A stretch of 64,000 nucleotides of DNA from Strigamia acuminata. Its lineage: Eukaryota; Arthropoda; Chilopoda; Geophilomorpha; Linotaeniidae. Below, piece after piece: positions 1 through 64,000 of the stretch. The translations under genes were made by a program, and so were the position numbers. The notes under the pieces are model-generated. The model had not been told where the DNA came from and ran no database searches. It saw nothing but the letters and a program-made list of their open reading frames with translations. The stretch lies in assembly GCA_949358305.1 (NCBI GenBank), contig OX442314.1, forward strand, positions 29,497,118 through 29,561,117, in the 5' to 3' direction. How positions within the stretch are numbered: the stretch's first letter is position 1; each line of letters starts with the position of its first letter.

Positions 1-3000
1 AAGGGACTTTTGCCGAAATACCACGCCACAGGGCGCGACTATCGTTCAAAACTTGATGCAAAAATTGAAGATTTGCGTGCAGGACTCCTCACGGAGGAGC
101 AGTGGGGACCTGCAATGAACGACAACACCAACGTGCCAAGTTCAATCGCGCTCAAAGCGCAGGTGGGCAGAAACTCGAGTGGAAAGAAACCGAAGGACGG
201 GAATAAACGAACATGTTTTGAATGCGGCAAGGCGGGCCACATAGCCAAGGATTGCTGGGTGCGATTCCCCGAGAAACGACCCAAGCAGCAGAAGGAAGCG
301 GCAAAAATCGCACAGGTGGAGTCGCCGCAACACGCGTACGTAGCTGTTCTCGAGGACGAAACGTACACAACGCCCGTTCATCATGCGTTCGTTGTCGATT
401 TGGGCGACGATCTTTCAACGAGATCCAAGTGGATTCTGGACTCCGGCGCTTCATCGCACATGTCGTGCCGCCGCGAATGGTTTGCAGACATGGAAGAATT
501 TGAAGCCACGGTCACGACGGCGAAGAAAGGCACGGAGTTGTTGGCCAAAGGAAGAGGAGACATTATAATCGAATGTTGCTTACCGGACGAGACAGTGAAG
601 AAAATAACGCTTTTGCAAGTTTTATATGTTCCGGAGCTGAAAGGAAATCTACTCTCCATTCCCAAGCTAACCGCCAAGAAATGCAAGGTGGTATTTAACG
701 ACCAAATTGTTGACGTGCTTGACCCCAATGGCCGACTCGTGGCACAAGGCAAGAAGAGTGGTGACATGTTCTTTTTGGAAAATAAAAAGGAACAAACGGT
801 CGCCATGGCACAAGAAACGTCAACGACGACTGGAAAGGAGTTGTGGCACAAACGACTCTGTCATCTAAACGAGGAAACGCTTGACCAGATGCGTGCGCGC
901 GAAGCAGTTCACGGAATAAAATTCGGTGATGAAAAACTGTCCAAATGCAGTTCGTGCATTGAGGGGAAGCTGACGAGAGCGCCACACAAACGAATAACAG
1001 GCAAGCAATCACAGAAAATTTTAGAATTAATACACGCTGACCTGGTGGGACCTTTTCAAGTTCCGTCGTTGTCGGGTTCGAGATACGCGTTTGTTTTGAC
1101 GGATGACTTCTCCAGGAAGAAATTCGTCTATTTCTTGAAGGAGAAATCGCAAACATTGGGTTTTTTCCAAACATTTAAATTGATGATGGAAAAACAAACA
1201 GGCAACACGATTTGCAGACTACGCACGGACAATGGAGGCGAGTTCACCAGCAGAGAATTTGCCATTTTTTGTGAAGCGAATGGAATTGACCACGAGCTCA
1301 CAGTCCCATTTAATCCGGCCAGCAACGGAATCGCCGAGCGGTCAAACCGGACGCTTGTTGAGACAGCGAGAACGTTATTGGCACATTCGAAGCTGCCTTT
1401 ACGTTTCTGGGCAGAAGCGTTGGCGACAGCTGCATTCGTCAAAAATCGGACGACCACTAAACCCAACGGTCAGTTAGTTCCTGAAGAGATTTGGACGGGG
1501 CGGAAGCCCACCGTCACTTTTCTCCGTGTCTTTGGCTGCGTAGCGTGGCTACACATTCCAGACAGTCAGCGACGCAAGCTTGACGTGAAGGCGCAACAAG
1601 GCGTTTTCATTGGCTACTCTGCCACGCGAAAGGCTTACAGGATTTTTGTCCCTGAGTTTGGAGACGTCGTGGAAGCACGATCGGTCGTTTTTGATGAAGC
1701 GTCAAACGGGGCAAAGATTCTCAACGCTCGTGGTTCGGACGGACACCGGGAAGAAATACTTCGCGAGTTAGACGAACCGGTCGATGTTCGAGCGGATCCG
1801 CCTGCTCGCGAGGAGGAGGAGCAAGACGGGGATCCGGTGGTAGAACCACAAGCATTGCCAGATGTTGCAGAAGTGGAGCGAGCTGCAGGACGACCCCGAG
1901 GTGCGACTGCCGAAGCCGTCGCTTTGCGTCGCGAAGATGAAAGACGCGAACGCGAGCAACAATTGGTTGCGTCGGGCGTGCGTCGTTCTGAACGTGTGGC
2001 AGGGCGCGTCGAGATGGCGATTATCGCAGAAGAAGACACGCGCGAGTTGTACACGCCAGAGACGTATGGGGAGGCGATCAGCTGTCCTGATCGCGAAAAA
2101 TGGATCGACGCCATGGAGAGCGAAATTGACTCTCTTCAAGTCAACCAGGTTTGGCGACTGGTCAAGCGACGGCCGGAGATGCGCACGATTCGCAGTAAAT
2201 GGATCTACCGGATTAAATTAAATGTCGACAGGTCCATCAGCAAATACAAGGCGCGACTTGTGGCAGTCGGCTATGCCCAGCGCCCTGGCATCGACTTTAA
2301 CGAGACATTCTCGCCAGTAGTCCGCACCGAGTCGTTACGCATAATTTTGTTTTTGGTGGCGACCTTGCGATTAAAAACCAAACAGTTTGACGTCAAGACA
2401 GCTTATCTCCACGGAGATTTAGATGTCAAAATTTTCATGGATCAACCAGAGGGATTCTCGCAGAGTGACCAAGAAGTTTGCCTGCTTGAAAGAAGCCTTT
2501 ATGGATTGCGCCAATCCGGGCGCTGCTGGAATAAGCGCCTGGATGACGAGCTCACAAGACTAGGACTTCAACCAACTGCAGACGATGCGTGCGTCTATGT
2601 TTACGTGGAACGAGATGGAATTCTGATCCTCGCGGTGTACGTGGACGACATGCTAGCCGCCTTCTCGGACGAAAAGATTATGGAATGGCTGTTGGTGGAA
2701 CTGAAAAAGGTCTTTGATCTCGTCGAATTAGGCGAAGTCCATTATTTGCTCGGAATGGAGATACAAATCACGGAGCAAGGCATTTGGATTGGTCAGCAGA
2801 AATACGTGGACGAAATTCTGGACACACTCGACCTGCACGGTCGTGCAAAGGCCTGCACACCAATGGTGGTGGGTCAAGATCTTGACGTGTTCGGGGATTC
2901 ATGCAACGTTGATCAACGAGCTTACCAGCGGATTTTGGGATCCATCATGCACCTGATGGTCATCACGAGACCAGACCTTTCGTTTGCTGTAAGCAAACTC

Positions 3001-3615
3001 TCGTCATATTCAAGGGACCCGCGGGAAATCCACTTTCGTGCGCTGAAGCGCGTATTGAGTTACGTGAGACGGACGCGAGACTTCAAGTTGTTTCTTCCCT
3101 CGACAAGCGGAAGCGTCACCGGCTACTCGGACGCGAGCTGGTGCTCCACGAAAACAGCACGATCGTTTTCAGGCGTCTTAATCAAGTTGGGGAACGCCCC
3201 GATATACTGGAAGACGAAAAAACAACAGCTGATAGCCATGTCCTCGTGCGAAAGCGAGATTCTCGCAATATGCGAACTCCTCAAAGGGTTGAAGTGGGTC
3301 CGGAGTATGCTGCACGGATTAGGACAGGGAGCGCTTATTCCAAAAAGCATTCCCATCTACACAGACAGTACGGGAGCAATGGACGTGGTGATTGGCGCAA
3401 ATCAATTCGGCAGGACGAAACACATAAATCGTCATTTAATGTTTGTCCGTCAAGACGCTTATTTAGGTAACATCCACCTGGTCCACATGCCCTCGAACGT
3501 ATTACCTGCAGATTTCCTCACGAAGGCCGTCCCGGCAGAAAAGATGATGATGAGTTGCAATGAAGTCGGGCTGAGAGAAAATGCAGAGCCAGAGAAAAAG
3601 ATGAAGAAAAATTGA
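1..3615 (+). CDS. Ty1/copia retrotransposon Gag-Pol polyprotein, 5' end outside window
   Basis: The frame is open from the first base, so the start and most of Gag lie upstream; the first in-frame ATG-like codon is a TTG at 10 and is not a true start. Counting from there, a CCHC zinc knuckle (CFECGKAGHIAKDC) sits at residues 69-82, the aspartic protease motif DSGASSH at about 144, then a GAG-pre-integrase region near 280, the integrase core (HAD near 342, DNGGEF near 408, E near 440), a reverse transcriptase with YVDDM near 877, and RNase H with SDASW near 1038. The order PR-IN-RT-RH defines copia (Pseudoviridae-type). No stop or frameshift interrupts it, so the element may be young or still coding. 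The protein would make and integrate cDNA of its own RNA. Confidence 0.95.
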   Translation, partial: KGLLPKYHATGRDYRSKLDAKIEDLRAGLLTEEQWGPAMNDNTNVPSSIALKAQVGRNSSGKKPKDGNKRTCFECGKAGHIAKDCWVRFPEKRPKQQKEAAKIAQVESPQHAYVAVLEDETYTTPVHHAFVVDLGDDLSTRSKWILDSGASSHMSCRREWFADMEEFEATVTTAKKGTELLAKGRGDIIIECCLPDETVKKITLLQVLYVPELKGNLLSIPKLTAKKCKVVFNDQIVDVLDPNGRLVAQGKKSGDMFFLENKKEQTVAMAQETSTTTGKELWHKRLCHLNEETLDQMRAREAVHGIKFGDEKLSKCSSCIEGKLTRAPHKRITGKQSQKILELIHADLVGPFQVPSLSGSRYAFVLTDDFSRKKFVYFLKEKSQTLGFFQTFKLMMEKQTGNTICRLRTDNGGEFTSREFAIFCEANGIDHELTVPFNPASNGIAERSNRTLVETARTLLAHSKLPLRFWAEALATAAFVKNRTTTKPNGQLVPEEIWTGRKPTVTFLRVFGCVAWLHIPDSQRRKLDVKAQQGVFIGYSATRKAYRIFVPEFGDVVEARSVVFDEASNGAKILNARGSDGHREEILRELDEPVDVRADPPAREEEEQDGDPVVEPQALPDVAEVERAAGRPRGATAEAVALRREDERREREQQLVASGVRRSERVAGRVEMAIIAEEDTRELYTPETYGEAISCPDREKWIDAMESEIDSLQVNQVWRLVKRRPEMRTIRSKWIYRIKLNVDRSISKYKARLVAVGYAQRPGIDFNETFSPVVRTESLRIILFLVATLRLKTKQFDVKTAYLHGDLDVKIFMDQPEGFSQSDQEVCLLERSLYGLRQSGRCWNKRLDDELTRLGLQPTADDACVYVYVERDGILILAVYVDDMLAAFSDEKIMEWLLVELKKVFDLVELGEVHYLLGMEIQITEQGIWIGQQKYVDEILDTLDLHGRAKACTPMVVGQDLDVFGDSCNVDQRAYQRILGSIMHLMVITRPDLSFAVSKLSSYSRDPREIHFRALKRVLSYVRRTRDFKLFLPSTSGSVTGYSDASWCSTKTARSFSGVLIKLGNAPIYWKTKKQQLIAMSSCESEILAICELLKGLKWVRSMLHGLGQGALIPKSIPIYTDSTGAMDVVIGANQFGRTKHINRHLMFVRQDAYLGNIHLVHMPSNVLPADFLTKAVPAEKMMMSCNEVGLRENAEPEKKMKKN

Positions 3616-3653
3616 AAGACGATTGAAGATTTTATTGTATTTTGTTTTTCAAA

Positions 3654-3840
3654 TGTTATGTTAGTTATTAAGTTACATTCATTTTTTGTCATGACAAGCG
3701 AGTATAATCTAATGGAGGATTTGTTGTATTGTAATAATTAGATTTTACGCGCAATTGTCGTTTCTGTTGCTACGGCTACCAATCTGTATTGGTAACGTGC
3801 ACTTGTTGTAAAACTCGCACTTGTTCGCAAACATTTGACA
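3654..3840 (+). repeat. Candidate 3' LTR of the copia element
   Basis: A purine-rich stretch after the pol stop is followed by a 187-bp segment that starts TGTTATG and ends TTGACA. It ends where the degenerate simple repeat begins. Short LTRs are normal for copia. The 5' LTR is outside the window, so the limits cannot be checked by comparison. Confidence 0.35.
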
Positions 3841-3939
3841 AGTAAAGTTGCTTTTTCACTTTCTTTTCACTCCACTCGAAAACGTCTCTTTTTACTACAC
3901 ATTTCACAGCTAGAATTTACACCAAATTGCAAGACAATT

Positions 3940-4200
3940 TATAAGATTTCCAGGATTTCACGAGATTTGAAAGATTTCGAAGATTTCAGGGATTTGCTAA
4001 GAATTTCAAGGATTTCTAAGGATTTCCGGATTTCACAAAGATTTCTCAGGATTTCACAAGGGTTTCACAAGGGTTTCTCAGAATTTCATGTCGGTTTCTT
4101 AAAATATTTTGCTAGAATTTGCGACAATTTGCAAGAAAATTAAAAGATTTCCAGGATTTCTAGGATTTCCAGGATTTCATGAAATTTCAAGGATTTAGAA
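3940..4200. repeat. Degenerate short tandem repeat (aaggatttc-like)
   Basis: About 260 bp made of irregular 8-12-bp units around 'aggatttc' or 'agatttca'. No coding signal. It leads directly into the G-rich minisatellite that follows. Confidence 0.7.
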
Positions 4201-4244
4201 ATCCAAAATCTTTGCCTGTACGAGATTTCCAGCATTGGCTACCC

Positions 4245-4583
4245 CCTCGGGTCTTTGGGAGTGTTTGCGGGGGTGATGGCGGATGCTTGAGGGGGTAATG
4301 GCGGGTGCTTGCGGGGGTGATGGCGGGTGCATGCGGGGGTGATGGCGGGTGTTTGCGGGGGTGTTGGTGGGTGATGGCTGCATTGGCGTTTGGTTTGTTG
4401 GGTATGATTTTGGTTGGGTTTGGTTTGAATTAAATTTTTGTTGGATTTTGGTTTGGGTTTTCCATTATTTTGCAAAATTGTATTTTTATTTTATTTATAT
4501 TTTGCTGTATATATGTATATTGTGTTTGATTTATGGCAAAAATTGATCTATGGTGTACGGGTGAACGGCGGGTGAACAGCTAG
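4245..4583. repeat. Dispersed repeat, copy 1: G-rich minisatellite plus conserved terminus
   Basis: Units of roughly 21 bp around 'gggggtgatggcgggtg' (4255-4380) are followed by a run of 'gtttggttt' words, a stretch resembling 'gatctatgg', and the terminal word 'acggcgggtgaacagctag' ending at 4583. The same order of parts recurs at 5100-5376 and 56850-57331. This is one interspersed family with an internal minisatellite. Its superfamily is not established. Confidence 0.65.
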
Positions 4584-5376
4584 CGATTCGGGCGATTATA
4601 GCGGGGATCGAATGGAGAAATTTGAAAATGTTCGTCCCGGTGTGTTTTTTTATGTTTTCTGTATTGAAATGAGGTCGAATAATTCTGAAACCAAGCTCAT
4701 TGGAAAGATAATCAAAATCTGCACAAGTCTGTATTTTTTAAAATTTGAATTGGTTGAGAAAACATACCGATTCGGACGATCTTAGCGGGCGACATAATGA
4801 GGAATTTGGTGTAAAATTTGGATTCGACCATGAAAAACCTAAAATTTGAAGAAAGAACCGATTGGAATGTTTAAATAAAGTTTCCAGTGTGAAAAATCCA
4901 GCTGAAAACGATGGTGTCAATAACTTTTTGATTGGAATTATGATTGGGCTTTTAATTTGCAAAAATGATCTTTTTTGTACAGTTTTGAACAAATTGTAGC
5001 CACGGTCGTTGGAAATATTAAATATTTTAAAAATCTGAGTTGATAGTCAGATTCTCAGAGTGTGTTTATGCTTTCTACCCAAACTGTCATTACAATTATT
5101 CAAGATGGCGGGTGTTTGTGGGCGTTTGTGGGGTGATGGCGGGTGATGGCGGGTGTTTGTGGGGTGATGGAGGATGTTTGCGGGTGTTTGTGGGGTGATG
5201 GAGGGTGTTTGCGGGTGTTTGTGGGGTGATGGCGGGTGTTTGCGGGTGTTTGTGGGGTGATCCGGTGATGGCGGGTGTTTGCGGGGGTGTTGGTGATCGC
5301 TGCATTGACGTTTGGTTTTGTTGGGTTTGATTTTGGTTTGGTTTGGTTTGCGGGTGAACGGCGGGTGAACAGCTAG
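4584..5376. repeat. Dispersed repeat, copy 2, abutting copy 1
   Basis: It starts with 'gattcgggcgattatagcggg', continues with a unit containing 'gaaaccaagctcattggaaag' and a closing part containing 'ctgaaaacgatggtgt'. Then comes a 19-27-bp minisatellite of 'gtttgtggggtgatggcggg' words (5104-5290), 'gtttggttt' words, and 'cggcgggtgaacagctag' ending at 5376. The closing part is clearly homologous to 56640-56790. Confidence 0.65.
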
Positions 5377-5609
5377 TCCCATATGCTGTTCTCAAATTTA
5401 TTTTTTATTTTTTTAATGAGATGATTCTTTATTCCATTTTTTTAAAATGTATTTTTGCCATTTTAGTATGAAAAAAAATAAGTAAAACAAATAAAATGAA
5501 TAAAAAAGAATAAGTAAAACAAATAAAATGAATAAAAAAGAATAAGTAAAACAAATAAAATGAATAAAAAAGAATAAAAAAATAAAAAAAATAATAAAAA
5601 AAAAAAATT
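5377..5609. repeat. A-rich spacer with 31-bp tandem units
   Basis: From about 5466 a unit containing 'aagtaaaacaaataaaatga' repeats three to four times and fades into a poly-A tract. On the minus strand this is a T-rich stretch directly downstream of the 5S rRNA gene, so it can serve as the Pol III stop. Confidence 0.7.
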
Positions 5610-5727
5610 GAGAACAGCATCTGGGATTCCCAGGCGGTCACCCATCCAAGTACTAACCAGACCCGATGCTGCTTAACTTCGGGGATCGGACGAGAACCGG
5701 TGTTTTCAGCGTGGTATGGCCGTTCTC
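5610..5727 (-). rRNA. 5S ribosomal RNA
   Basis: The minus strand reads as a full 118-nt metazoan 5S rRNA, with the loop A-box A region and the 3' part (gggtgaccgcctgggaat) easily recognised. The first six bases GAGAAC and the last six GUUCUC pair perfectly, replacing the usual GCCAAC/GUUGGC type of helix I, so both sides of the stem changed together. The product would be the 5S component of the large ribosomal subunit, transcribed by Pol III from an internal promoter. It is a single copy here, not part of a visible array. Confidence 0.92.
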
Positions 5728-6480
5728 AGTCTTTTTCTGTTTATAAAAGCTTATATAAAGTTAATTTTTCAATATCGAGAAATTGTATTTTTATGACAAG
5801 TATAATAATAATAATAATTTTTGTTTTGCATTAGCGCACAAGCTGACAAAACAAATACTTGTTAGATGCATGACCAAATCACAAACGGTACTTTACTTCT
5901 AGTTCATTTGTAAAGTATTGCTGTTTTCCAGTTCATTTGTAAATTACTCCCAATCTCCACTTCATGTATAAATGACTTCTGATTCCAGTTCAATTGTTGA
6001 GATGTTGATTTAAAAAAATCAATGAGTACATTATCAAACACGAACCGACGAGAATCCAAATCTTTCTTTTCATCTCATATTTCCTATTTCTTTATTCCTC
6101 ATCACCGCAAAAAGCCACCACCCAACCAAACTTGAAAGCCGATAGTAACAAACTGGGCAACTTTATCCTCTTGTCGCCAGAAAAGACAACCGATCCTCAC
6201 TTGGCGAGAGACAGCAGTTGGCGCCCTCTATCAACACGAATCCCAGACAGAATTGATGAGTTGAGTTCATTACCATCAAACGAGGCCATCAAAGTGGTTG
6301 AGTCATCCAGCTTCACTTCGCTCGAATCACTGAACGTTTCAAGCGTTGCCCAGCATCTCACACCGGGGTTCCAAGTTCTAAAGATGGCGAACGACATGTA
6401 GCTTACAAAACGTCAAGTAATAACCTTATAACTATAGTATAAATTACTATTACTAACTTACTTTTTCTGAAACAAGCGTC
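5728..6480. other. Intergenic and upstream region of gene A; no gene seen
   Basis: About 750 bp between the 5S gene and gene A. It contains an (ata/taa)n tract near 5805-5820 and three imperfect repeats of 'ttccagttcatttgtaaa' type at 5900-6000. An 89-codon open frame at 6132-6401 begins with TTG and has no recognisable motif. I treat it as 5' flank or 5' UTR of gene A. Confidence 0.5.
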
Positions 6481-7850
6481 ATGGGTCAGTTGCTTCAGCC
6501 GCAGCAGCCGCAGCTGCAACCGGAGCCACCCGCAGTTTCTGTTCACCAGAAAGGCGAGAGCAACACCTGCAGTGTAGGAAACACGATCAACATACACGTC
6601 CAACACTTCAGTAAGTGCTTTCGGAGTTACCGAAGTATGTCATTTTACTTTTTTTTAATTCCAGATGCTTGCCAAAGCTTGAATGGTTATCAATATTACT
6701 ACGACAACACCATTGATTATGGCATTCTCAAGAGTTTAATACCCACGTTTGAAAAATTGAGGTAGTATTTGTGGTGTTTACTGTGTTTATGGCACGATTG
6801 AAAACGTTTTATTTTTATTTTTATTTTAGTGAATTTCGGTTCCAAATTAAAATTAAGTCTTATCGAGGAATCATTGACTTTGACGTTCATCCCAAGGACA
6901 CGATTCAGAGCGTCAAATTAAAACTGCAACTCCTCTACGGAATTCCACACAACAAACAAAAGCTCGTGTTTGGAGAAAATGTATTGGAAGATGAAGACAC
7001 ACTGGAGGATCGGAGAGTGGAAAACGAGAGTCTGCTACGCATGGTTTACTCTTTGGATGAAAAAGAGACGGTTTTAATATGCCAACACGTCCTTGGGAGG
7101 ACGTTTTGTCTCGGAGTCGAGCGAGAAACCACGATAAAAGAAGTGAAGATGAAGATCGAAGAAACCGAAGAGATTCCTGCGGACAGACAACGCTTGTTTT
7201 TGGCGGACGGGCGAACACTGAAGAACGAATCCAAAATCGCCGACTGCAACATCGGTCAGAATGTTGTCAAAGTTGCTCTGACATTATTAAAAGAAGATAT
7301 GATAAATATCGTCGTGAAGACGTTGACTTCGAGGTATATAAACATCTTGATTGGGAAATACGAAACGGTGGAAGACTTGAAGCTTAAAATTGAAGTCAAG
7401 GAAGGAATTCCGCCCGATCAGCAGCGATTTATTTTTGGTGGTCAACAATTGGAGGATAATTTTACGTTGTCGCATTATTTTATTGGAGAAAAAGCGTCGT
7501 TGCATTTGGTTTTGAGATTGAGTGGCGGGGATAGTACGGCAGTGATCATTCAAATTCGTACGTCGATTGGCGAAGTGTTTTCAATTGGGTTTTGTCCTCT
7601 GAGTACGACGATAGGGAAGGTTAAACGCATTGTGGAAGAGACGAGAGGGTTTTTGGTCAGAGATCAAAAGCTTTATTTGAATGATGGAGAACTGAGCGAT
7701 GAAAATAGAGAATTACGAGATTATGGTGTCAGCGGAGCGGAGGATATCTGGATTGCTAAAACTTACGTATTTGATTTAATATTGATCTCTAAAGCTCCGA
7801 GCTCCAAGTCTTCGCACGAAGATGAATCTTTGAATCTATTTTATAAATAA
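6481..7850 (+). CDS. Gene A: amyloid-like motif plus four ubiquitin-like domains (415 aa)
   Basis: Exons 6481-6610, 6665-6761 and 6830-7850, all GT-AG and phase-consistent, give 415 aa from the ATG at 6481. Exon 1 encodes a Q/P-rich start and the motif [19 protein letters not shown] (about residues 22-40). Exon 2 encodes a linker ending [11 protein letters not shown]. Exon 3 holds four ubiquitin-like folds at about residues 78-150, 153-227, 230-308 and 312-395. The third is closest to ubiquitin ([20 protein letters not shown] and [10 protein letters not shown]). It has no protease or E3 motif, signal peptide or membrane segment, so a cytosolic protein is likely. The exon pattern is shared with B, E and F. 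A role in ubiquitin-dependent or amyloid-type immune signalling is inference only. The 3' flank holds the empty target sites of transposons found in the duplicate. Confidence 0.85.
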
Positions 7851-8376
7851 TTTTTAGTTTTTTTCTTTTTAAAATTTTTTTAACACGAAAAATGTGATTA
7901 TTGTGTGAATAAAACTTGTGTATATTAATAATTAAATTCGCACATAGCCTCAAATTCTCAGAATGTACAGATAAGGAAATTAAATTAATCGTGGTTTAAA
8001 GTGGGTTAAAAATGGCGACGGGAATTTCCAGTGTCAATAAATGCAACATGCTATTGGTGGATTGCTGTCGTCACCTTGCGGGAAAGTGTATTCGTCCAAC
8101 AAACGGCATTTTCTATTCTGTGTTAAGGGTATGACAGGAAGTATAACCCTGAACTGTGTGGATTGGGAGATGGAAAAGTAATTACAGCGTGTGGTTCGAA
8201 CTCGAGGTAAATTAAGTCAAATACAATCATTATATGGTATTTATTGACCTATCCTTGAACTTAAATTAAAATTCTAGGGTGCAATTGTGATTATGCTGAA
8301 TTTTGAAACGATTTTTAAAAATATAGTTTGATCGAAGTCTATTTTTGAACGTATCGCAATTTTGAAGTCCGTTAAC
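7851..8376. other. A-B spacer carrying the pre-insertion (empty) target sites
   Basis: About 0.5 kb with AATAAA near 7908. It contains aaagtgta at 8083-8090, agtaattac near 8177 and ggtaaattaagtc near 8202. In the duplicated block these three points are where a hAT MITE, a Mutator-like element and a CACTA-like element have inserted. Confidence 0.8.
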
Positions 8377-9739
8377 ATGGAGCAGTTTCTAAAAGAAAAC
8401 GAATTGGCTGAGATTTCTGTTCGACAGGTGGGACAAAACAATGTATGCACAACTGGAAATTCGGTAACAATACATTTTCAAAACTTCAGTAAGCGCTAAA
8501 ATCGAAAACAATGTCCGATGATTTTAATTGTTCATTTGAATGTTGTTTAATTTTCTTTTACAGGTCTTACACAATGTTTGGAAAAACCGTATTCTCATAG
8601 TAAGATTTCGCACAAAATTTTGTGATAAACTCTTATCATTCTTTCATTTTTTTTTTTTTTTTTTTTTTTTTTAGACAGTTCTAATATCAATCCTGATGTT
8701 TTAAAAAGTTTAATACCAATATTTGAGAACTACAGGTGTGTAATATTACCAGACATTGCCACAGAAATTGATGATTTTTTATTGCAGGGTGGAAAGATTT
8801 GAAATAAAAATCAAAAGTCACGGAGGAATGATAAACCTTGATGTTCATCCAATGGATACAATCCAAAGCATCAAATTAAAACTACAATTGGTGTATGGAA
8901 TACTCTTCAACAAACAATATCTCATATTTGAAGAAAAAGTGCTGGAAGATGTCGAGAAATTACAAGACTGCAAACTCTCCGACGCCAGTCTCCTACACAT
9001 GGTCTACTCACTAGAAGAAACCGGAACCGTAGTATTTTTCAAACGTATACTCGGACGTCTGTTTTGTCTTCGATTTAACCAAGAAACCACAATCAGAGAC
9101 GTAAAAGCAAAAATTGAGGAAACCGAAGAAATACCCGTCAAGAGACAACGCTTATTTCTTGACGATAGCACGACTTTGAGAGACGAGTGCAGAATAGTTG
9201 ATTATAATATCGGCAAAAAAATAGTGAAGATTGCCATTGCTGTGGAGGAAGATGAGATGAGGAAAGTTATGGTCAAGTCACTGACTGGAAAAATGTTGTA
9301 CTTGGTTGTTGGGCTTCACGACACGGTCGAGGATTTAAAATGTCAACTCGAAGCCAAGGACGGAGTTCCACGGGAAAGTGTGCGAATCATTGTCAACAGT
9401 AGGAGTTTGAAAGATGATTGCATGCTATGTACTTGTTTCGACACTAAAGTCACGATATTTCACCAATTCCGTAGACTGAAGGGAGGGGAAGAATTTACTC
9501 TTGATTTAGGCATCCGCACTGCGATTGGTGAAATCATTTCACTTGGTCCCGTACCTTTTAACTCTAGAATTCTTGCCGTTAAACAACAGGTGTTTCAAGC
9601 AAGGGGATTGTCAGTTTGGAGTCAAAGACTCTTCATTGTGAATGAAGAACTGGACGATAATAAAGTGTTGAAGGACTATTTTACTCCACGGAAAAATCAT
9701 CCGCCGGTTGTTTTTGAGATTTTAATGATGATGATGTGA
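8377..9739 (+). CDS. Gene B: amyloid-like motif plus four ubiquitin-like domains (386 aa)
   Basis: Exons 8377-8488, 8564-8599, 8675-8735 and 8788-9739 join in phase to 386 aa. The intron-2 acceptor follows a T run of about 30. Exon 1 encodes MEQFLKE followed by RQVGQNNVCTTGNSVTIHF (residues 16-34). Exons 2-3 encode the linker ending LKSLIPIFENY, matching gene A. Exon 4 holds four ubiquitin-like domains; the third ends RRLKGGEEF, keeping the di-glycine of ubiquitin internally, and the fourth ends near KNHPPVVFEILMMMM. It lies head to tail with A, 526 bp downstream, and is a diverged tandem paralogue. The function is unknown; the domain set suggests a ubiquitin-mimicking adaptor. Confidence 0.85.
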
Positions 9740-9810
9740 CATTTCTGTGTTGTGATTGCTAATTGGTAATTAAATGAATTAAAAGTTTCACAGCTTGTGT
9801 TTTTTAATAT

Positions 9811-9922
9811 ATCCAGGGTAGGGTTTCTGTTTTCCCACCTTTTTTTTTAACTCCCAGTTCCCGGTACCAAAATGGCTGGTACTCCCGGGACTAACAAAAG
9901 GTCAGGCAACAAAAATGGCCAT
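9811..9922. mobile_element. Truncated hAT-type MITE (left half)
   Basis: After atccaggg (9811-9818) the sequence 'tagggtttctgttttcccacc' and the following 80 bp match the left half of the complete element at 32993-33260. The right half is missing, cut at the breakpoint near 9922. So the MITE was present downstream of the B ancestor before or during the duplication. Confidence 0.75.
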
Positions 9923-10757
9923 CTAAATCAACTTATGTGACCATCTGGCCACCCACGGTGACCCACGTCACTCCAGACACTGCTCTCTGGCCCCTGGTCA
10001 CCCCTCTTGTGAAGTAGACTGACCCAGTGGGGAAGGAGAGAGCTGATTGGTATGTGGGAAGAGAGAGTGAGTCGAGAGAGAGAGTTTGGACAGCACAGGG
10101 TGAAGACGTGTACTCTTGAGGTCCCTTAGCCAGCCTGGGCAGTGCAGTGCCCCAGTTGACTCTGCTCTTCTCCCATTCACCACTGTGACGCTCAGTAGCA
10201 GGGAGATGATTAATGTGTCCTTCTGGTGGTTTTGTGGTGGTGAATATGTATTTGTGTGGAGGTCAAGAAATGGCTGTCATCGTGTTGGGTGAGGAACAAC
10301 TAGAGTCTTTTATTACTCTTCTATACAAAGGGGGTCAAGTCACCCTGGGCGGTGAGTGCGTCACAAACATATGTCAAGAAATAAAATGAGAAAATTAAAG
10401 TGAGAACACTTTAATGACCCTGTTGCAGCCTCCATGAGCGGCTACATGGGCTATAGATAAGTAACCACAGCAGACTGTTCTATGCCAACCGACCACGTCA
10501 CTCATGGGCAAACCGTCCTGTGAGTGACGGGATGGTTGTAGGTGTGGTGTGCCCTTTGGCACCAGCATGGGTGATGGGTACTCCCAGTCCTAGACAACGG
10601 ATTAAAGCCCAAAACCAACAATCCAGAGTCCCTGTCTCCATTATTACCTGAAGGTCCGATCCCACCCATGGCGATCAATCCCCAGATTGCCGTGAGAGAG
10701 ATGCCCCGTCACACTTGTATTCATTTTTAACACCCCTAGACATTTGTACAGGCCAAA
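9923..10757. other. Unassigned insertion at the duplication breakpoint
   Basis: About 0.83 kb of GC-richer sequence that replaces both the right half of the MITE after B and the first two thirds of gene A'. It starts near TGTGACC (9936), has ataaaa words near 10380 and reaches GTCACA near 10708, which would fit a solo LTR. No clean target duplication is visible. No coding frame. Confidence 0.4.
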
Positions 10758-11442
10758 CGAAGAGATTCCTGCGGACAGACAGCGCTTGTTTTTGACGGAC
10801 GGGCGAACACTGAAGAACGAATCCAAAATCGCCGATTGCAACATTGGTCAGAATGTTGTCAAAGTTGCTCTGACGATATTAAAAGAAGATATGATAAATA
10901 TCGTCGTGAAGACGTTGACTTCGAGGTATATAAACATCTTGATTGGGAAATACGAAACGGTGGAAGACTTGAAGCTTAAAATTCAAGACAAGGAAGGAAT
11001 TCCGCCCGATCAGCAGCGATTTATTTTTGGTGGTCAACAATTGGAGGATAATTTTACGTTGTCGCATTATTTTATTGGAGAAAAAGCGTCGTTGCATTTG
11101 GTTTTGAGATTGAGTGGCGGGGATAGTACGGCAGTGATCATTCAAATTCGTACGTCGATTGGCGAAGTGTTTTCAATTGGGTTTTGTCCTCTGAGTACGA
11201 CGATAGGGAAGGTTAAACGCATTGTGGAAGAGACGAGAGGGTTTTTGGTCAGAGATCAAAAGCTTTATTTGAATAATGAAGAACTGAGCGATGAAAATAG
11301 AGAATTACGAGATTATGGTGTCAGCGGAGCGGAGGATATCTGGATTGCAAAAACTTACGTATTCGATTTAATATTGATCTCTAAAGCTCCGAGCTCCAAG
11401 TCTTCGCACGAAGATGAATCTTTGAATCTATTTTATGAATAA
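10758..11442 (+). pseudogene. Gene A': 5'-truncated copy of gene A
   Basis: From cgaagagattcctgcgg onward the sequence matches gene A (from about 7165) to its stop and beyond, but exons 1, 2 and the first ubiquitin-like domain are gone. A 232-codon frame starting at an accidental ATG (10744) remains open with no lesion. It covers half of domain 2, then domain 3 (LRLSGG kept) and domain 4. It has lost the amyloid-like motif and the native promoter, so it is probably a dead copy, although a fusion transcript is possible. Confidence 0.8.
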
Positions 11443-11677
11443 TTTTTAGTTTTTTTCTTTTTTTAAAATTTTTTTTAACACGGAAAATGTGATTATTGTG
11501 TGAATAAAAGTTGTGTACGTTAATAATTAAATTCGCACATAGCCTCAAATTCACAGAATGTACGGATAGGGAAATTAAATTAATCCTGGTTTAAAATGAG
11601 AAAAAAATGGCGACGGGAATTTCCAATGTCAATGAATGCAACATGCTATTGGTGGATTGCTGTTGTTACCTTGCAGG

Positions 11678-11848
11678 AAAGTGTACAGGGCTGGACTGGG
11701 AACAAATTTATTACCGGGAAATCTGGGTGTCCGGGCCACAATTAATGAAGTCGGGACGGGCTACAGCGGGCCGCGACAGGCCACAGCGGCCACGGGCCAC
11801 CGGGAATCTCCCGGTAGCCCGCCGGGCCAGTCCAGCACTGAAAGTGTA
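11678..11848. mobile_element. hAT-type MITE with perfect 8-bp target duplication
   Basis: Element 11686-11840 (155 bp) starts CAGGGCTGGACTGG and ends CCAGTCCAGCACTG (inverted CAGTGCTGGACTGG). It is flanked on both sides by aaagtgta. The gene A flank has the single, uninterrupted aaagtgta at 8083-8090. A second copy lies at 63415-63577. Non-autonomous; no coding. Confidence 0.92.
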
Positions 11849-11938
11849 TTCGTCCAACAAACGGCATTTTCTATTCTATTTTAAGGGTATGAAAGGAAGT
11901 ATAACCCTAAATCACCTTCGAAAAGTGGGAAATGGAAA

Positions 11939-13719
11939 AGTAATGACGGCTCGGTTTAAAACGTGGAGCTTGGAGCTCTAATGGAGTGCTCCAAATTCAG
12001 ATTTCGCCACCAGGCGGCGACATATTTTTACCAGGACTGTGCATGCGATAATTCAGTAAGATGGCCTAGTGAAGTTGGTTTTTTGATTGAATTTTTCTCA
12101 TTTCGAGGCAAGTAAATTAAATTATGTTATATTACATTTTATTTTTGGTGTCAATTACACGAAAGAAGCTTTTAACTGGGATTCTATTTCTTCCACTGTC
12201 TGAGTACCTAAACGGGGAAAGAAGCAATTTCAGAATTTGCGCTAACGTGGATTCATAGTTGAACAGTTCATGACTAACAATGTCATGACTAACAATGACA
12301 AAACTTTAGGCCTATACAGATGAAAAAAAAGTGTTTAATTATAGAAAAATAATTTGCATTTTTATTTTTAAATCTTAGATACATTTTTAAATCACAGATG
12401 CTTTTAAATCACGTATTTTTAAATCTTAGATACATTTTTAAATCACAGATGCTTTTAAATCACATATTTTTAAATCAAATTTTTAAATCACAAACATTTT
12501 AAGAAATATATCTTAACAACAGACAATCTTAAGAAATTTTTTAAAACAAACACTCTTCAAAAATAGGGAGTGCTGACCAAGAGCAGACTCACATTACAAC
12601 AGGGCAATAAAAGGGGAAAGTTACATAGGGTAACGAATACTGTATAGCATTATTCCGCATTATTGAAATATTCAATTAATCAAAAAAGCGATAGAAATAA
12701 AAAACGATAGAATTAAAATAAATCAAATTTAATATAATTTTATTTAAATGAATTTTATTTTATCTACCTCAATCTCTATCGACACGGAAAAATTCACACT
12801 GATTTCTAATGGTTGGCACAAATTCAGGAATTATTGAGCAAGGTGGTGTAATTTATCAGAATATCTTTCTTGATGATTAACACTAGAACGGCCAGACCGG
12901 TCATTTTGACCGGTATAGCTGTTTAAAACAGCTGCAGCAATAAACCCAATGGGTTTATCATCGAAATCATCGAAAGTTGCATTTTTCTTAAGAAATAATG
13001 GAAAAAAAATGGATTGACCTAGAACGGCCAAAATGAACGGTTGAAATCACCTGAACAATACGTGTACCAAACTGCACTAAACGTGCACCAAACGTGCACA
13101 ATATGTGCACAATGCGTGCAAACAACGTTTTGGCATCATCTGATTAAGTAACACGCGAAACATGCGAAGAAAATAGCAAAACAAAAATTGATGGTTTTTA
13201 TAAAATCTGATAAAATTAAAAACGGAAATTTAATTTCATCAGGTTTTATAATAACCATCAATTTTTGTTTTGGTATTTTCTTCGCATATTTCGCGTGTTA
13301 TTGAATCAATTTGATGTCAAAACGTTGTATGCACGTATTGTGCATGTTTTGTGAAAGTATTTTGCCCATTTGGTGCACGTACTGTTCACGTTATTGCAAC
13401 CGGTCATTTTAACCGGTTTCGGCCGTTCTAGGTAGGCCGATATTCCGGCCGTTCTAGTGTTAAAACAGAAAATAAAATAAAATAAAATATAGTTTAATTT
13501 AATTTAAATGAATTTTATCTACCTCAATCTCCATCACACGGGGAAAATGCAATTCACAGCTAATTTCATCATTTCGAATTGTTGAGCAAAATGGCGTCAC
13601 AAACATTTATCACATGCACGGTCCTGGTAAAAGTTTGTCGCTACCTGGTGGCGAAATCTGAATTTGGAGCGCTCCATTGGAGCGCGGAGCTCCACGTTTT
13701 CAACCGAGCCAGTAATGAC
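11939..13719. mobile_element. Mutator-like (MULE-type) non-autonomous element, 9-bp target duplication
   Basis: Element 11948-13710 (1,763 bp) has terminal inverted repeats of about 75 bp starting GGCTCGGTT. Both sides carry agtaatgac; the unfilled site in the gene A flank reads agtaattac. Nine-base duplications and long TIRs fit Mutator-like elements. Inside are tandem 'tttttaaatcacagatgctt' words (12360-12480), a direct repeat (about 12710-12850 and 13475-13600) and a nested piggyBac-like MITE. No transposase frame is seen. Confidence 0.85.
12877..13463. mobile_element. piggyBac-like MITE/foldback with TTAA target sites
   Basis: Element 12881-13459 is flanked by TTAA on both sides and has ends CACTAGAACGGCC / GGCCGTTCTAGTG. 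Its interior is a long imperfect palindrome (about 13020-13430) containing repeated 'cgtgcac' words. TTAA target sites and these ends fit piggyBac-type elements. It sits inside the Mutator-like element, so it inserted later. Confidence 0.85.
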
Positions 13720-13765
13720 AGGGTGTGGTTCGAACTCGAGGTAAATTACACTGCAAAAAATTAAG

Positions 13766-14400
13766 TTACTTTAGAATAAGGCCCGCTTCAGAATGGGCCC
13801 AAAATTTGGTTACTTACCAAAAAAGGCACGCTGATACCGAAAATAACACTCAAAGGTGTCGGAAATTAAGCTAGCTAGTTGAAAACGCTGAGTGAAAGCC
13901 CTCGTTTGCATCAGCCAAGCAGTGGTGCGCCGCCATTTCCCCTCGAAGCGGCAGCGCCGTTAAAATTTAAACAATGTGAACGAGAGCACAACCACCAAAA
14001 CTAAATTTGTTCGCACTTTCCCGCGTGTTTCAAAGTAGGGAGACTTACCTTGAGTGGCTGTGGGAGGCTGTATTTGGTAAGTACCGCGTGATTTTTTTTC
14101 TAACAAGGGGTGGGTTAGCGCCCCCCCCCCCCTTGACCCCCCGCGAATCTCACCTTAACCGGTTTTTTTGATGCAGACAGCCAAACAACCTAACCTAACC
14201 TAACCTGACCTGACCCAACAGAGTAACAATGGCAGCCGCACAGCAGCTTGGCTAATGCAAACCAGAGCTTTCACTCAGCGTTTTCAACCAGAGAACTTAA
14301 ATTCCGACACTTTTGAGTGTCATTTTCGGAATCAGCATGGTTTGTTTGCTAGGTAGACAAATTTTCGGCCCATTCTGAAGCGGGCCCTATTCTAAAGTAA
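13766..14400. mobile_element. Long-TIR foldback element
   Basis: The arms are inverted copies of each other over about 170 bp, starting 'ttactttagaataaggcccg' and including 'gttgaaaacgctgagtgaaa'. The centre carries a poly-C tract (14120-14134) and CCTAA repeats. It lies just inside the left end of the CACTA-like element. The target duplication is unclear. Confidence 0.75.
14187..14207. repeat. Short interstitial telomere-type repeat (CCTAA)n
   Basis: Three to four perfect CCTAA units, then CCTGA variants, inside the foldback element. TTAGG is the telomere unit of most arthropods; here it is too short to be an old telomere. Confidence 0.5.
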
Positions 14401-15134
14401 GCCCCAAAAAATTTTGGATTTCCAAAAAAAAAGTCATTGGAAAGTTAATGGTTAAATTGGATAAATTCCAGTTTTGAAATATAATGGAAAGGAAATGTGA
14501 AATATTTTATGGAAAGTTGAATTTCTATAAATTTACAACACTGAAAGATCATGTTGTAAGTTTTTGTTAAATGTATGGAAAGCTAATGTAAACTAGGTTT
14601 GGAAATTTAAATTTATGTAAATTTTCAACATTAAAAGATGACATTTTAGTTTTTGTTCAATGTGTGGAAAGCTAATGTAAACTAGGTATGGAAATTTAAA
14701 TTTCTATAAATTTTCAACACTGAAAGATGATGTTGCAACAAGGCTACTTGAATACTATAAGGGTGCGCCATCTGGCAAAAAAATAGCAATTTTGCGTGCA
14801 TCGATCTGCGCACAACGTGACTGATGGGACCTTGATGTCACAGATTATAATCTGTATTGTTGTATCACCGGCCATGCATGGCGTCAAATTAAATTTAATT
14901 AAATTTAATTTACACGCATGAAATTACTCTCAATTTTATTTTATTTTATGTTAATATAAAATTCGAGTATTATATCTCCGTATTAAATATCCCTAGCAAT
15001 CTAATATCACATATACCAGAATATTTTAGTACTTTTACATACGTCACTAGTCCCGTTGACAACGTCATATTTTTCAACCAATGACGGCAAAGTAAGCAGA
15101 ATGCACCCCTCTGATGTTGCAAATTATTGTAATT

Positions 15135-16198
15135 TGTGGTGACCTCAAATATTCCTATTTGAGTGCGCACCATATTTCCAAATTGTCTTATAAACATATT
15201 CAACAAGCTTATATGTTTTGTTTCAATGTAAATTGAAATAAAACATACATTAATAAAATATAAAACAAGACACAATATTACCCAAATAATATTGTGTTTT
15301 GCAGCAAGTTTTGGCCCAGCAACAGCGTCAACCAATCGCGCTGCAGCGTGCATTGCTTTGATGATGCTGCTAGGCGTGTGCCTGGGCGGAGCATCCCTTC
15401 CCCTCGCGCGTGCCCGGCTCGATTGTTGCACACGACCCGAAGGCGGCCGTGTGTGATCTTCATGCAACTCGTCATCTGCGCAGCTTTTCTGAGCAGATTT
15501 AGAAGTGAGCCAAACGGTTTTGGCCCACTCTTCCCGCATTCTTGATTCTGCTTCCAAACCATTCACATCTGTGTCAAACTTATGCCAACCATTGCTAAGT
15601 GTGATCTGTGATATCTGGAAGAGTTGAGATTCATTGCTGGTCCGTGCCAACTGTACGGAATAGCGCCTTTCTGCTTGAATTACTACGCGTAATTTAAGCC
15701 ATTTCTGTGTGGAATTGACATAGAGCTTGCTCTGTCAATTTGAAGGCTTTGTGTTGAGTTTAACTCCACAAAGCGAACTGTGTTAAGACGGATTGTTACG
15801 TCGAGCTTGCTCCGTAATAATCACTTTCACTGTGTGTGAGAAGTATTCTCGTGTCGAGCGTGCTCCACGAGGATTTTAGAATATTTAGCAACGTATTTTA
15901 GCGTCGAGTTTACTCCGCTAAAATCCCGCGCTCACACGACGCCGTCGACGCCATCTTGGAGCCAACGGTCAACTGTGAGTGTACATTTGAAGAAGAAGCC
16001 AGATCGACCCCAAACATTTTAAATAATACCTCCTTTGTATTTTGAACGATTAAAACTATCTAATTTTTCCTTTACTCTGTGTAAAATCATTCCCCTAGAC
16101 AAACATTTGGCCACAGAGTAGAAGTCCTGTACGGCATCTCTACGACGATTGCTTATTGAATTTACATAATTTAATAAGTAAAAACCCGGATCGCCGCA
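15135..16198 (+). repeat. 5' LTR of the gypsy element
   Basis: It starts TGTGGTGACCTC and ends GGATCGCCGCA. AATAAA occurs at 15237 and 15252, followed by a 10-bp hairpin (15271-15296, CACAATATTA stem). Five structured hairpins lie at 15713-15924. A possible splice donor CT|GTGAGT lies near 15975. Confidence 0.95.
15713..15924 (+). promoter_or_regulatory. Array of five TAR-like RNA hairpins in the 5' LTR
   Basis: Hairpins at 15713-15740, 15747-15773, 15793-15820, 15848-15871 and 15895-15924. Each has a basal stem of 6-9 bp with its own sequence, a 2-nt bulge on the 5' side only (AT, TT, TC, TC, TC), and an upper stem GAG/CTC closing a 4-5-nt loop (CTTG, TTTAA, CTTG, CGTG, TTTA). Different stem sequences with one preserved geometry argue for selected RNA structure. 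If polyadenylation uses the AATAAA near 15240, these lie in U5 and so only in the 5' leader. Confidence 0.8.
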
Positions 16199-16200
16199 CT

Positions 16201-16218
16201 TGGGGGCCCGTCCGGGAT
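16201..16218 (+). promoter_or_regulatory. Primer binding site, tRNA-Pro type
   Basis: TGGGGGCCCGTCCGGGAT, two bases after the 5' LTR, is one base from the tRNA-Pro 3'-end complement used by murine-leukaemia-type elements. It would prime minus-strand DNA. Confidence 0.9.
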
Positions 16219-16290
16219 AGTTTTGATTGTTAAAATTCGATTTTTGCAAAAAAATCCATTATTTCCATTGTTCTTTTTCAATTTGACAAA

Positions 16291-19185
16291 ATGGCGACGC
16301 CAATGCAAATTGTAAAACGACAGCGAGGTCGACCAAGCACTCAGAAACGAGCAGCGACGGTTTTGCCGGCTCTCGAGCCTGAAATGCTTATGGAGAAAAT
16401 TATTTCCGAGGAAATAACACCAGTTCCAGATCCGAAACAACTTAAGGATGCTGAAAATGAAGTTGCTAGAGCATTAAGCGCTTCAAGTGCGAGTTCTAAC
16501 GACCAAGAACTCCCGCCACTTCCACTGGAGGAAGTGGAAAATACGTTACGTGAAATGGAAAGTGAATCGTCTCACGAATCACCTCCTCGCATGACCATGT
16601 TGGATGCTTTGAGAAATCAAGCACGCCAGGATGGCGCCCAAATAACGGACGACATGACGGTGGAAGAGATTCATCGCGCCATGATACGACTTCACACTGA
16701 CCGAGCCGTTTCAAATTTAAAATTTGAAATGGAACGGAAAGAAGCAGAGCTTCAACAACAAAAAGCTGAGGTTGAGCTTCAACACATGGAACTCAATCGA
16801 CAAAATGAGGAATTTCTAGCCCAAAAAGCTAGAGAATACCGATTAAAAGGTGAAGTGGAAGATCTTTCTAAAATGAACGCTAGAAATGAACTTTCAATTC
16901 GCTCACACCAAGAGGCGCGAAGACAGCTCGAGCTTACCAAAAGTAAGCTGGAGCAGAAAAATAAAGAATTGATTGATTTGGCAGACCACTACCAACGCAA
17001 TCATAATCAATTAGTGAGATATGCTGCTGAATTAGACACACGTGCTAAAACACAGCGTACTCGCGAGAGCAAAATAGCTAAGCGTGAAGATGAGATTTTC
17101 CACTCGCTGGATCAACCCAGTACGAGCGGACAAGTCAAGTCTAGCGACCCTGCTAAGCGATTACAACCAGAAGAATCGCAAAATCAAATAAATGAGAATG
17201 AAATTCTCCGAGCTGATTTGTTGCGCGCTCAAGAAGAGCTTGCAGAAATGAAAGATCGTTTGCAAGCAAGGAATTATACTGACCAATTGGTGCAACCAGA
17301 AATGGCTGCGCCAACTGTTCCTATTTTGACTCCCGAAACAATAACAATTTCTGTTGTTTCAGAGTTAAGTAGCCAATCTGGATTATCGAGTGATGACGAC
17401 CAACGTTCGCGTCGTCGCCATCGCTCAAAAAGAAAACGTCCTTCAGATTCTGAGGAACGGAGAGCTGATCGCAATCCACTTCCTGGTAATCGAAATCCTA
17501 TTTTTCACAACAGTGACCGACTGTTGGGGATGGTAGACGATCGAAATAGACGGCATGAAACTGGTATTCATGTTACTCGAACGATACCACTGGCTCAACA
17601 GCAAGACTCGTCAAAAAGAAGTCGACGAGACACGAATCCAGCACGCGAACCACCCGACGGACATGAAAGCCCGCCAGGTGGGGGTCAGTATAGAAGAAAT
17701 CCACCAGATGGAGGAAATCCAGATGGACACGGAGATGGACCACCTGGAGGTGGACGTCGACCGCCAGACGATGACGGCGACCCACCCGACCCACCTGAAA
17801 CACCACATTTTAACACGCCTTCAAATTCACAATCTGATTCAAGGTCGGATTCTGATGTGAATGCGCAACAAGAACGCGATAATCGACATCGATCTCATCG
17901 ACGTCGACATCGAGGCCATTCTTCTCGGCGTAATACACATTATTACACCGCTGAAGAAATTGATCGATTATTAGCTGATCGTCGATCTTCCGATCGATCT
18001 GACGCTACTGCCGATAATGCTGACATCGCATTACGACAGAAAATTGCCCAATATACTGCAATCAACTGGACACACGATCTAGTTGACGAAAGGACTATTA
18101 GATGGGATCACATCAAACCCGCTTTATTCGATGGAGAATGGGAAGCTGGATCCACTCTTTTAGATGAAGTTTTACGAATTTCAAGGTTGAATGGCATTGC
18201 ATGTCACACTGCTTTGAAAAGAGTAGTACCAAAAGCTCTTATAGACCGAGCTGAGAAATGGTTTTATTCTAAACAATTTCAAAATTGGAACCACTTTGTA
18301 GAAGAATTCATGACTGAGTATGGAGAGTCAAGTGAAGACTTATTACAAATGTGGGATAATCTTTCTCAAAATAAAGGCGAAAGTCTTCGCTCTTATTTAA
18401 GAAGGACTGAGGATTTATTGGTCACTCTCCCTTATACGATGGGAGATGCAGCCATTGATCGTCAATTCCGACGTGGATTGACAGATTATTCAAAAAATGT
18501 TCTACTTTCAGTACGAGCACCTTATCCGGGTGGTTTCGCTGAATTAGCCAAATTTATGCGAGCCAATCAAATAAGGATTGACGAAAATTATAAAGCTTAT
18601 CTACCAGCTGATGAAAAAGTTGCGTATGCTAAGCGACAGCAACGGAGAAAGGAATTAGCTAAAGATACACGTTTTGCTAATACCCCTCTTTTGCAACCCC
18701 CAAAACGAGGAGATTTTTTGGCAGAGACTGCTAAGGAATCTAAAAAGGGATCGGATGGGAAAAATCCACATCCAACCCCTAAAGCTCACTTAGCCGAAGT
18801 GACAGAAATGGAAACTGTTTCTGAACCAGAGAAATCTGACTCGGAACCAGAAAGCGAGGCTGCAGCTGCTTTATTAGCCCGTAATAACGCAGTAGCTCGA
18901 AAATTTGGACCAAAGATGGCACCTAAAAACGTTACTTTTGGTTCACCAAAGACAGACGCGCTCAGTAGATCGAAGTCGCCGACCCCTAAAAAGGACGAAG
19001 CCAAACGTTCAAGTTCGCCTTCGCCAAAAGTCGCGAAATCGCCTGCTACTGACCCGTGTAATATTTGTAAAAAATTGGGACATTGGGCTAAAGAATGTCC
19101 TGACAGAAAATCGAGCAAAGACAAGATTATAGAAGAGTTCGAGAAATCGATGAAATCAATCGGCGAACTTCTAAAAAACTTGTAA
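16291..19185 (+). CDS. gag: Gypsy element Gag (964 aa)
   Basis: It starts at ATG 16291, 92 bp after the LTR. The N-terminal third is charged, with a long coiled-coil-like stretch at about residues 135-260. The middle is Ser/Arg/Pro-rich and low complexity (about 360-560), with arginine runs near 370-385. From about 592 to 790 is a retrotransposon gag (capsid) domain: tryptophan-rich with SLRSYLRR-type helices. A CCHC zinc knuckle CNICKKLGHWAKEC starts near 923. It packages element RNA in particles. At 964 aa it is long for gypsy Gag. The frame ends two codons after a -1 slippery heptamer. Confidence 0.92.
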   Translation: MATPMQIVKRQRGRPSTQKRAATVLPALEPEMLMEKIISEEITPVPDPKQLKDAENEVARALSASSASSNDQELPPLPLEEVENTLREMESESSHESPPRMTMLDALRNQARQDGAQITDDMTVEEIHRAMIRLHTDRAVSNLKFEMERKEAELQQQKAEVELQHMELNRQNEEFLAQKAREYRLKGEVEDLSKMNARNELSIRSHQEARRQLELTKSKLEQKNKELIDLADHYQRNHNQLVRYAAELDTRAKTQRTRESKIAKREDEIFHSLDQPSTSGQVKSSDPAKRLQPEESQNQINENEILRADLLRAQEELAEMKDRLQARNYTDQLVQPEMAAPTVPILTPETITISVVSELSSQSGLSSDDDQRSRRRHRSKRKRPSDSEERRADRNPLPGNRNPIFHNSDRLLGMVDDRNRRHETGIHVTRTIPLAQQQDSSKRSRRDTNPAREPPDGHESPPGGGQYRRNPPDGGNPDGHGDGPPGGGRRPPDDDGDPPDPPETPHFNTPSNSQSDSRSDSDVNAQQERDNRHRSHRRRHRGHSSRRNTHYYTAEEIDRLLADRRSSDRSDATADNADIALRQKIAQYTAINWTHDLVDERTIRWDHIKPALFDGEWEAGSTLLDEVLRISRLNGIACHTALKRVVPKALIDRAEKWFYSKQFQNWNHFVEEFMTEYGESSEDLLQMWDNLSQNKGESLRSYLRRTEDLLVTLPYTMGDAAIDRQFRRGLTDYSKNVLLSVRAPYPGGFAELAKFMRANQIRIDENYKAYLPADEKVAYAKRQQRRKELAKDTRFANTPLLQPPKRGDFLAETAKESKKGSDGKNPHPTPKAHLAEVTEMETVSEPEKSDSEPESEAAAALLARNNAVARKFGPKMAPKNVTFGSPKTDALSRSKSPTPKKDEAKRSSSPSPKVAKSPATDPCNICKKLGHWAKECPDRKSSKDKIIEEFEKSMKSIGELLKNL

Positions 19186-19214
19186 GCGCGCATCCAGACG
19201 GTCTAGTGGATGCG
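19173..19214 (+). promoter_or_regulatory. -1 programmed ribosomal frameshift signal between gag and pol
   Basis: In the gag frame the codons are CTA AAA AAC TTG TAA, giving the slippery heptamer A AAA AAC at 19173-19179. After a -1 slip the frame runs open into pol. A 9-nt spacer leads to a perfect 8-bp stem, CGCATCCA (19189-19196) with TGGATGCG (19207-19214), and a 10-nt loop. Heptamer, spacer and stem all match the classical signal. Confidence 0.88.
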
Positions 19215-22200
19215 ACGCCTACCGCCTCGGAAAATGAACTAACACCATCTCAAATTTTAGATGAATTTTTGAATACTCAGATTAAATTAGAATTAGAAAA
19301 TAATTTAATATTTCCAAAAATTGATGTTTCCAGTTTAAGGCTTGTGCTGCAAAATGAAAACATCACTGAAGAATTTTTTAAAGAAAAAGTTCAACAATTA
19401 AAAGTTGATTGGGAATCTAAAATGAAAGATGCTGTTACTTTACTAGATGGAAAAGCTAGGCCCACACCTGAAATCACTGAAGGATCAGATAAAATTGATT
19501 TACCTGGTCTTGATGAATGTATTGAAAAATTACTGGCTACAACATTAGTCACTAATGATTTATTGGACGAATTACCATTGGATCCGCCGATAAAAATTAA
19601 ACCACCGCGACGTTTTAAATGCAAGTACGCGGACATACCAAACAGCAATGATTTGCCGACGATTCGATTGCAGACGGCAAACGGTATGATAACAGGGATG
19701 TTAGACTCTGGAGCTAATCGAAGCTTCATGGCCTACTCCGTAGTAATTTCACTGAAACTGGAAGATGAAATTCGACCAATTGGACCGGATGTGAGAGTTA
19801 CGACTGCTTCAGAAGATGTAGTCCCTGAAGGAACTCTCCTACTTTCTTTTGCGTGGACACACGGGATGTTAAGTCATCCATTCATAATTTTAAGAAACAA
19901 ATATCCTATTATTTTATTAGGATGTGATTTCATGAATCGACTCAATATTCAACCAAATCCTAAGACCATGTCTTGGAATTTTGTCAAGTCTTTGAAAGAA
20001 GATTTACCTTTTGTTCCTCAAGCGATTCTTGATCGTTATCAAGAGTTCCTTGATCCACCTGAAGAAATAATGAATAGCGACTTTATTAAAGTAAATCACA
20101 TGAAAGCTGGTTCCGCCACTGCATGTCAAGCTAAAGTTGCCGATGAAGAAAATATAGTACAAAGACTTGTTAGCGACGCTAATTTGTCAATGGAAAATAA
20201 TTTAATGCTTGAAAGAGTATTAAAGAAACATGAAAAGATTTTATCACGCCGACCAGGTAGAACACACCTCGTTAGGCATGAAATTAAACTGGACACTAAA
20301 GTTCCTATTAGAGTTCCGTTTAAAAGCGTAAATCCACAGAAACGTGAAATTATCCGTCAAATCTGTCAAGATATGTTGGATAATGGGTACGTTGAACAAG
20401 CCACTGGAGACTATGGGATGCGAATAGTTCTAGTGATGCGTCCGGATTGTGATCCGAGACTATGCATTGATTTTAGACCACTCAATGCACATACATTATA
20501 CGACCCTCCTCAAATGCCCAGCATTGAGGAAATCTTGCGAGAACTCGGAAGGTTTGAATGGGTCACAACAATAGATTTGTCAAAAGGCTATTGGCAAATA
20601 GAGGTTCATCCGAATGACCGTGCTAAAACTGCGTTTTGGAGCCCTTTGGGTCGACTTCAATTTCGAGTCATGCCCTTTGGTCTCGTAAATGCGCCGTCAA
20701 CTTTTCAAAAGTTGATAGAAAAAATTTTGGGGGACGCCTATCGAAAATTCGCATGGGCATACCTCGATGATATAATTATTATATCAAAAAATTTTGAAGA
20801 ACACATGATTCATCTGGAAGAAATTCTGAGTAAACTTGAAAATGCAAATCTTCATGTTCATCCAGAAAAATCAAAATTTGGCAGAAAAGAATTAACTTTT
20901 CTTGGTTACAAGTTAAGTGTTCAAGGAGTTAGTGTCGACCCTAAAAAAGTCGCAGCTATTAAAGAAATGCCAGCTCCTTCGAATTTGAAAGAGTTGCAAA
21001 GATTTTTGGGAATGGTGAACTTTTTTCACCGATTACTTAAAAATCTTGCAGTAATGACAGAACCTCTACGTCCTTTACTCAAAAAGGATGTGGAATTTAT
21101 TTGGTCAGAAATTCATCAAGAAGCTTTTGATCAAATAAAAGATGCTTTGACAAATGCAGAAACAATGGCCATGCCTGATTTGACAGAACCATTTATTGTG
21201 CATACCGACGCCAGCAGAAAAGGACTTGGCGCCGCGCTTATGCAAATGAGGGAAATCGATGATCAAAATATAGAAGTGCCTTGTGTTTATGCCAGCAGAA
21301 GTTTACAACCTGCTGAGATAAATTACAGCGCCACAGAATTGGAGTGCCTAGCGGTAATCTGGGCATTACGTAAATTTCGACATTACTTGGAATTTACAAC
21401 ATTCATAGTAAGAACTGACCATCAAGCACTAAAATGGTTGATGCAGTTAGACGAACCTGCCGGAAGGTTAGCGCGTTGGCAAATGGAGCTAATGCGCTAC
21501 TCTTTCGAAATACAATATATTAAAGGTCCACTAAATGTTTTAGCGGATGCTTTATCCAGATCACCGATTGATAAACCGGAAAATCCTGAAGATGATGGAG
21601 ATAATGATGAATTATTATCTTACTGTCCATCACCACAACGAAATTGGAAAATGGGAAAATTTCATGAGCTTCCTGTCTCCACGCTGGAGGAAAAGGAAGA
21701 TCACGAATTCGTCAACTATTGGACTAAAATCTATGACCCCTCTGAGGAATCAGATGACGTCATAAGAGCGCAAATTTCAAGGAAATTCCAAGTTCCTTCG
21801 TCAAATGTTTTAATAAAAGCATTTGTCGCCAAAATTGTAGAGCGTCTTGATTGTGAACCCCCCACAAGGGAAGACATAATCAAGGCCCAAAAAGAAGATA
21901 AAGTTTGCCAATTAATGCGTAATTTTTTAAATTGTAATCAATTTCCGCCTGACGTCACAACGCGACTCCAGAGGAAACAATATAGAAAACACGCAACCAC
22001 CTTCTTAATTGAAGATGACTTATTAATGCAATTTCATCCCACAATGTCTGATGAATTGGGGGAGGATGGGAGAGCACTCAAAGTTTTTGTACCTCAGACA
22101 TTGAAGTATAAAATTATTTGGCTAATGCATGGCCACCCACTTTCTGGCCACCCAGGAATTGCAAGGACTCTTTATCGAGCACGCCGAATTTATACCTGGA

Positions 22201-23654
22201 AAGGCATGAAATCGGACATTACGAGATTCATTCGACATTGTGAGCGTTGCCAAGCTTGCAAGCCTCGAACGAAAGGACAAATTGAAGCAGCGCAAATGGG
22301 TCCTTACAGCCCATTTGACTGCCTAAGTGTTGATTTGACCGGCCCAAAACCTCGGACGCGCAAAAACAACACACATATTTTAGTCATACTTGACGTGGCA
22401 ACTCATTGGCCAGAATTATATCCAATGTGTAACCCCACTGCTGGAAAAGTAGCAAATTGTATTTATCACCTTTCCATGAGCATGGGATTCCCTCGTAAAA
22501 TTATTTCTGACAACGGCCCGCAATTTCGTGCCCAAGTCTTTAAAAAATTTTGTGAAAAGTTCAAGATGGTTCCAACACCAACTTCAACGTATCACCCACA
22601 AGCTAACCCGGTTGAAAGGGTTAACCGTGACATCAAATATTTGGTTGCAATTTATTCATCGGTTCATTCCAAATGGGACGAATATTTGCGTGAATTTGCA
22701 TTTAGTTTGAGAACTACGGTGACGAGAGGAAGAGACTTCTCTCCCGCATTTCTTAACTTTTTTTGCGAACTCAGAGTACCTTGGGATCCAAGAATACCTG
22801 AAGGAATTTTGGTCGTAGATCCAAAAAACCCACATTTATACGTGCAAAAATTAGAAGCCGTTATCGCCGAAACATATCAGCACATGATGTCACACGTGTT
22901 AGATTTGCGTAGACGAGTTAATCTTAAAAAAGAAGGTGAGAAGTTCTCCAATTTTAAATTAAACGATTTAGTTTGGAGAGATTCTCATGTTTTGTCGAGC
23001 GCTGCCCGCGGCATTGCAGCTGGCATCGCTGATAAAAGAACAGGACCATATGTAATAACCAAAGTATTACAGGGAGGATCCGTAGAATTGAGAAAGCTAG
23101 AAAATAACGAAATATTTCCAGCTGTCCATTCGTCTGAATTAACTCCGTATTTCCCGAGTTTCGATCAGGAAGTATGGTTAGAAGGCGAAGAAGTCGGTCA
23201 AAAGACTGAAAATATAATTAATACGTTAGATGACGATGAATTAAAGAAAATACCTGTCGATAATTCATCCAAACCACAAATGGAGTCAGACCTCGTGAAT
23301 AACGACGTTGAACTTCGTGACAGTTTCAAAAAGCTTGAAATTGCTAAAAAATTAAATAAAAAGGTGTTTTTAGAAAAGAAACAAAAAACATCTGAAATAA
23401 AAGACTCATCTGACTCAGTCTCCGATGACAATGAAGACGGCGATTTAAATACAATAAATCCCTCGCCGACAAAGAGATATAATCTTCGGACTCGTAAACC
23501 GAGAGGAAAAAACAACATGTGTCTTCTCCCCTCGATAACCTCGAGATCCAGGGATCAGCCGTATGACGTAAGGAGCAATTCCTCAAGCCATACTCAAACC
23601 AATCAAACAGTAAGATTGGATGACGTCACTAACAGCGACGTTACCCAAACGTAA
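19206..23654 (+). CDS. pol: Gypsy element Pol: protease, RT, RNase H, integrase
   Basis: The -1 frame relative to gag is open from at least 19170 through 23654. The GTG at 19206 is not a needed start, because entry is by frameshifting. Counting from 19206: protease LDSGANRSF near 164, reverse transcriptase with YLDDII near 518, RNase H with TDASRKGLGAAL near 664, integrase HHCC zinc finger (HxxxSGHPG near 976 to CERCQAC near 1011), catalytic D near 1062, D in SDNGPQF near 1100, E near 1134, and an acidic/basic tail. RT before integrase places it in Ty3/gypsy. No disabling change is seen. Confidence 0.95.
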   Translation: MDATPTASENELTPSQILDEFLNTQIKLELENNLIFPKIDVSSLRLVLQNENITEEFFKEKVQQLKVDWESKMKDAVTLLDGKARPTPEITEGSDKIDLPGLDECIEKLLATTLVTNDLLDELPLDPPIKIKPPRRFKCKYADIPNSNDLPTIRLQTANGMITGMLDSGANRSFMAYSVVISLKLEDEIRPIGPDVRVTTASEDVVPEGTLLLSFAWTHGMLSHPFIILRNKYPIILLGCDFMNRLNIQPNPKTMSWNFVKSLKEDLPFVPQAILDRYQEFLDPPEEIMNSDFIKVNHMKAGSATACQAKVADEENIVQRLVSDANLSMENNLMLERVLKKHEKILSRRPGRTHLVRHEIKLDTKVPIRVPFKSVNPQKREIIRQICQDMLDNGYVEQATGDYGMRIVLVMRPDCDPRLCIDFRPLNAHTLYDPPQMPSIEEILRELGRFEWVTTIDLSKGYWQIEVHPNDRAKTAFWSPLGRLQFRVMPFGLVNAPSTFQKLIEKILGDAYRKFAWAYLDDIIIISKNFEEHMIHLEEILSKLENANLHVHPEKSKFGRKELTFLGYKLSVQGVSVDPKKVAAIKEMPAPSNLKELQRFLGMVNFFHRLLKNLAVMTEPLRPLLKKDVEFIWSEIHQEAFDQIKDALTNAETMAMPDLTEPFIVHTDASRKGLGAALMQMREIDDQNIEVPCVYASRSLQPAEINYSATELECLAVIWALRKFRHYLEFTTFIVRTDHQALKWLMQLDEPAGRLARWQMELMRYSFEIQYIKGPLNVLADALSRSPIDKPENPEDDGDNDELLSYCPSPQRNWKMGKFHELPVSTLEEKEDHEFVNYWTKIYDPSEESDDVIRAQISRKFQVPSSNVLIKAFVAKIVERLDCEPPTREDIIKAQKEDKVCQLMRNFLNCNQFPPDVTTRLQRKQYRKHATTFLIEDDLLMQFHPTMSDELGEDGRALKVFVPQTLKYKIIWLMHGHPLSGHPGIARTLYRARRIYTWKGMKSDITRFIRHCERCQACKPRTKGQIEAAQMGPYSPFDCLSVDLTGPKPRTRKNNTHILVILDVATHWPELYPMCNPTAGKVANCIYHLSMSMGFPRKIISDNGPQFRAQVFKKFCEKFKMVPTPTSTYHPQANPVERVNRDIKYLVAIYSSVHSKWDEYLREFAFSLRTTVTRGRDFSPAFLNFFCELRVPWDPRIPEGILVVDPKNPHLYVQKLEAVIAETYQHMMSHVLDLRRRVNLKKEGEKFSNFKLNDLVWRDSHVLSSAARGIAAGIADKRTGPYVITKVLQGGSVELRKLENNEIFPAVHSSELTPYFPSFDQEVWLEGEEVGQKTENIINTLDDDELKKIPVDNSSKPQMESDLVNNDVELRDSFKKLEIAKKLNKKVFLEKKQKTSEIKDSSDSVSDDNEDGDLNTINPSPTKRYNLRTRKPRGKNNMCLLPSITSRSRDQPYDVRSNSSSHTQTNQTVRLDDVTNSDVTQT

Positions 23655-23777
23655 CTTCCGGTATTTGAACTGATCACTTCGCGTCTGAGTTCACTTCGAT
23701 CTCACACGTGTGCTAAGTGCTCATCTCCGAAAAACCAAAAGCGAAACAACTGGATAAATTCTCCCGAATCTTCAATT

Positions 23778-23854
23778 GTAAGTAGTTTTTTCTTTGGAAT
23801 TTTCCAAAGAAAAACTAATAAATTAATTTTCGTTTTTCTTTCCATTTGGATTAG
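23778..23854 (+). other. Probable 5' UTR intron of the third ORF
   Basis: Donor gtaagt at 23778 and a pyrimidine-rich acceptor ending ttggattag at 23854 frame a 77-nt intron, 8 nt before the ATG of the third reading frame. This suggests a separate spliced mRNA for that frame. Confidence 0.55.
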
Positions 23855-23862
23855 TCGTTCAA

Positions 23863-26695
23863 ATGGAAGGAGAGGAACCGAAAGAAGGAAGCGAAGCCGG
23901 CGCCAACAGCCTCGAATTAGAGACAAATTCGACGCTGCTTGGTTCCGCAAACACTTCGAATACATCCGTGGATGTCACCGAAGAATCCGCCGAAGCGTCC
24001 GCCGAAGCTCAAGCCGCTCTGGCCGACGCTGCTGCCCGTTTGCCAGTCGCGCTGCCCCGACTACGAGGAGGCCTATTCGCCGATCCGAACGGCGAAACTC
24101 GTGCACAGAGACACGACCGGGTAAATAATTCAAAATAAAATTACCTTTCAGTCATGAAAAGTAATTAAAAGTGCATTTTCACTCGGAAAAAGCGAAAAGT
24201 TCGTTGGTAACGCCTTCGCAAGAAGGCGCCGCCATTTTTATCATCAGATGGCGCTGTGTCTCATTTTTGAGGCGTTGCTACGGCAACGCTCCAAACACTG
24301 AAACATAGCCGTCGGAAACAACGTTTTTCACGATTTTTCAAACATTTTGAAAAATTTAACGAATCTAAACTGTCGAATGAAATCTCACCCGTGATTTTAT
24401 TCACTGAAAATTCGGAAATAATTAATTTTAACGAAAAAATGGATTTTAATTATTTCTTCGAATATTTTACAGATCATCCAGCTTCGGGAGACGCATCTCG
24501 AACTACACCCCGATGTTCCAACAGCTCCTGGTGTCTGGCGACATGCATTGCCGCCAGAAATCATCAAGTCCAAAGGAAGACTGACGTTTTGGGCGGCCCG
24601 ACACAAATTCTCCAAGGCCTTAAACAAGCGATGGGGAACAAAGTTTCGGATCGCCTACTTAATCGATGGATTCGGTCATCGCGACGCCCTCGAGTGGGCA
24701 ATGAAGCGCGACACCTTCGGACCACTGCGAAACGTGTTGCTCGACTTCGCCTTCACAGTGATCGCTCAAGAAACGCGAGACCATCGCCGTTACTTCAACG
24801 CTCCTGCGTGGGAGCGCCGACAGATTTTGGAGGACATTTTCCAACGCTTGGACCAAACCAAAGCCGAGGTTGTACGCCTCTACCACGAATCTTTCCGTGT
24901 AACAACGGACGGAAAGAAACGTTGGGTGCCGACATGCCAGTCGGAAATGCATCAGCTAGCCATGGGCGGATGTTTCCATGCTGATTTCGTGCCAAACCCG
25001 TATCCAGAGCCTGAGCCCCGGGTACAGGTCGCTTCCACCATCCACGTGGTGCCGCCGCGCTCCACGTCGAGGTCACGATCATCGAGGTCGCCCTACAGTG
25101 GCCGTCGCTCCTCCCCAACCCAGTCGTCGGGGGAAGGCGCCATTGGAGGGTTACCTCCACTCCAGAAGACTCGTCATCGCTCACATCACCGACGCGAGTC
25201 GACGCCGCCAAAAAGACATTCGAAGTCCGTGTCGAGACCCGCATCCCGAAGCCGACCTCGAGTGCAATCGCGCCAATCTTCCACGAGGAGTTCACTCTCG
25301 TCGCGCGAAGAAAGATCCAACGCTTCTCAGCTTAGCGCTTCCACCTCCTCCTGCCAGATTGACTGGTCGGACGAGATAGCGAAGGAAGATCGTCGCATCG
25401 CCGCTTTGCAAGCCGGTCAAGGAGACGTCAACACCTCTTTGCCGTTCGCTTGCCGTCCAGTCACCAGCGACATGCGACCAGACCCATCGGTGCCCGTGCC
25501 ACAAGTGACATCGGTCATCCGTTTTGAGGGATACGTCTCTCACGAACCATTTCCCGCACAGGAGTGCGCTGATCTCTGGAGGCGATTCTCATCGTTTCCC
25601 GAGACAGCCCAAACGATGTACCTCGCGCATCTGGACGAATACCAACTCGCTCAGATCCGCGAAGGAGAGAAGGAATGGCAATGGCTTGCCCGAGAGCTTG
25701 CGTCGTGCAAGTCCGACAAGCAACTGCAACGGACGCTGCAGAAAATGAACAGGAAATTGTCGGAGGGACTTCTTCGAATCCTGTTCCAAGGAGTCTTTCC
25801 CGACCCACAGATTGCTCTGGCGGCCGCCACTCGATTGTGGACCGTGCCGTTAGGGCTTCCACGAGCCTTGCTGGACGATTGGGAGTCAGTTCGCCCCGAT
25901 CCTCCAACGATGCTCGCCGAATTGACGCAACAAGCCGAGGCGACTGGCGAAACTCCGGCTGGATCCGCCATTCGACTACGGCAGGAATGGGCTGCGCTGA
26001 AGCAGCGACGCGCAGCAGAACGAGCTACCGCCCGTCCCGCTGGCGCACCACCGTCATCCGCAGCTCCACTCCACGCTGCCATCACGGCAACGTCGAGTGT
26101 TTCCCGTGCAACCGAGGCACCGAGTTGCAACATCTCGTCTCCGATGGAATGGCTCGACAGCGACGATCGCGAGTTCGTCGTGCCTGTGGCCAGCGGTGCC
26201 AGACCAAAGACGCGCACCCCGGCTTTGCGCAGATCCAGATCCCTCTCGATCTGCAAAAAGTCGCCGCCACCGCTGCCTCCTCCAAAGGATTCGCCGCCGA
26301 GAGATAGGGGATCGAAAATGGCCACCTACCTCACTGCCTATCAACGTTTGCGCTCTTTATACGCTTTTTGCTACATAACGAGCGCGACGAAAACGATTCT
26401 CCAGAACAGCGAGGATTTATGCAACCGAGTCCTCGCGTGGCTGGAAAACCATATCAAGGAACAACAGCCGTGGATCCTGCATCAACGTCTGGTGTTCGCT
26501 CGAATTACGCCTCAAGACCCGCAGGAGTATTTCGAGATGGGTTTTGGACGAAGGGATGGTGTGGACCGCATCAAGCAAGTGTGGCTCCACATCAACCCTG
26601 GCTTCCGGTCAGGACCAAACGCCGGCCGACCTTTGTGCACCGTCACCGAGCACAAAGATCCAAACGATCATTCGACGGACATGTTGCCGAAATAA
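23863..26695 (+). CDS. Third reading frame of the gypsy element, two exons, unknown function
   Basis: Exon 1 is 23863-24120 (86 codons, acidic, ending just before gtaaat). Exon 2 is 24473-26695, after tattttacag. Both are in phase 0, giving about 826 aa. The first part of exon 2 is Trp/Arg-rich and looks globular. Residues of about 280-370 are rich in Arg-Ser and His-Arg words (RSTSRSRSSRSPYSGRR). A second helical region at about 430-620 is followed by a Pro-rich linker and a third compact region starting MATYLTAYQRLRS. There is no signal peptide, transmembrane helix or fusion-peptide pattern, so it is not an ordinary env. A nucleic-acid-binding regulator is inference. Codons are GC-richer than in gag and pol, hinting at separate origin. 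Confidence 0.75.
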
Positions 26696-26854
26696 TTAGG
26701 GAACACGCCCGTTCATTAAAAATAATTCCTTTTTTATTTTTATATTGTAATAAAAAAGAATAAATATATATCCTGTTCCATTTTACTTTGAAACCTTGTG
26801 TATTTATTCCTATACTTACCTGTCTCTTTTTGGAAAAGAATAAGATTCTTTCTT

Positions 26855-26868
26855 AAAAGGGGGGAAAG
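26855..26868 (+). promoter_or_regulatory. Polypurine tract
   Basis: AAAAGGGGGGAAAG lies directly before the 3' LTR. It primes plus-strand DNA. Confidence 0.9.
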
Positions 26869-27932
26869 TGTGGTGACCTCAAATATTCCTATTTGAGTGC
26901 GCACCATATTTCCAAATTGTCTTATAAACATATTCAACAAGCTTATATGTTTTGTTTCAATGTAAATTGAAATAAAACATACATTAATAAAATATAAAAC
27001 AAGACACAATATTACCCAAATAATATTGTGTTTTGCAGCAAGTTTTGGCCCAGCAACAGCGTCAACCAATCGCGCTGCAGCGTGCATTGCTTTGATGATG
27101 CTGCTAGGCGTGTGCCTGGGCGGAGCATCCCTTCCCCTCGCGCGTGCCCGGCTCGATTGTTGCACACGACCCGAAGGCGGCCGTGTGTGATCTTCATGCA
27201 ACTCGTCATCTGCGCAGCTTTTCTGAGCAGATTTAGAAGTGAGCCAAACGGTTTTGGCCCACTCTTCCCGCATTCTTGATTCTGCTTCCAAACCATTCAC
27301 ATCTGTGTCAAACTTATGCCAACCATTGCTAAGTGTGATCTGTGATATCTGGAAGAGTTGAGATTCATTGCTGGTCCGTGCCAACTGTACGGAATAGCGC
27401 CTTTCTGCTTGAATTACTACGCGTAATTTAAGCCATTTCTGTGTGGAATTGACATAGAGCTTGCTCTGTCAATTTGAAGGCTTTGTGTTGAGTTTAACTC
27501 CACAAAGCGAACTGTGTTAAGACGGATTGTTACGTCGAGCTTGCTCCGTAATAATCACTTTCACTGTGTGTGAGAAGTATTCTCGTGTCGAGCGTGCTCC
27601 ACGAGGATTTTAGAATATTTAGCAACGTATTTTAGCGTCGAGTTTACTCCGCTAAAATCCCGCGCTCACACGACGCCGTCGACGCCATCTTGGAGCCAAC
27701 GGTCAACTGTGAGTGTACATTTGAAGAAGAAGCCAGATCGACCCCAAACATTTTAAATAATACCTCCTTTGTATTTTGAACGATTAAAACTATCTAATTT
27801 TTCCTTTACTCTGTGTAAAATCATTCCCCTAGACAAACATTTGGCCACAGAGTAGAAGTCCTGTACGGCATCTCTACGACGATTGCTTATTGAATTTACA
27901 TAATTTAATAAGTAAAAACCCGGATCGCCGCA
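26869..27932 (+). repeat. 3' LTR of the gypsy element
   Basis: 1,064 bp, the same length as the 5' LTR and the same in every part I compared. The hairpin array is repeated at 27447-27658. Confidence 0.95.
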
Positions 27933-27936
27933 AATT

Positions 27937-28293
27937 GTATAGAATGTTAATGTAAATTAGATTTGGAAATTTGTATTCCCATTCATTTCACAAGCCTAAA
28001 AATTAATGACTAAAGATCCTATGTTTCCAGCTTTTAAAATTTATGGGTTTATAACCAGATGGCGAACATAATTCAAAACTAATTCAAAATTTATATTTAT
28101 TAAATATGTGATTGGTTTTATCATTTCTACTTCAACAAATAATTAGATTATTATTGTTAGAGTTAGATAAATTAAAAAGTTGACACAAATTTTGTAGTGT
28201 AACATTTTAATTTGATTCTAGAATTTGTTACACCATCATATCAATGCGAGTTTTTATCACTCCCTTCAGTTGATTTTGCTTATTTTTTGTATT
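27937..28293. other. CACTA-like element interior; no gene
   Basis: AT-rich sequence with 'tggaaattt' words continuing the subterminal repeat seen left of the gypsy insertion. No frame or RNA seen. Confidence 0.5.
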
Positions 28294-29021
28294 AGGCTAT
28301 GGTTATGGTGATGAGTACTACGAGCGACATGGGTTGGCGCGACACGCACATTCGCACCTACGCATCTGGGTAGTTGCGTGTAAGCATGCCGGTGGTATGA
28401 TCTGGCGCGACACCGTGATGTTTAGCGACACGCAAGTATTACGTGCCTCTCGTGTTTAAAGTTTGATTTTTTCGATAAATGAAAATTTTATGTGTATTTT
28501 ATTCGTCCCACCTATGTAAATAAATTAAAAGCACCTGAGTTTCAAGTTGTGATACATAATTCAATCGCAATCCGAAATTGCAGCAAAGAAATCCGCTGTT
28601 TGGTCCAGTTTAAAAGACATCTTATATGCATAATTCCTTCTGGCCATATTAATTTTTTTTTTTAAATTATTAAATTGCTTGAACTTTTGCTATACGTATG
28701 ATTTGATTTGTACACGGCATTTGCAAGTTAGTGCACGCTCAAAGTCTAACAGGTTAATCTAAGCCAAAATATTTGGCTGCAAGACACGATTTGCTCGCGA
28801 AGTAAACTGTGTTCATGATTTTTCACTTGGTAATTAACTTGATGTTTTCACCCAACGTTTTCTGCAAGTTTATTGCATTTCCACGGGGTATGTCTGGCTA
28901 AAAAATGGCGTGACCTGGGAATTTGGACAAAGTGACGAAACCATCCACAATTCAGCCGACCAGAACTGCGTGAAAATTCGTCCCAAAAACCGTCAAACTG
29001 TCACGGAAGATAAAAAACAAG

Positions 29022-29138
29022 TATTCATCCTTGTGTATGCACGAAGGCGATTGTCGCGCTTATTCATCCGCGTGTATGCACGAAGGCGATGTCGCGCTTA
29101 TTCATCCGCGTGTATGCACGAAGGCGATGTCGCGCTTA
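29022..29138. repeat. 38-bp minisatellite, three units
   Basis: Three near-identical units contain 'gtgtatgcacgaaggcgatg' followed by 'tcgcgcttattcatc'. Not a CRISPR: the repeats are contiguous, without unique spacers. Confidence 0.85.
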
Positions 29139-29181
29139 CGCATGCCAAGCACAGGGGTTGGCGCGACGTCGCGCTCCCGAA

Positions 29182-29898
29182 TACGTAGTCAGTGTTGTGC
29201 GCGGTCCGCGGTCCTGGTACCGCGGTCCTGTTCCGGCAGCTAAAATGAACCGCGGTCCCGGTCCGCGGTCCCTGGACCGGGACCGCGTTTTGCGTTACAT
29301 CTCGCGGTCCACGAGAAAACACGAGATCTCGTGTTTTCTCGTGGATCGCGAGATATACCGCAAAATACTGGAATCTCGTCGTTTTCAAAATGCGTAGGTA
29401 AAACGTTCACTGCCTAGCGCAAACGTCAAACACACAAAAGCAAACATTCAATCCAATTGAAATGAAATGACAATCGAGTGTAATAGCATTTTTCATAAAT
29501 TTTCATAATTTTTTCAGTTTTAATTAGTTTTAAAACGTTTTTTAATGCTATTACACTCGATTGTCATTTCATTTCAATTGGATTGAATGTTTGCTTATGT
29601 GTGTTTGACGTTTGCGCTAGGCAGTGAACGTTTTACTTACGCATTTTGCGGTATATCTCGCGATTTCGTGTTTTCTCGTGGACCGCGAGATGTACCGCAA
29701 AAGCGGTCCGCGGTCCACGGAATTTTAAAAGGAAAGCGGTCCCGGTCCGCGGTACTGGACCGGCCTTTTAAAAGTACTGCGGTCCCGGTCCGTACCTGCC
29801 GCAAAAGGAACGCGGTCCCGGTCCCGGTCCAGGACCGCGGACCGGCGGTCCTGGATCGCCGGTCCGGGACCGAGACCGCGCACAACACTGTACGTAGT
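29182..29898. mobile_element. hAT-type foldback element with perfect 8-bp target duplication
   Basis: Element 29190-29890 (701 bp) begins CAGTGTTGTGCGCGGTC and ends with the inverse. It is flanked by tacgtagt on both sides. Nearly the whole element is a palindrome with arms of about 330 bp. The left arm has an inner palindrome, 'cacgagaaaacacgagatct' and its mirror (29302-29350). GGTCCGCGGTCC-type words are repeated at both ends. Confidence 0.9.
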
Positions 29899-30007
29899 GT
29901 ATTCGAGAGTGCGACGTCGCGCCAACCCATGTCGCGCGTCGTACAGCACCCCATGATTATAGCCTTGGTTTATGAATTCAGGATTCAAGATTATTGGATT
30001 CAAGACT

Positions 30008-30320
30008 TATGAATTTTGAATTCAGGATTCAGGAATGAATTCAGGATTTAGAATTTATGATTCAGGAATGAATTCAGGATTTAGAATTTATGATTCAGGA
30101 ATGAATTCAGGATTTAGAATTTATGATTCAGGAATGAATTCAGGATTTAGAATTTATGATTCAGGAATGAATTCAGGATTTAGAATTTATGATTCAGGAA
30201 TGAATTCAGGATTTAGAATTTATGATTCAGGAATGAATTCAAAATTCAGTAATTGATTTAGGATTCAGGATTCAGAAATGGATTCAGGATTCAGAATTCA
30301 GGATTCAGAAGTGAATCCTC
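30008..30320. repeat. 33-bp minisatellite, about seven units
   Basis: A unit containing 'gaatgaattcaggatttaga' repeats nearly perfectly from 30033 to 30240 and decays on both sides. Because 33 is a multiple of three it gives a repetitive frame (MNSGFRIYDSG), which I do not regard as a gene. Confidence 0.9.
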
Positions 30321-30842
30321 TGCATATTTTCAGGATGTATTGAATTTTTATTGAAATTTCTAGGGATTTATTTTTACGAGATTTATTTTGAGATTTAACT
30401 AATTTAGAATTTTTATTAAAAAAGAAATATCAAATTTTATATTTGGAAAGTTGTTATTTACATTTGGAAATCTTAACTTTACTGGTTGAGAAATATGTGT
30501 TTAACTGTTTGGAAATTTAATATATCATGCTATGAAAAGTAGTTTGGAAACGGTTGCATTCAGTGTTGGGAAGTCATTGGAAATTTGATGTTTGTACAAT
30601 TTGGAAATATCGCATTTCAATTATATTTCCAAAATATTTTATCGACGAAAATCTAATTTTTTTTTCAGTGTTAAGTCAAATACAATCATTAAATGGTATT
30701 TATTGACCTGTCCTTTAATTTTAATTAAAATTAAAATTCTAGGGCGTAATTGTGATTATTCTGAATTTTGAAACGATTTTTAAAAATACAGTTCAAAGTC
30801 TATTTTTGAACGTATCGCAATTTTGAAGTATCATACGTTAAC

Positions 30843-32912
30843 ATGGAGCAATTTCTAAAAGAAAACGAGTCGGCTGAGATTTCTGTTCGACAGGTGGGAC
30901 AAAACAATGTATGCACAACTGGAAATTCGGTAACAATACATTTTCAAAACTTCAGTAAGCGCTAAAATCGAAAACAATGTCCGATGATTTTAATTGTTCA
31001 TTTGAATGTTGTTTAATTTTCTTTTACAGGTCTTACACAAAGTTTGGAAAAACCGTATTCTCATAGTAAGATTTCATAAAAAAATTTTGTGATAAACTCT
31101 TATCATTCTTTCATTTTCTTTTGTTTTTTTTTATTTGTTTTGTTTTAGACAGTTCTGATATCAATCCTGATGTTTTGAAAAGTTTAATACCAATATTTGA
31201 GAACTACAGGTGTGTAATATTACCAGACATTGCCACAGAAATTGATGATTTTTTATCGCAGGGTGGAAAGATTTGAAATAAAAATCAAAAGTCACAGAGG
31301 AATGATAAATCTTGATGTTCATCCAATGGATACAATCCAAAGCATCAAACTAAAACTACAATTGGTGTATGGAATACTCTTCAGCAAACAATACCTCATA
31401 TTTGAAGAAAAAGTGCTGGATGATGTCGAGAAATTACAAGACTGCAAACTCTCCGATGCCAGTCTCATACACATGGTCTACTCACTAGAAGAAACCGGAA
31501 CTGTAGTATTTTTCAAACGTATACTCGGACGTCTGTTTTGTCTTCGATTTAACCAAGAAACTACAATAAGAGACGTAAAATCAAAAATTGAGGAAACCGA
31601 AGAAATACCTGTCAAGAGGCAACGCTTGTTTCTTGATGAAAGCACGACTTTGAGAGATGAGTGCAGAATATTTGATTATAACATCGGCAACAAAATAGTG
31701 AAGATTGCCATTGCTGTGGAGCAAGATGAAATGAGGAAAGTTATGGTCAAGTCACTGACTGGAAAAATGTTGTACTTGGTTGTTGGGCTTTACGACACGG
31801 TCGAGGATTTAAAATGTCAACTCGAAGCCAAGGACGGAGTTCCACGAGAAAGTGTGCGAATCATTGTCAACAGTAAGAGTTTGAAAGATGATTGCATGCT
31901 ATGTACTTGTTTCGACACTAAGATTACGATATTTCACCAATTCCGGAGACTGAAGGGAGGGGAAGAATTTACTCCTGATTTAAGCATCCACACTGCAATT
32001 GGTGAAATTATTTCACTTGGTCCCGTGATACCTTTTAACTCTAGAATTCTGCTGCGATCCGGGTTTATGTGAACAATTTCTAATAAATTGCACACAACAC
32101 CGCAGTTGAATGCCACTAAGGACTTATATCGATATGGCCTTAAATTATCTAGGGTTAATTTTACGGAAATAAAATACAGTTTTATCAATAAAAACACACA
32201 ATCTTTTATTCGGTTAAATACAATAAGATACGAGAATAAATGTGATAAAATATGGAAAGAAACAATAGAAATACTCGCAACGACTGTTGCGAGTCAAAAG
32301 CGCGGCAATGGCGCTTAAGAACGGCTGTTGTACAAGGTTTTGTACAAGAAAAGCTGGTGAATCTTGAGTATTAACACGGTCCACTATCAGTACTTTTGTC
32401 GGAGCAGAAAGCAATGATGTTGTGGGTTGTGTTATTTTGTCAAGAGTCCCGTTCGAAGCTAGGGCGTGAGCCCGACACACTTCGAAATTGCGCAGATAAT
32501 CTGCGCAATTAGTTAAAACTGGTGCGACAAAGGATTATTGCACCATAACGGCTAATTACCGTTTTCACCCTGGACAACCTGGGGTGAGATGTGCCTAGGG
32601 AAGATTTCTCCCCTCGGTCACATGATCTGACTTAACGTGTGCCAAGCCAAATTAATTAGAAGATAAAATAAATTCACCTTCTAAGTGGTGAAACAGTTTG
32701 AGATCACTACACTTCTTGCCGTTAAACAACAGGTGTTTCAAGCAAGGGGATTGTCAGTTTGGAGTCAAAGACTATTCATTGTGAATGAAGAACTGGACGA
32801 CAATAAAGCGGTGAATGAAGAACTGGACGACAATAAAGCGTTGAATGACTATTTTACTCCACGGAAAAATCATCCGCCGGTTGTTTTTGAGATTTTAATG
32901 ATGATGATGTGA
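30843..32912 (+). pseudogene. Gene B': duplicate of gene B broken by a solo LTR
   Basis: Exons 30843-30954, 31030-31065, 31149-31209 and 31262 onward match gene B in length and splice sites. The motif RQVGQNNVCTTGNSVTIHF is unchanged. In the fourth ubiquitin-like domain a 662-bp solo LTR (32050-32711) interrupts the frame, and a stop follows 12 codons later at 32072. After it the remaining domain has an exact 30-nt in-frame duplication (VNEELDDNKA twice, 32792-32851) and runs to the stop at 32912. Domains 1-3, including RRLKGGEEF, stay open, so a shortened protein of about 347 aa could still be made. Confidence 0.88.
32046..32715 (-). mobile_element. Solo LTR related to the gypsy element
   Basis: Read on the minus strand, 32050-32711 starts TGTAGTGATCTC and ends AACCCGGATCGCAGCA, very like the ends of the full gypsy LTR (TGTGGTGACCTC ... 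AACCCGGATCGCCGCA). Flanks attc and cttc are a 4-bp duplication with one change. It contains perfect hairpins (actcgcaac/gttgcgagt near 32275; aattgcgcaga/tctgcgcaatt near 32484). Internal parts were lost by LTR recombination. Confidence 0.8.
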
Positions 32913-32984
32913 CATTTCTGTGTTGTCATTGCTAATTGGTGATTAAATGAATTAAAAATTTCACAGTTGGTGTTTTTTTAATGT

Positions 32985-33268
32985 ATCCAGGGTAGGGTTT
33001 CTGTTTTCCCACCTTTTTTTTAACTCTCGGTTCTCGGTACCAAAATGGCCGGTACTCCCGGGACTTAAAAAAGGTCAGGCGAAAAAAATGGCCATTTTAG
33101 TCATTGAAATATTACAAAATGTAACATTTCAATGACGAAAATGACGTTTCAGCAACGTTTTAACAATTTTGGACAGAACCGGTTATTTTTTCAAATTTCT
33201 CGGTTCCCGGTTCTGTGATTTTTCAACCATGTTTCACGGGAAATCGGTACCGAAACCCTAATCCAGGG
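32985..33268. mobile_element. hAT-type MITE, complete, 8-bp target duplication
   Basis: Element 32993-33260 (268 bp) has ends TAGGGTTTC / GAAACCCTA, flanked by atccaggg on both sides. Internally it is an imperfect palindrome. It is the intact partner of the half element after gene B. Confidence 0.88.
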
Positions 33269-34294
33269 CCACCGCTTGGAGGATTTCTTTGTTTAGGGTT
33301 GTATTTTGGCACCCAATGGATGGAGGCACCTTTGTTTAGGGTTGTATTTCTGTGCTCTCATTTTGCACTGATGTGTTGCACAACTGGACGCGGCAGCCCT
33401 GAATGTATTATTATTATTATTATTATTATTTATTACATTTGCAGCTTTTCAAATGCTTGTGTTAGGACAACTCGGTGCAGGATTGATTTGTTGTAGGGTT
33501 GTGAGTGGCGGACAAACATCACGTTGCATGAGGAATGTCGTGGTAATGCTGGACGCATCTCGCTTAGATAAAAACAACAACTATAGAAACTGTATTTGTA
33601 TGGTTTATGGCCTTTATTTATATGGTTGCCTAGGGGTTAGTTTCCAGAAGTGTTTTCTAGCTTGAGTTGCATTGCTGCAACCCAACCCAATATCAGCCAC
33701 TGACCATGTGGTCAAGAGACCTCATGGGCAGCGAGTTCAGACTTCTGCCATGCCTCTGCACGAGCTTGCTGATCGCTTCAGGTCGCTTCCAAATCGGCAC
33801 ATATGTGTGCGGTCGTGGCTAACAGCGTGCGCTGCCTAGGATAGCAACTATTAGTAAGTATTAGTGACCAATGGTCAAAGGGTCCAATGTTGATGTGGTA
33901 AACATTGGTGATTCTCCTAAACAGGATGCCTTCTATTCTAGAGAATGGTGCAGTTTAGTGAGTGTCATCAACCCCCGATGTTAAAGATTGGGTGGTCAAT
34001 GTATTTGTTGGTCCTACAGATTGGTCAAGAAGGTTTACAAGATGATTTATAAGATCAGAATGTCTGAAGGCTAGTTAGTTATCCGACACAAATCAGCTAC
34101 GCATAAGCTTATTCTCGCTGTTTGGCAAAAGACTGAGTCAACCATCAATATCAGTGGCTACAATTTTAATGCCATGTACAATTATTTTAAAAGAAAATTC
34201 AAAATTACAATTTTAATAAAGAAAAAAATATCCAATCAAATACTATTAAAATTAAGTACCAGTAATAACTTTACAAAATGTTTAAAACCAACTT
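33269..34294. other. Intergenic, no gene seen
   Basis: Contains a repeated 'tttgtttagggttgtattt' (33287 and 33328), an (att)n microsatellite at 33408-33433, and otherwise unremarkable unique sequence. Short open frames lack motifs. It separates the plus-strand B' from the minus-strand gene E, whose stop is at 34295. Confidence 0.5.
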
Positions 34295-36146
34295 TTAGAT
34301 TACAAAACCTTTCACAACCAATTCCAACGTAATTTCAGGTCCGAATTCTTCGCATGGTCTTGAACTTTGATATTGAAGAATGTAATATTTCAATGGTTTG
34401 TCATCATCAACTAATTCTTGATCGCATAAGAACAAACGTTGATTCTCAGGCAGAAAACTCTTATTCGATTCATACATTTCTTGTTTAATGGTGCAAATCT
34501 TAAACTCTTGATAACCGTTGTACACTCCAAGAGAAAATATTTGTCCAATCGACGTTCTCACTGACAGCATAGTAAAATTGCTTCCACCTACTTGTCTCAT
34601 GTAAACATGCAATGTGGCATTTCTTGTAATTACGTAATCGTTCATATTTTTTTCGTCTTCAAGGCTTTTGCAATTAAATACAATATTTAGTAAGTGTGGT
34701 GGACACATCATAATCTTTTGAATTTTTCTCTTAACATCATTATCTGTTTCGTACATGCCAACTTCCAAGCATGTGTCTTGACCATAACCCCGCAGAAAGA
34801 TGGATTTAAAGTCCTCTTTCATAACCTTGGCTGCTAACTTGAAAATGGTTGTCTCAACTGGGTAATCGTTAATTGTGCCGCCATCTTGCATCACCAGACC
34901 AGTCTCTGTAAACAACTGTTGCCTGTCTACTGGCAGTCTTTCCTCTTGTTCTATTTGTGTTTTCACAGTTTTTATAGTGCAATTTGGTTCAACTTCGAGT
35001 TTAAATATTCTTCCATGGATTCTTTGGATTAGAATAAGTATTTTATCTGTGTGCGACAAGTGAAATAGAGTTATGTTATCGTTGTTGTTAATATTGCATT
35101 CCTTGATGGTGTTTTGATTTTGCAGAATTTCTTCTCCAAATACGAGACATTGTATCTAAACTCTATTCCAAAAAGTATTACAAATACTCCCATTGGTTGG
35201 TTGGTTGAGACACTTTAAAAAATCTTCGCACAAGTCTACTGGAATCTGAAAACAGCATCATATTCAAGACACAACTGAACTGTGAATCTCCCAACCAATG
35301 GGAGTATTTGTAATACTTTTTGGAATAGAGTTTAGTTTGAGTTTAGTCGTTTGTATTGTATCTGAAGGATGGACATCCAGAATTACATATTCATCGTTGT
35401 TCTTTATTTGAATTTGGATTCTATTTTTTCTGAAAAGTGAATCAAAATGTATAATTGAAATACAATGTTTTCACAGAATATAGAAATGAATTACTGGAAG
35501 AAAATAACTAGTGGGTTTTTATAAATAACCTTACCTGTGGTTCTCGAATAATGATAACAAAGAACTTATTTTATTGGGATCCTTGTCAGCTGCAAAAAAA
35601 AAATAATATTGTTACACAAATACAAATCTCAATCAATGTGTTCCATTTTTGATATGCGATGAATTACGCAATAACAACCGCCCAATTGTCCCCCCGATGA
35701 GTTGGCCACAAGATTACTTTGCACGCGATTACCTGTCTGCGTAATTACCTGTCCGCGCAATTACCTGTTCACGCGATTATCTGTCCACGCGAGTACGGTG
35801 GCTGTACACTATGAGTGGTCGCGTGATGATAAGTTGCCGTACAAAAAAACAATTTTTTACACATAAAAAGTTTATATTTTGTATTTTTATATTTTAAAAA
35901 TGTTCATTTTTGCCAAACTATCAAAACTAATTAAAATTATTTGTTATCAAAGAAATTTAGTTGATGGGAATTTCCCTTTTGAATATACTGACCGCTTTTT
36001 ACATGGATTACTACCATGTTGTCTCCTATTGTACAAGAATTACCGTCTCCCTGCTGCGAGATACTAATTTTGTTCAGTTCTGTCTTCACCTCTTTAACCG
36101 AAACACAGTTATTCTCTTCTTCTTGACAAGGAGTGATTTTATCCAT
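34295..36146 (-). pseudogene. Gene E: minus-strand member of the family, broken in domain 1
   Basis: Exon 1 (36146-35993) encodes a longer N-terminus and SQQGDGNSCTIGDNMVVIHV. Exon 2 (35589-35535) encodes DKDPNKISSLLSLFENH. Exon 3 runs from 35429 to the stop at 34295; splice sites and phases match gene F. In domain 1 a MITE (35157-35334) is inserted and 26 bp present in F are missing, giving a frameshift and an in-frame TAG. Domains 2-4 downstream remain open for 254 codons (from TTG 35059), and domain 3 ends in a VGG version of the ubiquitin tail. Use of the MITE as an intron is not supported, as its ends are not GT-AG. Confidence 0.82.
35157..35334. mobile_element. Foldback MITE inside gene E
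   Basis: Arms of about 40 bp starting 'aactctattccaaaaagta' are perfectly inverted, flanked by TA. Comparison with gene F shows the exact insertion point in exon 3. Confidence 0.88.
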
Positions 36147-36278
36147 AGCTCAAAGCATCAAGATTCAAGAAACTGCCGGTATGAACGTAATTCTCTCTCC
36201 CGAATTGATAATAAGCTTACCCAACATCGCAATTTCCAAGAAAGTTAATGCTGATTATGTTTGATAAAAATAATAATA
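36147..36278 (-). promoter_or_regulatory. Conserved upstream segment of genes E and F
   Basis: 36170-36208 (aactgccggtatgaacgt... to ctctctcccgaattgat) matches 41729-41765 upstream of gene F. It is retained although the flanks differ, so it probably covers the 5' UTR or core promoter. Confidence 0.5.
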
Positions 36279-37413
36279 GGTGCATTCAAAGTTAAAATCC
36301 AAATTTGACTTATCATAATCTGAATTATCAATAATTCATATAAGTCATTTGGCTAAACTCCATACAAAGTGAACAATTATTTGGCTGATGTGGCTGAAAT
36401 ATCTTACCAGTCACAGGAAATGATGTAATTTACATCACTGAAAAGATAATTCAATTGCAATAAGTGGCCTATTGATAAGTCACTCCAATCATGACTTATC
36501 AATAAGTGGCTGATGGAAAAATTCCTCCAATCATGGCTGAGCACATGAATTATTTGGCCACTGGAATAAGTCATTCAAGATGGATGCCCCCAGTCAGTCT
36601 ATAATGAAAAGAGGAATCCAGCAAGAAACTGGTCAAGGACTCAAAAAATGAGCAGTGCTCATTACCTAGCTGAACAGCCATACTTAGGCAAATGCAAGGT
36701 TAGTAATTGCTGACATTTTTAAACACAAATTTATGTTTTCGAGCGCACGCCGATCGTACGATTGCCAGGACCGCACATTTCCGACACGTTCGCGGCGTCA
36801 ACCGCTAATCGACGAGGAACGTCGCACGGACGTTCGCGGACAACGAGGAACGTCGCACGAACGTTCGCGAACAACGAGGAACGTGCAGCACAGAAAGCGC
36901 CCAGACGACGATTTGTACCATTTGGACTCGTGCGAGGCATTTTTGAACGTTTTGCATGTTTTTGGACGTTTTTTGAACCCAAATTTCGAGAGGAAAACAC
37001 ACGTGAAGTGTGGGAATCGATTTGGACACCATAGACCAGCGAAAATTGCGAATTTCGGACATTTTGACCAGAAAAAAACACGTGAAGTGTGTGGATTGTT
37101 TCGGATATTTCAACCAGTAGAATTATGGATATTTTGGACCAGATTTTCAAGGAAAAGCACGTGAAGTGCACCAGATGACTTCACAAACCTTTCAACTTCT
37201 TGAAAACATCATTTTTGAAGATTTTCTTGATTTATTTGAATTTTTGAATTTTTTTTTAAATTTTTTTTTGAATTTATTCATTGAATATTATTGTAAACTA
37301 GCTTAGTGTTGTGTTAGCATTTTACTAACCTAATTATAAGAGCGCTACTAACCTGCAAACATTGAACCTCGTTTGCATGTAATTTATGTTTTGAGCATTT
37401 CCACTGGGCAGTG

Positions 37414-38475
37414 TGTAGTGACCCTAGTGGTCAATAGATGAAGAACAGAAATGTGTCTGGAAATATTTTATATATTTCATATTTTTATTTGAGTTTATTT
37501 TTTATGCCTGAACAGGAAGTCTGGCATAACTTGAAGACATGAGGGTGGTTGCCAGGGCAACCAGCCCATGAGCTTCCTGTAACAGGAAATGCTTCCTGCA
37601 GAGAATGAGGAAAAATCTTCAGTCCGAAATCAACTTTGAGAGCAACAAGTCACAAAATCTACCCTGGGAAAATACAATTCTTCAAGTGGATTTGGTGAAA
37701 GATTGCCTGAGTATTTAGACTCCTTCTTGCAAATTGCTAAAGCAGTTTTGAGATGTTCTTGAGTATTGAGACTCATTTCTTACAATAACATAAAGTTATT
37801 GTGGGAGTTCTTGCTACTGTGTACATCCAGTAGTGGGAAATTTATCTTGCTGATTGAGCATATTCATCAGTGGGATTTTCATCTTGCCAAGCAGCCATTG
37901 TTTGGAGAGATCATCATTCTTGCCAAGCAGCCATTGTTTGGATGAGAAATCCTCATTGGGAAATTTGTCCCAGTCAACATAAAGCGGAATTTGCCGCAAC
38001 CACGGAGTCATCAAGGAAGAAGAGTCGGAATTGTGTCCGAGTTCAAGTCACCAAGAATTCGGAAATTTGTCCGGTTTAACCAGGAATGAACATCGTGAGT
38101 AAAGAGTGAAGTTTAGACGCCGTTTTGAGGTTTGGAGCGGGCATTGAGGTCCGAGAGCGAGTATCGAGGTCCGAGAGCGAGCGTCGAGTGAAGAACGAGG
38201 TTCGAGAGCGAGCGTCGAGTGAAGAACGAAGTTCGAGAGCGAGCGACAAGCCATCGCCGCTATTTTGTATTATTTTCGCCATTTCACCTTCAATTATTAT
38301 TACTTTTACCTTTAATTCCTATTATTTAATTGTATTTTACTATTAGTTTATTCAAGCCAAGAATAAATCTTTTTCCTTTATTTAAGAACTAATTAGTGAT
38401 TATTTCTTCTTTGATTAGTCAGTTAAGATTTTAGAGTTGAGTTTTAGTAGAATTTTGATAAGTCCCGATGCGGCA
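37414..38475 (+). repeat. Possible solo LTR, gypsy-like
   Basis: It starts TGTAGTGACC and ends CCCGATGCGGCA, resembling the gypsy LTR ends, and at 1,062 bp is almost the same length. Inside are a tandem pair of 'cttgccaagcagccattgtt' (37885-37940), and near 38150-38250 direct repeats of 'gcgagcgtcgagtgaagaac'. The expected target duplication is not visible, so the call is tentative. Confidence 0.45.
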
Positions 38476-38859
38476 CCAATGAGAAAGAAATTTCACTATT
38501 ATTTTATAGTGAAATTTGAGCTCATTACAAGTGGATTTTTTTTTAGTGAAAATAGTACTTTTTCAACATTAATATTTTTATTTTTATAAAGAGTTAATTT
38601 TTCAGTAAATATATTGGATTAAATTAAATTAAATTAAATAAATTAAATAAAATATGTTTTTTTTTTGTGAATATATTAAAGTAAGTTAATTTTTTTGTGA
38701 ACATATTAAATCAATATTTTTTAAATAAATGAATGTTTTTCTGTAAATATCAAAAAATACATGAGTGCTATTTAGTAAATATTTTTTTAAAAAAATGCAT
38801 GCTTTTTAACAGATTTTAAAACATATTTTTTATATATGTAAAAATGGATAAAATAAATC

Positions 38860-39225
38860 ATTAAAAACTAGTAGGTAAAAATCATGAAAAACTGGGTGAA
38901 AATCGTAAAAAATCGTGAAAAACAAGATAAAAATTGTGAAAAACTCGGTAAATATCGTGTAAAATCGTGAAAAACGATAAAAATCATGTAAAATCGTGAA
39001 AAACTGGGTAAAAATCGTGTAAAATAATGAAAAACCGGGTAAAAATCGTGTAAAATCATGAAAAACTGGGTGAAAAAGGTAAAAATCGTGACAAACTGGG
39101 TAAAAATCGTGAAAGCCTCAGTAAAAATCGTCAAAAACTGTGTAAAAATCGTCAAAAACTGTGTAAAAATCGTCAAAAATCGTCAAAAACTGGGTGAAAA
39201 GTCTTGAAAAGCTTGTAAAAAATCA
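38860..39225. repeat. Degenerate ~20-bp minisatellite
   Basis: Units around 'gtaaaaatcgtgaaaaactg' repeat irregularly for about 365 bp. Confidence 0.8.
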
Positions 39226-39372
39226 TGAAAATAAGCAGATTATGATTTTTCAAATTTCGATTATCATCTGATGATGTAAATTGCATCATTTCCTGTGACT
39301 GTTAAGTCAAATTAGTCAAATCAGTCAAATCAGTCATTTCAGACAAATAATTCATTTGACTTTGAATGCACC

Positions 39373-40344
39373 TATTATTGTGTAAATACTCCGAGATAAA
39401 AATGTCTTTAAAAATAGACAAATATCATAACTGTGTTATAAACACTCGAGTTGGTCACTTTCTAGTTGTAATTCGAAGTGTACTTACGGTTAGAGCTCGG
39501 GTTTCTAGTTAACTGCGAGTATCCAGTAGAGCGCGGGCACATTATAAGGGGTTGCATATGATGGGCAGGGACGTCTTAACACTTTTCAGCGCCCTGGGCT
39601 TAAAAAAAATCAGGCGCCCATTGCCCTTTGTCGTAATTAAAAAAAAATCATTTTTACCTTTACAATTTCACAGGCCCGTTCCTCGGGCACCTTTCTCTGC
39701 CCGGCACCCCTCTCTGCCTGGCGCCCCTCTCTGCCCAGCGTTCCTCTCTGCCCAGCGTTCCTCTCTGCCCAGCATTCCTCTCTGCCCAGCCCCTCTGGGC
39801 TGCAGCCCAGTTAGCCCAATGGTAAAAATGGGCCTGATGATGGGGCATGTCAGAGTTGGACTTCTGTTCAAACTCGTCCCATGTCCAGATGTGCTGATTC
39901 TGAGCGCATCTGGACGTTGCTTCCCAACTCAAGAATTTGAAAGCATACTAATCAAGATTGGATTCGGTGAACACCGCAGAAAGAACTCGATACCGGAATT
40001 AATGCCAAGCTTATTATTTTTGGAGTGTTCGGCTCTCTAATTTCTGTCACGTGTTCTCTTATGTTAATTTGTAACCCATTTACGCGCGCCGCGCCCTCTG
40101 TATTAGCTCCGTGAATAAACACTTATGCGAATGGTCGCTTTGTGATTCTCTTCATGCAACAATCCAACAATACTATAATACATCCATTTGATCACAAACA
40201 GGAAAAACATCAATTTATAAATTTATTTTCAGAATTTCTGGATTGATACAAAATGTATAAAATTGGATGCCACGTGGTCAGGGGAGGTCCACGGGATGCT
40301 GGACGCAACACACACGATGAATTACCAACGAAATAACCCCTGCA
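39373..40344. other. Spacer between the composite element and gene F
   Basis: Contains a 17-bp minisatellite of 'ttcctctctgcccagcg' type (39690-39800). A GC-containing stretch near 40070-40180 with AATAAA (40112) ending 'caacaatccaac' could be a copia-type LTR remnant. No gene I can support. Confidence 0.4.
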
Positions 40345-41701
40345 TTAAAAAGGAACAATGTTTACGTTGTTATATCGGAAATTTTCAAATGTAGGGGTAT
40401 TGAATATGTATTCAATATTCCGATAATAATTTTCATCATAAATCGGTTCATTGGGAGCTACAAAGCCAATTGGTTGAGGTTGACTGCAGCTTTGCAGAGA
40501 AATGGATTTAAAGTCCTCTTTAATCATTCTGTCTGCTAACTTGAAAACGGTTGTCTCAACTGAATATTTATTAATTGCGTCTTCATCTTGTATTATCTGG
40601 CCACACTCAGTAAACAACTGTTGCCTGTCTACTGGCAGTCCTTCTTCCTGTTCTATTTGTGTTTTCACAGTTTTTATAGTGCAGTTTGGTTCAGCCTCGA
40701 GTTTAAATAGTCTTCCATGGATTCTTTGGATTAGAATAAGTATTTTATCGCTGTGCGACAAGTGAAATAGAGTTATGTTATCATCGTTGTTAATATTGCA
40801 TTCATTGATGGTGTTTTGATTTTGTAGTATTTCTTCTCCAAATACGAGACATTGTATCTTGTTGTCTACCCCAAAGATCAATTCTAGTTTGAGTTTAGTA
40901 GTTTGTATTGTATCTGAAGGATGAACATCAAGAATTATATTTTCATCGTTATTCTTGATTCGAATTTTAATTCTATTCTGTCTGAAAAGTGAATCAAAAT
41001 GTTTAAATTGAATACAATATAATATTCCTATAGATACAGAATATAGAAATAACTAAATACTGTATACCTGTGGCTTTCAAATGCTGATAACAAAGAACTT
41101 ATTTTGTTGGGATCCTTGTCGGCTACAAAGAAAAATATAATTTATTTCACAAGTACGAATCTCAATCAATACGCCATTTTATTTTTGTAGTGTTTCAAAT
41201 TTAAAATTGCAGTTTCATTTGTCTAAAATGTGCAACTTTTGCACAAAATTGCAGTTTTGTTTATTCAAAATGAATTTTTGCACAAAATTGCAGTTTTGTT
41301 TATTCAAAATGAATTTTTGCACACAAAATTTCTGTTTTATTTGTCTAAAATGAATATTTGCTGATAAAATGTCAGGCATTATCTAATCAAAACCAAAACG
41401 GATGTTTGCAAAATTTCAAGTTATTTTCTTAAAAAAAATCATTTGTGTGTGTAAAAATGAATTTTTTTTATTCTTAATTTTAAAAATCTTCATTTTTTGC
41501 CATCTTTTCTTGTCAAAGAAAATTCCCCTTTTAAACATACTAACCTTTATTTAAATGGACAAACAGCATGTTGTCTCCTATTGTAATGGAATTACCATCT
41601 CCCTGCTGCGATATACCAATTTTGTTCAGTTCTGTCTTCACCTCATCCTTAATTGAAACACAATTATTGCCGTCTTCTTGCCAAGGAACAATTTCTTCCA
41701 T
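40345..41701 (-). CDS. Gene F: amyloid-like motif plus two ubiquitin-like domains (282 aa)
   Basis: Exons 41701-41545, 41122-41068 and 40981-40345 join in phase to 282 aa. Exon 1 encodes SQQGDGNSITIGDNMLFVHL after a negatively charged start. Exon 2 encodes DKDPNKISSLLSAFESH. Exon 3 has ubiquitin-like domain 1, domain 2 (EEGLPVDRQQLFTECGQ) and the first strand of domain 3 (KEDFKSISLQ). It then changes to an unrelated tail rich in Tyr, Asn and Phe ending NNVNIVPF. Relative to E it is cut short after domain 2, so the LxxGG tail is absent. No stop or frameshift occurs before that, so it may be a functional short form. Confidence 0.78.
41150..41544. repeat. Intron 1 of gene F with 41-bp tandem units
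   Basis: Units containing 'cacaaaattgcagttttgtt' repeat about three times (41210-41345). The remainder is AT-rich intron. Confidence 0.75.
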
Positions 41702-41928
41702 CGCTCAGACCATCAACATCGAAAGAAACTGCCGATATAAACCTAATTCTCTCTCCCGAGTCGATATCAAACTCGCCCAATGACGCTATTACCGATAAAC
41801 TTACTGATTACGTTTGATTACCAAAATAATTGTGTACATTTTATAAGATAAAATAAATAGACGAATATCATAATTGTTTTATTAACACTTCACAAAACAT
41901 ACACCATACAACAGTGGTGATAAATTAG

Positions 41929-42604
41929 CTAACGGAACTCGTAGAAATCTCCTAAATTTACAGCCGGTTCCGCAGTTGTAGTTGACTTTTCAGTTGTGCT
42001 CTTACGAATCTTACGAGTAGTTTTGCGAGGCTTTGATTTTGTACCAATCATTCTTGCTCCAGGATTAGGTGCACCAGGAGTAGTTGCATTAGTTGCACCT
42101 GCAGTTTCACTTGTTGAACCACCAGTTTCAGTTGCATTTCCTGACGTTGTCATGTTATATAGATTCTAAAAAAACATTAAACATTAAAAATTAAAATTTA
42201 AAACCTTAAATACATGGTTTAGTACTAAACATACCGTTGTAGTTTCGTTTAACGTCGCAATAATTTCATAAAAACACTGTATAGCCTCTTTCGCTGACTT
42301 TTTGCAACAAACTGTGACAAATAAGATAATTTAATGCAATAATTCTAAAGAAATAGGATAGATTTACTGTCAAATATTGGTTTTGGTGCTTCTGTGCGTG
42401 GAGGAGGTACTGGACCAGCTAAATTAATACTAACAATAATAATAACAAGTAATATAGCTATCCATAAAAGCATTAAACAGATGACCAAGATTTTGTCTTT
42501 GCCTTTGCTTCCTCTGAAATTTGTAAATTATAATTTTTTTTCATATTTAATTATGATTGTGAGAAAAACCTTTCTGGAGGCGGTGAGTCGTAGTCATCGT
42601 CCAT
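41929..42604 (-). CDS. Unrecognised single-pass membrane protein (164 aa)
   Basis: Four exons, 42604-42570, 42513-42368, 42311-42235 and 42165-41929, have GT-AG borders and consistent phases and give 164 aa starting MDDDYDSPPPER. Residues of about 20-43 (ILVICLMLLWIAILLVIIIV) form one clear membrane helix preceded by Lys/Arg, so the short acidic N-terminus should face the cytosol. The outer part has a Pro segment (PVPPPRTEAPKP), a CC pair, NxT/NxS sequons, a Thr/Ser/Gly-rich stretch, a basic Lys/Arg/Thr stretch and the tail VNLGDFYEFR. I do not recognise the family. It is divergent from ATP6V0B, 422 bp apart, so the two may share a promoter. Confidence 0.72.
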
Positions 42605-43026
42605 TGAATTAGCATGTAGAAAATTCCGAACTTCAGTTCACTCATTCAGAAAGAGAAGGAGGCTTAAATTTAAATAAAACAAACAATGAAATTGAAACTG
42701 CCCTTTGTTATTCTTTGTTTGTTTGTTTCGGTTTCATTTTCTGAAGATTTTGTTTGTGATTTTATTAAATTAAATTAAAATCGACGTAAAATTTCGTGGA
42801 ATTATTTGTTATTTATTAAAAAATCTATTTGAATTTTCGTAGTTCCCGCCTTTTGATGGGTTAGTTTTGTAGTGAGGTGTCGTTCTTTACGTAGACAGCT
42901 GCGATGGTGGCGCTAACTAGTGGGAATTGACAGCGGCGACTCCGCCATCTCCCGTTTCAAACACCTTTCGTGAGTGAAGATATCCGTGTTTCAAACAGGC
43001 CGTTTCTACACTTTATTTTTGTTAAA
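42605..43026. promoter_or_regulatory. Divergent intergenic region, likely shared promoter
   Basis: A compact 422-bp region between two divergent start codons. It has a short GC-richer part with 'gatggtggcgctaac' and 'gcggcgactccgccatctcc' near 42900-42950. No TATA box is evident. Confidence 0.5.
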
Positions 43027-45112
43027 ATGGCTAGTTTATTAGCGTACTACAATTACATAGTTTTGGCGGTTTTGGTATCGTCTTTAGTTATATTCGGTAA
43101 ATGAGACAAACGCGAAGAAAACGAGTTTGAAAAAAGTGATATGAAATCACATGATTTCGTAACTGAAATATTTTTGCTTTGATTTCAGGTCATTACTATT
43201 TAATTAGCGGTTTAGGTCAAAGAGTAGATTTCGCCTGGTAAGATTTGATAGAAATAAGTGATACAAAACGATAGAAATTCAATTTGAAATTATTTTTTCT
43301 TCGCTTTAGGTTTTTATCCAACACTTCGCCATACTTATGGGCGAATGTGGGGATAGCGTTGGCAATTTCACTTTCGGTGGTCGGAGCAGCTTGGTAAATG
43401 ATAGAAATGGAAAGAAAAACATATAAAAACACGTTATATGTATTGTATTTCGTGTTTTGAATGTTGAAACTACATTTTTCATTTTAAAAACGTGGAATAA
43501 GTAGCAAAATTACGACATAAAATTTAGAAAAATACTTAAAATCTTATATATTTCATACTTTTAATGTAAAAAACATAATTTAAACGACGAAAATGATTAA
43601 AAATGTATAAAAATACATAAAATTTTTATATATTTTGATATTTCAATGTTTAAATTGCATTTCTCACGCATAAAACGTGAATTAAAGACTAAAATTGTGA
43701 ATTTAAACACAAAATGTTATATTCTAATAATGAAATATTGTATTTTTCATATTTTGAATGCTGAAATAGTGTTAATTTTGATTATTTTAATTTTTTTTAG
43801 GGGAATTTACACAACTGGCGTGAGCATCGTTGGTGGTGGAGTCCGAGCCCCGCGAATTAAAACGAAGAATTTAATCAGTATTATTTTCTGCGAGGCAGTT
43901 GCAATTTACGGAATCATAATGGCTATAGTGATCAGTAGTGTAGAGGAGCCGATTAAATTGGCCGAGATGCACGATTCGGAATCCATCAACCGAAATATGC
44001 TAGCGGGTTTGCAATTTTAAGTGTTAGAAATTTGAATCGATTGATTAAAAATTTGTCGTTTCAGGTTATTCAATGTTTGCAGCTGGTCTTACCGTCGGTT
44101 TTACGAATTTATTTTGTGGTATTTCTGTCGGCACTGTCGGGTCAGGGGCAGCTTTAGCTGATGCAGCTAATTCGAGCTTGTTCGTCAAAATTCTGATCAT
44201 TGAAATTTTTGGCAGCGCGATTGGTTTGTTTGGGTTAATCGTTGGAATTATTCAGGTAATAAGAAATTTGAAGTGTTTTTGCTTGAAATATGAGGAAATA
44301 AGTCCTAATTACATTATACACAACGTAAACTTGGCGTTTTTCATCGTAAACACTATAGTTAATGTAAAATTGATGTAAATGCATCTGTAAAAATGTAAAA
44401 TTAATGTAAATACATCAGTAAAATTTTAAATTGATGTAAATACATCAATAAAAATGTAAAATTGATGTAAAAACGTCAAAATTACGTAATAATTTACTTA
44501 AAGTTGACGTAAAACATCAAAATTACGTAATAATTTACTTAAAGTTGACGTAAAACATAAAAATTACGTAATAATTTACCTAAAGTTGACGTAAAACATC
44601 AAAATTACATTATATTTCATGTTGAGTCACGTATTAAATCGAGGTTACCTTATGATTAACGTAAACTTTAATTAAAACGCTGCGAATATGCATTAGAATT
44701 AACAAACTTCAATCAAAATGTTGTAATTGATGTAAACCTTCACATAAAACGTTATAATTGACGTAAACATTTACGTAAAACGTTGTAATTGACGTAAATT
44801 TTATCGTAAAATATTTTAATTGACGTAGACGTTTACGTAAAACGTTGTATTTGACGTAAGAAGTCATAATTATATAATTATACCATTATAATTAACGGAA
44901 ACAGGACTTAACACGTCTCAATTATGACGTAAAGCGTTATAATTACCGGTAACTTAATTTTAACGTTTTTACAACCGCTTACTAGAATTTCCTTGTAATT
45001 CGAGAGTCGAGACACATTGCATTTCTTCTTACAAACACTTGTCTGAATTTAATTATTTTTAATTTATTTTTTAAAGATATCCAAGGTAAAACTCGGTGGT
45101 ACGACGAAATGA
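43027..45112 (+). CDS. ATP6V0B: V-type proton ATPase proteolipid subunit c'' (211 aa)
   Basis: Six exons (43027-43096, 43189-43237, 43310-43393, 43801-44006, 44065-44255, 45077-45112) join in phase to 211 aa, the usual size for c''. The protein is four to five membrane helices: residues 5-22, then [34 protein letters not shown] with the proton-binding Glu, the [18 protein letters not shown] helix, and [18 protein letters not shown] with the second Glu. It ends [11 protein letters not shown]. It forms part of the rotating c-ring of the Vo sector that pumps protons into endosomes and lysosomes. The last intron is long and repeat-filled. An AATAAA lies at 45413. Confidence 0.95.
44380..44960. 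repeat. Degenerate palindrome-rich repeats in the last V-ATPase intron
   Basis: Units around 'aattgacgtaaacgtttacg' and 'gtaaaacatcaaaattacgt' recur about twenty times. Many are self-complementary (acgtaa/ttacgt). No gene. Confidence 0.75.
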
Positions 45113-45837
45113 ACACAGGAAAATGCAATACAAAAACTTTATAAAGTAAACTAAGAATAAAAAAAAAAACAAGACCACAAAGAAAAAAAATCAACCAAGA
45201 TCAATTCTAATTGAATTTATTTGTAGATTATGTGAAATTTGTCTTTAATTTCTGTAAATAGTGTATGTTTAACTTAGATGTCGTGGTTTTCTTTTGTATA
45301 TAAACAAGATATTACTTAAATCCATGACTTACGGAGCGAGAAAAAAAAAATACTTGTAAGCATTCCAATGTAGCCACAATAAGTGTTTGACATGGTTGTC
45401 ATGGAATGATTAAATAAATACACCAATGTATTTAATTCAATGTTATTTAATCTTGAATTCATCTTGATAAAATACTTACGTAGTTAAATTTAAATAATTT
45501 GTTTTTTTATTTTTATTTTGGTGGTATATTCAACACTTGTTTCCCGTTCATTGGTGGACCTCGTTGGGTGAGTAAAATTATAACTGAAACCATTTTGGGC
45601 TTGAAAAGGTGACATTTTGTTGCAAAATGCAATTTTTTTGGCTCTCATTTGGTTCATTTTGCACTACATATGAAAAAATGCATCTGTGCAAAAAAAGTAC
45701 TTTTATGCACAATAATCCTTTAAATTGCGGCCCGGACTTTGATTTATTTGTTGGACCTGACTCCCGATCCCTATTTGAACCGCGGCGGGTATTCGGGTAG
45801 GCGGAAATTAAAAAAATCAGTGATTTTTTTTAGTAGA
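45113..45837. other. 3' flank of ATP6V0B; no further gene
   Basis: Probable 3' UTR to about 45430 (AATAAA at 45413-45418). It is followed by AT-rich spacer in which 'aaaatgcat' words begin to appear before the satellite. Confidence 0.5.
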
Positions 45838-46275
45838 AATGCATAAATGTACTTTTTTTGGCAAAAATGCATTTTACAAATGCATAAATGCACCATTTTT
45901 GGCAAAAATGCATTTTACAGATGCATAAATGCACTATTTTTGGCAAAAATGCATTTTTCAGATGCATAAATGCATTATTTTTGGCAAAAATGCATTATTT
46001 TTGGCAAAAATGCATTATTTTTGGCAAAAATGCATTATTTTTGGCAAAAATGCATTATTTTTGGCGAAAATGCATTATTTTTGGCGAAAATGCATTATTT
46101 TTGGCGAAAATGCATTATTTTTGGCAAAAATGCATTATTTTTGGCAAAAATGCATTTTATAGATGCATAAATGCACTATTTTGGGCAAAAATGCATTTTA
46201 CAGATGCATAAATGCACTATTTTTGGCAAAAATGCATTTTACAGATGCATAAATGCACTATTTTTGGCAAAAATT
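45838..46275. repeat. 20-bp minisatellite (tgcattatttttggcaaaaa)
   Basis: About twenty units, the central ten nearly perfect with a few aaa-to-gaa variants. Longer variants with 'cattttacagatgcataaat' flank the centre on both sides. Related 'aaaatgcat' words lie in PLPPR intron 1 at 49250-49500. Confidence 0.9.
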
Positions 46276-46841
46276 GCATTCTACACAAGCAAAAATGCTC
46301 TTTTTTGGCAGTAAAATTGTACATCTCTGGTTGCAAATTCATTTTAATTGCCTTTATTTACAGGAAAAGCCAAAGTCTTAAATTTCCAACAAAAAAAAAA
46401 CCCTTGAAATAATAAATCCCACACAATGCTTTCAAACCTATCACTTTTATTACCACTTGACTAGACAATTACAGCTATCATAAATCACCTACCATTTAAC
46501 GTAACCAAAAAAATAAATTATACATATTAAACATATCAAAACATTCATGCAAAGCTGACCAGCAAAATATTACTCCAATATTTCAACATACACTCACACA
46601 AAAGCCCACTCTTTCACAGAAATATGTCCAACTGAATTATCTTCTTATTTTTTCCACCAAGTTTGAGCAAACTGATATTATTATTATTATTATTATTATA
46701 ATTTGCAGATATGTAGCTGTCACAGCCCAGCAGACAATTTGCAGATGCCCATTTAGGATTGAAAAAAAGGTAAACATGCCAAAAGTGGTATTTAAAAATA
46801 GCATTTTGTATATTAAAAAATTTAGAAAAAAGAGAGATAAT
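46276..46841. other. Downstream region of the PLPPR-like gene
   Basis: AT-rich. An (att)n run at 46678-46698. The gene's stop is at 46842, so part of this is its 3' UTR. Confidence 0.5.
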
Positions 46842-49800
46842 CTATTGCTCGGTTCTATCCTCGTGTACGGACTCGATAGTCTCCTCGACTACGGTGTTGG
46901 CGTCCTGTTTCTTCTGCTTTCTGCCAAAGTTCTCGATTTTTTGATGCAGATCTTGTTGGAATGCAGGATTCGGACCGAAGGGGACCTTGGTTCCTTTACC
47001 GTTGGAGTAGACTCCGCGATATGTCCGGGAAGAGGTTTTGCCGAAGGAAATGCGTGGTATCCAGAACCAGCGGAAGAACCTGGAATTGTCTTCGGGTCTG
47101 GGCGCCATTATTACTTCTGGTTTGGGTTTGGGCGAGTGCTCGCGGAATAGATTCATGATGAAAACACCCTGAAAGTGGATGGGAATTTTGAGTTTTTTTT
47201 TAAAAAACAAAGCTTGAAATGCATTTTTAGAGGTCTAAAATGTAGGAAATTGGCCTAAATTTCTATAAATTTACAGAAATCTTTATAATAAACATTCAGA
47301 ATATCTAGAAACTTCAAATTTCTGGCCCAAATTCTGACATAACTATTCGTACGGGCGTTTTTAATTAAAATTTCTAAGGGTTGTGTATTTTATTCGATGC
47401 AGTTAACAGTGTTGTATCGAACGCAAACTAATAGTTAGCGTTTATGAACGACGTTCATTAGTTCATAAACGAAGTTCGTGAACTAGTTCACTTTTACAGA
47501 TGAAAGTAAATTTCCAACTTCGTTCACTTTTAGGAGTGAACTTGAACGAAGTTCATGTTCACCATGTTTGATGATGAAAACGTTGCAAAAATGTTAGTTT
47601 AAATGTTTAGATGACGTTTTTATCATCAAAACATTCATTTCTAATCACTTTTTACAACGAAAACAGCCATGAAAACGATAAAAACGACTGCTTTACTAAA
47701 AAACGTTTTTTTTGTCATCTGCAATCCACAAAATGTAACAAAAAACATTTTAATTTAAAAAAAAAATCTGAAAAATGAACTTGAACTTTTGATTCAAGTT
47801 CATGAACTTGAACTTAGTTCACTTCGAAAAAGATTTTAGTGAACGCGAACACGTTCGCATGGTCATGAACGCGAACTTGAACGAATTCACAATTTAGTGA
47901 ACGAGATACAACACTGGCAGTTAATACTCACAAAATATATAGCAACACTGGTTCCAATAGCAAAACCAATAGCTACATCTTCCCAATGATTTTGGTTGGT
48001 CATTAATCGGGAATATCCAGCCAAGAGTGAAAGACCACCAGTGATCAATAATAGAAGTGGGCGTAAGGCATAAGTTCCATGCATTCGCAGCATGTTGTGG
48101 AAATATATCTGAAAATAAAGCAATTCTATTAATATTTATCACGTTTTGCATTGCGTTTCTACGTACCATTATATAAACCGCAGAGTAGGACGAAATTGAA
48201 GCATAAAAAGATGGAAATGACAATCTGAAAAATATTTAAAAATATTGAAATAGATTTTGGTTGTCTGTTTATAATAATCAATTCAAACCTTGCGTATCGA
48301 AGCTGAAATGCATCTTTGGTTGAACAGAAACTGGTTCCGTTGATAAGATCACTTGTGCTTAATTTACAGGAAATGCCATCAGGATCACACAGGGTTAAGA
48401 AGTATGGACGTGGACGGCCGGACATAAGTTTAATGCCATCAGTTAAAATAGATGTAGAAAAAATACCCAATAAAAAAGCTCCTGTGAAAGAAATTAATGG
48501 AATTAATATATAAAATTATTTTAAAAAAGTAAATCGTAAACATCAAGCAGCGCTGCACAGTGGTGAAATACAGAATTAAACATTACTCACCAATAAATCT
48601 GAGCAAACGCCTTATTATTAACGTGATTCGACACGATGAGCAGTGTACACGAATGGTTTTTCTAGGTTTTGTTGAAAAAATCCAATATCCAAGTTCTCCA
48701 ACGAGAATCTGTTTTTTCAATAAGAATAAATAACAAAAACAATAAATAAATAACACGGATAAATTTAATACGAGAGGGAGCAAAATGCGAGCATGCGCAT
48801 AAAGTTAGTTACACGAGGAGAAAGCATGGCGGCTTTGATACGATCGACAGTTGGGGCAAGTGGTTTTAATTTATTTGTGTCTTAGAAAAATGTTCTTACC
48901 ATGATTGGAGGTAGTAAACAACTGGCAGTGTAGAATATGTGAAGATCCACATCAAAAATGGCGTTGTAGTTGTAGAGCGGCGATTTCAATGTCGAATCGT
49001 TGCAATAAATTGGTCGTTCAAAAACTGGAAATTCATCTGTGAACCTAAAACCGAAATATGATTATTTAAACCTTTTTCTATAAAGAACAGGCAAGTATAA
49101 CCTCTTGTAATTCGTAGCTAGTTTTTTAAAAAAAACGTTTACTTGAGCGAGAATTTATTTTTCTGGATTTTAGGCGTGCTTCAGACAAATACGAAATGGC
49201 GGCTAGTACCAAATCTACGAAAGCATTTTCGATATTTGAAAAGGTCAATTTGTATAACGTTTGCAACTAAAAATGCATCCATTTGTCTATAGAAGTATCT
49301 TTTTGCTTATAAATGCATCTTTTTTTTGTATAAATGAATCTTATTGCTTAAAAATGCATCTTTTTGCCTGAAAATTAATCTTTTTTTCTTAAAATGCATC
49401 TCTTCGGCTAAAAAAAACTCATCTTTTTGCATTTTTCTGTCTAAAATGCACATTTTTGTCTAAAAATGCATTTTATTTTGCTCCAAGATCCATATAAGAA
49501 TATAAAAATGCACTTTTTTGGCTTATATTTTACTTTGAATTCAAATTTTTGTTGAAAAACTTGTTTGAAATTTAAGGTTTATTTTTTAATTGGAAATTTA
49601 TAGAAACCCTCCATTCTCATTTCTATGGTTGGCTTTGAACAATTCAATTCCAGTGCCATTCCAAAACTGAATCTGGTCGAGTCAACTACACAAATGCATA
49701 TGAACAATTCAAGGGGCAGAAAGCTTAAAACTTAAAAAAAAAAAATTATTGGCACAACAATAAATTTCCCAGTTAACATTTGCAAATTAGATTGCATTGG

Positions 49801-51010
49801 CTGCTAGTTGTGATTGCTTTTTCAAAAATTTAATATTTATAAAATTCTAATTTTTTCTTAATCTCTTACAGGGCTACATGTGAATTGGACTTTGCCTACC
49901 CTGTCTCAAACCCTGTAATAATTGCACAAGGTATTAGTCATGCAATCATAAATACACCAGGCATTAATTCTCAAACTGGGAAGTTACGCAACACTAAAAA
50001 CAAAGGTATTTATTTTTCTCCAATAAAAAAATAGACACAAAATGGTTCAATTTTCTGATTTGAAAAAAAAATTGAAAATTGAGTCTTAGAGAACAGATTT
50101 GTAAATTTTGCGAAGTAATGAAGCAAAATACTAATTGTACGAATAACAAATAAATAACAAATAATACGGACAAGCCATAAATAACATCATTTATTTGTCG
50201 ATGTTATACAATTGCTTTTTGAGACGTAGCGACCCAAAACATTTTGATGGCTCCACTAAAACTTCCTCCCAGGGGTATCAATAATTTTGCAATCATTTTT
50301 TTTGCAACAAAACGCTTCTTAATTTAATTTTTTCCCTTTACAGTCGAACCTCATTATAAGGAACCGCGATATAACGAATTTTTGGATATAACTAATACTT
50401 CGTTGGTTGGTTGGCCATAGAACACCATGTTAAAAAATTTTGATATAACGAACTTTCGTTATAATGAACCGATTTTTCGGGTCCCTTGCAATTCGTTATA
50501 ACAAGGCTCAACGGTATTTTGCTTTGCGTGCCCCAGTGCAAACTGAGCAGGAGACTTTCCTCCCCATGCATTAATAATTCTGATAGAACCTCGAGTCGAC
50601 TTAAGCAACAAAATGAACCGACAGTAACGGAAACCTCCAAAATTCCAATACCGCTATGGCAACGCTTGCCATTCTTCCGCAGACGCAATAGCATGGACTT
50701 TAGTCCACACCTTTGCCTGCAACCAGGAATTGGACAAGTTACACAAGTAATAGTTGCAGAAAAATGCTTTTTTCTTGCATTTTCTGCATTATACAATAAA
50801 AAAGATTTGTTCTTACCTCAGGTAATAGGCAAGCAAGGCTAGGCACATTAATATTAATATTTCCATTGTGAGTACTGGCAGTAAAAAGTGATTGATCTTA
50901 AGATGTGACTCCTCCCCCTCCATGAATTGCAAGGAATCAACTTCAGTGACGTCAGGTTTGATGCCACTCGACTCCTGACACACTACAATATCATCCTCAC
51001 TTTTGCTCAT
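46842..51010 (-). CDS. PLPPR: Phospholipid-phosphatase-related (PLPPR-like) membrane protein, 403 aa
   Basis: Seven exons (51010-50817, 49044-48900, 48708-48591, 48481-48289, 48224-48167, 48108-47932, 47168-46842) join in phase to 403 aa. It has the six-helix PAP2/LPP fold. Motif 1 is KLMSGRPRPYFL. Motif 2 reads SFPSFYAS where enzymes have PSGH. Motif 3 reads SRLMTNQNHWED, with Asn where the nucleophilic His should be. Both catalytic histidines are therefore gone, as in the vertebrate PLPPR/PRG group, which also shares RPYFLTxC and the NH in motif 3. A cysteine-bearing loop and a long charged tail (ending EDRTEQ) fit. Role: plasma-membrane pseudoenzyme, possibly modulating lysophospholipid signalling (known of the family, inferred here). 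An acceptor at 51054 suggests a 5' UTR intron. Confidence 0.88.
47399..47924. mobile_element. hAT-type MITE in the last PLPPR intron
   Basis: Element 47407-47916 (510 bp) begins CAGTGTTGTATCG and ends with its mirror, flanked by gcagttaa on both sides. It carries several 'gaacttgaac' and 'agttcatgaac' palindromes. The right target copy ends 2 bp before the splice donor hexamer (47926-47931, minus strand). Confidence 0.92.
49100..50338. other. PLPPR intron 1, repeat-bearing part
   Basis: Holds 'aaaatgcatcttttt' words at 49250-49500 and AT-rich unique sequence beyond. No exon signal found. Confidence 0.5.
50339..50516. mobile_element. pogo/Tigger-like MITE in PLPPR intron 1
   Basis: Element 50341-50514 starts CAGTCGAACCTCATTATAAGG and ends with an inverted relative (GTTATAACAAGGCTCAACGG), flanked by TA. 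The repeated 'gatataacgaa' words are typical of pogo-type ends. Confidence 0.75.
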
Positions 51011-51597
51011 GCTTGGCTTGTGGGTGAAACTTGATTCAGATATGGTGTCATTCTGCGAGAGAAGGAAGAGAAAAGAAAAGAAATTGGTTAGATTGTGTTG
51101 GCACAGTTGCAAGCAGTGACTGACATGTCTCCAAGTGGCCACAAATGGGGCTGGCACTTTGAACATTTCCATTTTGCAAATATAATTGAATGGGAACTTG
51201 ATGAGTGATCTGTTGGGTGGTTTGGTTACTGTCAAGTGGTGCCTTCTGGTGGCTGAATGTGAGATGTGTTGGATTGAGATCCAATTGCAGGAATGCAATA
51301 TGACTATTAAGTTTTAATGGTGAGGTTGTTGGAATGTTACATGTTACGTGTGTGGTTTTGTGACATAAGTTGATTGGCAGGGCCTTTGAGAGGTGGCCAC
51401 GCACAAATGAGGGGTCTGTGTGAATAAAAACTGATAAATGCACTTCAAATTTTTTTTTTTTTTTACTGTTTATTCTTAATTATCCATTTGCTGATTATTA
51501 AACCCCGGATTAATGCATACATGCATAGAATATATTTATATTGAATAAAAAGCTGAAAAACAGATTTGGATAATCGTGTAAAAAAAGAAAAGTGCTG
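51011..51597. other. Upstream region of the PLPPR-like gene
   Basis: A pyrimidine tract and acceptor on the minus strand end at 51054, so a 5' UTR exon lies further upstream but cannot be placed. A poly-T tract sits at 51450-51465. Confidence 0.45.
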
Positions 51598-51704
51598 CAT
51601 TCAAAAAGTCGTCTTAGGTGTTTGTGTTTTGTTTCGTGATGTGAAAAGATGAAATCAAATACAAGCATTGAAAACACTTAAAATACGACTTTTTGAATTT
51701 AGCT
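51598..51704. mobile_element. Short foldback MITE (attcaaaaagtcgt ends)
   Basis: 'attcaaaaagtcgtcttagg' at the left is mirrored by 'acgactttttgaat' at the right. Related to the GGTGCATTC family at 54082. Confidence 0.65.
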
Positions 51705-51823
51705 AACTGTGTAGCTTTTTAAAAATCGTGTAGGACCATAATTGAATTTATTTTACTAGATTGTGTTAAATGAAAATTGTGTACAATAAATTAGGTACAA
51801 TTGTAAAGACCGAATTGTGGGTG

Positions 51824-52343
51824 TACAGTACAGCATCGATTATCTGAATGATCGGTTATACCAACAGTGGTGATCGATGTTTTGTCGATTTTTTATTGAT
51901 GTTTATCGGTTTTTTATCGATTTTTTTTATGATTTTTACCGATTTTTTATGATTTTTACCGATTTTTTATGATTTTTACTGATTTTTTATGATTTTTACC
52001 GCTTTTTTTTAATGATTTTTACCGATTTTTACCGATTTTTTATGATTCTTACCAATTTTTTTTAAAATGATTTTTACCGATTTTTTTTCAAACGATTTTT
52101 TTCAAATGATGTTTACCGATTTTTTATGCTGTTTTCCCGATTTGTATCTGTTTTTAACGATTTTTATCCATTTTGATCGGTCTTAAAAATGCTTTTTAAA
52201 TTTTTTTATCCATTTTGATCGGTTTTAAATGCTTTTTAACAGTTTTCGATCTTCGTATGCTGTACCTAGTGTTCGATTATGCGAACAAATCGGTTTTATG
52301 AACACCTCTGTCTCCCAATTAGTTCGGATAATGCTTTACTGTA
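51824..52343. mobile_element. TIR element with internal 20-bp minisatellite, TA target
   Basis: Ends CAGTACAGCATCGATTATC and (inverted) CAGTAAAGCATTATCCGAA are flanked by TA. The centre (51888-52200) is about twelve units of 'gattttttatgatttttacc'. A fragment of the same family lies at 57955-58060. Confidence 0.75.
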
Positions 52344-52996
52344 TTTGCTTCTAACTCGATTACCCCTGGACTTTAATCAGTGACTTAGCAATCGGGAGCG
52401 CAGCTTATGCATGGACATGGAACCATGAGACTAGGGGCCCATAGAGGGTAAAAAATTACATTTTTTTGGTTTTTGGAGGATTAAAATTCTAGCAAAGGCT
52501 CTGCTAAAGGACTCATCAACCCTACATGCACACGGGCCCATTGATTTCTTGCAATGTCACTGACTTTAATGGCTGGGAGTGCGCGCCAAGTGGCCTGCTA
52601 GCTGAAGAGAAAATGTTTTCTTTTGATGACCTAAAAGTTTTTCTTAAAATAAGTTGCGAGCTTAGAACTTTGCTTGCCAGGCAATGAATAAAAAATTATA
52701 AGTTTTTATTCCAGTAGTAGATTTGCTTCTGGGAAGCACAAGAGAGACCGGCTGTTCAGTTCCCAGTCATGGATTCGATTCTACATGTGGACTGTTCTCC
52801 TATTCTGTAGCAGCATTAAGAATTGATAGTTTTCTATTATGTTCTGGTGGAATCATCCATTAATGATGTCATGCACTATTCTCGATTGAGTTTTGATTCC
52901 CTTCTTTTGTCTCGATTTTTGAATGGAAGTATCTATTTACAAGGGAAAATGCTTTGGTTCAAAATGCATATTGATAGGTAAACGTGGCTCACACAA
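52344..52996. other. Intergenic, no gene seen
   Basis: Unique AT-rich sequence. A loosely mirrored pair of 'gggcccat' words near 52436 and 52535 is the only structure noticed. Confidence 0.4.
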
Positions 52997-53176
52997 CCGT
53001 ATTTTACCGATTAAGAGTCGCACTCGAATAAGAGCCACGACCGAGAGTGGGAATTTGATATAAGAGCCGCACTCGGATAATAGAGGACGGCTACAGCGAG
53101 GTTATTGTTACTAGTGTAACGAGAAACGAATCGAATGGGAACTGAAACGCACAAAATGACGAACATTTCAAGCTAT

Positions 53177-53562
53177 ACTCCAAACCGATACAATGTTGTC
53201 CAAACTCCTATTGGTTGATCCGGATTACGCCTAACTGTGGGCTGTGCTCTACTACACGCAAAAGTGTTTCTGTTTATTTTCAATGAATTTTAGTGTAAAA
53301 AGTGATTAGAATGATGGATTTTATTTATTTGGTAATAAAATATTTATTTCATTTGCTAAAATAAGCTTTTTTTCCTTTTAATCAATCAAACAATGTTAGT
53401 ATAGTTAGTTGGTTTCCTTTGTCAACAAAGGTTTAGTTTTTTACTGGTTGTTTTGCCTAGTTAGATAATAATTCTAGTGTTACGGGCTACTTTTTTGTGC
53501 CACTACACCAGTGATACGGCTCAACCAATAGGAGTTTGGACAACATTGTATCGGTTTGGAGT
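53177..53562. mobile_element. Foldback MITE, ~45-bp arms
   Basis: 'ctccaaaccgatacaatgtt' and the following 'gtccaaactcctattggttg' are mirrored at 53519-53562. TA-type flanks. Confidence 0.8.
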
Positions 53563-54081
53563 ATACTGTAGGTGATGTTAAGATTAATCTTGAGATGAAA
53601 AAATATTTTTTATTATATTTAGAGTAACTAAATGGGGCAGGTGCCGTGTTGGCAAAATCATAAGGATTCTTCAACCGGATTGGCTTAACACACTGATGTA
53701 GGCCAGCCTAGGTTAGGGCTTAGGGCTTCATTTGGTGTGAACAGGGTATAAAGAACCCACTTCAATATAGAACCAGAGGAGGACAGAGACTGTTTTGATA
53801 AAAGTTTGTAGTAAACAGGAAATTAATTTGTTGCTATTGTGACAATAAGACTTTAGTCCACATTTATAAATAGAATCACCTTTGGAACAAGGTTAGGATG
53901 AAAGAATAGCATGAATGAACTTTCAGCACAGGAGATCAATGGTCATTGATCTTTGATTTTAGGTGCTGACAGACAATTCTCAGAGGAATCCAGGACTGGG
54001 AATTGAACCACCAGATCCCTTGATTCTCAGAAGGTGCACAAACAACTAGAACTTAAAGGGAATATAACTGTAAATACACTG

Positions 54082-54239
54082 GGTGCATTCAAAAAGTCTA
54101 AAACGTATGCAAAACTCGTTTCGTGTTTGAACGTGACGTCATTCCCATTGAATAACATTCCCATGTTATTCATTGAGAATGACGTCACGTTCAAACGCGA
54201 ATCGAGTTTTGCATACATTTTAGACTTTTTGAATGCACC
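54082..54239. mobile_element. Foldback MITE with GGTGCATTC ends
   Basis: 158 bp, palindromic along almost its full length: ggtgcattcaaaaagtctaa and its mirror, with 'aacgtgacgtcattc' arms near the centre. The two short frames read on opposite strands look alike only because of the palindrome. Confidence 0.85.
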
Positions 54240-54324
54240 TACTGATTAACATTATTTCTCCTACTATAAATTACTGCTTTATTCTCATTGGGTGCCTGTG
54301 AGACACTATGACAAATAAATAATG

Positions 54325-54533
54325 TAAAGTCGTGGACAAAAAAAATTCCCTTCAGTTTAGCTGTTTTAATTTTATCTGCCAGGTGGCATAATAATCCATT
54401 GAGATTGAATGACATCAATCTTGACCGGGTCTCTCGTCTTGCCCTAAAAACAGTATTAAAAGATAGACCGGGCAAATAATGGTAGATAAACTGAAAACAG
54501 CAAAACTGAAGGGAAGTTTTGTCCACGACTGTA
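54325..54533. mobile_element. mariner-type MITE (AGTCGTGGACAAAA ends), TA target
   Basis: Element 54327-54531; both ends share 'gtcgtggacaaaa' and 'cccttcagttt' in inverse orientation. TA on both sides. Confidence 0.82.
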
Positions 54534-54560
54534 CATTCCATCTGTCGTCCCAATGCTCAA

Positions 54561-54784
54561 ACTTTTTGCGGGCAAATGGCGGACAATTGACATCCCGCAT
54601 TTACATTTTTGGCGGACATTAGAACGAAGTTCAATTTTATTTAATGTTAGATTTAAAAATAATATCTAATAATGTAATAAATAATTTTCAGACATTATTT
54701 TTAACTTAAAAATAAAATATAAATGTTCTCTAAAAATGCAAATGCGGGATGTCATGTCAGTTGTCCGCCATTTGCCCGCAAAAT
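54561..54784. mobile_element. Foldback MITE (tttgcgggcaaatggcgg arms)
   Basis: Arms of about 45 bp, including 'acatcccgcattt', are inverted around an AT-rich centre. Confidence 0.8.
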
Positions 54785-54986
54785 TACGTCATTTAGTGCC
54801 ATTTCGACCGGATGGCGCTACGAATCACTTTACAGTCTAACAATTAAATTGTGCTAGATGTGAAGTCCTGTAGTTAATCGTCCTAGGTTACATTAAACAA
54901 ATGTAACAAACGAAAAACCAAAATTGTAATTGCTGACAAAAATGCAGTTTGAATAAGAGCCGCAGCTCTTAATCGATAAAATACGG

Positions 54987-56049
54987 TAATTCAAAATGAG
55001 CAAGACTGTCCCTTTAAATAGCTTGTTTAAACTCCATACTTTAGCGCACCAAGTTTGGGCAAAAAATATATTTTACTGCAATTTTAAACAATGAAAATTG
55101 TTTTGTTTAAATGACTATCTGAAACCATAGAGCTAAATTGGTTGAAATGAGGTAAATTTAGCGAACTTTCGGTTTCATTATTACATTGGGAGACGAGGCT
55201 CCAATTCCTGACAAGATTTATGAGTTTTCCATTGTACTTATGCGCCCCTGTAATTCCAGAATTCAAATTAACGGTTAAAAGGATTTGCGCTTGCGATAGA
55301 ACCTATAATTCAGTGATGGTGGCAATTGCGGCTCGAGCAGGGTGATATGTAAGTAATTGTCTTCAAACCCCGAATGCCAAAATTGGTGCTTGAACACGTG
55401 TTTTAGAAACCGAAATAGTGGTTCGAATGTCTCCGCTACAAATTGTTAATCGAGACCACAAATCGAGATTTTAAAAATAAAATTAATTAAACTCAATACT
55501 AAAGAGGAGAAGTCAGTCTCTGCGTGAGAGTTAGCACTTCCGGAAGTGTAACTTTTAATGTAATTCCGGAACCGGAAGTGCGTCATTTTTTGTGTGATTT
55601 TTTTTCGGAAGTGGCGCCACCTGTTGGCGGTAACTTCGGGTAATGTGTAACGTCAAGATGGCCGCCAATTTCAACACTTCCTGTTTTGTCATTTTTTTTT
55701 TCAAATAATTTCTATTAATTTCAAGTAAAACCTTTACCTTTTTATAATTGTATTTGAGTGTTTCAGCATTCTGAATGCTGAAGCAATACAACCACGTATA
55801 CTATTGATTTCCCTTATATAGCAGCCAAAAAAGTTGCATGTAGTAGGCTGGTGCGTCGAATGTACCCCCATCGGAATAAATTATTAAAAACGACTTTTTC
55901 GATTTGAAATGACATTATTCCTGTGTAGTTTTATGTGTTCTTTTTAATGATAAAGAGAAAACAAACATTAAATGTTGTTTAAATGGAGAAAAAGCGAAAT
56001 TACGGCAATTTTAGTAGATCGTAGCGCCACCTGACGGGAGCCGTGCGTA
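54987..56049. other. Intergenic, no gene seen
   Basis: Contains several 'acttccgg/ccggaagt' words at 55530-55620 and AT-rich sequence. Short frames have no motif. Confidence 0.4.
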
Positions 56050-57331
56050 CTAATAGTAATGCAATGTTCGCTTCGATACGTTTTTTGAGGTTGTCTAGGT
56101 CGTAATGAGGTCCAAAAATTCTAAAACCAAGCCCATTTGAAAGGTAATACAATTCTGCACAACCCTGTATATTTTTTAATTCCATTCGGTCAAGGAAAGG
56201 TACCGATTCGGACGTTTTTAGCGGGTGAACGAATGTTAAAAATTACAAAATCTTCGTCGCGATATGTTTTTCAAATGTTTCAACATCAAGATGAGCTTGG
56301 AAAATTCTGGAACTAAGCTCATTTTGAAGAGGAGACAATTCTGCACAAGCCTATATTTTTTATTTTTTGATTCGGGCGAGGGAAAGTGCCGATACGGACG
56401 TTTTTAGCGGGTAAACGAATGCAAATTCAGACGGAATTGTTCGTCGCGATCGGTTTTTTGATGTTTTCTATGCCGAAATGAGGTCAGAAAATTATAAAAC
56501 CAAGACCATTCGATTGGAAATTGAATTTTGCACAAGCCTGTATTTTTTATTTTTTAATTCGGGCGAGGAAAAGTTCCGATTCGGGCGATCTTAGCGGGTG
56601 ACCGATTGGAAAATTTAGTCGAAATTTGAATTTCATCATGTAAAAACCCAAAATTCGTAAAATTAACCGAATGAAATGTTTAGAACATGTTTCCAGAGTA
56701 AAAACCCCTGCTGAAAACGATGGTGTGAATAACTTTTTGATCGGAATTATGGTTGGCGTTTAATTTGAAAAAAACGATCTTTTTTGGGTAATTTTATCCA
56801 AAAAAATTGATAAATTGGTTGGATAATAAACCAGGAGAAAACAACGGGTAAATAGGAGAAAATGGCGGGTAAATAGGAGAAAGTAGCGGGTAAAAACATA
56901 AAATAGCGGGTTAAAATTAAAAACATTTGTTAGCAAAACCAGGAGAAAACAGCAGGTAAATAGGAAAAAACAGCGGGTAAATAGAAAAAAACAACGGGTA
57001 AATAGAAAAAAACAGCGGGTAAATAGGAAAAAACGGCGGGTAAATAGGAAAAAACAGCGGGTAAATAGGAGAAAATAGCGTGTAAAAACATAAAATAGCT
57101 GGTAAAAATTAAAAACATTTGTCAGCAAAAGCTGCCGACAGATGGCGCTTTTTCCAAAATGCTGTGTGGCTGGATTGGGTATTGGCCTGATTGGCGTTGG
57201 GTTTGGTTCTGTTTTGGTTTGGTGTAGTTTGGGTTAGGGTTGCATTTTTGTGTGGTTTAACAAAAATGTGTTTTTATATTTGTTTGATCTATGGTTTTGA
57301 GTGATTTATCATTCTGCGGGTGAACAGCTAG
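56050..57331. repeat. Dispersed repeat, copy 3 (long form)
   Basis: Four diverged units of about 160-170 bp, each with 'gattcggacgtttttagcggg' and 'aaaccaagaccatt'-type words (starts near 56070, 56240, 56395, 56570), are followed by the 'ctgaaaacgatggtgt' closing part. Then come a 19-bp minisatellite of 'gggtaaataggagaaaacag' words (56840-57075), 'gtttggttt' words, and gcgggtgaacagctag ending at 57331. Same order as at 4.2-5.4 kb. Confidence 0.7.
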
Positions 57332-57954
57332 TCAAATTAAACTAAAAATAAATACATTGATGTTTGAGTTGGGCTTTTAATGACTCATTGAAAATTATAT
57401 AGAAGGTGAAATTGGAAAACTGACTCATTAAAAAAGTCAATACTTTTCTTACTACTCATTTTGTTTATTTTTAAACTGATGCTTTTGAGCAATAAAATTT
57501 CAATAATTTATTTTTATTTTTCTGCAAAATCGTCAAAAAACATTAAAAATTGATTAACCCTCCCCACCCCATTCTAGCGTCAATTTTGACCTCCAAAAGT
57601 GTTTTTATTTTCTCTCTCGAAAACTATCGGGATTTTCATTCTGAAATTTCATGTATTTTCTTTTAACATCATAACAAACAATAAAAAAAAATAATTGATT
57701 TAAAAATTGCAAAAGAAAATTTTCACAAAATTCCTTTGTTTACTCACTACTTTTGAATACAATGTCAATTATTTTTGTCGCTCTCTGTTGTCAAATACCG
57801 AATTGCTTAAATTTCTTTATAAACATGAAATAATCGACGAATAAAATCATTTTCACTCATTTTTGGAAAAAGTTTTTCGGCTTGTGGTCAAAAATGACCC
57901 GGGTTGGGTGAGTAAGAGATTTTCTTTAGGTTGGGGTACTGTTAGGGTTAAAAA
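57332..57954. other. Intergenic, no gene seen
   Basis: AT-rich, with a short GC patch 'gacccgggttgggtgag' near 57895 and no frame or RNA signal. Confidence 0.4.
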
Positions 57955-58060
57955 ACAAATAAAAATCGGTAAAAGATCGATAAAACATCACTTACTGCCG
58001 TTTGGTTAACCGATCGTTCGTATAACCAGTGTTCCGATAATCAAAGCTCTACTGTAAGTG
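57955..58060. mobile_element. Fragment of the 51824-type TIR element
   Basis: 'aaaaatcggtaaaagatcg' and the right end 'gataatcaaagctctactgta' resemble the element at 51824-52343. The left part is missing. Confidence 0.5.
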
Positions 58061-59584
58061 GGAGTTGTTTAGTATGCCTTTAAAATGACTCCCTTATTTA
58101 TTTGTTTATTTATTTATAGCCATTTTTAAACATTTTAGGTGTGAAATATTTTTATTATTAATGTTTTCTGATGTTGACACTGGGTGGCAACAGCTTTACC
58201 CATAAATAACTAGGGATAATTACTTATGAAAAGGTGGATGTGATTTTAACACATTTTGGCACTTTCAGATTGAATTCAAGATTGAGATTAAATTACTTGT
58301 TGATTTGTCATTACATTAGGATAATGTCAAGTGGATCAATTTCCTGCTACTTTTTCTAAGAACACGGGCAATTAATTCATACTTAGAAATTTTTTTTCCT
58401 TACAAAAAACGAGGAAATAAAAAAAAAAATCGAATATCCCTATTTTTAGAAACGATTCAGTCTCCCCATCGCCCCATCCCTACCACAACCCTCCATCTTG
58501 GACGTGGCACGTGCCAGATGCAACACTACAGCTGGGGGGAGCAGGAAGGGCATTGATACATGACTCACAGACGTGTATTTTGACTAGAATTTCAACGTTA
58601 AATAATCGCGTTTTAAATTAAAAATTGCGCGTAAAAATTAAATTAAAATATAAAAAACACGTTTTTATCAATGCAACGACGAAACAACAATGGGATAATA
58701 TAAAAACGAGCGTTTTATCTCATTTTAAGCCATTAAAAATGAGATAAAATTGAAATTTGAATGAAATAACGCTCGAAATGATTTGATTTTGCATCAATAA
58801 AAGCGAACAATTGAAATAAAAGTGTCAAGTTTGAAAAATTTGCCCTTGCGGTTCGCAATGAATCGTGAAACGGATACTTTGTTTCTAAATATATATTTGT
58901 ATGTGGGTTTTGTTGTGTAAAATAAAAAATGGAGACGGAATAAAATATTTGTTTAGGATTCCTACCTGTTCGCGAGTCAATTTGAGTTGCTAGTGGAGTG
59001 GAAAGAATTTATTTTACCAATTCTGTGACCAATTTCAAATCCACTCCTCGGGATACAAAAGCTGCTTCTGTTGATGATGTGGTATGGCGCACTGCACATG
59101 CGCGTTGCTATGGGGTTGTCAGGAGAAGCCTGAATCAATAGAATGGGGTTGTAAAGTGGGAATTTATTCGCTGCATTGAAAAATATGGCATTGGGTGGGT
59201 GGGGGGGGGGTAAGGTACAAAATGGGGAGTTGTTTTTATATATTTTATATTTATTTATTTATTCGTGTTATTTTATGTTTGTTAATTTTTTTTTTATGTA
59301 ATATAAAATTAGAGTGGTTGTAATGTGAATTGTTTGTTCAATCAATGGAATCAATTGATTTTTGGGGATATTATTTCATTCTATTGTTCATTGTGTTGGG
59401 TTTGCGTGTACTAGTTTTGTGTTGATGTGTAATTTTAGTTGTTTTTGGTTTGGTGGGTGTGTATGGAGGTGCCCTCTGTCGAGTGATTTTTTTTTAGTTT
59501 AAAGGAGCAGTGTGTGTGGGGATTATTGTAAATGCTCTTAGTGAGCGCGGGGATGTTAATTGAACGCGTATCTTTTACAACACG
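58061..59584. other. Intergenic, no gene seen
   Basis: AT-rich, with a GC patch 'ggcacgtgcc' near 58504 and a less AT-rich stretch at 58960-59110 that could be a non-coding exon but shows no frame. Poly-G at 59200-59211. Confidence 0.4.
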
Positions 59585-60075
59585 TGTCTAAATTGAACAA
59601 AACGACTAAAATAGATGTCTAAATTGAACAAAACGACTAAAATAGATGTCTAAATTGAACAAAACGACTAAAATAGATGTCTAAATTGAACAAAACGACT
59701 AAAATAGATGTCTAAATTGAACAAAACGACTAAAATAGATGTCTAAATTGAACAAAACGACTAAAATAGATGTCTAAATTGAACAAAACGACTAAAATAG
59801 ATGTCTAAATTGAACAAAACGATTAAAATAGATGTCTAAATTGTGCAAAACTGCTAAAATTAATGTCTAAATTGAACAAAACGACAAAAATAGATGTCTA
59901 AATTGAACAAAACGACTAAAATAGATGTATAAATTGAACAAAACGACTAAAATAGATGTCTAAATTGAACAAAACGACTAAAATAGATGTCTAAATTGAA
60001 CAAAACGACTAAAATAGATGTCTAAATTGAACAAAACGACTAAAATAGATGTCTAAATTGACCAAATCGATTGAA
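59585..60075. repeat. 31-bp minisatellite, about 15 units
   Basis: The unit contains 'ctaaattgaacaaaacgact' then 'aaaatagatgt'. Most units are identical. Two adjacent units in the middle (about 59820-59880) and the last unit carry changes. High uniformity implies recent expansion. Confidence 0.93.
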
Positions 60076-60539
60076 TTCAGTATTTTAAGTATAGGTTTTG
60101 TCAATAGAGTGCGGGTGTTCTGTCAGAGCTATTTACGGTAATCTACTGTTTGTGGTGATTGGTGAGGAAGTTTGCTGGAGGATTGGGTTTATGAATGAAT
60201 AAAATGAGGTTTAATTAGGTATGGAATTGTTTATTGAGCAATGAACAATGTAGAAACTTGAGAAAAGTGTTGATAATAAGCAGAGGTTTAGGTTTATCCT
60301 GGAGAGGAGCATGAGGGATATCCGTGAATATTCGATTTGGTTGGTTTAAAGGGAATGGAATTGTGCGTGGTTGATTGGAGTTGTGTGTCTCCATGAATGA
60401 AAGTTTTGGTGTGAGTGGAGGCAAAAATGGGGAAAGGTTTTTTAAACTATATTTGTGGGAATTTAATTGGATTTATGGTGATTTACGGATTTGAGTTGAT
60501 TTATGAGATTTCGGTAGATGTCCATTAGTTTTAAAAGAT
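60076..60539. other. Intergenic, no gene seen
   Basis: G/T-rich on the plus strand with no motif. A 69-codon minus frame at 60215-60424 has no family resemblance. Confidence 0.4.
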
Positions 60540-60990
60540 TTGATTCGCATAGATTTTTATGGATGTGTGTGGATAGTTTATTGATTTTTTAAATTTGCAA
60601 GGATTTTTATACACTTCTAACTATAATTTGTATACTAGTAGATTTGTTTAGTTTTTTTACAGATTTGTAAAGATTTTATATAGATTTGTACAGATTTTAT
60701 ACAGATTTATATAAATTTTATACAGATTTGTGTAGATTTTATACAGATTTGTGTAGATTTTATACAGATTTGTGTGGATTTTATGTAGATTTGTATGGAT
60801 TTGTATAGATTTCTGTGGAGTTTGTATATATTTTTATGGATTTTGTATAGATTTATATAGTTTTTTATGGATTTTGGATAGATTTGTAATGATTTTCGTC
60901 GAAGTTTTATAAATTTTTAAGAATTTCTATAGAAATGTATTGATTTTCAAGGATTTTCATTTATTTTTATATTGATTTCTAAGGAGTTCA
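60540..60990. repeat. Degenerate repeat of 'tatagatttttatggattttg' words
   Basis: Irregular units of about 18-24 bp built from 'agatttgtatagatttt' for 450 bp. Confidence 0.75.
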
Positions 60991-61022
60991 CTTTTTGAAA
61001 CTTTTATTTCATATGCGTATCA

Positions 61023-61051
61023 CTTCAGTGGTTTGTTACAAACCACTGAAG
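61023..61051. other. Perfect 13-bp hairpin
   Basis: CTTCAGTGGTTTG-TTA-CAAACCACTGAAG. Isolated in AT-rich sequence. It could be the core of a small foldback or an RNA stem; nothing else supports either. Confidence 0.6.
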
Positions 61052-61395
61052 ATGGTTGAGAACAGCCAAAAGGCCTTTGGAAAGACTAGCGTATTTTAAT
61101 TTGTCATTTAATTCTTTTTAATAAGGAGTCAACTGTCTTTTTAAACATTTATAATCATTTTCTCAAATGTTTATAATTTTCTATGACTTATTAAATGTAC
61201 AATTATAGTCATAAAAATTGTCGCCTACTCCTTACGCCAGCACACGGAGAACGCAACAATTTTTATGACCGAGATTGTACAAGAATTTTCACAGGAACGT
61301 TAATCTATCAAAATCTAATAATAACAAAACAAAAACAAAAAAAAAATTCGATTTTTATCTCAAACCAAAAAATCTTTTTGCACTAACTTAAATAA

Positions 61396-62129
61396 TACCG
61401 TATTTTACCGATTAAGAGTCACCCTTGAATTGTAGCCGCCCTCGATTAGTAGCCGCGGCTGAGACACCAGGGATATCGTATTTTTGCAAAAGTACGGTAT
61501 TGTTTTCGTATTTAACCTCACAAACGATGACGCTTCGTTCGTGATGTTCTGACTTTGTTTGTTAACCTTTTGAGGCATAAGGCTTTACGGATTTACGGAC
61601 AAGCTCTTTCTTGAATAGGAAAATTTTTTTTTCTATTTATTTTTTTTGCTGAAAATATGTGATTTTGTTTATATCATACTGAACCTTAACTCAGGTGAAA
61701 TTTTAAGTCATGGGTAATTTATTTAATTAATTACGCTAAATGCAAATTTTCTGCCCCTTAAAACTCCAGCAAAACTTTTATTCTGGCTTTGCTGCCTAAG
61801 AAAGAGTGCTTCAGTTAACAGCTTTTCGCATTTCCCAGTAGTGTTTAAACCAACCACTAGTTGGTAAAAAAAATATATTTTTTTACTGTTCAGAACTAGC
61901 GCCCTTTATAAAATTAGTTACGAACTTTAAAAAATTGAAACGCCGCTTTAACTAATTGACCTGAAAATTGTCCATAAATCCGTAATGCCTAAGACCAGAA
62001 CGGCACATTTTACCCTTATTGCCTTCGAGGGTTAAACAAATTTAACAAACGAAAAACCGAAATTGTAATTGCTGACAAAAATGGCAGTTTTGAATAAGAG
62101 CCGCGACTCTTAATCGACAAAATATGGTA
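61396..62129. mobile_element. TIR element (CCGTATTTTACCGATTAAGAG ends), second copy
   Basis: Element 61398-62127 is flanked by TA. It has the same ends as 52997-54986 and the same right subterminal 'gaataagagccgcgactctt'. Within it 'aggctttacggatttacgga' near 61580 is mirrored near 61975, marking an inner foldback. Confidence 0.78.
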
Positions 62130-63007
62130 TACTGTCTGGCAGTAAAACATGGTCGATTGTACTCCAATTGCCCGATAAAAGAACGACAAGCAATGAGGAA
62201 TTAGTGACACATTTCACAAGTTTCCAAGTTTTCGGCCACTGCAATGGACTTAAAAGTGGAACACTGGTACCAAATGACACATGTCTGAAAAACCAGAGAT
62301 CAATATTTTTTTTTATTTAAGAAAAAAAGTCCTGAGGAAAAGTGTAGCTGGTTTTTCGATGTCTCTCCGACTTGTCTTGAGATTGAGAGGCAGCTTGGAG
62401 TCGACGCGCTGCAGAGATCGCTATTGGCAGTATTCTGAAGGCAGGGATTTGGTGAAATGAAATCCCTCTTAAAGGCTGTGACAGGAAGTGAGGCGTTCCT
62501 CTGTTTCCCCTCATCACACCGCTTGAGGTTGTCTCTTTTGAGCTCTTTAGATTCAATGCGAACTTGGTAAACACCCCTGTTGACACAGTTACACTTGAGA
62601 CCACACTTCTACCACAGTTGTACCACAGAAAATACTCAAATATTAATTAGTGACAATAAAAATCAATTTGTTGTCGAGTGGACTCTTGGGAATTGACGTG
62701 TACACATTGTTGTGGGAAAATGTGAGTCCTCTGTTTTGTATTTGGATGGCATCCAAAGGGATCATAAAACGATTTTTTTGGGAGTGTATTTTCCTGTTGA
62801 GTTTTTTTATTATTTATATCCATTAAACATTCATTGTTTTTTCAGATTGTGTTGTCAAATGTGGAAATTATATTGAAGGAAGTTGCAGCTGAAAACGGAT
62901 AAAGTGAGCGGTGGAAATTGTGATGAATTGATACGTATGTTGCGGTAAGCTGAACAACCAATTCATATTTCTTGCAATAATATATTTCTGTCTTGCAATA
63001 CAGTGTA
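62130..63007. other. Intergenic, no supported gene
   Basis: A 95-codon minus frame (62604-62317) with ordinary base composition contains no motif I recognise and no obvious splice partners. I leave it unassigned. Confidence 0.4.
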
Positions 63008-63279
63008 CAGTCGTGTTCAAAAAAACTGGACCGTTGCTCTACGCTGGCAATTGAACTTGTGAGTAATTTTGTGTTTTGCCACTAGGTGAAACACCAGACA
63101 TCAACAGGTAATGATACAGACAAGGTATGTAATATTATGGGGCCGCTTTTATGTGGGCCACCCGGTATTATCACTTGTTGGCGTCTGGTGTTTCACCTAG
63201 TGACAAAACAAGAAATTACTCACAAGTTCAATTGCTAGCATAGAGGAGTGAGGGTCTAGTTTTTTTGAACACGACTGTA
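63006..63279. mobile_element. mariner-type foldback MITE, TA target
   Basis: Element 63008-63277 (270 bp), ends CAGTCGTGTTCAAAAAAACT and mirror. Long inner arms include 'ggtgaaacaccaga' and 'tcaattgctagc'-type mirrors. TA on both sides. Confidence 0.88.
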
Positions 63280-63406
63280 CTCTGTACGGATCGGACGTAG
63301 GACGGGACCCAGAAAGGTGTTCGTACTAAGCGGTTGTCTGGATAGGGGTGGGAAATTAACATTGCTGGGCGTAGGTTGAGTCCAGCAAACTTGTGCAGAC
63401 GGTGCT

Positions 63407-63585
63407 GTGTGCGGCAGGGGTGGACCGGGAACAAATTTAGTACTGGGAAATCCGGACAAGGTTGGGCCACAAGAACAAATATATATCGGGAAATCTGGAT
63501 GATCCGGCCACAACAAAAAGAAATAAATTTACAGCATCAGGAAATTCCCGGTGTCCCGTCGGGCCAGTCCAGCACTGATGTCCGG
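63407..63585. mobile_element. hAT-type MITE, second copy of the 11686 family
   Basis: Element 63415-63577 starts CAGGGGTGGACCGGGAAC and ends GGGCCAGTCCAGCACTG. It shares the 'accgggaaatctgg'-type interior with 11686-11840. Flanks gtgtgcgg and atgtccgg match at six of eight positions, a decayed duplication. Confidence 0.82.
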
Positions 63586-63979
63586 TCTGTACAGAACAAA
63601 CTGTATTTTGCAGTTTCTCTTAAGAAATAATTTTGTCGGTAGGCCGATTCTGATTGGGCAAAACGAGTCATATTGTATGTCGCAAAACTTGAACCATTGT
63701 ATTGTATTTGTATTGCGTTTTTTTTACTCTTAGCGTGGTCATGATGATCTCTTCAGCTGAATGCTCTTGAGGGATATTAGGTCCCAACTTGACATTCACA
63801 GAAAACCCAGTTGGAGGCGGGTGGCAAGAGTTCTTGCTGCAGTAGCTAGATAAGAGACTGTATTTCTTAGATTCTAAGACCCCATCGATTGTAAGAGGCA
63901 CCCTGTTTTTAGAGATGTTTATATGGGGAAAAAAAGCGTCTTCAATTCGAAGAAATATGATAACAATAAAAAACAACCT
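63586..63979. other. Right-edge spacer, no gene seen
   Basis: Unique sequence with a poly-T tract at 63718-63725. A 109-codon minus frame runs into the 5S-like fragment and has no motif. Confidence 0.4.
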
Positions 63980-64000
63980 TGATTCCCAGCAGGTCACCCA
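63980..64000 (-). pseudogene. 5S rRNA-like fragment, cut by the window edge
   Basis: On the minus strand 'tgggtgacctgctgggaatc' matches the 3' third of the 5S gene at 5610-5727 (tgggtgaccgcctgggaatc) with two changes, but what follows is not 5S sequence. It may be a 5S pseudogene or the 3' end of a 5S-headed SINE; the rest is outside. Confidence 0.5.

Follow-up and report, generated by a model that had tools for sequence, protein, structure and literature searches.

A gene cluster of the centipede Strigamia acuminata pairs an Imd-like N-terminal motif with a built-in chain of ubiquitin-like (Ubl) domains, and its sequence suggests a ready-made immune signalling scaffold. RIPK1/Imd signalling relies on two physical scaffolds, RHIM-type amyloids and chains of ubiquitin, the latter being normally the work of ligases. 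Finding both scaffolds in a single natural protein would demonstrate that such a chain need not be built and may be encoded in a gene, for which OASL and ISG15 offer a hint in vertebrates; the family is also relevant to the activation of Imd in myriapods. We tentatively favor, with a little less than even confidence, the explanation that these proteins are RHIM-related adaptors, which would enter assemblies of the Imd type and offer a gene-encoded scaffold resembling linear polyubiquitin. The evidence comprises the gene structure, purifying selection, a relative in a second species, a sequence pattern shared with Imd, the Ubl folds and a conserved GG between two of the Ubl domains.

Gene structure, copies and constraint

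The window, i.e. the whole 64,000-nucleotide stretch of S. acuminata chromosome 1 that was analyzed, contains six copies of one gene family (A-F), and three further intact copies (U1, U2 and U3) lie 55-62 kb upstream of it. The intact members encode a motif of about 22 residues, a linker and four Ubl domains. There are five such genes in S. acuminata (A, B, U1, U2 and U3), all with GT-AG introns, and for both A (6481-7850) and B (8377-9739), which lie on the forward strand, the spliced model gives an open frame. In gene A, exon 1 (6481..6610, with the splice GT directly after 6610) supplies the start codon and the RHIM-like motif identified by its pattern, exon 2 (6665..6761) the linker with a conserved 11-residue stretch, and exon 3 (6830..7850) the four Ubl domains, of which Ubl3 retains L8, I44, H68 and V70 and ends in LRLSGG. 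Gene B carries the motif ISVRQVGQNNVCTTGNSVTIHF in exon 1 (8377..8488), a linker with NPDVLKSLIPIFEN in exons 2 (8564-8599) and 3 (8675-8735), together 8564..8735, and four Ubl domains in exon 4 (8788..9739), with RRLKGG at the end of Ubl3. The domains of both genes were assigned with Pfam PF00240 (181.9 bits for A and 120.8 bits for B against a cut-off of 25.4, four stretches each) and a residue table.

The remaining copies of the window are shortened or damaged. Gene F, on the reverse strand, is open across three exons, with the motif IGISQQGDGNSITIGDNMLFVHL in exon 1 (41545..41701) and, within 40345..41122, exons 2 (41122-41068) and 3 (40981-40345) encoding the linker, Ubl1, Ubl2 and a short tail that differs from the other members. 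Gene E, on the same strand and likewise identified by frame reading and the motif pattern, has ISISQQGDGNSCTIGDNMVVIHV in exon 1 (35993..36146), followed within 34295..35589 by a linker exon (35589-35535) and a Ubl exon; its Ubl1 is interrupted by an insertion bearing perfect 45-base inverted arms (35156-35335, reverse strand), and its Ubl3 ends in VGG. Copy C (about 10755..11442, forward strand) is a recent duplicate of A, with 96.2% nucleotide identity over 931 columns, that lacks the 5' part including the motif exon and begins within Ubl2. Copy D (30843..32912, forward strand) is a duplicate of B, 93.9% identical to it over 1384 nucleotide columns, and an insertion in its Ubl4 stops the frame at 32072, leaving the remainder of that domain at about 32707-32912. 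The initial annotation had described a motif in exon 1 of A, B, E and F followed by tandem Ubl domains; both elements are present there, the latter as four Pfam stretches each in A and B and as two Ubl domains in F. Its list of members stands for these four genes and is incomplete, having missed C, D and U1-U3.

The protein T1IX06 of Strigamia maritima aligns without gaps to U1 over 373 residues at 73% identity. This alignment, together with purifying selection in the five intact genes, confirms that the family is real and not a product of chance. It is so far known from the centipede genus Strigamia only. A protein search with residues 1-160 of A gave no relative among 81 candidates, and a full-length profile search at E<=0.001 returned 4456 proteins; the best 120 are mostly polyubiquitins and include T1IX06, and the remainder may contain further family members. 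A search from the motif to Ubl2, covering proteins of up to about 378 residues, retrieved T1IX06 and P0121, the latter a Ubl-Ubl protein devoid of the motif. Our literature queries, the broader of which was judged by its best-ranked titles, revealed no RHIM protein with tandem Ubl domains.

The motif follows the consensus Q-x-G-x-x-N-x4-G-N-x3-[IV]-H. Eight distinct versions are available, seven from S. acuminata (D repeats B) and one from T1IX06; the Q, G, N, G, N and H columns are invariant in all seven of the former and retained in the latter. For the pair U2-A, with dS of 0.72-1.20 across all six regions, dN/dS is 0.08 for the motif, 0.40 for the linker, 0.12 for Ubl1, 0.13 for Ubl2, 0.40 for Ubl3 and 0.38 for Ubl4, placing the motif among the most constrained parts of the proteins. 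Out of ten pairs of intact genes, dN/dS was computable in 5 for the motif, 7 for the linker, 7 for Ubl1, 8 for Ubl2, 6 for Ubl3 and 8 for Ubl4, dS being saturated in many pairs, and the computable ones bear no sign of positive selection. The proposal of a fast-evolving locus is thus borne out by the visible turnover of copies but not by the coding sequences, in which the computable dN/dS values reach 0.60 at most.

The N-terminal motif and the centipede Imd

The S. acuminata genome encodes, on C3, a protein with a predicted cleavage site LETD|AVPA at residue 20, IQIG at residue 126 and a C-terminal death domain (PF00531, 35.1 bits against a cut-off of 22.6), whose nearest PDB relative is RIPK1 (E 6.2e-10). 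This gene, the model of which was spliced by eye, hence combines an LxxD/A caspase site with an IAP-binding motif, a RHIM-type motif and a C-terminal death domain, the features by which Imd is recognized; LETDA is also found in dipteran IMD according to PMC6626034. One IMD and two transmembrane PGRPs, with no RHIM found in the PGRPs, are described for S. maritima by Palmer and Jiggins (PMC4833078), and another study reports imd as absent from myriapods (PMC5316886). The S. acuminata gene, with LETD|AVPA and IQIG, supports the presence of imd in myriapods.

The Imd site, IQIGHANNLQFGNTITV, is in register with the family motif and shows the same spacing of Q, G, N, G and N. Among 16 immune loci scanned, Imd alone displays the pattern. 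In an ungapped matrix built from six family motifs (A, B, U1, U2, U3 and S. maritima), the Imd site scores 12.2 bits as the top non-family segment in about 349 kb of sequence examined, the next reaching 5.7 bits, and only 1 of 5000 shuffled Imd sequences attains the same score. In this matrix E, at 8.8 bits, falls below Imd and F is unlisted, because each of these two motifs has one extra residue. A hybrid query, composed with Imd in view, found seven places in the whole genome at E<=10: Imd (E 0.16) and six motifs of the family, those of E and F not among them. With HMMER, the Imd match is not significant (4.2 bits, best domain 2.7, E 58 for 30,000 sequences); the bare Imd peptide gave 8.5 bits (E 2.5), and another run left Imd unlisted, with several of 20,000 shuffled sequences attaining as much as 10.4. 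The RHIM tetrad by itself also arises by chance in the scanned loci.

The family motif departs from canonical RHIMs at the core. None of the eight distinct motifs contains the tetrad, which is defined as (V/I)-Q-(V/I/L/C)-G (PMC9444067); B and D read R-Q-V-G, and mostly polar residues occupy the -1 and +1 positions, which RHIMs fill with hydrophobic ones. The Pfam RHIM model (PF12721) matched none of 13 sequences scanned and, among 17 candidates, no genomic site at E<=1, a result of limited weight since the Imd IQIG motif is unmatched too. Curlin (PF07012) matched E and F only, at 14.7-16.7 bits against a cut-off of 20.7, and with one motif per protein there are no tandem repeats of the curlin style. 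The profile search against RHIM and curlin that had been proposed for the motif does not support the initial annotation as it stands, whose RHIM/curlin-like label holds in so far as a Q-x-G-x-x-N motif is conserved and its pattern shared by Imd. A PDB search with the motif profile returned no match at E<=10.

It is conceivable, albeit rather unlikely in our judgement, that the motif does not serve assembly, acting instead as a short linear motif or as a strand pair folded by a partner, in which case the likeness to Imd would be coincidental and the proteins would be ordinary tandem-Ubl scaffolds. The missing Pfam RHIM match, the insignificant HMMER score of Imd and the Curlin scores, 16.7 bits at best against 20.7, are consistent with this, as is the uneven aggregation propensity: a generic score, calculated with AGGRESCAN values and not decisive, places a hot spot in or beside six of the eight distinct motifs and none in A or U2. 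In the AlphaFold model of T1IX06, pLDDT is 26-33 over residues 1-40 and below 50 over residues 1-60, including a predicted linker helix at residues 46-57 (about 40). The ordinary strand pair named in the initial annotation as evidence against an amyloid motif does not appear in this model, which is a weak test because no other alignment row covered the motif; by the same token, the low confidence there may only reflect the missing rows. Against this reading stand the strong constraint on the Q, G, N, G and N columns and the agreement in register with the IQIG site of Imd. In the favored explanation, the motif would serve assembly, as a RHIM-related counterpart of the one in Imd.

The ubiquitin-like array and its proposed role

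AlphaFold predicts four Ubl folds (beta-grasp) in T1IX06, and the best PDB fold match of the model is linear tetra-ubiquitin (top entries 7yui, 5b83 and 7eb9), in accordance with the domain assignment of the initial annotation. OASL (7sbi) and ISG15 (7s6p and 5chf) are also among the matches. The family domains share 14-45 of 73-76 residues with ubiquitin. The Ile44 patch is mostly kept in Ubl3 only; Ubl1 retains V70 and not L8, and Ubl2 and Ubl4 retain neither. GG is found at the Ubl3/Ubl4 junction in all nine copies having this junction (the six full-length proteins plus C, D and E) and at no other junction, and the C-terminus of Ubl4 is without GG in 6/6 full-length proteins.

The position of this GG raises the possibility of a modifier precursor, in which a cut after it would release Ubl4 and leave a conjugatable product (motif, linker, Ubl1, Ubl2 and Ubl3 ending in GG) that tags targets with an assembly motif in the manner of ISG15. 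The GG is invariant even though no domain is less conserved than Ubl3 (mean identity of 0.38, with 9 invariant columns out of 78), and Ubl3 ends in LRLSGG in A and U2 and in LGLRGG in U3. Recognition by E1 and protease is doubtful, however, given the differing residues ahead of GG (NIMGG in U1, NIYGG in S. maritima and RRLKGG in B), and constraint acts on Ubl4 as well (dN/dS 0.25-0.60 in the 8 computable pairs of 10). We consider this possibility very unlikely.

In the adaptor explanation, the proteins would be cytosolic and adaptor-like, and the motif may join or seed Imd-type amyloid assemblies through binding to Imd. The four tandem Ubl domains, placed after the conserved linker, would, taken together, be similar to linear (Met1) polyubiquitin, and the array, chiefly Ubl3-GG-Ubl4, could hand the NF-kB kinase machinery a pre-made chain without a ligase. 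Candidate readers are proteins of the Kenny/NEMO type with a UBAN, or of the TAB2 type, and the outcome would presumably be activation rather than inhibition. In flies, lysine-less linear Ub6 is described as raising Relish via Ile44 (PMC7348737), and M1 chains are described as binding the UBAN of Kenny (PMC6462001). Our confidence is lowered because the tetrad is absent from all eight motifs, Pfam RHIM has no match and the HMMER score of Imd is not significant; because the Ile44 patch is mostly confined to Ubl3, A and U2 lack a hot spot and no convincing motif was found in six PGRP loci of about 3.2 kb, a scan that took in upstream sequence (6.4 kb) at one of them; and because kenny knock-down is reported to leave linear-chain toxicity in flies unrelieved (PMC7348737).

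The main rival holds that the motif enters assemblies of Imd (or PGRP) to cap or clear them, as Pirk does in flies, with the Ubl array serving delivery to the proteasome or autophagy and not activation. A tetrad degenerate in 8/8 motifs with Q, G and N nonetheless kept might suit a capping partner, and the Ile44 patch is lacking in most Ubl domains. According to PMC9496462, Pirk has a cRHIM and may destabilize the amyloid of Imd or direct PGRP-LC towards degradation, and a mosquito Pirk-like protein is described as suppressing such amyloids also in the absence of a cRHIM (PMC9531809). Four Ubl domains nevertheless exceed the needs of a decoy, the predicted chain best matches linear tetra-ubiquitin, and linear chains raise Relish in flies (PMC7348737). 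Such a brake seems improbable to us. The most far-reaching form of the adaptor explanation is that one polypeptide unites both halves of the NF-kB signalosome, an amyloid motif co-assembling with Imd and an encoded chain resembling linear polyubiquitin; we regard this as doubtful, yet worth entertaining. If true, such a protein could bypass ubiquitin ligases, or replace the RHIM that the search of Strigamia transmembrane PGRPs did not reveal.

Comparison with known systems

Linear (M1) polyubiquitin shares with the family the head-to-tail arrangement of ubiquitin folds and the GG, at the Ubl3/Ubl4 junction, whereas the family domains have diverged from ubiquitin and lack GG at the other junctions. 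OASL, one of the fold matches, is an innate immune protein with tandem Ubl domains that mimics polyubiquitin to help RIG-I; its two Ubl domains follow an OAS-like domain, and it is not known to carry a comparable motif. ISG15, also among the matches, is a tandem-Ubl immune modifier with two Ubl domains and a C-terminal LRLRGG, whereas the family proteins end without GG and bear the N-terminal motif.

The RHIM proteins RIPK1, RIPK3, ZBP1 and TRIF, fungal PP and bacterial BASS likewise possess a short motif with conserved Q and G, then N, situated outside the folded signalling domains as in the family, which differs from the RHIM proteins in having neither the core tetrad nor a Pfam RHIM match. 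Pirk is not known to have Ubl domains. By description, the basis of this comparison, it resembles the family as a small arthropod protein with a cRHIM that acts on PGRP and Imd assemblies (PMC9496462). Insect cRHIMs are described in the same source as being without the Gln, which the family motif retains. Imd shows Q-x-G-x-x-N-x4-G-N-x-I-x-V in identical register in the same genome, combined with an IQIG tetrad and a death domain where the family, without the tetrad, carries Ubl domains instead.

The gene family and its neighbourhood

The window (C1:29497118-29561117) lies on chromosome 1 of S. acuminata, in a genome examined as 237.5 Mb on 157 contigs. Arthropod-type CCTAA telomere repeats are seen at the start of this chromosome, and contig C157 (15,068 bases) reads as the mitochondrial genome. 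Genes A (6481-7850) and B (8377-9739) have GT-AG introns, and their spliced products are 415 and 386 residues long; in each of them a motif exon is followed by a linker and a single exon with four ubiquitin domains. Copy C is a truncated duplicate of A, and copy D is a duplicate of B carrying an insertion. Gene E carries in its first ubiquitin-like domain (Ubl1) a MITE- or foldback-like insertion (35156-35335, minus strand) whose inverted arms, 45 bases each, match perfectly and are separated by 90 bases; gene F retains an open frame, but with two Ubls and a different tail. Three more intact genes, U1, U2 and U3, lie at C1:29435480-29442421. Among the matches of a genome ubiquitin search (at least 58), diverged tandem Ubl exons of the family kind were located only here, within ~103 kb. 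Beyond Strigamia, distribution was surveyed with one profile search, showing the best 120 of 4456 matches, and another that covered proteins up to ~378 aa. Among the papers listed by literature searches, no RHIM protein carrying tandem Ubls was found.

The window also contains a Ty3/Gypsy-type retroelement (16234-23654, plus strand) whose long open frames encode gag (zinc knuckle) and pol (reverse transcriptase, RNase H, integrase). Beyond it, Pfam matched nothing at E<=0.001 in a 757-aa frame (24422-26695). A full-length 5S rRNA match (5609-5727, minus strand, 107.7 bits) is located ~750 bases upstream of gene A, and a 33-base tandem repeat (30013-30241, plus strand, 6.9 copies, 98%) upstream of copy D; the latter forms an open frame with repeated FRIYDSGMNSG. 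Beyond F, two exon-like frames (43601-44378, plus strand) matching PF00137 ATP-synt_C at 37.2 and 51.5 bits look like a V-ATPase proteolipid gene, and many minisatellite arrays with units of 20-62 bases, one of 187 bases, lie within 44361-60896.

The exon-1 motif and its probable counterpart in Imd

Residues Q, G, N, G, N and H of the ~22-residue exon-1 motif are invariant in 7 of 7 distinct S. acuminata motifs. For the U2-A pair (dS 0.72-1.20), the linker, Ubl3 and Ubl4 have dN/dS values of 0.38-0.40, compared with 0.12-0.13 for Ubl1 and Ubl2 and 0.08 for the motif. The motif is also kept in T1IX06, the S. maritima relative of U1, which aligns with U1 at 73% identity over all 373 residues; since this independent gene model aligns without a gap, the exon structure of U1 is confirmed. 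The motif described in the initial annotation is therefore real and selected, and its RHIM label holds in part. A RHIM is defined by the core tetrad (V/I)-Q-(V/I/L/C)-G (PMC9444067), which is missing from all eight distinct family motifs, and Pfam RHIM has no match with the family sequences or, at E<=1, with the genome; by definition, the motif is not a RHIM. By kind it probably is one, as the pattern is found in Imd.

Among 16 loci scanned for the family pattern (10 death-domain and 6 PGRP places genome-wide, ~3.2 kb each), only one contains it. The RHIM tetrad without the remaining pattern occurs in six other frames of these loci. Four of the six PGRP matches form an exon cluster at C6:3322334-3337778. 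The pattern-bearing gene (L067; C3:27228348-27229745, minus strand) reads MASGN...LETD|AVPA...IQIGHANNLQFGNTITV...death domain, where IQIGHANNLQFGNTITV holds an IQIG RHIM-type motif. RIPK1 is the nearest PDB structure to its death domain, and LETDA is described as the caspase site in dipteran IMD (PMC6626034); we call the gene Imd. Imd has been reported absent from myriapods (PMC5316886), and one IMD is listed for Strigamia (PMC4833078). The motif of the C3 gene has Q, G, N, G and N spaced as in the family, in an exon with both ends in phase 1. Phase 1 is likewise found at the end of exon 1 in each of the eight family copies having that exon; since this phase is common, the evidence for a tie is weak.

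With an ungapped matrix built from six family motifs, the Imd site (12.2 bits) is the top non-family segment in ~349 kb scored, a sequence set that is not a random sample; one of 5000 shuffled Imd sequences reached this score, Imd itself being drawn from 16 inspected loci. HMMER gave the Imd protein 4.2 bits (E 58); in a separate run Imd was not among the listed matches, and several shuffles out of 20,000 had scores as high as 10.4. A hybrid query whose design took account of Imd found seven places genome-wide at E<=10, namely six family motifs and Imd (E 0.16), and missed E and F; an E/F-like hybrid matched only those two. Peptide searches with the A, B, U1 and E motifs returned family members only, and the Imd motif matched only itself. 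Taken together, the motif comparison makes a link between family and Imd likely, though not proven.

The ubiquitin-like array

AlphaFold, supplied with T1IX06 and five window rows, predicts four Ubl folds (mean pLDDT 68, pTM 0.50). Residues 1-60 have pLDDT <50; the model shows the motif without a strand pair and places a helix over 46-57, corresponding to the conserved LKSLIPxFE. Both predictions are of low confidence because the window rows start after the motif and linker helix. Foldseek matches the model best to structures of linear tetra-ubiquitin in complex with HOIL-1L, optineurin and ABIN1, with OASL and ISG15 further down the same list. TM-scores by query length are low (0.2-0.3), since domain spacing is uncertain in the model.

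Judged by its residues, only Ubl3 among the four resembles reader-binding ubiquitin: L8 and H68 are each present in five of six proteins, position 44 is I in four and M or L in two, and V70 is present in three. Its terminal GG occurs in all six and, with C, D and E, in 9 of 9 copies having the Ubl3/Ubl4 junction; Ubl4 has no GG at its terminus. K63 of Ubl3 is lost in five of six proteins and K48 in four.

Proposed action and comparison with fly Imd signalling

In flies, cRHIM amyloids are described as assembling PGRP and Imd, with K63 and M1 chains acting on TAK1 and Kenny (PMC9496462, PMC6462001). The simplest proposal is that the motif would recruit the family protein to Imd, where it would present its ubiquitin-like chain. 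The sign of the effect is not readable from sequence, and the main rival explanation makes the family protein a decoy in Imd assemblies. Lysine-less linear Ub6 alone is reported to raise Relish in flies, with Ile44 required, and kenny knock-down to give no relief of its toxicity (PMC7348737). The centipede proteins look similar to this linear Ub6, with a putative assembly motif placed in front.
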